DNA from: Boothiomyces macroporosus
Lineage: Eukaryota; Chytridiomycota; Chytridiomycetes; Rhizophydiales; Terramycetaceae
Direction: 5' to 3'
Assembly: GCA_027604185.1 (NCBI GenBank)
Contig: JADGKB010000031.1
Coordinates: 62,001 to 126,000, forward strand
DNA length: 64,000 bases
Below the pieces are notes generated by a model. The model did not search any database and had not been told where the DNA came from. It saw only the letters and a list, made by a program, of their open reading frames with translations. Made by a program: the position numbers and the translations under genes. Of the stretch, positions 1 through 64,000 are shown in pieces; positions within the stretch are counted from its first letter, which is position 1, and each line of letters begins with the position of its first letter.

Positions 1-860
1 ACTATAGAGGTACTCTTCTTTTCTTGATGGGACGTGTTGATGATGCCGTCTCTGACTTGGAAAACTCTTTATTAAATGACCCAAAAAATATCAACACCAT
101 CATTAAAAGAGCTACTCTCTATATGGAAAGGGCTGACGTAGAAAAAGCTGTCGAACAATTTGAAAAGGCCAATTTAATTTCATCCACCAACCCAGACTTG
201 TATTACCACCGTGGACAGGTTCGTTTCTTGACTGGTGACTTCCAGGGTGCTATTGATGACTATACTACTTCTTTGAAAAATGAAAGTGCTTCCGAATCTT
301 CTGTTTATGTCCACATCCAAATGGGAGTTGCTAAATACAAGCTTGGCGATATCGTTGGAGCTGAAAAGAAGTTTAGAGAAGCTAAAAAGTTGTTTGAAAA
401 GAGTGCTGAAGTATGGAACTACCATGGTGAGATCCTGATGGATAAACAAACCTTTGTAGATGGTAAATTGATTGATTGACATTAGCTGAAAAGAGTTTCG
501 ATAAGGCTATATCTATGGATCCATCCTCTCCTTTACCATACATTAACAAGGCAATTTTATGCGTTCAATGGAAGCAAGATGCTGTTGAAGCTGAAAAGCT
601 GTGCAGAAAAGCCATTGAAGTCGATCCTCTATGCGATATTGCCTACACTCAATTAGCACAATTACTCTGTCATCAAAACAAAATGGAGGATGCATTGAAT
701 GTTTATGACCAAGCTATTGATATTGCTAGAACCGAAGCTGAAGTTTTGAATATAGTGCAGTGCAAGGAGGCTGCTGCTGCTCAAATTCACGTCATGAAGG
801 TATGTTAATTTTTTAATTTAGAATTTCCCTGCTGCAGTTTCTGCACTTCGTACCGACTAA
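1..860 (+). CDS. TOM70: TOM70 mitochondrial import receptor, C-terminal part (5' end outside window)
   Basis: Tandem TPR helices run through the whole visible part (about 270 residues). TOM70 is the outer-membrane receptor that takes chaperone-bound precursors, especially carrier proteins, to the TOM pore. The stretch with 'LPYINKA' followed by 'QWKQD' and 'LARTE'-like spacing near the end ('IARTEAEV') matches the conserved C-terminal TPR block of fungal TOM70. Two introns restore the frame: 463..485 (23 nt) and 800..821 (22 nt). After the second, the protein ends 'NFPAAVSALRTD' at the TAA at 858-860. The open frame continues upstream of the first ATG (27), so the N-terminal anchor lies outside the window. 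TOM70 rather than another TPR protein is a family-level judgement. Confidence 0.72.
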
Positions 861-909
861 AATAAATATTGTTTCTCTATCAATAACAAGATTCGTTTTA
901 ATCTAGTTT

Positions 910-1908
910 TTATTTCAGTATATGAAGCTTATTATAATCTTGTTTGACATATTTCTTGTTTATGGCAACCAGGTTTTCCCTTGTAGTTCTTTGAGAACCA
1001 ACACTCTCCACAACAGATGAAGTATCTCTTTTTTGTCCACCAATCTTTGCAGTTTTCACCAAGGACGATACTGATTCAATAAAATCAATAGACTTTGAAT
1101 TCGTCGTTGATTTTCCAAGGTTCAAGTTCTTTTCTTGCTTGTACAGGTAATTTGACAGGTAGTAAGCCAAGAAATTCCACAGTCCTCGCAACGGCGAAAA
1201 TAATGCTTTTAGGAATTTGATTCCAAATACCTGTCCGTTAGTAAACAGGATGATATTGTCGAGTGCTACAAATATCCAGACCAAAACAAATGCACCTAGA
1301 AAGAACAAGAGCCGGCGAATGAAAGCTCTGGTACTTGATGTATCGCTAGATAAACTGTTTCGGAGGTAATACACGCTGGTAGTAATACAAGCGATATTTG
1401 CCAATAGAATGATCCATAACCATCCATAGAAAAATATAATCTGATATTCTGGATATTGGCTAGATATAAAGCAATATTCTTCGTTATTTGTAACCATTCC
1501 AGTTACGGATAATATAGATAGACCGAAAACAACTGATATTCCAACGATCAATCCAATCAGTTTTAAATGATGCAGTAGTACAAATTTTAGACTGCCATTA
1601 AGAAAGGTAAGGTAGACTGATATAAACCCCATTGTAAAACTGGTCCATATTGACAGCATATACTCCAGTTCTATAAATAACGCTTGTGCTAAACAACCTT
1701 GCGGGGATCCAACTTCTCCAATCAGTTTAAGAATTCCATCCAATAAATCCGCTATAGTCATGATCACCATGAATCTTCCCATTGGTTTAGAAATGTCAAG
1801 TTCGTTGGAATACATTAGATAAATCATTGAAAATACACCGAGTAATCCAATGATTGAAGTTGTCTTTGAAGTTATATCTATTACTATATTTTCTGTGTCT
1901 GATAGCAT
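910..1908 (-). CDS. Seven-transmembrane receptor, cAMP-receptor-like (class E) GPCR
   Basis: A 332-residue intronless protein with seven clear hydrophobic segments, a short N-terminus before helix 1 ('IIGLLGVFSMIYL') and a basic Ser/Thr-rich cytoplasmic tail of about 75 residues. 'MTIADLLDG' in helix 2, a cysteine after it ('GCLAQA'), a tryptophan in helix 3 and 'FSPLRGLWNFLAYY' in helix 7 fit the slime-mould cAMP-receptor and fungal GPCR group that couples to heterotrimeric G proteins. The ligand cannot be inferred. The start is the ATG at 1908, since the upstream codon in the same frame is TTG. The gene ends 50 bp from the TOM70 stop, in convergent orientation. Alternative: a Git3-like nutrient receptor. 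Confidence 0.65.
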   Translation of the reverse strand: MLSDTENIVIDITSKTTSIIGLLGVFSMIYLMYSNELDISKPMGRFMVIMTIADLLDGILKLIGEVGSPQGCLAQALFIELEYMLSIWTSFTMGFISVYLTFLNGSLKFVLLHHLKLIGLIVGISVVFGLSILSVTGMVTNNEEYCFISSQYPEYQIIFFYGWLWIILLANIACITTSVYYLRNSLSSDTSSTRAFIRRLLFFLGAFVLVWIFVALDNIILFTNGQVFGIKFLKALFSPLRGLWNFLAYYLSNYLYKQEKNLNLGKSTTNSKSIDFIESVSSLVKTAKIGGQKRDTSSVVESVGSQRTTRENLVAINKKYVKQDYNKLHILK

Positions 1909-2112
1909 CAACTCTGGAATAATAATTAAGAAAAATCCATTTTACCGTGGAGACGATTCTTGGAAAATCCAATTATCCAAAGGAACGGTGAATCCTAATT
2001 GTTCAGTAGATTAGCAATGGTCAAGTGCAGACCTGTAATCAATAACTTCTAACAAAATATTGCACATTCCGCTTAGAAATATCCAGAAATATTTTTTCTC
2101 CAAAAGTAGTTT

Positions 2113-2343
2113 ATGAATAGAGAGCAAGTATCCCAACACAATTCCATAGACGATGCTTACGTAATACTAGAAGGTACCGTTTACGATATTACAGACTATT
2201 TGGAGGAACAATCTCACCCAGGCGGAACAATTCTAATAAAAGAATACCTGGGAAAAGATATCGCACCTGCATTTGAAAAACATCCTCATTCAAAGGATGC
2301 CCTTGAGCTTTTGAAATTCTATGAAATTTGCAAATTAATATAA
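2113..2343 (+). CDS. Small cytochrome b5-type heme-binding protein
   Basis: This 76-residue protein is essentially one cytochrome b5 fold. The first axial heme ligand sits in 'SHPGG' and the second in 'HSKDALELL', with the usual 'YDITDY' strand before them. There is no transmembrane tail, unlike microsomal cytochrome b5, so it is either soluble or a stand-alone electron-carrier or steroid-binding-like module. Domain length and both histidines look intact. There is no intron. It is followed 17 bp later by another gene on the same strand. Partner enzymes are not visible from context. Confidence 0.8.
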   Translation: MNREQVSQHNSIDDAYVILEGTVYDITDYLEEQSHPGGTILIKEYLGKDIAPAFEKHPHSKDALELLKFYEICKLI

Positions 2344-2360
2344 AATTTTTTACCCTTGTC

Positions 2361-2873
2361 ATGAACATTGATTTAGGTTACGATTACGAAATTGCCGAGC
2401 TCGATGAGATCAACAAACAATCAAAATTAGTTTCGGTTGATCTTAAAATACTTCCAAGAAAGCCAGTATTGGTTACCAACCTGGAATTGACCCTCAACCC
2501 AATTGTGGATTCGCTTATTAGGATTTACGAATACAAGCAGTACTATATAGTCAATTACAAGTACGATCCAAAAGACGTTTTTAATGTTTCTAAATATATT
2601 ACAGAGATCAGTTCTAAAACGGTTGTACTTCAAGTAGACGGTAGTTCACCAGACAACAATGACGGAATCCAAGTATTCAAAAGCAAGGGTAACTCTGGGG
2701 GTACTCTGACTGGAATAGGAGCCCTGCTTCTGTCAATTGATGATGGTGTTGTGGTATACAAAGTACTCGAGAATTACTCTTTCACAAAGAACCTCAAGAC
2801 TGTCCTGAAAGAACTGGATTTTGAAATGGAGATTTTCAAGACACAAAGAAAGAAATCGCACATGTTTTTATAA
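2361..2873 (+). CDS. Conserved-looking protein of unknown function
   Basis: I do not recognise this 170-residue intronless protein. It has no signal peptide and no membrane segment. Alternating hydrophobic strands and a glycine-rich turn ('SGGTLTGIGALLL') followed by a helix ('KNLKTVLKELDFEM') suggest a compact alpha/beta fold. The start is the ATG at 2361; the open frame extends upstream only through a TTG codon. It starts 17 bp after the cytochrome b5 gene. Its stop overlaps the stop of the convergent gene by 6 bp. A proteasome-assembly-chaperone type fold was considered but is not supported by any diagnostic motif. Confidence 0.55.
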   Translation: MNIDLGYDYEIAELDEINKQSKLVSVDLKILPRKPVLVTNLELTLNPIVDSLIRIYEYKQYYIVNYKYDPKDVFNVSKYITEISSKTVVLQVDGSSPDNNDGIQVFKSKGNSGGTLTGIGALLLSIDDGVVVYKVLENYSFTKNLKTVLKELDFEMEIFKTQRKKSHMFL

Positions 2874-3971
2874 GCTTTCTAGTTTTTGCAATATAAATGA
2901 TCTGGAATATTCCTTGTTTGAATTTATAGAATCACATTTGTTGCGCAGTTCCTGAAATCCAACCAAATCGCACAGCGCTCTGCACTTTTCAAGAGAGCTT
3001 TTGGAGAGATTGGGTGTAGTGAATTGGTATAGATTTCCAAGTATAAACAAAGCAATCGCAGTCAATTGGTGATCTTGGCTGACTTTGATAACATCAAACA
3101 CTAGCTTTTTAGTTTCATTCGTATTGGTACTTGCAAGTGCTTCTTTCAATGTTTTCATTAGCTTGGTTTCTATTCTGCTAGATTCTCCAAGTTCATCTAT
3201 ATTCAATATGCGAAACAGTCTATTCACTTGGATTAACGCCAAATCATCAATTTCCATTCCTTCCAATATATTGAAAGCAGATATATAATCTGACGTTGCG
3301 ATATGCAAATCAACCTGGAGCAAATTCATGAAATGAATCGAATTTTTCAAGAACCGCTTGTATTCCAGCATTGCAATTGGATCTAAAAAAGCCTTTTGTT
3401 TCCTTGCTTCAATCAACACAAACTTTCTTCCTTCATTCAAATACATGAACGATTTTTGAATGTCTGTTTTGCATTGAGAAAGAGAAGAAAGAATATATCC
3501 AATTATATACCATTTGCATTCTGATTGCTGCTCTATTGTGGAATGTAAAATAGGAAGTTGCTGGTGAGCTTGCTTATACTCTCCATTAATAATCAGCCCT
3601 AGTATCTGTAAAAAAAGAATTTCAATATTACTAGGATGAGAAGACGCTGATTCTACTTTTTTTGATTTTGGATATAGTTCGCTCTGTAGTTGTAGGAACT
3701 TGAGATGGTACTCTTCTGAAATAATCTTTGAATCCAGTATTCCTTTCGTTATCAGCTTATCAGCAATTTCCTTATTTTGCGTGTATCTTGTATACATGGT
3801 TGCCAGCTGGAAAGTAACTGCTAGCCGTTGGAATGGTTGCGGATTCAATCGCAGCGCATATTCCAAGTACTGAATCGACTGCTTGATTTTCAAAGATATT
3901 TCTACGTCACTATCAGTCGTATTGGTTTTTAATATTTCATTGGAATAAAAGATTAGTTGATCGACTTGCAT
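2868..3971 (-). CDS. MAU2/Scc4-like cohesin-loader TPR protein
   Basis: A 367-residue all-helical protein with TPR-like repeats and no intron. 'YALRLNPQPFQRLAVTFQLA' and 'MYTRYTQNKEIADKLI' resemble the N-terminal repeats of MAU2 (Scc4), which wraps the N-terminus of Scc2/NIPBL and helps load cohesin on chromatin. The C-terminal stretch 'LFILGNLYQFT' followed by a final helical pair is also placed as in MAU2. The protein is shorter than animal MAU2 (about 600 residues), as fungal Scc4 proteins can be. The start is the ATG at 3971. The assignment rests on repeat pattern only; another TPR/PCI-type scaffold remains possible. Confidence 0.5.
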   Translation of the reverse strand: MQVDQLIFYSNEILKTNTTDSDVEISLKIKQSIQYLEYALRLNPQPFQRLAVTFQLATMYTRYTQNKEIADKLITKGILDSKIISEEYHLKFLQLQSELYPKSKKVESASSHPSNIEILFLQILGLIINGEYKQAHQQLPILHSTIEQQSECKWYIIGYILSSLSQCKTDIQKSFMYLNEGRKFVLIEARKQKAFLDPIAMLEYKRFLKNSIHFMNLLQVDLHIATSDYISAFNILEGMEIDDLALIQVNRLFRILNIDELGESSRIETKLMKTLKEALASTNTNETKKLVFDVIKVSQDHQLTAIALFILGNLYQFTTPNLSKSSLEKCRALCDLVGFQELRNKCDSINSNKEYSRSFILQKLESL

Positions 3972-4052
3972 TTGGAAAGTTATTTTCGGACATGCAAGCT
4001 AAAGAGAGAAAATATCACAATAAACTCTAATGTTGTTTATTCAAAGATACAT

Positions 4053-6412
4053 TTAATAACCAGGGGCAGCAGATCCGTTGAATTGACGTTCATAACAGTA
4101 GTAGTCAACAACAGGGTTCCATGGTTGGGCAGGGTTAAAGAAGCCCATTCCAACTGGGGAGGTGATTGAGAATTGCATGAAGGTGATAACCAAGGTGGCT
4201 ACTGCAGCACCGGAATCCAAAGCAATCTATAATTAGAAAATATTCTTACAGACAAGATAAAGTTGTACTTGTTCCACCATTCTCTGTTGTAGGTGTAGAT
4301 GATCTTGTTGAAAACAATGTTCAAGATGAATGGAACTGTCAAGAAGCCCAAGTTTTGACCAGTAAAGTTCATTTGAGTCAAAAGTGGGAAGTTGACCAAG
4401 TGCCAGTTCTTGGATGGGTAAACTTTGTTGGCCAACCATGGGAGTACTGGCAATACCAAACCAATTGGGAATCCAAGTAAGAGAGAGTAGTATGGAGAGC
4501 CTTTTCCAAAGAATCTGGCAGGTCCAATAGCACCCCAAATACCACCAGCACTGATGAAGACACCATAGGATGTTCTTGGATTCCAAGCATCACCATTGTT
4601 TTTGAATTGATCAGCAAGACCTTCTTCAGCCCAGAAAGCAACCGCAAGGTTACCAATAGCACCAATAAAGGTACCAATCATTTGAGAAATGAACATAGAA
4701 GTTGGAGCGATAGCCATGTAGTGACCCAATTTCAAATCAGATGCCAAGTTAAGAGCTTGGATAACCATGTTGTAACCAAGGGACTTGAAGCACATAACAC
4801 CAACAAAGTCACCAGGAGTCAACAAACCAATGATGAATTCAGTCAATACATTAAGACCGATTTGGTTACCAGAGACAGCTTGAATAATACCAATTGGGAT
4901 AACATAGATAGTTCCAAGAATAACAGCAAAGATGGATGACCACCATGGCATGGCAAATGCAGTAAACAATCCAGAAAGAACTTGCAAGAGAGTGAATACA
5001 CCAAGGAAGGACATGTAGAACCAGTCAGGAATTTCAGGATAAGCTCTCATTCTAACGTTTAGTTCGTCTTCTTCGCTAGATTGAACTTGCTTAACAGCTT
5101 CCATAGTTTGACGGTAGACATCCTTTCCATACCACAAGAAGACGTGGGTCAAGACTGAGGCAATATTGATGAATGAAACAAAGTAGCAGATGGAAAAGTT
5201 GGATGAAAGGTAGAAAGGCTGGTTGGCTTCATAGAATTCCAAATCAAGGGAAGGAGGAGAGTTGTAGTTCAAAATAGCTTCGTGGTTATGGCCTCTTGTG
5301 ATTGGAATAGGTGCACCAGTTTTGTTGAAGATACCAGGAACGTTTACCATGCGAACCATATCAGTGGTGGGACTATGATCACTCCATGGAATACGGGACA
5401 AAATCAAGTTACCTAATTCTGGTTGTGCAGATTGGGAACCAACGCCGAATGGATTGGTGTATTCAACAATTGGGACAATGATCCATCCCCAGAAGATGTA
5501 TCCAATAAAGTAGTTCAAACCAGCCCAGAATGGAGTGTACAATGGCCCGGTAGAAGTTACGATAGTCCAGTCAAAGGTAAGGGACAATACACCAAATCCA
5601 CCTTGGTAACCACTGGATCCAAAGATTTTCAAAGTACGGTTTCTTCCAGCCAAGATGCAGAGAAGAGAGACCATGGAGAATGCAGGAGCAAAGTAAAGTG
5701 GCATCCATTCATAGATGAAGATGAAGGCAAAGATGATCCAGAAGAAGTTGTAACGAGAAAGAGTGTATCTCTTTGATTCGGTGGTTTCTTCTGGCTTTTC
5801 GTGGAAGGAGTTCAACAAAGCAATGGTTGGCAAGACACTAGGCCACATCATAGCTGCAGGCTTAATCAAGAATCTTCTAGTAAGACCAGCTACACCATAA
5901 CCAATGAATTGAGTTGCAAGAATCCATGGCAAAGAGTTCCAGAAATTAATGCTTCTGTCACCGACAAATTTAGTCCAATGTTGTCCAACAACGTTGTCAA
6001 CACCATAAGGTTGTCCACCAGCAGATGAAGCAATAATAGTAATCAAAGCGTGTTCCTTTACAGTGAAAGGTCCTGGGTTGAGTGAATGTCCAAAGATTTC
6101 AACGTCAGGAAGGACAGCAGCCAAGAAGACACCCATAGGGTAAGCGAGCAAGGTTGCCAAAGCGTTTGGAATAACGAATGGGTTGGCTCTGAAGGTGAAC
6201 AAACAGTTGGCCAAAGCCAAGAATATAGCCCAAATGACACCCAAAATCAATGTACGGATGGTCAAAGCAGGAGTGTTAGGATCGTCTTCCTTCATAACTA
6301 CAGCATCAATCCAGTCATTGGCCAATTCAGCATCAGCAACTTCTGCGTCGTCTAAGTCTAAGTCATGGTTTTCAATGTCGACGGCCAAATCGGCTTTCTT
6401 CTCTTCAGACAT
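4053..6412 (-). CDS. OPT-family oligopeptide transporter
   Basis: A 778-residue polytopic membrane protein of the OPT family, proton-coupled importers of small peptides, glutathione or metal chelates. Family marks include 'DDPNTPALTIRT' before helix 1, 'SRYNFFWIIF', 'GGFGVLSLTFDW', 'KLGHYMAIAPTSMF' and the C-terminal 'NPAQPWNPVVDYYCY' block. The last exon is reached by removing a 23-nt intron at 4227..4249; without it the frame ends early at 4199. The N-terminus is acidic and cytosolic. The start is the ATG at 6412. A paralogue lies at 16739..19005. Substrate is not determinable; glutathione or peptide is plausible given glutathione synthetase 4 kb away. Confidence 0.9.
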
Positions 6413-7945
6413 TTTTAATGATTAAACACCTCTTACAATCGTCTTATAAAAGAAGGTGCCCTTGAATTCAATACTCGCATGGTGAGGCGCCACTCGCGAA
6501 TCTTGTGGTTCCACTTAAAACTGTAAAAGAAATTAAAACAGCGCCCAAGGTCAAAACATTTATCCAGAGGCCGGCCTAATAAGCCCCTTTAAAATGCATC
6601 TTATCCCGCTAAAAAGCTCGCTGTAATTTGCTACTACTGAGAAATGAAGGCTCCGACTTGCAACCTGACGCTTATCACTTGTACCACAAGGCACTGACCT
6701 CCACCAATTGTTTTTGATCACTGAGTCTCCAATTGCACCAAGCCGAATGGCTACAAAATTCAACAATGACACACTATTTATCTATATATTTCGAATTATA
6801 TTGCTAGTATAAATTTATGTAGTTAGATAAACAACTGACAGGCCTCGAAAGTACTGATTTCTCAGGGAACGCATTGACGTTTTGTTCAACAAAGATCAAC
6901 CTCAAATATTAAACATCTTTGCAAATATAGTGCATTCGCAAGCTTCATGTCAATATATCAAAGATCCAAGACTATAGATATTTGGTTGAACTAGCAGGTG
7001 TGCTAATATTTTGCAAGCGAAACAAGGTTTCTCTTTTGATCTTTCGTACACAAGAATGTCTGTTGAGTTTCAGCTCTTGTTTCGCACGGCCGTCAAATAT
7101 TTATAACATCTGATCATAGAAACATTGTTTCTAAAATCAACTTAATGCGCGGAACCACCTGTAGCGAAATGTAGATCTCTTGCCAAAATTAGAACTCATT
7201 GATGACGGAAATTGTTTTTTCATTTAGTTGCTCTCACAAAGGCTCAAAACAGTGTAATGTTTCAAATTTTTTTTTCAGTTATTCATGGGGCAGAGGCTTT
7301 CCTCCCAGCGTGGTTGCTCAGCCAACTTGAAATGTATTAGCTATGTCCCACTTGAAGCCCGTTTGCAAAGCCAAAACTTTTAATTTTGGGTGGGTCACAA
7401 CAAAGTTCTAATAGGAAGGAACCATGTGGAGGAGCCGATTGAGGGACCAGACCAGTCACGTCGATAAGAATATGAAAAAATTAATATTTGGTCGCATATG
7501 CCGAATTTGAAGCTGGATATATCCCAGATTGGATATGAATGGTAATTATAGATTTATAAATTATTCCACCCGCATCCGAGTGAATGTTGGTGTAAAAAAG
7601 TGTCACTTTGACGGAAAAACTGTGGAAAAAGTTACATAATCAACAAGCAGCTTGTTTGATACGTTATTTCAAATTCTGTATATCAGCCATTACGGCATCC
7701 ATAAAATGGAGTAGTACATCCAGCATGAGCAGGAACTATATTCATTGAGTTATAAAGCTTTAGTTGATTAAGACCACTTGGGTAATTTCCATACAATTGA
7801 AATGTAATACAATTGAATACAAATTAAACTGAATACAAATTAAACTGAATACAATTGTTGTTGCATTAAATTCCAAAAAGGAAAAAATTAATATAGTACA
7901 AGATAGTGACTTTTCTATTTAAGCAAGCAAATATCAATCATAGTA
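6413..7945. other. Long divergent intergenic region (1.5 kb)
   Basis: This is the longest gene-free stretch in an otherwise compact window. It separates the OPT gene (minus) from the chitin-binding gene (plus). I found no convincing ORF even when short introns were allowed, and no tRNA or other RNA gene. A TATA-like element for the OPT gene may be the TTATAA near 6443. AT-rich direct repeats lie near 7814..7854. It probably holds two regulated promoters. Confidence 0.5.
7814..7854. repeat. Short direct repeat, 16-bp unit
   Basis: The unit TGAATACAAATTAAAC occurs twice head to tail (7814..7829 and 7830..7845) and is followed by a 9-bp partial copy. It lies about 90 bp upstream of the chitin-binding gene start, in its probable promoter. 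Confidence 0.8.
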
Positions 7946-8416
7946 ATGCTATCCCTTCTAGTTTCTCTTGTCACTGCGTCTGCAATTACCCTTCAATGTG
8001 GTCCAGGATCAATCGATCCATCAGACTTGACAACAGGTCGCGTCTGTAAAGCTGGAAACTGTTGCAATTCAAACGGGCGCTGTGGTTTCGGAGATGGATT
8101 CTGCTCAACTGACGTTGGATGCCAGCTTGGATTTGGACAGTGCTATCTTTCTTCTGAAGTAGTCCCACCAACTTGTGGTCCAGATGCAGGAAACAGAATA
8201 TGCCACGCTGGAGCTCCTTGTGTTAATGGATACTGCGGAAAAGTCGTTCCCGCTGATTCTGCAATGTCACCAATGTGTGGAGCAAATGGTGGCGGATTCA
8301 AGTGTCAAAACGGGTCTTGTTGCAGTGTAAATGGGCAGTGTGGCATCTCTCCAGAACATTGCGATGGCAGAAAAGGCTGCCAATCTCTATTCAGCAACTG
8401 CACCTATTCTATTTAA
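7946..8416 (+). CDS. Secreted hevein-type (CBM18) chitin-binding protein
   Basis: 156 residues: a signal peptide ('MLSLLVSLVTASA') and three cysteine-rich hevein-like modules. Modules 1 (about residues 18-66) and 3 (about 110-152) have the full cysteine pattern with 'CC.S..G.CG'. Module 2 (about 76-100) is truncated, keeping only four cysteines. There is no catalytic domain. Such proteins bind chitin or N-acetylglucosamine polymers in cell walls; chytrid fungi are known for expanded CBM18 families, some proposed to shield chitin. It is intronless, starts at the first ATG (7946), and ends 29 bp from a convergent gene. Confidence 0.87.
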   Translation: MLSLLVSLVTASAITLQCGPGSIDPSDLTTGRVCKAGNCCNSNGRCGFGDGFCSTDVGCQLGFGQCYLSSEVVPPTCGPDAGNRICHAGAPCVNGYCGKVVPADSAMSPMCGANGGGFKCQNGSCCSVNGQCGISPEHCDGRKGCQSLFSNCTYSI

Positions 8417-8445
8417 AAATAAAAAAATGGTTTATTCAATCATAT

Positions 8446-9114
8446 TTACCCAATTCTACTAAAGTCAATACCTAGTGACAATAGGTTGTCTGATGAAAAG
8501 GCAACGTTAAAGTCTTGTTCGGCAGTTTCCTGTCCCTTCAAGGCCCGGCAATCGTTAACTATGCGATTCAAGTCAGGCTGATATCCAGGCAATGGCTCGC
8601 TAAACTGATACAGTACTTCCTTTTGATTACTAACCAGTATTGTTCCACCCAGCACCCTAATATTAATTCAAAGTACATATTGTCGCTCAGATGTTCAGTA
8701 TTTCTAAATCCTTCATAATACGCCTTGATATATTCCTTGATTGGCCCCGGAGTCAAAAGCTTCAAAGGTGGTATCATTCTAACTTGGCCATTTTCGTCTC
8801 CCAAGAATTTGTAAAAGCTGTACTGAGCATCAATGAATATTTTTTCTTTTTCATAGTCCAGATGATGGGCATCAATTTTGTCCTTGAGAATAACATAGAC
8901 ATTTACATTGTATTCCTGGATTAATTTCTAGTACCTCTAGTCCCATTGTTGTTAGCACCTTAACCGTCTTTTTACATAATGGACAGTTGGGAGTACGAAG
9001 GACAATGAATAAGCAATGGCCCTGGGCCAAGAGGTCATCTGTAGTTACTTGCGGTCGATCGCCTGTTATTGGTTCTAGTGTATATGTTGGTAACGCAGGC
9101 AACTTTGAATTCAT
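8446..9114 (-). CDS. PRXL2-like (AhpC/TSA type) thioredoxin-fold redox protein, copy A
   Basis: Removing introns 8916..8934 (19 nt) and 8657..8676 (20 nt) gives 209 residues. The fold is that of peroxiredoxin-like 2 (FAM213/PRXL2): 'LFIVLRTPNCPLCKK' carries a CxxC redox motif, followed by 'IFIDAQYSFYKFLGD', 'YIKAYYEGF' and 'VLGGTILVS', which parallel the FLDEKKKFYG, WNGGF and ILGGVFVV blocks of PRXL2A. The likely role is thiol-dependent antioxidant or redox regulation; enzymatic activity is not certain. It is the last of three tandem minus-strand paralogues and lacks the intron that interrupts the TPNC codon in the other two. Confidence 0.8.
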
Positions 9115-9198
9115 ATAGAAGGTGGAAGAATCTCAAAAAAATTTAAGCGCCAATTTGACTTTTTCTGGAGACAAAAATAAACTTGCACTGGGTATATT

Positions 9199-9931
9199 TC
9201 ATGTTATTTTAGAAAAATCAAAGCCCATCGATACCAGGCTTTCACTGGAGAATGCAGTCTCGAAATCGTGTTCCGCATGCTCTTGGTACTTTAACGCTTG
9301 ACAAGCATTGATTAGGGCTACTGTCAAGTACAGCTTACCTATTAGATCCGGCTGATCTCCCGCTATTAATTCTAAATATTTATATACAATTTCTCCTCTA
9401 TCACTAACCAGCAGTCCACCTCCCAGTATTCTCGTTAATAGAATCCTACCTGTTTTCTGACGTTTGTGGCGAGTCCCAGAATCCTTCATACCTTGCCATT
9501 ACTGCATTACTGATTAGTTTGGGATGCAACACTAGAAATCAACTAGCGATTACATTGAGATATGGGCATGATGCGACACTCCCCATCACCTAATACTTTG
9601 AAAAACTCCATGGTCTTGTCTACTAGCACTTTCTTTCTATCAAAATCCACATGGTCCTTTTCGTCCTTTACTATTATATAAATGGTGACATTGAATTCCT
9701 GCATTAACAAGGTTTACATCCAAATTCAGTCTTTTGATTTGGTTTATCGTTCGCTTACACATTGCGCAACTGAATTAGCAAGAGTTACTTTGGAGTGCGG
9801 ATTACAATAAACAGACAATGCGTTACCAGTAACTCGTTCGTATTTACAATATGGGTATCAGAGTGTAATTTGATTGAAGGCAGCTTTTTGAGTTTGGAAA
9901 ACATTTTCAAAGATTTTGTTTCTGAATCCAT
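9199..9931 (-). CDS. PRXL2-like redox protein, copy B (five ultrashort introns)
   Basis: The raw frame is broken five times, yet removal of introns 9770..9788 (19), 9699..9717 (19), 9532..9553 (22), 9431..9449 (19) and 9318..9338 (21) yields an uninterrupted 210-residue protein that aligns end to end with copies A and C. The CxxC motif is 'TPNCAMCKR', and 'LLHPKLISNAVMARYEGF' and 'RILGGGLLVSDRGEIVY' follow. The last intron could also be read as 18 nt; 21 nt gives the same residue spacing as the other copies. The start is the ATG at 9931 and the stop is TGA. It looks functional, not a pseudogene. Confidence 0.8.
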
Positions 9932-9988
9932 GTTTTTTGTTTCAAAAATATCAAAAAATATCATTTCGAAAAATAATAGAAACACGGA

Positions 9989-10642
9989 CTAGGAAGAGAT
10001 GTTATTAAAATTAAAACCGATGGTTGCGAGGCTGTCGCGAGTGAATGCCGATTCAAAGTCCTTTTCTGCGCTATCCTGATTACATAATGCGTCGCATCGC
10101 TCTACCAGTTCTTGATCAACATATTTTTACCTTTGAGATTTGGCTGGTCACCCGCGACTCCTTCCACGTACTTGTAAACAATCTCTCCTGCATCGCTGAC
10201 AAGTATTGCTCCTCCCAATATTCGATTTTCTGAATTTTGTGGCGAATCTAGGAATCCCTCATATCTTGCCCTTATAGCATTGGATATCAGTTTCGGGTGA
10301 AGCAACTGAATCATTGGCATCTTGCGCAACTCTCCATCCCCCAATATTTTGAAAAACTGCAACTCTGGATCAATGAATACATTGTTCAAATTAAAGTTAA
10401 TCACATTTAGATCGCGAATATCCTTGATGATCAAGTAAACTGATATCTTGTTGAGATCTAGATTTTTAATCGCTTGAATAGTCTTTTTACACATTGCGCA
10501 ACTACATTAGCCAAAAGTACTTTGGAGTTCTTAGAATTAGGAAAAGCGAGTGGCCTTGCTTGTATAATTGATCGGCATATATTACCGAGTTACTGGAGGA
10601 TATTAGCTTAATCGCTGGCAGTATCTGCAACTTTGTTTGCAT
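9989..10642 (-). CDS. PRXL2-like redox protein, copy C
   Basis: Two introns, 10502..10520 (19 nt) and 10111..10130 (20 nt), give 204 residues starting 'MQTKLQILPAIKL'. 'LFLILRTPNCAMCKK' contains the CxxC motif; 'FIDPELQFFKILGDG', 'ARYEGFLDSP' and 'RILGGAILVSDAGEIVY' match copies A and B. It lies 57 bp upstream of copy B and 34 bp downstream of glutathione synthetase, all on the minus strand. It keeps introns at only two of the five positions found in copy B. The stop is TAG. Confidence 0.8.
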
Positions 10643-10676
10643 TCCCACGAAAAAGAATTTAACCGCCACTTATGAT

Positions 10677-12173
10677 TTATATTAAAAATGGAGAGTCTAG
10701 AACAGCAAAGCCAGCTGCTACACCACCCTCATTCGAGTTGCTACTCTTGGTTCTTAGCAAATGCCCACCACTGGTGTTTAGCAAGCAAACATCTCTATCC
10801 CCGATCCAGATACCGTAGATACCCAGTTCACTAATCACTTCAGCGTCAGATAACTGACCACGTCTAACTAGTGAGTTTCTTAAAGGTGGCGGCTTGATTA
10901 AATCCATCAGTATAAAGCCACTGCGTTCTTTAGCTGTCATTTTGTTCAATTGCACTACGATATCTTGACCATAGTAGTTGTTACCACCACCTTCTCTTTG
11001 CGGTTTGAGAACATATTTTAAAGGATCTTTTAAAGCATTTTCATAGGCTTGGATTCCTTCAGGGCTAGAGTCTAAAGGATACAATCCTGTGAATGAGGAT
11101 CTTAGCAGTTCAGAATGTTCCTTATTCAAGAATCTATTATTAGCCAAAACTACTTTTCAAGCATGTTTGGCATCGCTAATACTTGCTGCATCTTCTTGCT
11201 TCCTACTAAATGGTAAGCGGCATTAGGACACTTGATTGAAAACGATTCTTCAATAGTGGCTCTCGCTTCCCATTCAAAATCTGTTGGGTAATCACCAGGC
11301 CCGTATCCTGCTCTGAAATAGGTTACAGCAATCTCATCTGCTCCAATGTGTAATCTGTTTTCCGGCCCCTCCAGGGTTGCTAGTTGACTGATTTCATACA
11401 ATGATCTGCGAATCACCTTCACGCCGTGACTAGATGAATTAAAACTTACGTTGTAAACAATTCCTGCTCGATCCATCTTTGGTCAAAGATATTGTTTTCG
11501 TTGGGCTGAACAACCATAAGCACTTTGGCGCTATATTAACATCAATTACCCTGGGACACCATACAGAGAATGTGCTTTTGCTAACCCACTTGCAACCGCA
11601 GTGCCAGATTCATTCTTTGGGAAAGCAGAAGTCTTTATATCCAAATGCTCTGGCGCGAATTCATTGAAAAAGTCGGTTCTGTTGGCTAGATATCGGTGAA
11701 GCAAATCGGTTTTGCTAGATAATGAGGAAAATGAAGATGCGATAGTGTTCAATTCAACCTGCTTGATCATTGGCTGTTTATCAAAATGAACCAAGTAATC
11801 GGATCTATGAATCCCCATCCAAATAGTCTGCTTAGATGCTTTGCTTTTGTAGATATCATAAACGCGATGAGTAAATTCATCTGATTCGGATAAACTATGT
11901 TAGTGATTGGAACCTTTTCATGATAGAGTCTAAAAACTGTTGGTCCTTTGCTACTCTATCTACGAGAATATTGAAAAGCGGTTGTATTTTGTGGGCTAAT
12001 TCATACCCTTGTTTAGGGAACGGAGAAGGGAAGAGGGCAAATGGGGCATGGACAGCCATCTCTGTGCCAGGAGATCGGACAATAAGACCGTTGGCAGTAG
12101 CCCAGTCAATAGCCAGCTTTAACAGTTCCTGTTGCTTTTCTTCTGGCAAATTAGGTGGCCAAACTCCAAACAT
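10677..12173 (-). CDS. GSH2: Glutathione synthetase
   Basis: Four introns, 11895..11913 (19), 11531..11549 (19), 11430..11449 (20) and 11134..11153 (20), are removed to give 472 residues, the usual eukaryotic length. It joins gamma-glutamylcysteine to glycine with ATP. Family landmarks are all present: 'DWATANGL' at the N-terminus, 'GIHRSDYL', 'KQVELNTIASSF', 'NNIFDQRWIE', 'TYFRAGYGPGDYP', the glycine-rich ATP lid 'REGGGNNYYG' and the C-terminal 'GGVAAGFAVLDSP'. The start is the ATG at 12173, which abuts the start of the divergent SNAPC3 gene. The protein is cytosolic. Confidence 0.96.
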
Positions 12174-12198
12174 GTATTTTTTGAATCGGAAAAATCAA

Positions 12199-12993
12199 AT
12201 GCGCTGGACTCCCAGAACCTTCCTGGAGGAACTTAATGCAATCGATTTGACAGAATATTACGTAAAGCACCCGGAACCGAAATTGCTGGAGATTGAACCA
12301 ATCGAATTCGAATCAACTGTTTATGATATCAGTCAGATTATGCCCAAGCCGATCGAAAGGAAAGAGTACATTGAATCAATGGAATTAGTATTAGAGATCT
12401 CGTTTTATACCGACAATCAAATGGTTTCAAAGTACAAATTTCTCGGCAGCCATACACTTGGAAAATTAAGGGAAACATTGCTGTGTATGGCTGATTATAC
12501 CGTCTTGGAAAATGAAACGGACTTGTCAGAGTATATTCTGGCTGAAAGTTGTGTTTATACGGGTCAACCATCTACTGTGACTAAGATGAAAGAGTGGGAA
12601 CGAAAGCAGATTATTTTAGGGAATGAAGTGTCATTCGAATACAAGCCAATGGATACGAAACTATTGGATATGGTGCTAAAGTTTGATGCGCCGTACTTGC
12701 TTGTTCATCAGGGTACTTGTAAACACACTTTTCAAGTGAATCAGGTGCGGTTGCTGCATCCAGCGATGGATCCAAAGTATATTCAAGATTATCCTAAAGC
12801 GATATATCAGGAGAAGCTCGTTAGGCCTACATGTGCAGCGTGTAGGTATGGAGACCCAAAGTTTAGTGTATTCAATAGTCGGGAGTGCTATGACGGATGT
12901 ATGTGGTGTCATCAGTGTTTCTATAGGGTTTTTGTCAAAGGCGGTAGCGTGGATGATACCATCAAATATGTAAGGATGAATGTTACTATTTAA
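12199..12993 (+). CDS. SNAPC3-like snRNA-activating complex zinc-finger subunit
   Basis: A 264-residue intronless protein. The C-terminal half has the SNAP50 zinc-binding domain: 'HQGTCKHTF', a 'HP' before a helix, 'RPTCAACRYGD' and the closing 'CMWCHQCFYRVF'. SNAPC3 is part of the complex that recognises the proximal sequence element of snRNA promoters for RNA polymerases II and III. I chose the ATG at 12199 ('MRWTPRTFLEE'); an in-frame ATG at 12172 would overlap the GSH2 start codon. The longer upstream open frame is antisense to GSH2 and is not used. Confidence 0.78.
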   Translation: MRWTPRTFLEELNAIDLTEYYVKHPEPKLLEIEPIEFESTVYDISQIMPKPIERKEYIESMELVLEISFYTDNQMVSKYKFLGSHTLGKLRETLLCMADYTVLENETDLSEYILAESCVYTGQPSTVTKMKEWERKQIILGNEVSFEYKPMDTKLLDMVLKFDAPYLLVHQGTCKHTFQVNQVRLLHPAMDPKYIQDYPKAIYQEKLVRPTCAACRYGDPKFSVFNSRECYDGCMWCHQCFYRVFVKGGSVDDTIKYVRMNVTI

Positions 12994-13063
12994 TGAGTAT
13001 TCCGAAAAGTGTTAATAAAGTGTAATTTATGAGATCCAAGTTTAATATGATTTAATTTTTAAT

Positions 13064-14981
13064 TCATCTTAGAGATAGTTCACCAAGTAGACGTAAAGAG
13101 TTACGGGTACCGATTTCAGCGTTAGTAAGTTTGGCAGGAGCGTTTGAAGTTTGGACGGGGTTGTCTCCAAAGTCAACAGCCAAGTATTTCTGCAGCACTT
13201 CATAGGAAGCCAAAGTTACACCGAATTGTGGGGAACTACGCAGAATACGGGCGACACCTCCTTTAAAGAATGCTTTTGGCCCTTCTTCTTTCATTATTTT
13301 ATAAAAAGCATCGGTAATACCATGATATGTTGTTTGGCCTTGTCTGGCTTGTACTTGAAGACGAGTTTTAATTACATCAGCAGGGGTGACAAGATAGGCA
13401 GCAGGCATACCGGCGATAGCACCAGAAGCCAATAGCTATCGTTAATATAATTCTACCTCAGGAATAGTCAATTTGTGGCCATCAACACCTTCGTGGAACA
13501 AATCTCTCTTGATATGTGCATACACTGGGAAAAAGATACCAGAGAATGGGATATCACGGAGTAAACAAGCTCCAACACCTTTATATAGCCCAAGCAAACC
13601 TAATTGACGAACGATGCCAAGAGCTGACATTCTAGCAGGAGCACCTTCAATACCAGCTTTTGCGACTTCACCTTGCACTAAAGATCAGTGAATATGTACC
13701 TTGCAATCTGATTTTGACAATTTCCAATGGATTGGTAAATAATACCTGCGAACCACCAGCAGTCATACCAGCCAAGATTTCTGCCCAGAGAGGGGTTTTA
13801 CCGTTATCGTCCTTCAATCTACTTCTAACCAAATCGTTCATGGTCAATTTAATAGCCTTTTCAGGGGCAACACCAACCAATTGAGGAATTAAACCAGAAT
13901 ATAATCCAGCAATACCTTCCATTTTGACAACCTTTTTAAAACAATCAATTCCGTTCTTGTACAAAACTTGTCCGACAACTGATGATCTTTGATTCTGCAT
14001 TCTAGTTTTCACTAAATCGATTGGATATACTGCAGCTGCACCAATAGCACCTGCAATCGAACCAAGAGTAAAGTTGTAAATACTCTTGGCAGCTTCCATG
14101 ACAGCAGATAAACGAACGACATGATGCGATTCTCCAGATGGTTCATAGGATGGGTTGAACAATGGGGCAAATGCGACATTAGCATCTCTGTTTGAGCCAA
14201 CCAATCTAAAGAGAACATTAACTTCTAGTGGAGTAAGTGAATCGTAGTTCAAGAATGTTTTTGCAGAGGCAGAGAAAGATTCAGGAGTAACTGTAATACT
14301 TTTATCATTCATGGCATCAATCAATTGCTTGATAGTGTCTAGTCTAGATAGCACTTGATTTAGAGCAACCAATTCCACAAATGTAACAGAAGAGCTTGCT
14401 GACTTGAAGTTATTGGCGATAGTAGAAGTTGGCTTGTAACCACCCCAAGTGGTGAGAAGGTTCAAAGCCAGTTCTGTTGAAATAGCACCGGTCTGTTTAA
14501 CATCATGTTTCTTAAAGTAAGTTTTCAGACGCTCTTGGCGTAATATTTTGACGAATTCAGAAAATTCGTATACAGAGACAGGCTTGCTTCCCTGTCCCAA
14601 AGCGAATTTAATCGCGTCACTGTTGAAATCTACAAGCGGAGTCTTTGAAAAGAATTGTTTGATTTGGTCAGTAGTCAAGTTTGTTACGCCAGTCTTTCCA
14701 ACTAATCTGGATAAAATTTGGTATTCAGCATCAGGAGATTCCAAGGCCAAATAAAAATCTGTAAAATCATTCAGAGATAAAAATCCATGAGAATGAATAT
14801 CAGCTGCTTTAAAGAGCAGCTCCACGCTTGATTCGTTAGTTATCTTGAGTTTGGCCAAGTCAATGCTCTTTGAAAAATCAGCAAGTGTCATTACATGTTC
14901 ACCATTTGAATTGGAGGCGAATTTTTCAAATACGTTCTTTGCGGACTGAGTTTTCCCTAGAATTGAGTCAAAGAATTCCAT
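13064..14981 (-). CDS. AGC1: Mitochondrial aspartate/glutamate carrier with EF-hand domain (AGC1/Aralar type)
   Basis: Introns 13678..13699 (22) and 13436..13456 (21) are removed to give 624 residues. Residues 1 to about 290 form an EF-hand-like regulatory domain, with rather degenerate loops such as '[13 protein letters not shown]'. Residues about 305-590 are a SLC25 carrier with all three signature motifs: 'YPIDLVKTR', 'NPLEIVKIR' and 'TPADVIKTR'. The family exchanges aspartate for glutamate across the inner mitochondrial membrane in the malate-aspartate shuttle, under calcium control in animals. The weak EF loops leave calcium regulation uncertain here. The start is the ATG at 14981. Confidence 0.92.
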
Positions 14982-15650
14982 TGTGGCTTCCGGTTAAATT
15001 TTTAATACCTTTCGAACGCAAGTGGATTTAAATTTTTTTTGATTTTTCAAATTAGCACATGGATGTAACCTCATGTGGCTTACGAAACAACGGAAGAGAC
15101 GGTGGATGGTAGATGGATAGTGGTAATGTGATCCCTGGAACCAGAGGCGGCTACTATACAATAATATCCTTTTAAATATCAGAATGGTAGCGCCTGATTT
15201 ACAGTGTCTGTATAATCTCACTCTCTTTTTGCGGCAAAATCTTCCTAATCAATCAACGCACTTGGATTACATTTGCTCATTGTAAGCACCATAATCCGAA
15301 TATACTTTAAGCACCATAATCTGAATATACTTTAAGCACTATAATCTGAATATATATAAGCACTATAATCTGAATATATATAAGCACTATAATCTGAATA
15401 TACTTTAAGCACCATAATTATAACCATATTCTTCGTAAGCTGTAGAAATCGCCTAGCCTGCGTAGAGTATCCTTCTCGCATTAGTGTTTCTTGAATCCAT
15501 TAGACATTACGTACTCGAATGGGAGGGGCTGGTCTGTCTGAAAATACCACCATGAACTTCGTGAGGAGACACTGTATGGGCAAATAGAATGTCCAACATT
15601 ATAATTTGAAGGATTAAATTACTTGTGCCACATAATTTAACTTTGGAAAA
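14982..15650. other. Intergenic region with minisatellite
   Basis: This 669-bp region lies between the two start codons of divergent genes (carrier, minus; ERG26, plus). It holds the tandem array at 15284..15420. I see no ORF that survives inspection and no RNA gene. Confidence 0.5.
15284..15420. repeat. Minisatellite, 24-25 bp unit, five copies plus a partial
   Basis: Units begin AAGCAC(C/T)ATAATC(C/T)GAATATA and end in CTTT (25 bp) or TAT (24 bp). Copies start at 15284, 15309, 15334, 15358 and 15382, with a 14-bp partial at 15407. The two central copies are identical 24-mers; the outer ones are 25-mers, which indicates local duplication. Confidence 0.92.
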
Positions 15651-16711
15651 ATGGCAAAGGATCACTATCTGGTCATTGGAGGTTGTGGATTTTTAGGACA
15701 AGCGCTATGCACTCAATTACTAGATCGTGGAAACATCGTCTCAATCTTTGATTTAAGAATCAACGGTGCGGATCCGAGATTGGCCGAAGCTATCCAAGGC
15801 GATATTACAGATCCAGTACAAGTCAGTAACGCTTGCAAAAACAAAACAATTGTAATTCATACCGCATCGCCTATTCATGGAAAAGCAACTGCAATTTATT
15901 TCAAAGTAAATGTTGAAGGAACACGAAATGTTATCACTGCTTGCCTGGAACAAGGTGTTTCAAAACTCATTTTTACTTCATCAGCTAGTGTTACATTTAA
16001 TGGGGAGCACTTGATTAATGCCAATGAGACTGTACCTTACTGTAAAGTACATATGGATGCCTACAATGAATCTAAAGCAATCGCGGAAACTGAGGTACTA
16101 AATGCCAACTGTGAACAGCTGCTTACTTGTGCAATCAGACCAAGCGGTATTTTCGGGCCAAAGGATGCACAGGGTAGTTTTGCAATTGCAGAATCAGGCA
16201 AGAAAGGTATTCTTTCTTAACGTAGGCCAATGGAGATTAATGGTTGGTAATAACCAAAACTTGTTTGACGTTACATATGTTGATAATGTCGCATACGCTC
16301 ATATATTGGCAGCAGATAAAATTGAATGGGGAAGCGGAATTGATGGACAGGTAAATATTTTTAACAAAGGCCTTCTACATCACCAACGACCAGCCAATCT
16401 TCTTTTGGGATTACCCAAAGAGATTGCTGCATGAAATGGGATACAGAAACACCCAGAAAATCAGATTACCAAATGCTGTCGCTTTTGCAATTGGTGCTTT
16501 GAATGATTTCATTTCTTGGGTTGCATCTCCATTTGCTACCTTACATCCCACCCTTACAAGATTCAGAGTGAAATTTATGGATGCAAATAGGTATTACGAT
16601 ATTTCCAAGGCAAAAAAGCTGCTTGGCTACAAACCAATCGTATCGCTTGATGAAGGATTCAAGAGAACTGCGAATTATTGGAAAGAACAAGGCTATGGAG
16701 TTGCCGCATAA
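15651..16711 (+). CDS. ERG26: Sterol-4-alpha-carboxylate 3-dehydrogenase
   Basis: Introns 16208..16226 (19) and 16351..16369 (19) are removed to give 340 residues. It is a short-chain dehydrogenase of the 3-beta-HSD family: N-terminal Rossmann motif 'GGCGFLG', 'DITD' for cofactor, 'SSASV', the catalytic 'YNESKAIAE' (YxxxK), then 'RPSGIFGP', 'NLFDVTYVDNVAYAH' and 'FYITNDQPIFFWDY', as in NSDHL/ERG26. The enzyme oxidatively decarboxylates C4-carboxysterols in ergosterol synthesis at the ER. The two joins restore exactly the conserved blocks. Its stop is 27 bp from the convergent OPT gene. Confidence 0.9.
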
Positions 16712-16738
16712 TAAATTGATTTTATTTCTGAATTTACA

Positions 16739-19005
16739 TTAACTGGACTTTTCTAAACAATAGAAATCTAGAGAAGACTGAGGAGTGAGGATGCCTGGCG
16801 CTAGTTTTCCAGAACTGCCTACTTGATCCCAAAATATAATAATCAAACTTGCAACCGCAACACCAGAATCTAACGCGCATGCTAATATAAAATTATACTT
16901 GTCCCACCACTGTCTGCGGTATTTGAACACTACCACATTGAAGATGTAGGAAATCAAGAATGGTACCACAACAGTTGCTTGATTTGACCCAGCATGAAAC
17001 CCAATTGTCAAGAGAGGAATGTTTACATACTTCCAAAATTTCTTTGGGAATACCTTGTTCAAGTACCATGGGATAAATGGAAGTAAAAAGCCAATTGGAA
17101 ATCCTAGTAGTAAGGAAAAGTAAGGAGATGAAGGACCAAAGAATCGCGCAGGACCAATAGCACCCCAGATACCACCTGCGGTAACGAATGTGGTATAAGC
17201 TGTTGCACCCCATTCACTATTTGGATTGGCAATTAGAGCTTGCATAGTTTCCATTACAAAGAACGCACACGCAGTACTTGAAATAGAGCCAAGTATGATG
17301 CCTAAAAGTTGAGTCAAAACAATAGATATTGGCGAAATGTGCAAGTAATGTCCGATTTTCAGATCTTTGGTCAAGAATAAAGCTTGCAGCATCACATTGT
17401 ACCCAAGCGATTTAAAAGTCATTACAGGGACTATTTGACCAGGTAAAAGAAAGCCAACAACCAATTCTGTTAGCACATTGATTCCCATATGAGCGCCTGA
17501 AATTGCTTGAATGATTCCGACGGGTACAGTCATGATCACGCCAATAGCAATAGAAAGGATTGTAGCCCAGATCGGCATATGGAATGGAGTAAATGTGCAA
17601 ACTAGCACTTGAATAACTGCAAATACACCGAACCATATTAAATACATCCAATCTGCTAGATCAAGATAAGCGTCCATCAACTTGTTGTGGATATCATGAA
17701 AGTCTTTGGACTTTACGTTGGAAAATGCTTCCTTTGTTTGACGATAAATGTCACTACCATGCCACAAGAATACGTGCGAGATTATAGCAGTAATGTTCAT
17801 AAAGTGGCAGAGATAAATGATCACAAAGGATGCGGACATAAAGAAGGGTCCGTTGGAATTTTCAACACTGTGAGCCCCTGTAACGAAATTAATTGGCGAT
17901 ATTTCCAAACCTTGAGAGTCATAAAGCCTATTGCTATTGATGACAGGAACAGGATCAGTTTGGACAGTCGCATTTCCATATCCATATTTAGACTGTAATT
18001 TGGGAGAGTTGTATGGATTCCAATAATATACGATTGGCACAGCAATCCATAACCAAAACACGGACTTGAAAAAGAGGTTTAATGATGCCCAAAATGGAGT
18101 AGTAAGCGGTTCCAAATGAGATATGACTGTCCAATCGAAGGAGAGAGACAATACTCCAGGACCTTCAAAACTATCACCAGAACCAAGGAATCTAACTGTT
18201 CGATTTGAGGACACCAAACATAATACTGAGATCAAACCAAGCGAAGTAAAAAAGTATCCAGGTAGCCACTGGTATACAAACACAACAGCAAAGAATATCC
18301 AAAAGAAACTGTATCTGGACAGTTTGTACGGAGAAACATCCTTGTCATCAGTGTCATGGAAAGAAGTATATAACGCTATTTCAGGTAGAATCTTTGGCCA
18401 AACCATGGCACTCGGCTTCACCAAAAAGCGCCGACACATACCAGTCACTCCCAATCCAATCATTTGTGAAGAAAGCACCCACGCAAGTGAATTCAAAAAT
18501 GTTACATTCTTATCATTCAGCAAATGGTCAGCATATTGAGCCACTACATTATCCACGCCATAGGGATTTGATCCACCAGCAACTGCCATCAATACAATCA
18601 AGACATGCTCTTTGATTGTGAACGGACCGGGATTGAATATAGTATTTTCTGGCAGTACAACTTCCATGAACACTCCCATAGGATAGGATAAGAGTGTAAC
18701 TACGGTTGGCGGCACTCTAAAAGGGTTCTTTCGGAAACTGAACAGAGTGTTAATGAATCCAAGGCAAACACACCACAATACACCTGAGTTAGTCTATAAA
18801 AACCAAAAAAGAGCACTCGGAAAGTCAGCGCAAGAGTGTTTGGATCATCTGTAGTGGGAACAACTGAAGCAGTCCATGGGTTCTGGTCTTGCACTGTGAT
18901 TGTATCATCATCGTTATCCTGATCTATCTGTATGTAGGATGAGCCATGCTTCTTTAAACTTTTCAATTCCAAATCATGTATCTCGTTTACTTCATGATAA
19001 TCCAT
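16739..19005 (-). CDS. OPT-family oligopeptide transporter, second copy
   Basis: 748 residues after removal of intron 18784..18803 (20 nt). It aligns along its length with the OPT protein at 4053..6412: 'TDDPNTLALTFRV', 'SFRKNPFRVP', 'SRYSFFWIFFAVVF', 'GPGVLSLSFDW', 'KIGHYLHISPISIV' and the shared 'GGIWGAIGPARFFG'. The C-terminus differs from copy 1 ('LTPQSSLDFYCLE' at its end). The start is uncertain: the open frame continues to 19089 without an ATG, so I use the first ATG at 19005 ('MDYHEVNEIHDL'); an upstream exon is possible. Its only intron is N-terminal, whereas copy 1 has only a C-terminal one. Confidence 0.86.
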
Positions 19006-19196
19006 TTGAAATTGGTTTCTTGGTGGTGGGTATTTTTCAAAAGTTTTTATATCAGGGCTGGGTGATATCTCAGCCTCTGATTTGCGCACGCCTTGAATTA
19101 CTAACTGTATTCACTCACACGGTTGATGTTAGTGCTGAGTGGTTCTTATTTTTGTTCGCGTATCAAACTTGCGACGTCACCAAGTTATCTCCAATT

Positions 19197-21276
19197 ATGA
19201 ATACGGTTAAAGAAGACTGCTTTCCAAATTCAATTATGGAAAACGGGAGCTGTAGTAGAAGGAGTTCTCTTACAAGCCAAAAAATACCCCAAGAGCTGCT
19301 TCCGCTTGACCTTCAAGTCCTCCATTCGCATATTTCTCGTGTGATGAGGATTGACAGAGATTGTGTTCAACACATTACAGTGGAAGATGCGTCTTTGCAA
19401 TATCTTAACCTATTTCTATTGTATTTTATCAACGTAAAGAATTGTATGCGCGATGTTGACAGTAGATATTCAATATGAAAAGAAATTCAAGGAATCAATA
19501 GAAACTACAGACTTGATATACACGCACATACAGCATTATTCTTGGTCGCTTCTCAATTTAGATTGCAGGATGTCTAAAAGCGAGGTATTGACAATGTAAC
19601 AAAGATTGAAGACCAGGCTGTCGTGGTAATGCAATTAATTCGCATATTTTCACGACTGGACGAGTTTGCGACTAGGATTGGTGAAAAAGGAGGAATACAG
19701 TTGATTTTACAAGCTATGCAAGTGTATCCATACTGTATGCAACTTCAAATCAATTGCTCTGCGTGCCTAGCAAACTTGGCATCAATTGAGGCAAATAGAG
19801 AAATAATGCTGGATATCGGATGTATTAGATACGTTCTTGATAACATGTCAAAGGTGCTGCATGTTTAACTCCAGTTTATGAAAGACCCAGCTGTCCAAGC
19901 AGAAATCTGTGCAACTTTAGCCAATCTCGCGTGCCACAAAGTAAATGCCAAGTATATAATAGAAAATAATGGTTGCATGCTGATTTTGAAAGCGATGCGA
20001 ATTCATTTGAAGCACGTTGATCTACAAATTCAAGCTTTCCATGCATTCTCAAGTTTGGGCAAATCGTGCTTGCATATCTTGGACAGAGAAGATTTTCTAG
20101 GGCTTTCCATGAAAAGCCTAACTACTCATTTACACAACGTAGATTTAGCTTCAGGTAATCTGTACTAATCCAGCTTGCTGGCACGCCCTTGGCTCTTTGG
20201 CTAACTCTGGCATGAACATTACAAACTTCAAGAACGAACTCCTAACTCTCCTATTTAGCTCTATGAAAAAGTTTAATGAGCATCCATCTTTCCAGATAAC
20301 CGCTTGTTTTGCATTGGCACACATGTTTTTTGCAAACAGAGAACAAGTTGATGAAAACATCATATCTAAACAACAAGGTGTAGAACTAATCTTAAGTTTG
20401 ATGAAGAAGTTTCCTGATCAAGAGTCCCTACAAACAACTGCATTATTTGCGATTGGCTCAATTGTAACGAAAAGCAGTAAGTTTGATTAATCAAGGCGTT
20501 CACAGGCAAACAGTTTATGAGAATGACGGCATCAAATTAATAATAAACGCAATGCGACGTGCTTACTCAAAAGGTGAACAGGAGGAGGACCTCGAGGATC
20601 GACAGACACCAGAGCCAGTATTGTACTCTAGAGCGAATTCCAAGATCCAGTGTTCAAAACCGCTTTTGCTTCAGCTATTCGGTTCTGTTGCGTTGCTAAA
20701 TCTTTCAGAATGTGGTAAGCTTTTCTTTAATTTTTGAAAAATGCCGAGAAACAATCATTGATATTGGCGGGATTCAATGCATATTTGAGGCTTCAATAAG
20801 GGTAAAAGAGCAAAGCGATCTGTGGTTCATTATATACTATGTAAATCCAACTAATGCAGATTTTCACAAAGTTTACCAAATGCGGCGAAAACAAGACCAT
20901 TTACATGGTACCAAAAGTTTTGCCAACATTGCGAGAACTGACAAAAAAAGTTGTAACAAACAGTTTCTTGGAGAATCTGGTTGATTACGATGTTGCAGAA
21001 GATAGCTTGAGCGGGTACACGAAATATCGCTCTTGTTTGGACGGTTCAATTGAGAAGCACCTTTTAAGTCATCACATGAGAAAAGAAGTTTTATCTTCTG
21101 TACCATGCTACCAATGTAAAAGGGCTTGCTATGAAAGCCACATTAAAGCCTTTGAAATTACGTCTACCATTACCAGAAACTCTTTAATGTACTCGTTCTG
21201 CACATTGAATTGCGCCAAGATGCATACATCCTATCAGGAAAAGTCTGTATTCTGCTTTACTCCCCAAATAGAATAA
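19197..21276 (+). CDS. Armadillo-repeat protein with C-terminal Cys/His cluster
   Basis: Seven introns are inferred: 19421..19439, 19585..19604, 19854..19874, 20155..20173, 20477..20495, 20715..20736 and 20841..20859. The product has about 646 residues. From about residue 140 to 520 there are ARM-like repeats with the pattern 'LANLASIEANREIMLDIG' and 'GIQLILQAM'. The C-terminus has 'CYQCKRACYES' and 'FCTLNCAKMH', a possible zinc-binding cluster not matching a standard MYND finger. The sixth intron ends in TG rather than AG: removing 22 nt keeps exact repeat spacing, whereas the nearest AG (34 nt) deletes four residues. Function is unknown, likely a scaffold. The start ATG at 19197 follows the divergent OPT gene. 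Confidence 0.7.
20715..20736 (+). other. Candidate GT-TG intron (22 nt) in the armadillo gene
   Basis: Starts GTAAGC, has CTTTAAT as the branch-like motif and ends TTTTTG. Removing exactly 22 nt restores the ARM repeat register; the first downstream AG would make it 34 nt and drop four residues. Confidence 0.5.
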
Positions 21277-21496
21277 AATTGAATGGTTGTTATTTTCGAG
21301 TTTCTGTACGACTTGCAAGTTGAGCACAAAAATATCACTCAATGAATATCCACTCACAGTGCCACGGAATTGAGCTAGAGGGAATCGATTATACAAAGAT
21401 TGATTGATGTTCAATGTGAAAAGATGTATTCGACTCTAATCAAACTGCTTTTATGCTTTTGAATTTGCACTGGCCACAAGCTCTGCTATTCAAAAG

Positions 21497-21745
21497 ATGA
21501 AAAAGGAAACACTAGCCTATTTGGCCAACACTTGCATGCGAAGTCTGTGGGCTGTGCGGCGAGTGTGCTACAAGCAGAGGCCCATAATTGTTATAAATTG
21601 GAATAGCTATTATTCCTTTCAGATAATGAAGACTAACATTGCAAGACATGTATTCCTTGGAAGAGCCGCTTATAGCTATAGAGTCGATGATGTATTGATT
21701 GCTCAAAAGATATTATGCGACAGAGTTGACAAGTACAGCCATTAA
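21497..21745 (+). CDS. Small hypothetical ORF
   Basis: An 82-residue ORF beginning 'MKKETLAYLANTCMRS' with a basic central part. It matches nothing I recognise and has no signal peptide. It lies in the 493-bp space between the armadillo gene and the convergent TBC1D7 gene, and ends 24 bp before the latter. The rest of that space shows nothing else. It may be a genuine small gene or chance. Confidence 0.3.
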   Translation: MKKETLAYLANTCMRSLWAVRRVCYKQRPIIVINWNSYYSFQIMKTNIARHVFLGRAAYSYRVDDVLIAQKILCDRVDKYSH

Positions 21746-21769
21746 TCCGTTTAGAATAAAGTGTATAGA

Positions 21770-22706
21770 CTAGTTTATTGATACAAATCTTTGATCTCTT
21801 GGTAGATTTTCTAGTTCAGGGCTTTCCCATTTCTCTATCGCCAACTGCACTACTTGGTTAGAGTCGATTCGCATTTCCAGCTATGTTAATCCTTGTTTAC
21901 TTCTGTACAGGTATCATAGAATTCCTGAGGGTTTCTCGTCTGTAGTAGCCGTTTGCTTTGCGTTTTGAAGATTGCAGCAGCCGCATGGAATATGATTGAT
22001 TTGCCACCTCCAATTATAATGTCCCACAGGCTTTCTATTGACTGGTACCCGATAATACTACTAAACATTGACTGAAACCACGGTTTGGTTATTTTATCCA
22101 GATCAATATTCAAGGATATAATGTGGGATAGCAAATCTGGGGTGTCTTTCAAGAGGGATATGTTCATCGCTGGAACTGGAGGGTCCTGAGTAGTTGATAT
22201 CTTGAAACTATTTACAAACCCAACAAGGATCCAGAATGAATCCTCTTCATCAAAATCATCGTAGATGTTTAATATCGCTCCAGCCATTGAAATAATATGA
22301 CGCGGAGGATCATCTAGTGCAGAATGGGTTGAAAAAGGATCCTTTGAGATTTCAATCAATAGCATCTGGGACATTGTCTTTGCGGAAAGCTCAGATTTAA
22401 GGATCTTTGGATTGTTTGTAATCGTTGAAACTGCTTCCTTTAATAATTGGAATTGGAGTCGCCGTTCCCTTGTCGACATATCCCAAGCCCGCTTATTAGA
22501 CGGCATCACATCTGAGTCAGTCATAAACCACCTAGCAGTACTTTCCAGACTACATTCCGGTAAACATGAGGGATCCGGACCCACTTGCATATGAAGGATA
22601 GTTTCTCCTTTACCAGAATATTATCCTGCAGCGCTTGTTCAACCGACTTTTTTGATTCCACAACTTTTACTCCAAGTGACGAGTAATAAGCTTTCCTGAT
22701 ATCCAT
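21770..22706 (-). CDS. TBC1D7: TBC1D7-like protein (TSC complex subunit, TBC domain)
   Basis: Introns 22512..22531 (20) and 21881..21900 (20) are removed to give 298 residues, matching human TBC1D7 (about 293). 'AYYSSLGVKVVESKKSVE' followed by 'VYRNVVWKVLLG' is the diagnostic N-terminal block; 'IIGYQSIESLWDIIIGG' and a final helix ending in 'ELENLPRDQR' complete the TBC fold. In animals TBC1D7 stabilises the TSC1-TSC2 complex that restrains Rheb and TORC1. The catalytic Arg and Gln fingers of active Rab GAPs are not evident, as expected for this subfamily. The last exon is found only after removing the second intron. Confidence 0.8.
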
Positions 22707-22745
22707 TGTAAGGCAAAAATCAGTTTTGATTCAAAATCAAGAAAA

Positions 22746-23246
22746 ATGACATTGGCGAGTTTTTTGGATTATGGACTGCTAGGATTCAGTTCATTTTATA
22801 TGGGGCATGTACTAGACGAACCCAGACAGAGGCCGGAAATGCTGTGGTTATATTTCACCAGTCCTTCCATGCGCTCAATCCTCTATACTTCTTGGGCAAT
22901 TAGCATGACAGGAGATTGGCTATTATATGGCGGGTCAATGAAACCTTCCAAAGCATTTGTAATTGGATTATTTGCATTCACTGGATACCTCAATTTCCCT
23001 TCCAAAGAGCGAAAGGGAGACATTTCATGGAGGACATCCGCAACCACAAAGGATATGGGTCTAATAGGATCATGGTGGATTGGCGGAGGTGATGGAGACT
23101 GGTTCTGCTTTCTGGGACATAATGGGAAAGACGAAAAGACGATTTTACCCGCTGCATTGCTCGAACAAATGTCTGTGAAACGAACCAAACCAGAAGAAGA
23201 TGATGGTGTAATAGTAATGGAAGAGGTTGATGAAGAGGAAACTTGA
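22746..23246 (+). CDS. Unknown protein with hydrophobic segments
   Basis: 166 residues, intronless. The N-terminal 90 residues hold two or three hydrophobic stretches ('YGLLGFSSFYMGHVL', 'AFVIGLFAFTGYL'), then a Gly/Trp-rich stretch ('GSWWIGGGDGDWFCFLG') and a strongly acidic tail. I do not recognise a family. The start ATG lies 39 bp from the divergent TBC1D7 start and the stop 34 bp from the convergent CFAP58 stop, so the gene fits tightly between two solid genes, which supports it being real. Confidence 0.6.
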   Translation: MTLASFLDYGLLGFSSFYMGHVLDEPRQRPEMLWLYFTSPSMRSILYTSWAISMTGDWLLYGGSMKPSKAFVIGLFAFTGYLNFPSKERKGDISWRTSATTKDMGLIGSWWIGGGDGDWFCFLGHNGKDEKTILPAALLEQMSVKRTKPEEDDGVIVMEEVDEEET

Positions 23247-23280
23247 TTTTGTGGAATAAATGCTATTAAAACACTCTTTA

Positions 23281-26200
23281 TTAATTTTCTGCGTCTGTAG
23301 GGTTAGCTAAATCCGCCCTAGATCCCAAACCACTCACTGGTGCTGCTTGTATAGGTCCTGTGCTTCCACCAGATTCAGTATACAATGTTGGAGCAGCAAC
23401 ATCAATTTGCGATTTGGATGTTACTTCAATTACTGTGGGTGCAACAGGAGCATCAGTTTCCTCTACTATCTGAACCGGTTCTGATTCCACTGCTGGAACC
23501 TCAACAACTTCTTTTGGAGGTTCATGAATTGATTTTCGGACATCATCTGTGTTGGATACAGCTTCTGAAATAGGAATATCTACAATTGGACGATCATCTA
23601 GGCTAATTTCGTGATCTGGTACAGGTGGGTTTGAAATTCGTTTGGTATCAAGTAGGTCAGATTCCGGGGTTTTTGGTTTTTGAATAACATGATGGCCAGT
23701 TGACATGTTGAAACCGCCTCCAGAAAATCGCGGACCAGAGACCAAATTCGATTTAATAGACTTGCCGGTATTTGCACGACTTGTTTAATAAAACGTACCT
23801 TTGTGCTTTGTTTGGTAATCCTGGTAACTCATTGTGCATTCCAAATGGCGTTCCGCGATCATCAAACATTGGATATAAATCTGGCTCTTTGATTGTAGAA
23901 ACTTGGATTCGTTTTTCATTCTGCCTCTTTTTGCGCAGTTGAAAGTATTTGCTTTTCAACTCTTGCATTTCTCTATTCAGTTTTTCGATTTCATACTTGT
24001 ATTCATTGACTTGAGAATGGTACATGTTGAGCTCTGATGCTAAAGCCTACAATTAAAAGCTCTTACTTTAGATTCTCTAACTTTTGATTTAACGGCAGCT
24101 CGAACTACTTGGAGCTCTTCCATTATTTCAGGGCCGGGTTGTCTTTGAAGTACTTTTTTAACATCTGCATAGAGCTTCTCTTTCTGCTGAATAATCAATT
24201 CTTTTTCCACTACTTCTTCAGTTTTGGAAATCAGGCGTTTCTGTAATGTCTGTATTTTTGAAATCAATTCATAAGTTGATGGATCAGAACCGGCTAACTT
24301 ACGCCAACGATGTATATTCATTGGTGATTCCAACTCTTCTGCACATTAGAAACAATCACCTTCCAACACTTTAACTCTTGTTCTTTCTCGTAAGATGTCC
24401 CTTTGTAGTTTAAATATTTCGTTTCTCAAACTATCTACATTTTGCGTTTCTGTTTGTAATATTGCCTTTTCTCTGCGCAACTTTTTAATTTCCAATCTTA
24501 ATACACGGATGTCTTCAAGTCTTTCTCTGTACTGGATTTCTCCCTTGTTTAGAGTTGAAGTTTGGATTTTGATTTTCTCATAGAGTAGACTGAGTTCGTC
24601 ATTTCTTCGAATTAACTGGGTGCCAAGAATATCCTAATTTAAAAAGAATGTACTCTTTCCTGGACTACACAGTCATACTCTTTCTTTTGACGGATCCTCT
24701 CTAAATCGGCTTCACTTATTATATGGCGGAGTTTGTTTTCTTCGCACTGTTGATTTTGAATCATCTGGTGTGATTCATCATGCTGCTGCTGTAACTTTGC
24801 AATCTGTAAAAGCAGCGCTTCCTTTTCTTTTTCGAGTTTAGAATGCTCAAAGTGTTCCTTTACCAAAACTATGTCAGGGAAATTTACCAGTTTCACGGGA
24901 GGCGATTTCTTCCTTTAATTGCTCCACTTGGTGATTCATGATTTTCAATTTTCTCTTCATTTCCATTATTTCATCTTGGCTTTCGAGGAGATTTTTAGAA
25001 TATACATTTCTATCAGTTCGTACATTTTCGTATAAGGCCTGTTGCTCTTTAAGTTTCTTTTCAAATTCAGCAATTTTCTTTTTGGAATCAAAGATAATCA
25101 CATCCTTCATTTTGATTTCTTCATCTTTGGCATTGGCCTCTTGGTTCATCATTGAAACTTGGTTAACGTGGTCATCTCGTTCTCTTTCAAGAGTGTAGAT
25201 AAGCTAACGATTAATCAAGAGTACTTTTCTCATTTTTTGAGCTTCATCTTTGTAAGCCTGAATTTCTTGCTCTAAATTGCGTTTGGTTTGTTCTGAAAGT
25301 TTCAAAATATTGTATTGCTTGAGAGAAGCTGTTGTTGATTTTACAAAATTCTTTTGCGAAATGTCCCGTTCTCTCGTTAAAACGTCAACGTTCTTTGTCG
25401 CGGTTTCCAGTTCTTTCTTTGTGCTTTCAACGTCATGTCTAAGATGGGAATTAACGCTCTACTATTAAATGCTTTGGTACTCTCAAAGTGTCTCGTTCGA
25501 GCTCAATGCCAGTCTTTGTTTCGTCAATTACTTTGAATTTTTTCATTAATTGCTGCTTGGCTTTGGAAATTGTCTTGTTTATTTCCCTTAACCTTGCAAT
25601 CTCTTCTTCCCAAGCTTTCATCTTTCTTGCTTGTTCATGAGTTTTATTCAACAAGTTCTGATTCGTAACTGCTTGCTCATCCAAGTCTTGCTGGAACCGG
25701 ACTTGTATAGACTGTAAATGGTCTCGTTCATGTTCCAACTTTTCCGCTCGAACTTTTTCATTTTGGAGAAGCAATTCAGTCTTCATTAAGCTTTCCTTGA
25801 GTCCTTTAATTTCTTCATTTTTGACTTTAAGCTCTGCTTCTCTTTTTTCATTTACATCGGTAGAGTATCTCAACTCTTTTTCAGTCTTTTCCCTTTCCCT
25901 GATTTCACGATCGTGTTCAGACTTTTTGGCAGCCAAGTAATCCTTTAGCGACAGCATTTCCTCGTCTTTATACTCTCGTTCCTTGTGAAGTTGCTCAATC
26001 TTTACTTGCGAATCATCCAAGTCCACTTTCAGGGATTTAATCTCGTTTGCAGAATTGACGAGCTCTGCCTCCAACTCCTGTTTAGACTTTATTAGTAACT
26101 TTTTACTTTCAAGAGTTTTTTAATCGTCTCTTCTTGTTCCAATTGTATTGAGAGTAGTTTATTTTTACCCAGATTCACAGAATCCGGAGATGGTCCAGCA

Positions 26201-26853
26201 ACAGTCGCGGCTGCATCCCCTGAAGCATACTTTAAAGCAGCAAGCTCATTTTTCAGTCCAGAAATCACTTCTTTGGACTTTAGTTCCTTTTCTGTGTTTG
26301 CTTCTACTACTTTCCATGCTTTCTTCAATTCTTTTCTCATCGAACTAATCATTTGTCGATCCGATTGAACCGTTTTTAGTACAGTCTTCATTTTGGTATG
26401 GTTATCGACCAAATCCTGTGATAATTTTGCGGCTATTTGCGCAACAGACTTGGTTTGACGTTTGGAATCAACCAACAAACTATTAAATTTTTCGTAGTCA
26501 AGACCAAGCTTTTGTATTAATGCTGCCACTTCTTCAGTTGAATTTGACGCTACTTGCTTCAACGTATTTTGAATCTCGTCAAAAACTGCTGTGGCAGCTG
26601 AGCCGTTATCTGCTTCTATAGCTTGCAGAATTTCATTTAGCCCGTTTGTAGATTCCGCAATTTGTTGATCTCCAGTATCAGAAATATCCTCTTCTTCTTC
26701 CTCATCTGAATCAGCCTCCTTATCTTCTACATCTTCTTCCTCCGCGTTTTCTAGTTCTTTATCATTTTCTTGTATGATTTCCTCATGTTCCTGATCACTG
26801 TCAGCTTCGCTTCCAGAAAAATCTTGGTTAGTAACCTCTTCTTCTGATTCCAT
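23281..26853 (-). CDS. CFAP58: CFAP58 (CCDC147), axonemal coiled-coil protein
   Basis: Eight introns are removed: 26087..26106, 25459..25480, 25204..25224, 24869..24887, 24634..24653, 24339..24359, 24047..24066 and 23780..23798 (19-22 nt each), giving 1,136 residues of nearly continuous coiled coil. The diagnostic block 'IHRWRKLAGSDPSTYELI', 'KTEEVVEKELIIQQKEKLY', 'LQRQPGPEIMEEL', 'NMYHSQVNEYKYEIEKLN' and 'PRFSGGGFN' is that of CFAP58. It is needed for motile cilia and sperm flagella assembly in animals. An acidic N-terminal extension and a 140-residue C-terminal tail make it longer than the human protein (872). Its presence shows the organism builds flagella. Confidence 0.92.
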
Positions 26854-26938
26854 TTTGAAAAAGGAGGTGTAATTTCAATTCAAACTTTGCCATGACATCA
26901 TCGCGTATTTCACTAAAAAGATCAATCTATAATGTTTA

Positions 26939-28435
26939 TTAATATGATATATCATTAGAAATCAAAAGCTCTTGCAGTCTCCCTATTTCAATCTTGGCTT
27001 CATTGAATTTTCCAATAATGTCATAGTCTGTGGTATTAGTAGGGGTTCCAGTTAACGCGTTGGTGATGAATAGTTTCTTCATTTCTGTATTCAAAGCAAG
27101 CTGAAAATCTAACCGGTCAGCCTTGGCCGATAATTTTAGTTTCAGTTGGGTAAAGAGCTGGTTTAAATTATCCATTTCTTTTATAATCTTTTGAACTTGC
27201 AAGTCATCCTTGTTGGGTAATTCATCCAACGCTGATAAAATTTGATCAATTAACGTTGCTTCATCAGTAAACTCCAGTGACGCCGCTTTGATCATTGATA
27301 GTCGACTTTCCTTTTGAGATTCCTGTTTGTCTAAAGCTTGAATAATCTTTTTATGCTGCATTTCAATAACCTGGTGTGCTTCTTCCAAGTCAGCTTTAAA
27401 TTTGAACCACTCCTTTAGTATCACGTCCAGCGCTGAGAGTAGTTTTCCAAATGCAGTATCGCTATCCTCTTCTTTGATATTAAACATGGAGTACATAACT
27501 TGAAGTTTTTTGAATTGATCCTGGTAAGAATGTAAGACAGCAGTTTTAGCCTGTTCCTTAGCATCAGCAGCAAGCGCTAGATTGGCGTGTGCTGATGCTT
27601 CCATATTATCGACATTAAAAGGTAAAATCGCTCTTTCTATTCGTGATAGAGCCAGTTCCTGCTCTAATCTTTCAATTTTGCTTCGCAATATAGTTTCCTG
27701 ATGGTCAGAGATTTTCTTTATATCCAGGATCTCCGCTAAGTGCTTGTTTTGCAGTTGATTAATTGTGTGCTTTAGCTGGGAAATTTCTTCAGTATTCAAT
27801 TTCAAGCAATTAACCAAGGTCTCTTTTTCCATATCAGACACTGTTTCAATTCTTGTAGGCGATTCATCTTTTGCGGTTCGCGCTGGATCCACCACTCCTC
27901 CTAGGGTCATCTGAATATGCTGATTTGGCTGCGTCGTAGTTTCCTCTTGTTCTTCACTGAAATCCTCCTGATCCTCTTCCACCACTTCTTGTACTACATC
28001 TCTTATATTCTGGTATACTTCGTGCGCCACCACTTTAACAGTATCGATGATAGTTGGAGATTGTTGAGGGGGACGATGTGATTTCAATTGCTCTTCTTTA
28101 ATTTCGACAAGCTTTTCCAACTCTGCTATTCGATTTTGGGCTTCTTGCAATTCATTGTCCTTAAAACTCAACATCATCTCTAAAACAACAGTTCGCTCTT
28201 CGCTAGCACCATTTGTCGTATTTAGACCGGAAGAATTTGGCATTTCCATGGGCAGTTCTGTTTTTTGCTCAAATCCATTCGTACTTACGGTTCCAGTATC
28301 GCTTTCAATTGAAATATTTTCCGCACACTCTGATGTATGATATCTTTGGGTCTCGGCAACTGATTTTTTGTTTTTGGATTGTTTGAACTCCTCCAATTTC
28401 TTCTTTGCTAATATGAGCTTTTCGCTCTTGTTCAT
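26939..28435 (-). CDS. Coiled-coil protein, golgin (GM130)-like N-terminus
   Basis: 498 residues, intronless, with heptad-rich segments over residues 70-130, 220-270 and 300-490. The N-terminal 'KLILAKKKLEEFKQSK' resembles the start of GM130/GOLGA2-type golgins, which bind p115 at the cis-Golgi. No GRIP or ARL-binding C-terminus is seen. The start is the ATG at 28435, preceded by a good CACCAAA context; a further in-frame ATG at 28474 is less likely. It is on the same strand as CFAP58 and ends 85 bp upstream of it, so an axonemal coiled-coil role is an alternative. Confidence 0.5.
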   Translation of the reverse strand: MNKSEKLILAKKKLEEFKQSKNKKSVAETQRYHTSECAENISIESDTGTVSTNGFEQKTELPMEMPNSSGLNTTNGASEERTVVLEMMLSFKDNELQEAQNRIAELEKLVEIKEEQLKSHRPPQQSPTIIDTVKVVAHEVYQNIRDVVQEVVEEDQEDFSEEQEETTTQPNQHIQMTLGGVVDPARTAKDESPTRIETVSDMEKETLVNCLKLNTEEISQLKHTINQLQNKHLAEILDIKKISDHQETILRSKIERLEQELALSRIERAILPFNVDNMEASAHANLALAADAKEQAKTAVLHSYQDQFKKLQVMYSMFNIKEEDSDTAFGKLLSALDVILKEWFKFKADLEEAHQVIEMQHKKIIQALDKQESQKESRLSMIKAASLEFTDEATLIDQILSALDELPNKDDLQVQKIIKEMDNLNQLFTQLKLKLSAKADRLDFQLALNTEMKKLFITNALTGTPTNTTDYDIIGKFNEAKIEIGRLQELLISNDISY

Positions 28436-28697
28436 TTTGGTGACAAAAAAACAAACACTTGCAAACACTCTCATATGCTAGAAATAAATGTGCTTAATTC
28501 ATAGCTGGCACCGGTGGGAATTATGTGAGAATTTCTCGCGAATATTGAGGATTCCAACAGATGGATATACCACCTGGCAGAATGATGAGCAAACCTTGCA
28601 GCCATGATTAAACAGCTTTTCTAATAAATGCTGTTTTGATGCTGGCAGGTCTGTCATTTGAAAGATGATGTAATCCAAAAAAGTACTCTGATTAAAA

Positions 28698-31600
28698 ATG
28701 TCAAGCGATAGTCTAGGTAAAATAGACATATCCCCCGTTGCATCCATTAGTAATATTGACGACTTGGAAATAAATGTAGATTCGATCGATAGCACGCAAG
28801 AATCTCCAATTAGACAAAAATCGATGGACATTATATCCATTAATTCAATGGATCTTGAAATAAAAGCTCTTAAAAATAGTCATCATAACAATGTCAATGC
28901 TAGCACGATGTCGATATACGCTAGATCTGAAGTACCGGACAAAGGTATAGAATCGAGAAAAGTCTCAGAGTTCGCACCTGTCAATGAAGAATATGAAGAT
29001 AAAAAAGCTGAAAAACAGCTGGCGGAACAAAGCGAAGAAGGAAAGTCTCAAATTCATACCAAAGGCAATTCAGACACCCTGCAAGAGTCCGCAAATGAAA
29101 GTAGTTTGGAAGGTGCTAATAGTAAAAGCACCCTAGATATTTCAACACGCCAAGCAAACTATGCAGTTTCAAGGAGTAAGAGCAACCTGGAACTTTCGTC
29201 CAGTAAACCCAAATTAGCACCTACTGGAAGCAAATCTAACCTAGTTTCACCAGGGAGTAAAGCTGAACTAGCGTTCACAGGTAGTAAAGCGAATTTGGCG
29301 TCCACGGGAAGTAAAGTGAATTTATCGTCTACGGGGAGTAAAGTGAATCTAGTGTCCGCAGGTAGCAAGCCTAATCTAGCGGCTAGCAAACCAAACCTAG
29401 CAACCTCAGGAAGCAAACCAAACCTAGCAACCTCAGGAAGCAAACCAAACCTAGCAACCTCAGGAAGCAAACAAAATTTAGCAACCTCAGGAAGCAAACC
29501 AAACCTAGCAACCTCAGGAAGCAAGCATAATCTAGCGGCTAGCAAACAAAACTTAACCTCCACAGGAAGCAAACCCAATCTAGCTGCTAGCAAAACAAAT
29601 CTTGCAAATTCAACAGGCAAATCGCTACCATCATCAGCAAGCCCATTGAATGATGAAAGTCAGACTCCAGCGTCACATTTAGACTTATATAGTTCTGCCG
29701 TAACTGCAATGCCACAAAGTCCCACCCTTCAGCAGTATTATTTTCATAATTTTAGGGATACCAATAATAGGGATTCTCAGCAGCAAGTTATCATCACCGA
29801 ATCTCCTTCGGAGAATGTTCTTTTTGAAAAATCAGTAACGAATTCTCCACCGCAAATCAAGCTAATGGAGGCATCTACATTGAGCTTAAATCACATATTA
29901 CAACAGGAAAACCAAACTGATGAGCTGCCCTTTGAAGCAGGAAACATATTGATTGCAATCACCGATTATCATGCTCAAGATTTGGATGAATTGGGTCTAA
30001 AATTTGGCGATGTTATAGAACTTGATATAACCCCAAAGGAAGATGAGTTATATTGGCTGAAAGGAACTATTCAGTCAAATGATATTAGAAATGGCCAGCA
30101 AGGTTTCTTTCCAAAAGCAGCAGTCGAGCATTATGACCCAAATAAAACCTATGAACCACCAGAACCAAAAAATGAATCCCCTGCAGATGATATCGGGCTT
30201 GTAGAACCAGTTCCAAGAGGAACTACAGTGGTGGCATTGTATGATTACGAACAAACAAAACAGGATGAGCTAACATTTACTACAGGAACTTCAATCATAG
30301 TTATGGAGTGTCCTGAAGGCGGTTGGTGGAAAGGAGTTACAGGTATGGAGGAAAAGAAGCCGGTAACTGGTTGGTTTCCGGCAAATTTGGTAAAAGTTAA
30401 AGAAAAGAATTCTGCAATTACCAGCCATGAACGACCAAAGTCGGCAGAGCCTCCAAAATCAGCAACATTGGAGTTGCCCAATCAAGATAATCGAAAAGTG
30501 TCATGGTTTAGAAGACTTCGATCCAGCAATGACTCTGGACCAGAAGAACATACCAATATCCGTCGAAATAGATCAACTTCAGCTCCTCCAAACAAGAATG
30601 AGATTATTTACTCTGATGAGCAGTTGAATGGGTCAAAAGAATCTTCAGAAATGTTTCCGCCCAGTGTACCACAAACTCCAACACATTCATCTACGCCTTC
30701 CCATACACAAGAGGATTTTATCAGACGTAGAACAGAAAGCATAGTTCGATCTCCACAAACAAATTCCACTGCTTATGAGATTAAGCCAATTGGAGACGAT
30801 GAAACATTTTTATCGTCTGGAGGTAGAAATTCTAGGACTTCAATAATGATTGCCAAGGGGGAAGAAGGTAGTATTGTTTCCCGTTCCCGAGCCGAATCCT
30901 CCAATAGAGGCACCATATTTATTGCTGGACAATTGTCACCAGCAGAGATATTTCAAGGTGCAATTGATCAAAAAGTGCAAGATCTGATCCCTCCTAGCGT
31001 GTATAAATTCCTGTCAGACAAGGAAAAACAACGACTCTCGGTGGTATGGGAGCTGATTCAAACCGAAAGAGACTATGTCAGAGATTTGGCAATTATTGTA
31101 GAGGTAATGATTCAACTAATTATAGATGTTTATGAAACCTATGCAAAACCTACCGAGTATGCTCCCTAAAAATATGCAAATGTTGTTTGCAAACGTGGAG
31201 CAAATTCTATCTGTTAATTCAGATTTCTTATATTTGCTGACACAGATTGAAGATATCAGGAATATCAATGCATACGCTGAAGTTTTCCTTACCATGGGGG
31301 AGAGGTTTATGTGTTATATTCCATATTGTAGCAATCAGCAAGCAACCTCTGCAAAGTTCATAAAGTCTCTTCTTTCCAAAGGCGAAATCAAGTCTTTTCT
31401 GGAGGAAGTATATCGCAATCCTATGATTAGACAATTGGATTTACCCGGATTCTTGTTGAAACCAATACAAAGAATATGCAAATACCCTTTATTGATCAGA
31501 GTAATCGCTGCTAACTGTAGGAAATGATTAAAAATACTCCTCCAGACCATTCAGACTTGATTTCAATCAATAAGGCAATGGAGAGAATGCAAAACTGCGT

Positions 31601-34600
31601 CGCGACAATAAATGAATGCGCACGTAAATTAAATGGAATGAAGCCAATGTTAGAAGTCCAAAATAGATTTTCAGAGAAAATTAATATTGTAAGCTCAAAC
31701 CGATTCCTTGTTCGTGAAGATACAATTCAAGTTATGTTTAGTGACAGTAAGAAAACCAGAAAAATGTTCATGTTTAACGATATGCTAATTCTGGCTCGTA
31801 AAGATTGGAGAGATAAACATCATGTAATTGAAAAAACTGCATTAAAGGATATCAGAGTATCTGATATTTCTGAAACATCTGGTGGTCAAGGTAAGCCCTG
31901 TTGATATTAGGAGTGGGCAGTACTTTGCTGCTCGAAATCGAAATCTTGGCTACTAGTGAATACGATCAGCCAAATCGATATATTATTGCACTTGCCTCAA
32001 TCCAAGAAAAACAGACCTGGTTGGATGCTTACAAGAGTTTGGTACGATATATCGTAAAGTCAAAGAACATAAACGATATCACGATGACTTCATCCAGTGC
32101 AGATGCTGCTGGAGAAGATGATGACAATGAAAGAGTCCTTCATCATCGGGAATCATTTATGGAAGACGATTCAACCAGGGCAAAGAAATTCGATTCTTCA
32201 CAATATGATTCTCAAATTGCCGAATTGAATGCAAAAGTTGAAGCACTTGAAAAGATGATTGCAGATAAAGATGGAAAAATTAAAGAATGGGAGACTAGAG
32301 TTGTAAAATTCGAGGAAGATGGAAAAGCCGAAGTTGAGAAATTAAAGAACGCAATTTCATCAAAGGATGAGGAACTGAAAGCCTCAACATTATTAAATGG
32401 ACAATTGACGACGCAGGTCGAGTCTTTCAAAATGCAAACACAACAATTACAGACTCGGCTTGAAGCCAGTGAACAAGAGCAAGAAAACTTATCAAAAAGT
32501 AAAGCTGCAAGTGCACAGGAATATGTTAAAGAGATTCAATATCTAACGAAATTGCTTAAAGATCAGGAGGAGTTGACAGAAAAGCAAATTTTACAAACTA
32601 AACGACAAGAAGAAATTACTCTGCGACAAGAGGAGGAAACTGTTTTGAAACAACGCACAATCATTGAATTGAACGGCAAATTAAATGATCTATATGATTC
32701 AATGGACGAAAAAGAAAAAGCATTCAAGAAGGCAGATGAGAAATCAAAAGCCACTATAAAGCAGCTACAAGCAGATCTACAAGATGTCACAGAAAACCTG
32801 ACGAAAAAACAAAATGCACTTGAGCTTGTCATTGAAGCGGTAGATATGGCGGTCGCACAATTAGCCCCAATGAAGAGAAATATGTCTAGTTTCGGCCTTG
32901 TAAAGCGTGGTGTATTGTCACCGTCGATTAGCAAAGTACGAACAGAGTACAGAAAGGCCTCTATTGTAAATGATGAGTTTGGTTCCCTTCAGTCATTGAT
33001 TGATGAATTAAACAGAACAGTGCAAAGCTCATTGCAACTTAGAGACGAGAATTTGCAGCTCATTGAGGATCAAAGCAATAACATTAGCCAATTATCTGAA
33101 CAAGTGAATGCTCTGAAAGGAAAGTTGATGGAAAAGGAAAGCAATATCAATGATACTTCTCACCAATCTACTATGCTTCAAAAGAAAATTGCAGAGCTTG
33201 AGCAGTTGCTGAATGACAGTAGATCTCAGATAGCATCATTAAAGAAGATTCAAAGTGATCTTGAAAATTTGACGGAGGAGCAAAAGGTGCAAAACAGAAA
33301 AACTATAACTGAAAATGAATTAGTGGTTATCGAATTGAAATCGCAACTTAAATTAGAATCTGACAATACAAAGGCCTTGTCGCAAAAGTTGAAATTACTC
33401 GAAACTGATTTGAGCTCAAAGGATGTACAAATTAAAGATCAGTCGGCTGTAATTCAATCGCAAGCGTTCAAGATCCAAAATATGTCTGGTGATGTCAATG
33501 AAAAAGATACCAACTTGAAGCAAATAAGTGATAGAGCTTCTAGTCTGCAACATTTGGTGGATGAAATACAAAATGTTGTTCACATTGCACAAACAGATTC
33601 AATGGTTACTTTCCCACACCATGGCGGGCTATTGATGCAAATCAAAGCTTTTATTGAATCAGCAAATACTACAGTTGCAGATCTTCAAAAGAAATGTGGA
33701 GAGCTAGAACATGGTTTAAACAATCTCAAAACTTTGGGAGCTCAAAAACAAGAAGATTTTGCCAAACTAGAGCTACAGCTCCAAACCAAAACTTCAGAGC
33801 TAACTGAGCTGACTATCCAGTTTAGCAAAACCAAAGAAAAGCTGGCTCAATGTAAAACCGAATTATCCGACGCCAAAGAAGAAATAGAGTCCATGAAAAT
33901 GCTTCTTAGCCAACAAAAACAGAATTTGGAACAGGCTAGAGGAACAATTGAACATATGAAAATCACTGCTTCTTCAACCGATAGGCAACAAAAGCAAACT
34001 CAGGCAGCTTTGGAAGAGGCTAGAAAAGAGTGCATCGCCGCACACGATCGAATTAAGCAGCAGCAAGCAATATTACAAAAAAATAGTGAATCTATTTCCG
34101 AATTAGAAAGGAAATTCGAGGAGCAGCTTGCTGATATTCATGAAAAAGATACATATGCTGAAAATTTGAGTCGGAAAATCAAAGAGAAGGAATCTGAAAT
34201 TGAAGAGCTCCGGTCTACTGTGTCATTACTTCAGAATAAGCTCAGCAATCGAGAAATCAACATTAAAGAATTGGAAAATAAGTTGGCACAGATTCAGAAA
34301 GACTTTGTAATAATAGACTAATGTTAGGAAGAAAAATCTCTCGAACAAGGAAAAGTAATCAAGCAACTCAAGATTGAAGTAAACGATTTGCAAGAGCTTC
34401 ACAACTCTTACAAGCAGCAGTCAGGCGTGGATAAAGAGAGATTCAAATATGACTTTGAAAGAGATGTAACCAACTTGAAAGCAAAGATCTCTGATACTGA
34501 AACACTTTTGTCTTCTGCTCATCAGAAAATCCAACAAAAAGAGTACAAATGTAACGAATTGGAGCAAGCTGTCAAAGATCTGAAATTTAAACTGTCCGAG

Positions 34601-37600
34601 CAAGAATTATCCATTGCCAACCTTCAATCCAAGATTTCGTCCAAGGATGCAAAGCTATTAGAACTAGAATCCAACAATATGAACTTCATTTCTAATAACA
34701 ACTCCTTGAAACAGAAATTGTCAGAGAGCGAAAGTCGAATATTAGATATTCAATCAAAGTTGAATGAGGTTGAAAGTAGAAATCAAAAAATGGAAATTAA
34801 TCTGTCTGCCTCGTCCGCAAATAATAGTTCGCAAGAGCAGCGAATCCAGGAATTGAAGAGCCAAATTGAAGATTACACCGAACAGGTGAAGAAGCTTGAA
34901 CGAGAAAAGAAAGATTTAGAGTCTCAGATGGAGCAATTAAACTATACTCTAACATCGCTAAACAAAGAGCACAGAAGTTTGAAGGAATCCATGGAGGATT
35001 CTCAATCAAAATTATCCAAAGCAGAAACACAGGCAAAGTTGTTTGCAAAAGATGCCCAGAGAGACTTGGAAGCAATGGAAGAAAAGTACAAATTGCTCAT
35101 GGAGCGGGAACGCAGTGATAAAGCTTTGGAACTAGCGAGTGTAAAACACGAACTCGAATCCTTGCGAAAAAGTGCTACTGATGAAAAGTTGAAGCTCAAA
35201 CAAGACTTTGAAAGTAACATGGCAGAGCGTATAAAGTCTCATCAAAATGAAATAGAAATGTTATCCAAAAAGTTTGATTTCCAACTTGATGAGCTGACTC
35301 AACAACTCTCCAGGGCAAAAGTTGACTCTAAAGAGAAGACTGAAGAATTAAAGCAGCAACAGCAAATTGAAATTAATCAGCTAAAGGCAAAAGCAGAAGC
35401 TGCGAGTGATTCATCACGGAAAACAATCAGCGAACTTCAGGAAAATATTCACTTTTCTGAAAAACAAATTTCAAAACTCGAGGAATCTCTGAAATTCAAA
35501 GAGATAGAAGCCGTTAAAGTAGCTTTAGAGCTTGAAAAGGCCCAAGATGAAATCAAAAAACTTAAGCTGTCGACCATATCCTTTGAAGAGGGTAGCTACG
35601 CAAAAATTAAGTCATTGGAGAGGGATTTAGAGGAAAAGAATATCAACCTTGCAAAAAGGCAGGAGGAAATTGAAGAGATGAATGAAAAGTTGGAGAAAAC
35701 CCTTGCTCAACAGGAAGCTTTAACAGCAGATTTGGTTAAAGAGAGGGAACTGAGTGCTCAATACTCTAAAAAAGTAGAGGAAGCAGGGTTTAAAATATCT
35801 CAAACCGAAGCAAAGTACTTTTCTGAAATTTCTTTATTGAAGAGTGAAAAGCAAGATGTTGAAATCAAATTCCACGATCATCTACTTACAATAGAACGCA
35901 TGAAGACTATCGAAGAATCTCACAAAGAAATGATTCGCAAGTTAGTTAGCGATATTGAATTAAACAAAGAGTTGCTTTCAAAGAAGGAAGGTGAGATAGA
36001 TGCTATAAAGGAAGAAAAGCATAAACTACAAAGTTCGATAAAAGACCACGAACATACTGTAGACAAAAAAACCAAGGATATTGAAACCTTTGGTGTTCAG
36101 CTAAGAGACCTTCAAGAGACACTGAAAGTCCGCCAAGAGAAAATCTATACTCTGACATTGGAAAATGATCAAATATCTGCTCAAAATAAGCAACTCATTC
36201 AAGAAATTGAAAACCTGGAGGAAGAGTTATCAGATTCAAAGAAAAACCTAAAGAAGGCAGATGAGCATCACAAAGAGGAGCTGAAAAAGACTGCCAAAGA
36301 ATCAAAAAAGAAGTATCAGATCGAAATGGAGGAGCTTACTAGCAAACTGACTGCTGAAAAAATGTCAGTTTTAGAAAAGCAGGAGCTTGAGTTTAAATCA
36401 AAGATGCAGAGATTGGTGGATGAATTTGAAGCCTACAAGACCAGTGCATCTAACGACTTGACGGCTGCAAAAACTCGTAGTCAATTGGATGAAGAATCAA
36501 GAAAAGAATTACTCGAAAAAATAAACATCTTGGAGGAAGAAGTGGGTGAAAACAATTTGAGGGAGGATAATTTGGTTTCTGAACTAGAAGATAAAGTTAA
36601 GCAAATCTTACAATTGAAGAAGAGATATAAAGGTTCGGAAGAAGAGCACAACAATTTGCTAGACCAACTGCGAAGACTGGAACAGGTCAACAAGGATACA
36701 GCTGACCAACTTACAGAAATGTACGATAAAAATATCGAACTCCAAATGCAAAAACAGCAAGTAAGCCTCGAATTGGAATACTCACAAAAGCAGATAGCTC
36801 AACTTCAGGATTACTCTACCAAATACGCGGAAGCTCAGAAAACGTTACAGGATTTGAATAACGCTTTGGCAGACAAAAAGAAGGAGCTTCAAGACATTGA
36901 AACTCAAAATGAAGCGCTAAAGAAAATGGTTGTGAAACAGACCAAAAGCATTGCTAGTATCCAAATTACCTTGTCAGAAATTGGATCTTTGCTGGAAATT
37001 CAAATGCCCTGGAGCAGTGAAGATATTATTGCACTCCCTGAAAAAATGAAGAATGCATTCAAAGCGGGCAAGCTCAGACAAATAGAATCGATCGATACCA
37101 GCTTACTTCTAAATGTTGTTACAACTGTCAAGGATTTGGTGAATGAATGGAAGGAATTGAAGAAAAGTACGGTAAACCAAACACACACAATTCAAGATTA
37201 CCAGTTGATGCAAAATCATGCTGAGAGTCAGCTTAAAGAAGCCTCCATTGCTATGGAAGTTATAGAAGCTCGATTAAGAAATCAGGAACTTCAATACGGC
37301 AAAGAGAAACTAGAACTGAAGCGAAAACAGGAAGTTCTGGAAAGGAGCTTGGATGAAGCACTTTACAAACTGGATGTTTCTACCAAAAAATCAAAAATCT
37401 TGGAGGAAAATATTGAGGCTCTCAAAAAAGAAAAACAAGAACTTGAAAAGGATTTCATTCAGTTGTATGAGAGATTGCAAACTAGTAAGAATGAGTTTTC
37501 TCAACAAACGCAGCTAATATATCAGGATTCTTCTGCCTTGATCCAACAAAATGAATCTTTGAAATTCCAGCTTTCCAGGCATAAAGAGCAATTAAAAAGC

Positions 37601-38431
37601 TTGTCTGATCAACTATCTGAAACCAGTAAAGAAAAAGCATTTGCCAACGAGATGTATCAAAAGACGGAAATGCTGTTGAAAGAGGCAAATGAAAATATAC
37701 TTAGATTGACTGACCGCATATCATCCCTACAAAAAGAAGTTCAGTTTTCAAGCAAAGAAAGAGACCTGTCAAATTCGAAAATTAAAAATTTGCAGAAAGA
37801 CATTGATGACCTAGTAATAGCAAACAATGAACTTCAAGTTTCAAAAGCCCAGTCTATACGCGCCTTGGAAATGGAATTGGAAAAGGAATTGAAACAAATC
37901 CAGACCCTATCAACCACAATTTTGGAATCAAATTATCTTTTGGAAGATTACAAAAAATATAAAGCAAAGTATGAAAACCTATCCAATCAGTACAAGAAGC
38001 TTGAGAATGAAAAAGATGGGCTTGAACATCAGTTGCAAAAGCAAACTGTGGATTTGAATAACCTTCAGTCCGAAAAAGAAATCCAAAAAGAAAAGAATGC
38101 AGAGTTGCAGCATATATATGATTCCATTAAAAAAGAAAAAGAAGGGTTGGTGCATGAACTACAGAGTGTCAAATATAAAAAGTCTCCATTGGACCAGATC
38201 AGAAATCTTTCCAGAAACTCTTCCTATAGTAGTTCAGTGGATGACAGGAAGCTGTTGGACCCCAGAACGACACTGGATTTGAAACTGTCAAGGAATAGCT
38301 CAGTGGTTGATAAAGATGATCGTAAACCACTAGAGCCAAGAATACCTTTCGATTTAACTCATTCACGCACGTCATCCTATGCTGAAAGCAAGCTGCTTGA
38401 TCCTCGAATTGTAATTGATGACAATATTTAA
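28698..38431 (+). CDS. Giant SH3-SH3-DH-PH (RhoGEF) protein with long coiled coil
   Basis: Introns 31104..31125 (22), 31501..31520 (20), 31891..31910 (20) and 34307..34327 (21) are removed to give about 3,216 residues. Order: Ser-rich N-terminus; GSKxNL repeats (about residues 165-310); SH3 (about 414-470, 'DYHAQDLDELGLKFGD'); SH3 (about 511-570, 'ALYDYEQTKQDELTF'); Dbl-homology domain (about 770-950, 'LIQTERDYVRDL' and 'GFLLKPIQRICKYPLLIR'); PH domain to about 1,100; then about 2,000 residues of coiled coil; and a Ser/Arg-rich tail with three related repeats. It should activate a Rho-family GTPase at a long filamentous scaffold. I know no family with this combination. Confidence 0.88.
29385..29519 (+). 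repeat. Coding minisatellite, 27-bp unit, five near-identical copies
   Basis: Copies start at 29385, 29412, 29439, 29466 and 29493. They encode the nonapeptide SKPNLATSG repeated in frame. More diverged copies flank them from about 29190 to 29610. The near identity at DNA level points to recent expansion inside the RhoGEF gene. Confidence 0.93.
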
Positions 38432-38634
38432 GTTGTAATATATTCCTTTAAAAATTTCAAGGTGCCCAAACAAAATCCTCGGGACTGGTATTGTGATCGT
38501 CCCAAATTCTTTATTATTGCCGTTTACCCAAACTAATAAGAATCTGGTTTCGAATAAAAAACACAATTTATGTGCATTGAAAGCAGGAAAATTGGCTGGC
38601 GGATAAATTCCGAATTAATACAAAAACAACTTTA

Positions 38635-38955
38635 TTATGCAGTTGGAGCACTCTTTTCTCTCTCACTTTTCAATTTTTCTAGTTTCGATCCCAAATCACT
38701 TATAGAAAATGATGTTGATGGTGTGTTTGGTGGCGTAGTTGGTGTATCAATAGAAGGGCGTCTAGATACGCTATACTGCACTCCTTTCTTTATTGGGATT
38801 GGGATTTGTTGAATGGATGGCTGTGGTAGAGGAGGTTTTTGTTCTGTATTCATTTGGTGGCGGTTGGGAAAAGTTGAAAGAATGCTCACAGACAATTTTG
38901 TTGCTGCTATATTAAAATTGGGTAGCCCAGCATTAAAAGCTTGTATGTGATTCAT
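38635..38955 (-). CDS. Small hypothetical protein, Pro/Ser/Thr-rich
   Basis: 106 residues, starting 'MNHIQAFNAGLPNFN'. A proline-rich middle ('KPPLPQPSIQQIPIP', 'TPTTPPNTPST') precedes a short charged helix at the C-terminus ('LGSKLEKLKSEREK'). No domain is recognised. Composition is protein-like rather than random, and it sits between two solid plus-strand genes. It could be the visible exon of a larger gene, but I found no convincing join upstream. Confidence 0.4.
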   Translation of the reverse strand: MNHIQAFNAGLPNFNIAATKLSVSILSTFPNRHQMNTEQKPPLPQPSIQQIPIPIKKGVQYSVSRRPSIDTPTTPPNTPSTSFSISDLGSKLEKLKSEREKSAPTA

Positions 38956-39368
38956 ATGAATAGGCGGTAATTTATCCGATCCGGAGAAGGTTCAATTCAC
39001 CAATATTGCGTCTCTAAAGAATGTCTCTAGCTAATCTGCAAAGCTGTCGAGTATTCCCACTACATATTGACGGAAGTAAGACCGACCTTATATAGTTCAA
39101 CAATTCTTGAAGAGAGGATTATATGATATGTTCTCAAGAATCCACCCCGTGGAATTCAGCTTTCTGAGCCTCCAAGTTTGATGAGACAATTGTGAATACA
39201 GAAAATAACGTGAATTCCTACTTGATATGCAACCCAACTACAGCGAGTAAATACCAGAGAAGGGGTGAGCCTAACAACTGTTCGCGGCGTAGTAAGGACC
39301 ATATTCCTACAGTTCCTTGCAGATTGCGAAAATGACAAATCATTCGTCAGCTAAAATTTTTTCAAAAA
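38956..39368. other. Gene-free stretch
   Basis: About 410 bp between the small minus-strand ORF and the PPR gene. Nothing supported is seen: no ORF that persists, no tandem repeat, no tRNA. Promoter sequence for both neighbours is the default reading. Confidence 0.4.
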
Positions 39369-41015
39369 ATGAAGATACTCAGACACCTACGAGGACATTC
39401 AACAACACTCAATCAGATACCAATTCAGATGTTGAATCAGTTGCAGCTGCCATGTAAATTATCCTCGCAGATTAATTCTCCAAAAAAACAAAAATTAAAT
39501 TCCTGGAGTTGGAGGAAGGACCCCACCAAGATTGCGAATATGATTGAGCAAACGCTACTGTCAAACCAGCCCATTCTGTTCCATGATTTGCTAGACATCA
39601 ATTTGGACGATTTGACAAAAATATTGAAATTATATTTAAAATACCAAAACTTGTCGGATGCCATCAAATTATCAAAGCGATTTGAAATCAATGAACTGGC
39701 TTACAATTTGTTGTTCCACATATGGATAAGTACGGATTGTTTCCCTTCTGCTCAAATACTGTTGGAAAAATTTGAACAGCTGGACATCAAACCAAGTGAA
39801 ATATATTTACTCAATTTAATCAAATCATTAAAGCGACAGCATAGATATCAGGAAATACCCACAGTTTTATCGCGGATGGATGAATTCAAGAATTTTCCGT
39901 TTCTCAGCAAGGATATCAACAAACAAGATTATAAGCAGTGTTCAAAGAAATTTCAACTAATGCTATGCGATTATATGAAATCAGTTGAAGTTTGCGAATA
40001 CTTTTACTTTCCTTCTTTTGAAATGAAAGCATCATTAATAGCAGCTGCTATCTATAGTAGACAGTATCTCACAGAATTTTCCAACTGCCTGCGGAATAAT
40101 AGTATATCCCCAGTTATAGATCTCGAAAAGCGAATAATAACGTCAGAAATAGAGCGGAATAATCCCAATAGCAATATAATTCGATCAGCAAACGACACAA
40201 CCATTGATTATTTGGAAATATTTAAAGAATTGATCACTCAAAAAGCACCAATATCATGCTACTCACGATTAATCAGTGCCTTCTTGTCGGTGAATGATCA
40301 TGAATCAGCTACACTTATTTACGAGATTTGTTTAAGGCATTTTAAACCAAGTCCATATGTAATTCATCCCTTCATTGTTTACTATATCAAAAACAAGGAC
40401 CTGTCAGCTGGAATTAAATTGTATGATAGTTACTTGGAAAAAGGAGGATACCCTACAACCCAGCTAGTGTCAGCACTAATGAAATTATCAGTTAATTCTG
40501 ATGAAATAGTCAGGTTCTATAATCAATCTAGGAGGTTCAATTCCAATATCCATTATAATCTTTTATTCACACATTTGCTTCGCAAAGGGGATTATAGTCA
40601 ATTGAAAATTACCAGCGACTTGAATCATTACAATTACATAGAGTTGGCTAAACTCTTGCGGCAACAAAAGCGCACTAGAAGGATTGTGAAATTATTTCAG
40701 CAGATGACTGAAAATGGAATTGCCCACTCTCCAACATCCTTTTTGCTATTACTTGATTCCTTATCGGATAGAAAGGAAGTAAGCAAGATTGAATATCATA
40801 TCAAGCAAAATCAAGAGCTTTCAAAGCAGGTTTTCAATCAAATCGTATTGATCTACGCGAAAACTTTACAATTTGAAAAAGCTGCGTTCCTGCTCAGCAA
40901 ACATAGAAATCTAAAGACATTCCTACAAGTGCAGGCGAAATGCAAGGATTTTTCTAAATTGGTTGAAGAGTGTGATCCAAAATTAGAATCCTGGTACAAG
41001 CAGCTGTTTGGCTAA
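39369..41015 (+). CDS. PPR-like mitochondrial RNA-binding protein
   Basis: 548 residues, intronless. After a basic, Ser/Leu-rich N-terminus that looks like a mitochondrial presequence ('MKILRHLRGHSTTLN') come many helical hairpins with pentatricopeptide character, for example 'LAYNLLFHIWISTDCFPSAQ', 'LLEKFEQLDIKPSEIYLLN' and 'LFQQMTENGIAHSPTSF'. Such proteins stabilise, process or help translate organelle transcripts. The exact orthologue cannot be named because these proteins diverge fast. The start is the first ATG in frame (39369). Confidence 0.68.
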   Translation: MKILRHLRGHSTTLNQIPIQMLNQLQLPCKLSSQINSPKKQKLNSWSWRKDPTKIANMIEQTLLSNQPILFHDLLDINLDDLTKILKLYLKYQNLSDAIKLSKRFEINELAYNLLFHIWISTDCFPSAQILLEKFEQLDIKPSEIYLLNLIKSLKRQHRYQEIPTVLSRMDEFKNFPFLSKDINKQDYKQCSKKFQLMLCDYMKSVEVCEYFYFPSFEMKASLIAAAIYSRQYLTEFSNCLRNNSISPVIDLEKRIITSEIERNNPNSNIIRSANDTTIDYLEIFKELITQKAPISCYSRLISAFLSVNDHESATLIYEICLRHFKPSPYVIHPFIVYYIKNKDLSAGIKLYDSYLEKGGYPTTQLVSALMKLSVNSDEIVRFYNQSRRFNSNIHYNLLFTHLLRKGDYSQLKITSDLNHYNYIELAKLLRQQKRTRRIVKLFQQMTENGIAHSPTSFLLLLDSLSDRKEVSKIEYHIKQNQELSKQVFNQIVLIYAKTLQFEKAAFLLSKHRNLKTFLQVQAKCKDFSKLVEECDPKLESWYKQLFG

Positions 41016-41095
41016 TCGTTGGAAATGAAGGTGTGGATGTAATATATTAACTATTGTGGTATTCAAATCTTTTACGAGTTAAATCTTTTTCAAAA

Positions 41096-43048
41096 ATGAA
41101 TCCAGAGAATCCAGACCCAACAAAGGAAATTGTAGATCACAACCAGGATGTGGAAGAAGCAGAACCGATCCGACAGCGAGTTAAAGTCGGTGTTCATAAG
41201 CCAATGAATGATATTGAACCTTCTAAAGATGCGCTGTCAGCAAAGGAGGCTGAAATTGTAGCTGGGCCAACAGATGCCAATACACAAGAGCTTTTGCCTC
41301 CCACGGGAGATGAATCTGTTTCGCCGGATTTACCAAAGGAGGAAACGGAAGATGAAAAGAAAGAAAGGATGAAACAAGAATGGATCTCTGTTTACACCAA
41401 CACATATTCGCGATTCGCTAAAAATAGCGCAGTAACAGTTATTAATCCAGATTGAATTTTCAAACGCCTTTCATTACCTTATTACACACCCAGATCATAA
41501 AATACTAGACACACTAATGGAGTTTGAAGACAAAATCCAAAGCGAACAGCATGCTAGCTACGAGCAATACCGAGAGTCTATCGATGACATTCAGCAACCG
41601 ATTACTGAAGGGAACATTGTTGAAATCGCACAGGAACGTAAGAGACAGCAACAGGAGTATCATCTGTATCAAGAAGGATATATCAATCAATTAAACGTGA
41701 ATTTAAACCGCCAAAGAAAGCTTTACAAAAATTTGGTACTAAAGACCTATTGTAATTTAATGCACCTTGAATATATTGAAGAAATTGTGGAAGATCCACC
41801 ACCGAAACCTATACAAGCAGAATCGCCCAAACCTGAAGCTACTCCAAAAAAAGAAATTTCAAAACCAGTGATGGAGCTAATGGATATGGGGTTTGAAGAA
41901 CAGGATGCATCTAGTGCTCTCGAAATGGCCAAAAATTCAATGGTAGATATTCTTAATTATAGGAACGGGCAGTAATGCTACTTTTAGAATCTCCAGATAA
42001 AGTCAAAGAATACACAAAATCGAAAATATTGACCAAACCTCGGTTCCCAAAAACCATGCAACAGAGTTCAAATCTGAGGAAATCTAGTTCCAATTCTAAT
42101 ATTGTCGAAGATAAAACAAAGCCTAAATCTCACAGTTTATCAGAAAAGCGCTCCTTTTCCTTATCGAAATTGGTTGGGAATGAATCACCTAAACCCGCTC
42201 GCGCTTCCCCGTTTAGCAATTTCCTAGAGAAGATGAGTGATGCGTTTAAAATTGATGATGAAGGCCGAGCGAGCGATGTGCAAAAAGATTTTACGCACTT
42301 GTCGGAAACTTTTACCATATACAGCGGGACCCAGCAGATTAGGAATATGTACAATATACAACTCAAAGTCGTAGAGCGCGGCTCTTTTTTCAAGTTGAAT
42401 GATGATTCTATGCAAAACACTGCTTTAAAAATATCAACATACTCTACACTCTACTCTTCTTCAGTTTCTGCTATTATCTTGTTGGTTAACAAAAATGAAT
42501 TGTCCAATTATGGCAAGGGAAAAGCAAACAAAGCTCTGTTTGATTATTGCATGCTGCACCCAGAGTTACACTTTGAAAGTATTTTCAGTCAACTGCCAAA
42601 CACAAAAATCCAAGAAGGTATGCCAAGGCTAAAGTAGGCGAATATTTTATCACCAAGCATTCCAATATACCTAACATTCACATAGTCTTTCATTTAGTAT
42701 ATTCGACATTTGGTAATTCCAACTAACCTAGACGATCCAAATGGCCGCACACCATTGATACAAGGATATAGATCAATCCTAGAGCTTTGCCATTATACAA
42801 ATATTACAACTATAACCATACCCGTGATACCTATGCCAGTTCCAGAAAAAATTAGACTTGACACGACTATAAAACGAAGTGAAGTGCTATTCAAACAATC
42901 AAAAGGGTTGTTTAACGAATTATCGAGAAGCGAGAAAGTGAGTAGAAAGAGTAGGAGTATACTATTTACAATTCCACAAAGTAGTTTGGCTGGTGAAGCG
43001 TTTAATGGAATTAGGGAAAAGTTGGTTTCTACATTTCGAACAGGCTAA
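41096..43048 (+). CDS. C12orf4 homologue (FERRY complex subunit), UBA-containing
   Basis: Introns 41432..41450 (19), 41943..41962 (20), 42618..42637 (20) and 42713..42731 (19) are removed to give 624 residues. The N-terminal part has 'NAFHYLITHPDHKILDTL' and a helical stretch; a UBA domain follows ('PVMELMDMGFEEQDASSAL', then 'NSMERAVMLLL' across the second intron). The C-terminal domain ends 'VHIVFHLVYSTFDDPNGRTP'-like and 'GYRSILELCHYTNITTITIP', which matches my memory of the animal C12orf4 family. That protein is a subunit of the Rab5 effector FERRY complex, which links mRNA to early endosomes. The family call is moderately sure; the UBA domain is clear. Confidence 0.65.
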
Positions 43049-43170
43049 TAGATATCTGTGTCATGTCAAACAACCGTGTCTAACCATTACCTAAGTAATA
43101 ATAAATTGTTTTCTTAACTGGGGTTTATAGCGGATATTGCTGAAAAGCACAAATGAATGCAAGAGATAGT

Positions 43171-44557
43171 TTATTTGCGATCCGCTTTCAAGTAAATCCC
43201 ACTCTGAATCATTTTAGATCTCAAAAGCATAAACCGGGTCTTTTGCTGAAACTCTTTTCCAAGCTGTAAGCTTTGAGCATATACTTGAGAGCGCTCATTT
43301 GTAGTATTTGCCCGAATTACCTGTCGTTAGTCAAGGATTACTTTATTCTGAGAGTCTATGCGAGCATCGAGTTGGTTATCGGTAATCAAAGAAACTACTT
43401 GTTCTTCAAGAGTTTCAACTGTGGTGTCAAATACTTTTGCCATTTGATGCATATCGATGGACAGGAATGGCGAACAATATTGCAAAACCGCTTTGTTCTT
43501 GATATGCGTGTATAGAGTAGATACATGTTTTGACAGGAAATAATCTAGGGTAAGGTCATACTTGGTTAACTCTCTCTTACCTGCATATTGGCCATAATTT
43601 CAAAGCAATTGGTAAATTTGGAATGGTAAAATGCTTTGATCAACTCTCTTATCTGGGGTTCTAATTCTAAAAAGTTTTTGAAGTTTTGGTTTTCAAGAAT
43701 TTTAGATTTCAAATCGTTTCTGTCGAATGAAGCAAGTGCAGTCAGTCCAGCGTATAATGCAATATCTTTGGCGGCAATAAACTATGTAAAATAATACTTA
43801 CGCTCCACAGCTTTGGTGCAATATCAAAAGGTACTTCTAGGAATTTAAGCGCAGCTTGCTTGAACTGACTGTTTTTCAAGTGCATTAACCCTGACACAGC
43901 AGTAAACTTGTTCATGTACATTTGCTTCTCTGGACTTGCTACCACCTGATTCGCTTTCAATATAAAAGTGTTAATATTGGAGTAATTGTCCATTTCCAAG
44001 CTAATCTAGTATTAACGACGGATACTTCAATGATGTTATTGCACATTTCAAGAATGTGAATAGGGATAGTAAGGTAGTCTCTTGAGCTAGTGTAAAACTT
44101 TAGAGCATGACTCAAGAGGCCAATTGAAGCATAATGTTCCGCAAAATCATTGTAACCCATCTATATTAACAGCGCTTACTCGAATGCTTTCCCTTAACTG
44201 AATATTCTTGTAATTGTTTAATTCATTCTCCAGCTTTTCATTTCTGGTGGAAACCATTGCACTCGTTTGAGAAATCCAATCCACATCTACATCCACTTGC
44301 GGAAGCCTTTGCGCCTCTAATTCAGCGTTCAACTTGCTGATAGTCTCCTTGTATTTGTTGACATCGCATCCTTTCTGCAGTTCGGCTATTGCCAACTTGT
44401 AAGCTTCGATTCTTGAATTGGGACAGTTCCTGGCTACGAACAGCAACCGCTCGATCTTGGCTCTACCCGTGTAAGGGAAATTTTCAAAATCAAATTCGTT
44501 TGACTGTCTCTGCTTCTTTTGTTCGTTTCCAACAAATTCCTGATCTTGATTCCGCAT
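43171..44557 (-). CDS. CSN1: COP9 signalosome subunit 1
   Basis: Five introns are removed: 44161..44179, 44006..44025, 43782..43801, 43561..43580 and 43321..43341 (19-21 nt), giving 428 residues. CSN1 landmarks: 'YTGRAKIERLLFVA', 'NYKNIQLRESIRMGYNDFAE', 'YTSSRDYLTIP', 'ASFDRNDLKSKILENQNFKN', 'LEPQIRELIKAFYHSKF' and a PCI domain with 'DTTVETLEEQVVSLI'. CSN1 anchors the complex that removes NEDD8 from cullins. Most of the C-terminal half becomes visible only after the introns are cut. The ATG at 44557 is 4 bp from the start codon of the divergent peptidase gene. Confidence 0.93.
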
Positions 44558-44561
44558 CTGT

Positions 44562-46720
44562 ATGAAAAATCAAAAAGGCTTGGTAGCAATAGGGATCATT
44601 TTTATCCTCACTTCCCTTTCCTTGTGGCAATTCACCATTGGATTCGACGATAGCCAAGAGCCGATCCCCAGCAAAATCCCAACATTCTACAACGTTGGCT
44701 CGACGGTGTTTTCTGACGATTACTTGTACCTGCGAAACAAGGACGATCTGGGAGTAAAGGAGTACATTTTGGCAGAAACGCAGTTCACAAATAAGTGGAT
44801 TAATAGGAATTATAAAACCTTGCGAGAGGTGGAGAACGATCTTGCAATAGCTGTCAACACTGAGATTTTATCTTGTATTGATGTACAGACTGAAATTACT
44901 GCTTATTGGGAATCGGATGGTTATATAACTTGGGCATCAAATGGTAGATATTACAGACAGGCAGTTGCGTACAATGACTGTGATTGCTATTCCGTTGGAC
45001 CAAAACAATTACTTATTGACATTAATCAATTCCTTCAAAATAGCGACTACAGTGGATTAGGAGTTTTTGAAGTATTGGATGATCACATCTTGGCATTTTC
45101 AATTGATTTAGTCGGTTCAGAACTATTTGATTTGTACATTTACAACTACGCATCTGGTTCAACAGTGTTTGGGCCGATAGTAAGCACTTACTACTCGGCA
45201 AGATGGCATTTTGGAGACCTGTACTATAATGTAGTAAGTTCAAAGTGGGGTGTTCCGCTGGAAATTTACCGTTTCAACCTACAATCATTCTCGATTGAAA
45301 AAGTCTATGAAGAACTGGACCCTGCGCTAACTACGGAATTGGTTGAAACAAATGATCGCGAATATTTATTTATCAAATCAGCTGGGCAAATCACCAGTGA
45401 ATATCAAATGATACAACAGAATAGTTCTGGGATTACATTGAAAACGATCTTTCCTCGGAATTCCGGAGTATATTATGACCTTGAGCACAATAGCGGTTAT
45501 TTTTACTGCAAGAGCAACAAGGATAATGGAAACTTTTCTATTTCAAGTTTTCCTGTGAACGACTTTACAAAACAAGTTGACATTTATAACGATAAAAAGT
45601 TATTTATTGAAAGGATGGAAATGCTCCAAAGCTACGTCGTATTGTGGGTGCGGAAAGATTATTTAAGAAGCCTGGAAATTATCAATCTGAATACCAAGTT
45701 ATTGGACTCTCTAGTATTTGGATCTGGCCCATATACTATTAACCCGGGGCTATATACTGATATTGATAGCAGAATATATCGCAACTTTCAACTGAATTGC
45801 ATTCTCTATTCAAACTCTTCATTTCTTCAGACTGAAAGGTTATTAAGCCTGAACTTGGACAACAAGAAAGTGAAGGTTATAATGGATTCGCATGCATCGT
45901 TGGATTATAGCCTTTATGTGGAGCAGCAATTAGTTGTCGCAGATACACCAATTCCTCTATCTATTGTATATAAAAAAGGTACAAAAAATAACTATGAAGG
46001 ACGACCTCTATTTATCAACGCATATGGAGCATATGGCGGGTTTCAAGATCCAACATTCTCAACAGAGATATTCCCTTTGCTAAATCGGTAAGTGTATTTA
46101 ATAAAAGCGGTTATGTGTGGGCTATTTGTCATCCAAGGGGTGATGGTGATGGAGGAAGAAATTGGTATGCAAATGGTAAATTTGAAAACAAGAAAAACAC
46201 ATTTCTCGATGTTCAACAATGTATAGATTATTTAGTTTCAATCAAAATTACGAGCCCTGACTGTGTGAGCCTGAAAGGTAGAAGTGCTGGAGGTTTAGTT
46301 GCAGGAAACGCATTCATTTCTAATTATTTCACCACTCAATTCGAAACTGTAGTTGCAAATGTTCCGTTTATTGATCCTATCTATGATATGCTGGATGCTT
46401 CCGTCCCTTGGACATCATATGAATGGACAGAATGGGGCTCCCCAACTAACCCCTCTATATTGAACGCTATGCTGGAGTATTCCCCGTACCACAATATGAA
46501 AGAGCAATCATTCCCCGCTTTGTATGTATCGTGTGGAATAGAGGATTCTCGGGTACCATTTTTTGAACCGCTCAAGTTTGTTGCAAAAGTAAGAAATAAC
46601 AAAAAGGACAGCCGCAAACCAATTATCATCAAAATTGAAAAGGAAGGGCATTTTATGAACGAGCGAGGGATTATAGAATATTTGTCGTTTGTAATTGCCA
46701 ATTCAAAATGCTTAGGTTAA
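44562..46720 (+). CDS. S9A prolyl oligopeptidase / oligopeptidase B-like serine peptidase, membrane-anchored
   Basis: Intron 46088..46107 (20 nt) is removed to give 712 residues. A signal anchor lies at residues about 7-26 ('LVAIGIIFILTSLSLW'), then a beta-propeller region, then the alpha/beta hydrolase domain beginning 'INAYGAYGG'. The likely catalytic triad is Ser568 in 'GRSAGG', an Asp near 656 in 'EDSRVP' and a His near 690 in 'EGHFM'. Oligopeptidase B cuts small peptides after basic residues; whether specificity residues are kept is not certain. The anchor is unusual, since most family members are cytosolic, and suggests a secretory or surface location. Confidence 0.85.
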
Positions 46721-46767
46721 TGCCAAGTTTTTACTATACCATATTACTTTATTACAATATATATCTT

Positions 46768-49700
46768 TTAAATTTGCTTGCCAACAGTAGGCTTTTCACA
46801 TGCCAAAAATAGATTTCGTAAAGTCCAATGAGATGGGGGAACTTCAGAAGTTAATGTAATATATCCAACAACTTTGGATTCGGATGAATACTTGTTTCCA
46901 AATCTGATTCTTTCATGGAAGGTATTATGTATCTTTAGCGAATAGATTGGGCATTGCAGCCTGAAAATAGACTTTCGCAGGACATTAGGGCGATTAATGG
47001 ATTTCTTTGCAGACTCGGAATTCATTTTGATTTTTGGGAATATCCATATCTGAGTTAGTTATTAGCTTACACTTGGCATTTTTACGGCCAATTCAGAAGG
47101 CTTGACTCCCTTGATTACATTTTTGTGGTAGTCAAAAGCTGCCCCGTACAAGTAAAGACCGCTGACGTATACTCCACGATCTGGTGGTGTCTTTTGTCTT
47201 TCAGAAACCAGTACAGTTTCAATTTCAATATTTTCTACTGGTTCGTTCATGAGAATAGACGAATCTAAAAGCATTGCTAAAATTAACACATTGTACCTGG
47301 GATTAAGTCTTCTGGTTTGAATAACTTTGTTATATCATAATAAATCATCTTTGTTGAAACCCCTTTCTTGCCTTCATATTTGACAGTAAACCACGCTCGG
47401 GTAAAGCTCAATCGAGCCAAGAAATCTGTAACCCATGAACTGAACGGCTGTGAAGAAGGATAGCATTTGCCGCTTGACATCCATATTGACGGAATAGTGT
47501 CATTCAACATTTCTTCTGCAGTTTTAACTCCGGTCGGGTCAATTATATCATCTCCTTCGATCTGTGCAATTAGAGTGCCTAACGAGTTCAAGACATATTG
47601 GAGCATTATCTTGTACAGAGCGAAATTTTCTCGGGCAAACAGTTCCATGCTTTTAGGATACAGTCTGGTCTTGTCTTTGTGTACAATGATCTTGTTTACC
47701 TTGGCATCGGTATTCCGGCTCCAAGAATGCTTTTGCTCCACCAGTAGTTTGGAATGAAACTCTTTCAAAATAGGAAGTAGCAGATGAAACCGGTGAGATC
47801 CTTTCTCTACTTTACCACGTTCATTTGGATAGATTTTTAAATATCCTTCCATAACTTTTTGAGATTTTTGGGACTCCAACAAAATAAAGATGTTTTCCCC
47901 ACATCCTAGAGAAGTTGCTTCAAAGTATATCCCTCTTGGTAGCTTTGCGACTTGTTCTAATACCTGGATCATCAAATTCTTGGCAAACAAATCATAGATG
48001 TGTTTAAGTGGTGGTAAGTTCAGCTTTGCAGATGAATCATCCATTTCAGGCCATTTTATAGCCATAATGTATTTAAATAGTTCATATGCCCATTGTGAAT
48101 CGCTTTCATTCTGAAGTTGAGATCCCCAGTTCTTTTCAACAATACTTCTATATAAATACAACAGGTCCGCTTCAACATTTACGTCAACTTTCTTTGATAC
48201 GAAAGTGTTAATTGCAGTTATTTTTTTGATTGCCCACGAAATATCTGGAATAGTAATCTGAAGAGCATTGTCAATCACCAATGGCACTCCACACAATCGA
48301 TATTTAACAGCCGCATAAAATACACAAAGATTGAAAAGCAGCTTCTTGTAGGTATCATCACATTCTTCAAACGAAATATGCCTTAGTTCCAAAGTGCGCA
48401 GCGCGTCATTCAAGTAGTATCTGAACTCTTGACACTCTTCTTTGAACATCTTTAAAGAAGTTGCCAAGTACTGATACGGTATATGATCAGACCCATTTGA
48501 AACAATAAATAATCTAAAGGATGACAAAGTGCGGGATTGATTTTCCGATATTTTGGCTAGTTTTCTAAACAGGGAATCAGCAGATTCGCAACTGCAGTTA
48601 CACAAACAAAGGGTGAGCCAAGAGCCGGTAGTCAATGCTGACAGAATAGTAGCATCAGTGTTGTCCGACATGTTATTGGAGTTTATCACTACCATTGGAC
48701 ATGAGCTTATTTTGGAGTTCAGCTGTTGGATTAAAAACACAGGATCCTCCAGGTCATCGTTATAGAATATCAACGGCTTGAAAGTTGACATCAACTGATA
48801 CCTTTGCAACAATAAATCATTTGGGTATCCAATTTCCACAATCCCTGCGCCCAAGACAGACTTTGAATATTCATCCAAGATTAGGGATAAGCAATCAGGG
48901 CGAACTATCCGGAACACCAAATACTTTTCAACTCTGTTCAGATGGAATTGCCATTTTACTGGAAATTGAAATTTTAATGGATCCCTGGCCTCGATTATTT
49001 CCTGCCAAGATGGTTCAGATTGTGGTGTCGTCGCTCGGTTGGCATATTTACTAAATTCCACAGCAAAAGAATGGAAACGCGTAAAATTTGACAGGTCAAG
49101 TATTCTTTTCCACTTTGAATCTGATAGCCAGTATTTTGCAGGATTTTTAATTACTGTTTCAAGTGTCTTTTGGCTTTTTTGGTCCCTGCTTCTTTCAGGG
49201 GCAATGTACGAAAAGAGGAATCGTATGTAATTTTTGGGGAAGAGTAAACTTTCTTCTTTTTGGTAAATCGGAATTTCAGCTACAGTTGCGGCCAGCAAAA
49301 ACCCGAATAAACATCGATCATTAGCTTTTAAGCTTCATTAATGTAATTTTACCCTGGCACAAAGCTGTAGTAAAAATACTTTACAACTTCTTCGCAATAT
49401 GCCTTTGAATTTTGGTCATTGATAACTGTTTGAAGAATGGCTGTTTTTTCCTTGCAAATTGCCAGGAAATCGTCTAACGAGTATATATATCTTGGATCAA
49501 TTGAAATCATCCTGCAAATACACTCATATATCGGCGCAAGTGACTTTCCAATTGTAATGTAAGGTTGAAGATTTCCTGTGTAAGTTTCAACTGTTTGGCG
49601 CTGGTGAAAGATTTTCTGAGTTATCATATCTAATTGGGAGTCTGTATCGACTATCGTTTGATATAAATTCCCACCATAAATATCGCTATCAACAAGAGAC

Positions 49701-52700
49701 TTTGTAAAGTCCACTGCTCTGGAATTTATCACATCCAAACGAAGTTTTAATTGGATATTCTCACTTATAGACAGTATATGCTTTTTCCTTAAATCTTCAT
49801 TATGTATTCTACAGATTGTATCTTGAACAATGTTTTCCGTATAGCATGAGCTATAACAGATTGTGATAGGGTTCAGAAATTTCTTGAACATCTCTACATT
49901 TAATACATCATTGAATTCTGAATGAGTGACAATATATAGTTTAAACTCCTTATTTTGGACGGCGCCTACTCCTCTTATTCCTTCTTGTTGAAGCTTTAAT
50001 GTCGTGTCGATTACTTTTTCCAGCAATGCGTGGTTTGGAGCACGGGTTAGTAACAGTACAACTTTCTTTTCATTGACAGCCGCAGATTCTAGTTTTTCCA
50101 CCACATTTGGAATATCTAACTGAAGAAAGTCTATTTTGGAATCTTTTTCAATCACCTGAAACCAATTGGGCGAAATCTGGAGTTTGTCCAGAACCAACGG
50201 TATTTTTTGCGAATATTTGGCCATCAGCATTGATTCATAGATACTATCATCAAAAGGGACATCATATGATATTACGCTCTGTCTTGTATGTACAGGCTCG
50301 TAGATATTCAGAGGATCAAACGCTTCTTCCAAAGCAGGCAATCCAAATGCTTCAAGCTGTGTGATCCACTTTTTTCGAACTATGGCACGCATGTAATATG
50401 GATAAGCGCCAAGCATAACTAATGAACTTGCAGAAACTGCACACTGTGAGATTAGTGTGTTTTGTGTATCAATTATCTTATCCAATTGATCCAGAAATTT
50501 TAATTTTAGTGATTCTAAAGATCCTTTGATATTTGAAGCCGCTACCAGTTTATGCTCCAATTCCTTCAAACTTAAATTCGTCTCTTCGTGTTTTTTAATC
50601 ATTTCGCCAAACAAATTCCGCTTCTGTTTGATTTGGTTTTCCAGCTCAACAATTCTATTTTTGGCTTCAAAGATTGCATTGTATTTTTCTTTAGATTTCT
50701 GCTCGGTTTCTTCTAGTAATTTTCTCTTCTGATTCAATATTAGATTGGTAGAGTTATATTTGGTGTAGGCGACCACCCAATTTCGAAGAACTAACGTCGC
50801 ATTATTCGAAATGTCTTTGGAGTTGAATATATCCCCTTTCGCCATACGATCCACTATATGTACTATCACTGGAGTGATATGGTGAGAATCCTCTATTGAA
50901 TTTTTAATATTGGTGATAAAATGTTTGTCTGATATCATCCTCTTTATGGCATCCCACATATGCTCGCCAGGTCGAACTTCAAATTTTAGCAGGATTACAA
51001 CGCACTCCAAGACCGTCAAAATACTCTTTGAAGGGTCACTCAATCCTTTAAGGTCGTAGATGTCGGCTCTTTCTAATAACTCGACGGCTGCAATCGCTTC
51101 TTGCAGTGGGGGAGTAACTTTTTCCATTTCTGTGGAACATAAATTCCGAAGATATTCGATTTCTTCAACATACCTTGTATTGAGCTCGGTATCTTTTTTA
51201 ACTTCGGCCAAGTTCAATTCTATCAAATTCCTGTCATTTTCGATATCCTGGAGCAAAGTTTGGGTTTCTTCATTTGCTCGCTCAGCTTTCTATAGATTAA
51301 AACTACTTGCCTCCTTTTTGAGCACATACTCTTCCTGGGTACTTTCCATACTAGCAAATGATCTATCGACCATTCCAATAGCTTGCTCCAGGCGATCCCT
51401 AACTTCAGCCTTTGCCCTAAAGTGATGCACATACTGTTTTGCAAACTCTTGCGATGCTAAAACCAATAAATCTGGCGATAACAAATCCTCGTTCGTCTGA
51501 TTTGCATATTTTGCAGTTAATATGCTGGTAATGTTTGAAAATCCCCAATTAATAAAGGAAGCAACCGATGAGGTATCCACATTTTGAATAAAACCACTCT
51601 CTTTGAATTTACTACGCATATAATATTCCAAGCTGAAAGCTGAGCTGATTGGTATCTGAAAAATGGTTCCTAAGCTTAACAAATTCGGGTTAGCGAGAAA
51701 GACTTTCTTCTCCAAGCATTTTTCCAGTGAAGGTAGAGAGATACAGATTTTTGTAAGTCTTTTGGCTTTTTCACAGAATTGTTCTATGCTGTTCTGCTTT
51801 CCATCAAACATTACTCTTTTTTCCTGGACTATTTTGTCAAAATAGCATGCGGGAATACCATATTTCATCAGTGATATAACATCTAAAATCTGGCTGTCAT
51901 TTAAAGCCATATAATCAAATAGTAATAGAATCGGCTGTTCTGACTTTTGATATTTCACAATATTTTTCAAATGATGCACCCATCTTGCTTCTTCGTCTTC
52001 TTCTGTAGACGCAATTTTTCGCGATTCATAGTTGACAAACTTATACATTATTAAATAAGAGCAAAGTTGGGTAGCTTTAGCTTTAAAATGCTCGTAAGAA
52101 TCCAGCAGAAGTACATCTGAATTCAAATTGATAAAGCTGTAGGCCATTTGATTTGACAACACCAATGCATCGTTATGTAGTTCATCTAGCGAACCAAGTT
52201 CGGCAATCCAAGAATTTCTGTATCTAAGACTATTGATCAAAACATTTAAATCAGTAACTTTCAAATCCGGCGCTCCAGATCCAAAAGATATTATAACATC
52301 TGGTTGAGTGTAGAAATAGTTATGCATCGTTATTTTGTTTACAAATAAATCGACTTCGAAATACTTGTCAACTATTTCAGTCTCAATGGAAGAGTAAATT
52401 GCCACTTCAGAAGCTTGTAATCGATTTTTGAAGGTTAAAGCCATACAATGAGTCCAGAGTTCATATGCAACAGTCCAGTTGGAAATTTTCTGCGGGAAGC
52501 ATAACATTCCTCTAAAAATATTGGCAACATCGCGCATGAGAAATTGTAAATGTGGTGCAGTCGGGGTGGGAGGCAAACTCGTTTTCAGCTTTTGATATAT
52601 TCCAACGGTTGCGTCCAAACATTTGCTTGCAAAGGCTAAATCAATGCTATCGAACTTCTTATTTAATGTTTCCAGATAAATATCTTCCAGTTTCTGCTTT

Positions 52701-55700
52701 TCATTATCATCCAACACGATGCCCAGAAAATAACGCGCAATTCGGCTAGTCAAATCATTTCTAGTTTTAGATAACCTCCATTCCGCGGTCAACTGTAAGT
52801 TATTTACAGTTTCAATCACATCAGTATCTGCAAACCACGCTTTGGAATCACAAATCATTCTGATAGTTTCTAAAGGAGAATTTTGTACACCCACATAAGA
52901 AGCATTTTGGAGGTCCTCTACAAAAATGATTTTGCGTCTCCCGTCTTGTGACCCACGTGCATTATATCTCTTTTTAAATGTATTTTTTGCAAACTGGTTC
53001 TGGAATGATTCATTTGTTGTCGATCTGGAAATTGCAATTTTTCCTATTCCATCTTCAAATGATTTCTCTTGATCTTCAAGCAAATTTTTCAATGCTGCCA
53101 CTAAATTCTTTGACTTTCCGACTCCTCGCTGCCCAGAGATAATGATTGGTGTGCCGCTTCTTATGAATAAACGAGTGAAATAAGTCACCATGATTAAATC
53201 CTTTGAGCCATAAAGGCTTATAGGGTTGGAGGTATATCCATACAATTTTGCTTCATTTCCATTTGGCCATGGTACCCATTGGGTTAGTTTATCGTCAACA
53301 ATGTAATCAAACACAAGATGCTCTTCTGGGATACTCATAGCGCTCTTCAGATATCCATTGCTTAGATTAGCGACATTTTCCAATTGCGAAAGGTCCTGTC
53401 TCATTTTCCCCAACAATCCCCTGAAAAATCGGTCAAATTCTACTTTTCTATCGAAAATTATATTGTTTCCAACTGTCCATATCACGCTAAATATAAAACT
53501 AAATAATATCCACAGACTTTGCTCACTTGTTGTTAACCTTTCGTATCCTTTGGTTCCCTTTTCTACAATTAAACACAGTAGCATCTTGAGCACTCGAATA
53601 TGCGCAAGCTTTTCGGTATAGTAGTCTGAGGGCCAGAAAGACTGGATTTGTAAATATTTCATTGTGGGGACAAGAATGGTTTCGTGCAGTTGTTGAATAA
53701 ACTTTTCTTGCTTTCGTACACCTTTTGGGACATCTAATAACTCATTGGCAATTAATGTATCCCATTTCAACTGCTTTGGCTCAATGTAGACGATAGAGGA
53801 CTTTGCCATTAAATTGGGGGCGTAGTTTGATAAAGTTGTAGTTTCGTAAATTAGATCGATAGCTTTGAAATGCGGCGAGCTCTCGTAGCATACAATTGTG
53901 TCGACAATTTCTGGCCATTGATTACATATATCTCCATCCAATGCTATCCATGAAAACCTATGTTCGCTGGCAGATATAGGACTGGATAGTTGCATCATTT
54001 TCGACACATGGAGTCTGGCATTGTACAATATTTGCTGTGAAAGTCCTTCCCTAGCGTTTACTGATTTGTATATAAGCCTCCGTAAATGAAGTGCATCAGG
54101 AAAATGTCTATGCAATTTAATAAAAGTATTTTTGGGCAGCAGCTTATTATTTACTTTTAGTGCCATATTCAGAATTGTGGTTTTTCCAGTGTAATTTCCT
54201 CCTAATAGAATGATATTTCTTTTCGCTTGCAGCCCAAAAATCATCTGGGACACTTTCTGACAAAAGTAATCCAGCTGAGATAGTTTTGAATCGATAAACG
54301 CATTTCGGCAAAGCTCTAAAATTTCACTTTCATTGAACCCCTCTACTTCCGTTTGAAGCCTTAATACTGAATTCACAACATCTTTCACCGCAACCAAATC
54401 AGATGTGCTAACCGCACTTTTGAAAAATGTGAGGATAGCATGTTTTAATTGGAGAAATTCATTTCCACCTGCCAATACTTTCGCCTGGACTGCCAAGTCA
54501 ACCACATGATTAATGTTACTAGAATTAAGCACTTCTCGCTGGAAAATAACTTGAGTATGTTGCACAATTAGCACAGTCTTTCGTGCTAGTAGTTTGACCT
54601 GCTTGAAATTTTTTATAGTGTACAACGCTTCCAAAAAGGTGAGCATATCCTTCTTCATCATTCCAATAAGTCTATATTTGTTTCTGTATGTATGTAGTAT
54701 GCGTCCCCAGTCCCCTTGGTTTGGAACAGTAAAAATAAAAGGCAAATTTAAAGTTGAAGTCTTTAGGTAGTCATTTCGTAGGTCTACACCTGAAAGCTGC
54801 TCGTGAAGTTCATCTGCAAGCAGGTGGAAGTTTGAAATTATAATAGTATGCTGTGTAGCTTGGATTCCCATAATCAAATTTTTCATGATATACTTGTCGA
54901 TAATATTTCCAGAGAAGAATTTTGAAGGGAATCCTAGATAAAAGCAAAATTCGCCAATAGCTGATAACTTGCCATGTCCCTTTGGGCTGCATAGTAGTGG
55001 AAGTCTGTGTGAAGATAATGAGTAAATAATTTTGTAAAATGCCTGTGATAGTGTAGGAGTTATGTTCAATTTGATCCCCCCATCGATATACTCAAACCCA
55101 TATTTAAACCTTTTGGAATCATTGACTGAGATATAAATATCTGGAGGATCCTCGACAGTGTACTTTAGGTTGTATAAATCAAACTTTTCAGCACCAGGCA
55201 GATCTTCTGTATTCGAATAATAAAAGAAATATAACGAGGCCAAGCTTTCTAATTTAACTTTAAAGTCATTAGCCTGTTTTGGACTCCGGAGAAGTTCAAG
55301 AATGTACTCTAAATTCGCCAGTAATCCATTACGGAATTCCCGTAGCCTGTATTTATCCCACACATCCAGCTGCTTTGCCAGCTGCTTATCAATCACATTT
55401 TTGTAGGCGAGAATAAGAATTTGACATGGATATGCTCTGATGATCTTTTCATTAATATTGAAATCTCCTGTAGACTGAAAGGCGTTTAAAAAATGATGCT
55501 TTAAAATGTCGACCATGTTTTTCTCTAGCTCAATCAACCCTAAATCTACTTCTTTAAATTCATAGGCTTGGATAAATGTTATCTTTTCTCCACTGAAACC
55601 AAAGAACCCTTCAACTGTAGGAACTCTTACTTCATTTTGTTTTTTCTTTTCAATTAGTTTCTTTACAGTTAGCCCACCACCTTTAACCAGAGCTCCTCTA

Positions 55701-58700
55701 GCGTTAGCTCGAGTAGGTTGTTCAGGAGCTTTAACCTCCACTACTTTATATCCTTCAATCAACTTGGCTATAGACGGGAAATAATGATAGGCTGTTTTGG
55801 AAAGCTGTTCAATAGTTGTACAGGTGAGGGTATCCAACATGTGTTCGTCTGTCACAAAGTAAAATCGAGGAAATTGATTTCTTTTCGCTCTATGGTCAAT
55901 TCGTTAGTACTGTAACGTTACAGAGATGTTTTCCCTCACAAAAGTTACCCGCTTGATTGCTCCGGCTATTGATTCGTACAAGTCGGTACGATAAACCAAG
56001 TTTATGAATTTCCTGTTTTTTGTGAATACATCCAGGGCTATTGTAATAGTTTTTGACGCCGAAGTGAAGTACTCTACCAAATTGCCGTCAATAATTGACA
56101 AGTTGCTGTAACTCCTGAATATTGGTAGATGTCTCACGTAAAATCTTTGTAATTCATTCAGTAAATTCAGCATTTCTAATGCTTTATGAATTTGCGTTAC
56201 CCACTTTTCGAATTTCAGCTTTGATTCGGTGTCGTCAATTGAGCTAAACACCTTTTCGCACCGAATCAGTTGGTCTTCCAACATATTTTGACAAATGTCA
56301 ATGTTAGTCAAAATATTTGTGTCTTCATTGTGCATTGGTTCCACCGAAAATTCATTCACGGTTAGTTCTGTTTTCATCTTATCAAGCAGCTGATCATGCT
56401 TGTAGCCTACTACAGCTTGGTTGGTAATATCTGCAATGACAGTCTGAACTAATTCTAAATCAAGATCTAGAATTTCAACAAGCCGAAGAGTTTGAAAATC
56501 ATTCAGGGATAATCCAATGACAGAGCTGATTTTCTCCCAATGGTGGGGTTTCAACGCTGGGTTCCGAAGGAAGGTAATAACACTAGTATTTCTCCAGAAA
56601 TCATCAATGTCGATCTTCAACTGATTCAAAACCTTTGTAGCCTGAGTATTCATTTTAAATTTCTCAAAGCAGTCGTACAATGTTGCATTCCAAGACTGTA
56701 CTTTGTTGACTATAATATCGGCGTTCAAGTTCATAAACCATTCGTTGATCCATTCATTCAAGTTGGAGTGCACATCGTCTACCAATTGCCACATCTCGTC
56801 ATACAGTCTATATGATGTGATTACTTCTTCAAATGAGGTGAAGGATGAAGGGGGCAGATCCATTGCCTCTTCTTGCTTCCTAATCGAACCGACTAGCGCA
56901 ACGGTTGATTCTACTAATTCCACCAAGGATTTCACTTTGCGATTCGCCATGAAAGATTGTTGAATATCATCAATCTCATTGAAATAAACTAATTGTTCTT
57001 GTAAATTTTCAACAGTATCGTCGACATATCCGATTTCCCTTTCAATACGAGCACAGATTAGTTTCTTTGAATTCTTTAATTTTCCTTCTGCAGTGGCCAG
57101 ATGCTTGCTCATTGTACTTGGCCATTCATAAGTCTTCCAATACAACTGATTCACTTCATCTGGAACAGGCATGGTGTAGTTGTACATCACTTGCCAAGTT
57201 TTTTGGACATCTTCAAACTAATGTCAATATTGTTTACTTGTATTTGAAAGTTGTCGTATTCTCTCCTACAATTTGCAATTGCAGTCTTCAAATCTTTCCA
57301 CCACAGAGCAACTAATCCGGGATCCAACTGAATTTGCTCCGAAAGAGCGTCGTAAACAGACAATAGCTCATTACACTTGCTTCTAATTTTTTGAGACAAC
57401 AGATCGGAAATCATCAAGAACGACTTTGAGGACAAGTCCATAAATAGATTTTTGATTATCGAGCAGTCAATAATAAAAGGCAGAACTTCGACCTGATCCC
57501 TTGATAAATCTGAAATTTCTGATCGTACTTCATTGATAATTTCAACAGGTCTGTAAAAGTCTTCCAAAGGGCTGTTCAGAGAAAGTTTTTCCAATGGATT
57601 ATTTTGAATCAAGTATTCGTATGCTTTGTACTTGTATAATAATCGATCTATTCTGGGTGAAACATCATCAATTATCTTTAATATGATTTCTTTTCCTTTC
57701 TCATACACACTTGTCGTATCCGACTCTACAGTATGTAGATGCTTGTGTGCTTCCTCCTTCAGATTCACTAAAAGTAAGCTGGATATAGTGGGGATCCTAC
57801 TGTCTGTCAAATCCAAAGGAAATTTGAATGTGCTGATTAGCGCTTCCTTCACCTCTTCCAATGTCGGGGTGAGCACAACTTCATTACTCTCTTCAAAGCG
57901 TACATCTTCCAGCAATTTGCTTGTTCTACCTCCATATACTGAATTATTTACTTTTACGTTTGCAATTCCGATGTGAATAGTTAGAAATTTCGGATTTTGG
58001 TTGAATTTTGGAGGGATAAGTCTATGCTGTGAAAAATAGCTCAGATAGTATGATTTTGATGCTGGGTTTACTTGTTCACCAACTACTTCTGAGCGGATAT
58101 TGAAAAAGGCTAAATAGGACAGTAACCCGTGAATAAGGAGATTATGGACTTGTCCTTCCATAATACTATTGACCAACGACATGAAGCTGTAACATCTGCT
58201 ATCCAGATACGATTTATAGTTTGACTCGCTGAGCTTGAAAAAGTCTCCTAGTTTTGTTTCTATCAATTTTGCGATCGTCATTGGCCATTCATGAACCAAT
58301 TTTGTTTGAATCAATTCACAATGTGATATCGCCCTTTGAGTAAAATGCAAAAATTTCACTGGAAAATCCATGGTAAATGAAAAAAAGTGGTTTTCTGGCT
58401 GAATGATGTTGCGCAGACTGACTAGAATCTGATTTAAAACAAGTTGAAGATTAGGGTTTGCATGAAACATGTAGTCAGACAGACCTCTGGATACTGCGGC
58501 AACTCTAGAATAGATATATCTTCCAACGTCCTCTTTTTCTACATCAAACTTTGAAAGGGCCAAGTCTGTAAACTTTTCAGCTTTCTGAACAATCTGGTCA
58601 GTGGAAGAGAGCTGAGCTTTCATGTTATAGTCGACCTTTTTCATCGAATGAACATACTCTTCATGCAGCTCCTTGAAGCATTGTTCCTAGCATTAATTAA

Positions 58701-59897
58701 TGTTACAATAATATTGATTTCTTTTTGGTTTGAAATTGGCCCAACTCTTTTTAAAATCCCTGTTCTGAACGCAGGCGGATATGGCGCAAGCGTTTCTAAA
58801 GTTGTGGTTTTGATTTCCTTTTCGCATTTTTCCATCATTTCATATTCGTTTCTGGCGGTGGAAGCATGTTCCATCCTCCTGGAAAATGCATCCAAGTTTT
58901 CTCCAGGAAAGAGTAAATTGAACCTTCGCACCCATTTCTGACCTCCAAGCTCTAACCATTCAATCAAAAACATTTCTGTGTTCACATCATACTCCAACAC
59001 CCTACATCTACCCCACAGCCAGTCTTCTTCTGCTGATGCGCTGATATTATGATATCTTGAAAGTGAAATTGCGTCTTTTTCTGATAGTTTCTTTATGAAT
59101 TCAACCCATTCTTCTGGCGATTTTGTATCCAGGAACTTTGGATTATCAAACCATTCCAGGGGCAACTTCTTTGGTTCAATTAAAGGTTTAGTTTCCTTTT
59201 TTTCTGGTTCTGCTTTACTCTCTACATCCAAATTCAATACTTTCTTTTTCTTCTTTGATTTCTTTCTTTTTGGCTTTTTAGGTTTTGGTTCTGGTTCTTC
59301 TGCTATTCTTGGGATCGCAGATACTGGATGCGAGTTTACCTTGGGTTTCACATCTTCAAACTGCTGCGAAAAACTATTTGCACGTTCCACTTTAGTAATT
59401 GAAATTGGCAGAGAGGCTCCTGTTCTCCAGCGCTGAGCCGTTCCTGTAAATTCAGGCAAATTAAAATCCAGATGCGCTAAATCTTCGTTGTAGACCAAAT
59501 TAAAGTCGCTGGTTGCCTTGGGGATTACTCTTTTGAATGCGTTTTCATCAAACATTACTTTAAGCTGGGGCCTGTTGTCTGTTGGTTTGCTATCCCTAGC
59601 TTGGCGCAATATCTGGCTGCTGAGATAATTCTTGGAAGTTTTTAAATTCGTTCGTCTCTTCTTTTGCCGGGTCTTTTGGAAGGTATCCAAACTATCGTCC
59701 TCATTCTCTTGAATTGTTTGAAGTGGGAGAGGAGGACAATTCTTTAGCCGGTTGTTAAACTTTTCAATATCCTCTTCACCGACAATCAAATTCAATTCAG
59801 TTAAACTCTTGTAAGCTTCGTTGATTGACTTTTCTATTGATAAATATTCTTCTGCTGTGTCCTGGTCAGCGTTTAACAGAACTTGAAGCTCTTCCAT
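46768..59897 (-). CDS. Axonemal-type dynein heavy chain with degenerate AAA1
   Basis: Seven introns (58687..58706, 57218..57237, 55890..55910, 51286..51306, 49333..49352, 47277..47296, 47050..47070; 20-21 nt) are removed to give about 4,328 residues. Tail and linker span to about 1,590 ('QFPRFYFVTDEHMLDTL'). The AAA ring follows: AAA1 (about 1,615) has 'SPKGHGKLS' and 'IIIISNFHLL' in place of GPAGTGKT and the acidic Walker B; AAA2 keeps 'GGNYTGKTT' and 'WIALDGD'; AAA3 keeps 'GQRGVGKSK' and 'IIFVEDL'; AAA4 shows no P-loop. The stalk has a microtubule-binding domain, and the C-terminal domain has 'RGVYVSGLYLYGAAFD'. I start at the ATG at 59897. AAA1 catalysis is probably lost. Confidence 0.93.
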
Positions 59898-59999
59898 GAC
59901 AACGCGCTGCAACTAAAAAAAAGTTTAAATAAACCACAAGCAAAAGTATAATTTTGTATTTGAACTTTATTTTGCAATATTTTTAAGAGAAATCAGTGA

Positions 60000-61412
60000 A
60001 TGACAAAAAAAAATACATTGGAATTGGGAATCATTGGATTTGGGGATATGGGGAAACTCTATGGAAAGCATTTCTTGAAGCATGGATGGAAAAAGTATCC
60101 AATAGATTTACAGTAGTGTGAATGTGTGTGATTTGCCAGAGAATTATGAAAAAATTAAAGTATTTGAAAAACAAGGATTCAAGGTATGGAAAGATGGATA
60201 CGCTGTTGCAAGACGGTGTGATTTTGTAATGTTCTCTGTTGAGGCTGCTTATATTGATAAGGTAGTTGCGCAGTTTGGACCTTCAATGCGAATAGGATCA
60301 ATCGCTTGTGGACAGACATCAGTAAAAGACCCGGAAATCAAAGCATTCGAAAAGTATCTACCAGATGATGTGAATATCGTAACCTGTCACTCCTTGCATG
60401 GGCCCTCAGTGAACCCAAAGAATCAAGTCTGTCTAATTTAACGTAGCCTCTGGTTATTATCCGTCATAGAAGCAACAATTCAAGCTTTGATACTGCTGTA
60501 GAGATCCTGGAGTCGCTTGAATCAAAAATAGTACATTTAACTGCAAAGGAACATGATCACATAACCGCAGATACACAGGCAGTAACTCATTTGGCTTTCT
60601 TGTCTATGGGGACTGCTTGGAAAACAAATACCATATTCCCATGGGAAAATGCTCAATATATTGGCGGAATTGAAAATGCAAAAACACTGATGGCACTAAG
60701 AATTTATGGCAACAAGTGGCACGTTTATGCTGGTAACAAAAAGTAACAATAGGGCTGGTGCTATTAAACCCATACGCATTTGGACAAGTGCAGCAATATG
60801 CACAATCAGTTTCAGAGTTGTTCAAGTTGATGATCCAAGAAAAGGAGAAAGAGTTTCGAGAAAGAGTTTACAAGGCATGTTTCTGGTTAACCTAGGCGCG
60901 AGACTTTGTCTTCCAAGGCTTTGACAGGCACCCTATCTTGCTTTCTGATTCATTACTTGATCAGTTTTCACTGAGTGCAGTTCCTAAAACAGAACGAAAA
61001 CCGGTACATTTTCAATGACATTAGAATTCACATTTATCACTATTGGCAATTGTCGACTGTTGGGAAAAATTAGGGATTAGACCATATGACCATCTAATCT
61101 GCCAGACACCGCCTTTCAGACTATTGCTTGGGATTGCCGAGTATTTGTTTAGAAATGAAGAGTTTCTGGAAGAAGCTATTCATGCTGCTCTGTTTGTTAG
61201 AGATATTCGCGCTGACGATTGTGAGTTTTATACCTCTGCTAAAGGTTGGGTTGAATGTATTGAATTGGCAAGTATGGAAGCTTATCAAAAGCGATTTGAA
61301 TCTACTTCAAAGTTCTTTCGAGACAGGGTTCCTCATGCCAGCAAAGTAAGCATTTTTAACATAGGTTTGTTCAGATATGTTTTCTCTGCTTGCCCAAAAA
61401 ACCAATCAATGA
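60000..61412 (+). CDS. TYR1: Prephenate dehydrogenase (tyrosine biosynthesis)
   Basis: Introns 60095..60116, 60427..60446, 60733..60752, 60875..60895, 61004..61024 and 61346..61364 are removed to give 429 residues, close to yeast Tyr1. The Rossmann motif 'GIIGFGDMGKLYGKHF' opens the protein; 'SVEAAYIDKVV', 'IACGQTSVKDPE', 'CHSLHGPSVNP', 'DTQAVTHLAFLSMG' and 'YAGLVLLNPYA' are family blocks. It oxidatively decarboxylates prephenate to 4-hydroxyphenylpyruvate with NADP. The fourth intron needs a GC donor to keep 'RVYKARDFVF'. The first intron has a tandem acceptor (19 or 22 nt). The organism therefore probably makes its own tyrosine. Confidence 0.92.
60875..60895 (+). other. Candidate GC-AG intron (21 nt) in TYR1
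   Basis: Starts GCATG and ends TTAACCTAG. Being 21 nt it keeps the frame but contains an in-frame TAG. A GT donor 4 bases further in (17 nt) breaks the frame, and a GT donor 9 bases upstream removes three conserved residues. Confidence 0.65.
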
Positions 61413-61433
61413 TAATATAAGTTTTAACTTTTT

Positions 61434-63889
61434 ATGGCTGTTGATCTGGAAAATTACAAATTGAGTGCAGTGCTGGCTGGGCACAGTCAGGATGTATTTC
61501 CAACATAATTATAGGTAAAAGCACTAGCAGTAATTGATAATGATACTTTTGCTTCTGCTTCGAGGGATTCCAATGTAATCATTTGGAAAAGATCGGGAAA
61601 AGCCTGGCACCAGCAAGCTACCTTTTCAAAGCACAATCATTTTGTCAACGCCCTAGCTTATATCCCGCCATCGAATGGCCATAGTAATTCATTTTAATCT
61701 AGGTGGGCTGCTTGCTAGTGGCGGGTCAGACAAATTAATATACGTTTTTGACCCTAGTAATCCTGAAAACGTGAAATACAAACTGGAAGGACATAGTGAC
61801 AACATTTGCACACTGGCTGTATCTCCTGAAGGAGACTTGATTTCGGGATCTTGGGACAAAACTGCCAAAGTTTGGAGAAACGGAAAGTGTGTTTCTACCC
61901 TTGCTGGGCATATATTTGCAGTTTGGGGTGTGCTGGCTGTAGGAGAAGGAACCTTTTTGACTGCATCCGCCGATAAAACAATCAAGGTTTGGAATAATGG
62001 GATGGAAATCAGAACTATCAAGGGACACTCTGATGTCGTTAGAAGTGTAGTCAATATTCCAGGAGTTGGGTTTGCTTCAACATCCAACGATGGGTACTCT
62101 AGAATTAACCAAGAACGATTCGAGTTGTGAAAAACAGTGGAGAATTGGTTTATGAACTTCATGGGCACAATTCATTCGTTTACGGGTTAGCAAGACTACC
62201 TAATGGGAATTTAGTTTCAAGTGGTGAAGATAGAACTGTAAGAATTTGGAAAGGAAATGCTGAATTCCAGTGTTTGATTCAACCTTGTGTTTCGGTTTGG
62301 GCGGTAGCTGCAGCTCCATCTGGAGATATCTTTGCGGCTGGAAGTGATGGGTTTGTGCGAGTATTTACTCAGTCGCCAGATAGAGTGGCTTCTGCCGATG
62401 AACTTCAAGTATTATATCTTTTGATGTATAGGCGTACGAAGAATCGCTGTCTGCAAGCACCATTCCTTCAAATCAAGTTGGCGATATCAAAAAGGATGAT
62501 TTGCCAGGGCCAGAGGCGTTGGATCAACCTGGAAACAAAGAAGGACAGATAAAAATGGTCAGGGTTGGAAATGTTGTTGAGGCTTATCAGGTACTAATTA
62601 TTTAAATGTTAGTGGAGCGGATCAAAAGGAAACTGGGAAAAAGTCGGCGAAGTAGTGGATGCTGTAGGAAATAAAAGGAAGCAGGTTTATATGGGGAAGG
62701 AGTATGACTATGTTTTTGATGTTGAAATTCAACCAGGAGCACCTCATTTGAAGTTACCTTACAATTCCAGTGAAAACCCCTACATGGCTGCACAGGACTT
62801 TATAAACGCAAATGAACTATCCCAAGACTTTTTAGAAGAAATTGCCAACTTTATCATGACAAATGCTCAAGGTGTTACTCTTGGTGAAGCACCTACCACT
62901 GGATATGCTGATCCATTCACTGGCGGCAACAGATATGTTCCTGGAGGAGAAGCAGCTGGACCAAGAGGACCTTCAATAAGGAGAGGCGACCCATTCACAG
63001 GTACAAACAGACACGTTCCAGCAGACTCTAAACCAACATCTGATTTGATTCCAATGCGCGACTATGCATATTTCAAAACAGCAAATTACAAGGCTCTGTT
63101 GACCAAAATCGAACAATTTAATCAAGAAGTACCAAAAGTATTATCAGGCAGTGAATTGACCACTCTTAGAGCATTGATTGACAGTGTAGAGAAAGGGACT
63201 GTGTCTCAATCGTATTCCAAATCAGATGCAGATATTCTAAATACCCTGGTTTTCAGTTGGCCTGAAGATAAAAGATTCCCAGGGATAGATTTGCTGCGCT
63301 TAGTTATTTTACAGACACATAAAGTTGTTGAATATGCTCCGATGATAATGGACTCTTTATGGAACTCGGTGGGCGATTTAAGTGGCAGCCCACTGCCAAA
63401 AGCAACGGAAACTAATCTTATGCTGGTTCTTCGAAGTTATGCAAATTCATTTGCTCACCCTGGAATTGCAAACCAAATTTCTGAAGCAAAAGAATTGATT
63501 ATTAGCAGAACAAAGCATCTATCAGAGCATACTGCAAACAAAAATGCTCACTTGGCACTCGCCACGCTATTCTTAAAGTATATAGTTTTTAACTCGATAG
63601 TTTAACGGTATTGTACTCGAGACAGTCCAAGAATGAATCTTTTGCTGTGGATTTACTCGAAGGTTCACTAAATGTAATAATTTGCTAATCCTAGTTGCTG
63701 AAAGCCTCGAACGATAGCGAAACGGCGTTAAGAATTATTGTATCAATTGGCACTCTGTTGAAGGGCTCTCCAGAGCTCAATGAGACTGCCACGTTGCTAG
63801 GACTAAAAGACGCGCTTTCCACATACAAGACCAGTCCAGATGCAAAAGTCAAATCTGCGGCTTCCTTTGTCGATTTATGTGTTCAATAA
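61434..63889 (+). CDS. DOA1: DOA1/UFD3 (PLAA), WD40-PFU-PUL ubiquitin-binding Cdc48 cofactor
   Basis: Seven introns are removed: 61494..61514, 61684..61702, 62094..62113, 62409..62431, 62591..62612, 63578..63600 and 63674..63694 (19-23 nt), giving 768 residues. An N-terminal seven-blade WD40 propeller ('SASRDSNVIIWKR', 'SGSWDKTAKVWRNGK', 'TASADKTIKVWNNG', 'SGEDRTVRIWKG') is followed by the PFU domain ('YDYVFDVEIQPGAPHLKLPY'), two 'DPFTGxNR(Y/H)VP' repeats and a C-terminal PUL domain ending at 63889. DOA1/PLAA binds ubiquitin and Cdc48/p97 and acts in ubiquitin homeostasis and endosomal sorting. Its start is 21 bp after the TYR1 stop. Confidence 0.94.
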
Positions 63890-64000
63890 AAGTTTTCCTT
63901 GCCATCTCATTCATTTATCGTGCTGGTATTTGGAAGATCGCTATGCTGATCGAGTACTGTAGGGGAATATAGGTCCAGCTGATTGATACCAGCTGCTTAA

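Follow-up and report, generated by a model that had tools for sequence, protein, structure and literature searches.

The genes of the flagellated fungus Boothiomyces macroporosus are pervasively interrupted by introns of 19–23 nt. Because of the motifs in these introns, the pairing segments of U1, U2 and U6, seven splicing proteins and the Cwc25 glycine plug, we consider it very probable that they belong to the nuclear genome and to the U2 spliceosomal type, compressed genome-wide to almost the shortest length known, with every splicing factor searched retained. The original prediction had taken the introns for spliceosomal and the DNA for that of a flagellated fungus. GT–AG termini, a U2-complementary branch site and the machinery found here agree with the former, and the species (Rhizophydiales) and the CFAP58 and dynein heavy chain genes with the latter.

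Introns of the window and their length class

The window, namely the whole stretch of 64,000 nt analysed, was run through the gene finder (Table 1). Under strict settings 18 of 26 gene models carried introns, 61 in total and every one of 19–23 nt; three relaxed settings gave 73–75 introns, 71–73 of them of 19–23 nt. The middle relaxed setting, with lengths limited to 16–28 nt, returned the predicted total of 19–23-nt introns, the predicted counts at 19 and 20 nt and the predicted mode of 20 nt: 74 introns in 21 of 29 models, of which 72 were 19–23 nt (20, 26, 13, 9 and 4 introns of 19, 20, 21, 22 and 23 nt, respectively), one 24 nt and one 25 nt. Two of the 72 are doubtful; introns 4477–4497 and 18366–18384 lie in low-scoring ORFs antisense to the presumed OPT genes and, like the 25-nt intron, are probably not real. 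Dropping both antisense models leaves the nineteen interrupted genes of the prediction, and the outermost introns bound its interval 463–63694. If retained, 59 of the 72 introns would shift the frame and 13 would bring an in-frame stop, a property partly built into the gene finder.

Table 1. Gene models of the window and their introns (window coordinates, intron lengths in nt in brackets)
Feature	Position	Strand	Basis or remark	Introns
Presumably TOM70-like TPR protein	3–860	+	5′ end cut by window	463–485 (23), 800–821 (22)
Presumably OPT-family transporter	4053–6412	-		4227–4249 (23)
AhpC/TSA_2-like paralogue	8446–8946	-	By-eye resemblance to copy 9989–10642	8916–8934 (19), 8657–8676 (20)
Weak gene model, possibly further paralogue	9199–9964	-	Relaxed settings only, score 16	9770–9788 (19), 9699–9717 (19), 9532–9553 (22), 9431–9449 (19)
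AhpC-TSA_2-like protein	9989–10642	-	Below Pfam cut-off, E 1.1e-4	10502–10520 (19), 10111–10130 (20)
GSH2 glutathione synthetase	10677–12173	-	Alignment to human GSS	11895–11913 (19), 11531–11549 (19), 11430–11449 (20), 11134–11153 (20)
AGC1 aspartate-glutamate carrier	13064–14981	-	Chytrid homologues	13678–13699 (22), 13436–13456 (21)
ERG26-like 3-beta-HSD family protein	15651–16711	+	PF01073, E 2.6e-70, profile 1–279 of 280	16207–16225 (19), 16351–16369 (19)
Presumably second OPT-family transporter	16739–19005	-		18784–18803 (20)
Presumably armadillo-repeat-like protein	18939–21276	+	Last two introns in relaxed settings only	19444–19465 (22), 19585–19604 (20), 19854–19874 (21), 20155–20173 (19), 20477–20495 (19), 20687–20708 (22), 20841–20859 (19)
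RabGAP-TBC protein	21770–22706	-	First intron listed in relaxed settings only	22512–22531 (20), 21881–21900 (20)
CFAP58 (cilia- and flagella-associated protein 58)	23281–26853	-	E 1.7e-194 to solved CFAP58	26087–26106 (20), 25459–25480 (22), 25204–25224 (21), 24869–24887 (19), 24634–24653 (20), 24339–24359 (21), 24047–24066 (20), 23780–23798 (19)
SH3/RhoGEF coiled-coil protein	28698–38431	+	SH3; RhoGEF below cut-off on first exon alone	31104–31125 (22), 31501–31520 (20), 31891–31910 (20), 34307–34327 (21)
Ferry complex subunit 3-like (Fy-3) protein	41096–43048	+		41432–41450 (19), 41943–41962 (20), 42618–42637 (20), 42713–42731 (19)
CSN1, COP9 signalosome subunit 1	43171–44557	-	Deposited protein P0121	44161–44179 (19), 44006–44025 (20), 43782–43801 (20), 43561–43580 (20), 43321–43341 (21)
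Prolyl oligopeptidase-family (S9) protein	44562–46720	+		46088–46107 (20)
Dynein heavy chain	46768–59897	-	Dynein Pfam domains on central exon	58687–58706 (20), 57218–57237 (20), 55890–55910 (21), 51286–51306 (21), 49333–49352 (20), 47277–47296 (20), 47050–47070 (21)
TYR1 prephenate dehydrogenase	60000–61412	+		60095–60116 (22), 60427–60446 (20), 60733–60752 (20), 61004–61024 (21), 61346–61364 (19)
Candidate GC–AG intron of TYR1	60875–60895 (21)	+	Alignment to B. salamandrivorans protein P0180	
DOA1/UFD3 (PLAA)	61434–63889	+		61494–61514 (21), 61684–61702 (19), 62094–62113 (20), 62409–62431 (23), 62591–62612 (22), 63578–63600 (23), 63674–63694 (21)

In 254 kb out of 15.2 Mb, the gene finder was also run with a flat prior over 8–150 nt and no motif, and eleven terminal pairs were compared. 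GT–AG yielded 98 introns of 19–23 nt against 7–15 for the ten decoy pairs, and was the only pair that showed this peak; GC–AG introns showed no excess as a class, with 9 of 19–23 nt, inside the decoy range. When motifs were scored, 238 of 311 introns in the 254 kb were 19–23 nt, and density was about 1.5 introns per kb coding. Single candidates of 16–18 and 24–29 nt may form a thin tail. The assembly holds redundant identical stretches (L035 equals L036, and L006 equals window 49417–59416); L006 was removed before the final 254-kb counts and is still present in the earlier length-peak runs, the 24–600 nt totals and the set of 247 introns used for branch sites.

The exact pattern GTAAG-N(3-33)-CTAAC-NN-AG, searched genome-wide with no use of gene models, gave 116 matches. 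Among the 100 listed, 89 were 19–22 nt although 17–47 nt was allowed (44, 30, 12 and 3 of 19, 20, 21 and 22 nt), and these 100 comprise 93 distinct strings, 82 of them of 19–22 nt, the repeats coming from redundant contigs. The backwards control pattern gave 151 matches, hence the raw number is not enriched and only the length distribution is telling. Gene finding on backwards sequence produced zero gene models and therefore says nothing on introns. The pattern counts show no clear shortage of 21-nt introns (12 among the 100 listed) that would point to avoidance of multiples of three.

Exon joins, splice sites and splicing machinery

The original prediction held that exon joins restore conserved blocks and that chance is not reasonable; the joins of GSH2, CSN1, CFAP58 and DOA1, together with the length peak over decoys, bear this out. 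All four GSH2 joins fall within the alignment to human GSS; the human protein has a one-residue gap adjoining the third and a two-residue insertion a few residues beyond the fourth. Both AGC1 joins are ungapped against all four chytrid proteins (Terramyces, Globomyces, Batrachochytrium dendrobatidis and Spizellomyces), and none of the seven CFAP58 joins within the alignment is gapped, the eighth lying beyond it. Deposited B. macroporosus proteins are identical over all five CSN1 joins (P0121, which is without its first 100 residues) and six of seven DOA1 joins (P0175); the first DOA1 join is ungapped in all four other chytrid orthologues covering it, and the join at residue 77 in only one of six proteins. 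Prp8 aligns with no net indel over 1112 residues across three introns, and Slu7 is also among the genes with conserved joins.

In CSN1, DOA1 and TYR1, 13 of 15 introns compared are already spliced out in the deposited proteins, which are themselves annotation, so these introns are not unknown to annotation. Among five deposited proteins of the Boothiomyces family that we aligned, P0001 fits throughout, and each of P0121, P0122, P0175 and P0176 shows truncation, fusion or breakage, in three cases at the site of ultrashort introns. Because four of five are faulty, proteomes from such records need care. In TYR1, the sequence of P0175 would require splices of 68 nt and of 30 nt (60866–60895), both of which we judge wrong because they remove residues kept by the Batrachochytrium salamandrivorans orthologue. 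Near this place the gene finder calls a 24-nt GT–AG intron (60879–60902). Aligned to the orthologue (P0180), a 21-nt choice scores best (1469 against 1452 and 1450) and leaves the same number of residues at the join as the orthologue has; the 24-nt call is probably a mis-called 21-nt GC–AG intron.

The introns begin with GTA and carry a branch site of YTRAY type. Branch A, a predicted position picked by best match to consensus, falls at nt 14–16 in 230 of 247 introns and is followed by 5–6 nt in 205, which gives a predicted donor-to-branch distance of 13–15 nt and fits the claim that donor, branch point and acceptor are almost in contact. TRA with 4–8 nt after it occurs in 234 of the 247, leaving 13 without TRA in the expected place, and YTRAY-N(2-4)-AG in 181. 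Individual sites are weak, with G at +5 in only 39 of 247.

U1 carries the canonical pairing segment AUACUUACCUG (68.8 bits, just below the Rfam cut-off of 69.5), both U2 genes have GUAGUA and U6 has ACAGAGA. The U6 locus lies in a GC-richer stretch (44%); a neighbouring gene model there has three introns of 20–21 nt, which argues against contamination, and the locus probably belongs to the B. macroporosus genome. All seven splicing proteins searched are present: Prp8 (domain E 8.1e-73), U2AF65, SF1, Slu7, Prp18, Yju2 and Cwc25. For U2AF65 the best piece reached 230.7 bits, short of the 310.3 set as cut-off for the whole protein, and the same search matched in two bacterial control genomes. 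The N-terminus of Yju2 is conserved, and Cwc25 keeps its N-terminal glycine plug (MGGGDLNLKKSWHP, 14 of 14 residues identical to human) when translation starts at an inner Met chosen by homology, the gene finder's own start lying upstream. GT–AG termini, the U2-complementary branch site, the U1 and U6 segments and Prp8 place the introns in the U2 type, and a narrow class below about 25 nt, with no conventional-length introns in the coding regions sampled, places the genome among those with ultrashort introns. On the strength of yeast work, Slu7 and Prp18 were expected to be dispensable at such a short branch-to-AG distance and were considered as possibly lost; both are present. Loss of the Cwc25 plug had likewise been expected, after Stentor. 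Neither a mikrocytid- or microsporidian-type loss of many splicing factors, among the seven searched, nor a Stentor-type loss of the Cwc25 plug was found.

Alternative explanations

Conventional-length introns might exist beside a real ultrashort class and have been missed, since the 254-kb sample is small against 15.2 Mb and a coding-based finder cannot see introns in UTRs. Moreover, 72 of the 311 motif-scored introns were 24–150 nt, and a few of 24–29 nt look plausible. However, in no bin up to 150 nt other than 19–23 nt did GT–AG exceed the highest of ten decoys in these coding regions, with a tie at 104–123 nt (18 each), in keeping with the predicted lack of conventional-length introns. 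Over 24–600 nt, GT–AG totalled 128 against 155–182 for five decoys (duplicate stretch L006 included); because decoy termini give as many or more, the introns up to 600 nt listed by naive runs are noise as a class. Only 10 of the 100 pattern matches listed exceed 23 nt, and the two longer TYR1 splices delete conserved residues. We consider a mixture of classes improbable.

Redundant identical stretches such as L035 and L036 could hint at sequencing or assembly insertions, or the intervals could mark pseudogenes, but errors would not share GT and AG ends or a branch motif, nor would they peak at 19–23 nt, and such introns lie within Prp8, U2AF65, SF1, Slu7, Cwc25, CSN1 and GSH2; this explanation is hardly credible. 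We give almost no weight to an origin of the DNA from a nucleomorph, a ciliate macronucleus or a contaminant: the closest proteins are from B. macroporosus (100%), Terramyces (92%, AGC1) and Globomyces (60%, AGC1), although similar intron lengths are known from nucleomorphs and ciliates. Removal by DNA elimination or translational bypass would suit segments of this size, given the short length of ciliate IES and organellar byps. Against this, the internal motif is complementary to the branch-binding segment of U2, donors and acceptors follow spliceosomal rules, the genome has the core spliceosome genes searched, and the segments are missing from deposited proteins, which makes such routes extremely unlikely.

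Proposed geometry and comparison with known systems

Under the preferred reading as U2-type introns, U6 would pair with about nt 1–6 and U2 with about nt 9–15, such that the two duplexes nearly abut. Branching would give a lariat loop of 14–16 nt with a tail of 5–6 nt, and the first AG past the branch would be used with no scanning. Length may be set by geometry, as the shortest RNA with which both duplexes can dock in the active site; this would account for the 19-nt floor despite weak individual sites. Human splicing no longer works when donor and branch point are less than about 46 nt apart (PMC11291888), and the geometry of the human B complex implies about 52 nt (PMC6692369); the predicted distance here is 13–15 nt, and the core factors of this opisthokont align well to their human counterparts. 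Given the roughly 46–52 nt that human spliceosomes need, we conjecture an altered assembly order, in which the donor would probably be passed from U1 to U6 before stable U2 docking, or sites would be paired across exons.

We put forward tentatively, and with some doubt, that the whole intron complement is spliced at 13–15 nt donor-to-branch by an otherwise canonical spliceosome whose assembly order differs and whose Cwc25 plug accommodates a 14-nt loop. If so, human-type intron-spanning U1/U2 complexes would be impossible, and either U6 would have to take over from U1 ahead of U2 docking or sites would have to pair across exons. Ultrashort introns would then call for neither loss nor redesign of catalytic-core proteins, against what was suggested for Stentor. 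Ideas previously confounded can be told apart here: ultrashort introns are compatible with an unreduced set of the factors searched and, at a loop of 14–16 nt, with an intact Cwc25 plug. A chytrid with factors alignable to those of human and yeast makes the minimal-intron question testable, and opens a route to learning how an intron this small is recognised and cut.

The introns are among the shortest known, and their kind is known from nucleomorphs, ciliates and mikrocytids. The original prediction named the nucleomorph and ciliates; these stand, and the list is longer, with mikrocytids (16–17 nt) and dicyemids, the latter according to a 2008 paper. Elsewhere, introns that are as a rule shorter than about 24 nt have been described from parasites, ciliates or a nucleomorph. 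Searches of the openly licensed literature, not aimed at microsporidia, turned up no account of such introns in a fungus, so the predicted novelty for a flagellated fungus holds to that extent, but the deposited proteins already splice most introns compared. B. macroporosus is named in a paper on ITS2 phylogeny, and the Boothiomyces family appears in a culture-collection paper (PMC7537106).

Introns of the Bigelowiella natans nucleomorph (18–21 nt; PMC10245619, PMC2483917) fall in nearly the same length band, with many per genome, but in a relict algal nucleus within another cell, whereas here a flagellated fungus retains all splicing proteins searched. Mikrocytid introns (16–17 nt; PMC10245619) are likewise uniform with conserved sites; however, these intracellular parasites have 224 introns and 17–19 identified spliceosomal proteins, against about 1.5 introns per kb coding and the retention of SF1, U2AF65, Slu7, Prp18, Yju2 and Cwc25 here. 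Paramecium shares a genome-wide short-intron class with many introns, which are longer and broader in length (median 24–25 nt; 15–100 nt reported for P. bursaria; PMC12862383). Yarrowia, Giardia and Trichomonas also anchor the branch site a few nt from AG (median intron 204 nt in Yarrowia and 104 nt in Trichomonas; PMC2483917), but only their 3′ end is described as compact, whereas here donor-to-branch distance is also minimal and site sequences are weak. Stentor coeruleus (15–16 nt; PMC9505925) resembles B. macroporosus in rigid length, GT–AG termini, a branch A few nt from AG and snRNAs of the usual type. Its introns fall 4–5 nt short of the smallest common form here and have a loop of 10–11 nt against a predicted 14–16 nt, and its Cwc25 is reported without the glycine plug, which in B. 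macroporosus is the same as in human.

Length of introns against decoy splice-site pairs

In coding regions of Boothiomyces macroporosus, whose assembly spans 15.2 Mb in 216 contigs, GT-AG introns clustered at 19–23 nt without any instruction on length. This was so in the window by itself (G000:C31:62001-126000) and also when 20 further stretches, each of 10 kb, were added to it. The gene finder relied on codon usage and let introns be bounded by whichever dinucleotide pair was chosen, at equal cost for every length. One redundant stretch was removed before the final run, which covered coding regions in 254 kb (∼1.7% of the genome) and gave 98 GT-AG introns of 19–23 nt (24, 32, 21, 13 and 8 at successive lengths). 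In the same run, ten decoy pairs (GC-AG, AT-AC, GA-AG, CT-AC, TG-GA, GT-AC, GT-GA, CT-AG, GT-TG and CA-AG) gave 7–15 introns each at these lengths. Outside 19–23 nt, GT-AG never exceeded the top decoy in any bin from 8 to 150 nt in these coding regions, and tied with it in the 104–123 nt bin. When introns of up to 600 nt were allowed, with five decoys and the redundant stretch included, GT-AG counts were 83 versus 3–13 at 19–23 nt, and 128 versus 155–182 above 23 nt. GC-AG introns of this size showed no excess as a class in the decoy comparison over 254 kb; a probable one is listed in the table.

A motif model trained on the introns found placed 238 of 311 at 19–23 nt and spread 72 over 24–150 nt (254 kb). 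With the model limited to 16–28 nt, 93 of the 131 gene models carried introns, 284 in all, or 1.48 per kb of coding sequence; all were of 19–23 nt except one of 25 nt. Candidates shorter than 19 nt appeared singly: one of 16 nt on L016 (a sampled stretch), one of 17 nt in the Cwc25 gene on L035, and one of 18 nt on contig C14 (see table).

Within the window, 61 introns were predicted at the strict setting and 73–75 at three relaxed settings, 71–73 of them being 19–23 nt long. The original prediction counted 72 introns of 19–23 nt in 19 genes; the middle relaxed setting also gave 72, with identical counts at 19 nt (20) and 20 nt (26), and 19 intron-bearing genes are left once two models that are probably false (see table) are dropped.

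Without gene models, the pattern GTAAG-N(3–33)-CTAAC-NN-AG matched 116 times in the whole genome. Because the same pattern written backwards matched 151 times, the number of matches is not enriched, and the informative part of this test is the length distribution. Lengths among the 100 matches listed were 18 nt (1), 19 nt (44), 20 nt (30), 21 nt (12) and 22 nt (3), with ten scattered over 26–44 nt. Seven strings were present twice among the matches listed, some from redundant contigs; of the 93 distinct strings among them, 82 were 19–22 nt long.

Redundancy was also seen between L035 (contig C49) and L036 (C100), which are identical, and between the window's contig, C31, and C20. The constant offset between the latter two (see table) is as expected for an unmerged overlap of contig ends, of up to ∼39 kb. 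The assignment to B. macroporosus (Terramycetaceae, Rhizophydiales, Chytridiomycota) agrees with CSN1 and DOA1, which match proteins deposited under that name with 100% identity, over 77% and 98% of their respective lengths; AGC1 is 92% identical to that of Terramyces sp. JEL0728 and 60% to that of Globomyces pollinis-pini.

Features of the window and of other loci (positions are in the window unless a locus or contig is named)
Position	Feature	Remarks
913–1941	Protein resembling cAMP receptors of slime moulds (family PF05462)	23.5 bits, cut-off 21; weak but over cut-off
4477–4497	Doubtful intron candidate	Probably false, because situated in a weak ORF antisense to a putative OPT-family transporter gene (4053–6412, minus strand)
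8446–10642	Two or three tandem AhpC/TSA_2-like paralogues	Each with predicted ultrashort introns; could serve for comparing intron turnover between copies
18366–18384	Doubtful intron candidate	Probably false, because situated in a weak ORF antisense to a second such gene (16739–19005, minus strand)
29385–29603	Repeat, 85% between copies	Encodes units resembling TGSKPNLA; a very long SH3/RhoGEF coiled-coil protein carries them in its N-terminal region
47050–47070	Predicted intron	C20/C31 offset unchanged here
49417–59416	Stretch identical to G000:C20:20001-30000 (L006)	
60000–63889	TYR1 and DOA1	Annotation error: fused as one 1143-aa 'prephenate dehydrogenase' in the deposited entry for B. macroporosus (P0175)
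60875–60895	Probable GC-AG intron	21 nt; branch motif TTAAC
L022, 1–531 and 878–1408	531-bp inverted repeat, 99% identical	Adjoins the only U6 gene found
G000:C14:158895-158912	Candidate intron	18 nt

Joins in conserved proteins and deposited annotation

Excising the predicted intervals restores conserved protein blocks. Prp8 (L001; introns of 21, 21 and 22 nt) aligned with human Prp8 over 1112 versus 1112 residues, with joins 1 and 2 ungapped in the displayed alignment and join 3 covered by equal length only. In Slu7, no gap lay within six residues of either join, and both joins of AGC1 were ungapped in each of four chytrids. In CSN1, all five joins were free of gaps against Gonapodya and Gaertneriomyces, and the protein deposited for B. 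macroporosus (P0121) shows no difference at any of them. In CFAP58, seven of eight joins fell inside the alignment, none of them gapped. For DOA1, six proteins were compared: all six were ungapped at the joins at residues 207, 306 and 359, five at residue 705, four at residue 680 and likewise four at residue 21, but only P0175 at residue 77. These misses include a deposited protein that starts past residue 77 (P0176), one that stops at 680 (P0178), one with a gap adjoining 680 (P0181) and mis-splicing of P0175 at 21; the remaining proteins are gapped by residue 77, a variable loop. All four GSH2 joins aligned with the human protein, with a one-residue human gap at the third and a two-residue human insertion soon past the fourth, and two of three TYR1 joins tested agreed with B. 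salamandrivorans, with a one-residue gap at the other.

From the deposited B. macroporosus proteins it is evident that many such introns had already been adopted by an annotation pipeline: five of five in CSN1, six of seven in DOA1 and two of three tested in TYR1. The same annotation contains errors. In TYR1, a 68-nt splice lost 16 residues, which a 20-nt intron restores and the B. salamandrivorans orthologue keeps, and a 30-nt splice is better replaced by the GC-AG intron in the table. The B. salamandrivorans counterpart of the fused protein (P0180, 1229 aa) likewise spans TYR1 and DOA1, and hence these genes probably lie side by side in both species. Moreover, the CSN1 protein of Terramyces is broken where the first and third introns lie in Boothiomyces, which is consistent with the same introns there, without proving them.

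Anatomy of the introns and a possible mechanism

Anatomy was surveyed in 247 predicted introns, duplicate stretch included, with 71% A+T. In the donor, A was found at +3 in 225, A at +4 in 142, T at +6 in 132 and G at +5 in only 39; the preceding exon ended in G in 118. At both +5 and +6, T was more frequent than any other base, although the 5′ end of U1 is canonical. TRA followed by 4–8 nt to the intron end was present in 234, and AG was preceded by T in 164 introns and by C in 48. The putative branch A, taken as the best consensus match, lay at nucleotides 14–16 in 230 introns and was followed by 5–6 nt in 205; therefore, the shortest common form would have a 14-nt loop and a 5-nt tail.

If U6 pairs with nucleotides 1–6 and U2 with about nucleotides 9–15, two or three nucleotides would stay unpaired between the duplexes. 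Such nearly abutting duplexes would be close to the least imaginable spacing, and this may be the physical reason for the floor at 19 nt. Human spliceosomes are reported to require 46–52 nt from donor to branch point, a distance attributed to the bridging of U1 and U2 and, later, of two extended helices 15 nm apart in the B complex (PMC11291888, PMC6692369). We conjecture that bridged intermediates of the human type cannot form on introns of 19–23 nt, so either U1 would depart before U2 docks, or sites would pair across exons. In human cells, Smu1 and RED act in the splicing of short introns.

Splicing machinery and known ultrashort introns

Genes for U6 (C59), two copies of U2 that are 87% alike (C80 and C178) and U1 (C34, slightly below the Rfam cut-off) were found, with intact pairing segments: ACAGAGA in U6, GUAGUA in U2 and AUACUUACCUG in U1. 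All seven splicing proteins searched for were present, namely Prp8, U2AF65, SF1, Slu7, Prp18, Yju2 and Cwc25; the U2AF65 piece scored under the whole-protein cut-off because the match ran across introns. At least one ultrashort intron was predicted in the genes for Prp8, U2AF65, SF1, Slu7 and Cwc25, and weakly in that for Prp18; among the seven, only the Yju2 gene had none predicted.

Ultrashort introns are a kind already known. Published lengths are 18–21 nt for the Bigelowiella nucleomorph, 15–16 nt for heterotrichs and 16–17 nt for mikrocytids (PMC10245619), and around 25 nt for Paramecium (PMC12862383); dicyemids were also named in a 2008 paper (PMC2483917). Among relatives of fungi, Microsporidia are described as possessing few, relatively short introns (PMC10245619), and a fungal survey reports 3.93 introns per kb in two chytrids, with Cryptococcus (mean 63 bp) as a short example (PMC8476143). 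Searches within an openly licensed library listed no account of a genome-wide set of such introns in a fungus.

Stentor and Boothiomyces appear to differ in Cwc25. In Stentor, the Cwc25 plug is reported absent, and steric relief for a tight lariat is suggested (PMC9505925). Boothiomyces Cwc25, in contrast, carries MGGGDLNLKKSWHP, matching the human N-terminus; its start Met was chosen by homology, the gene finder's start lying upstream of it. Thus, a Cwc25 plug of the human type is evidently compatible with the 14–16 nt loop proposed here.
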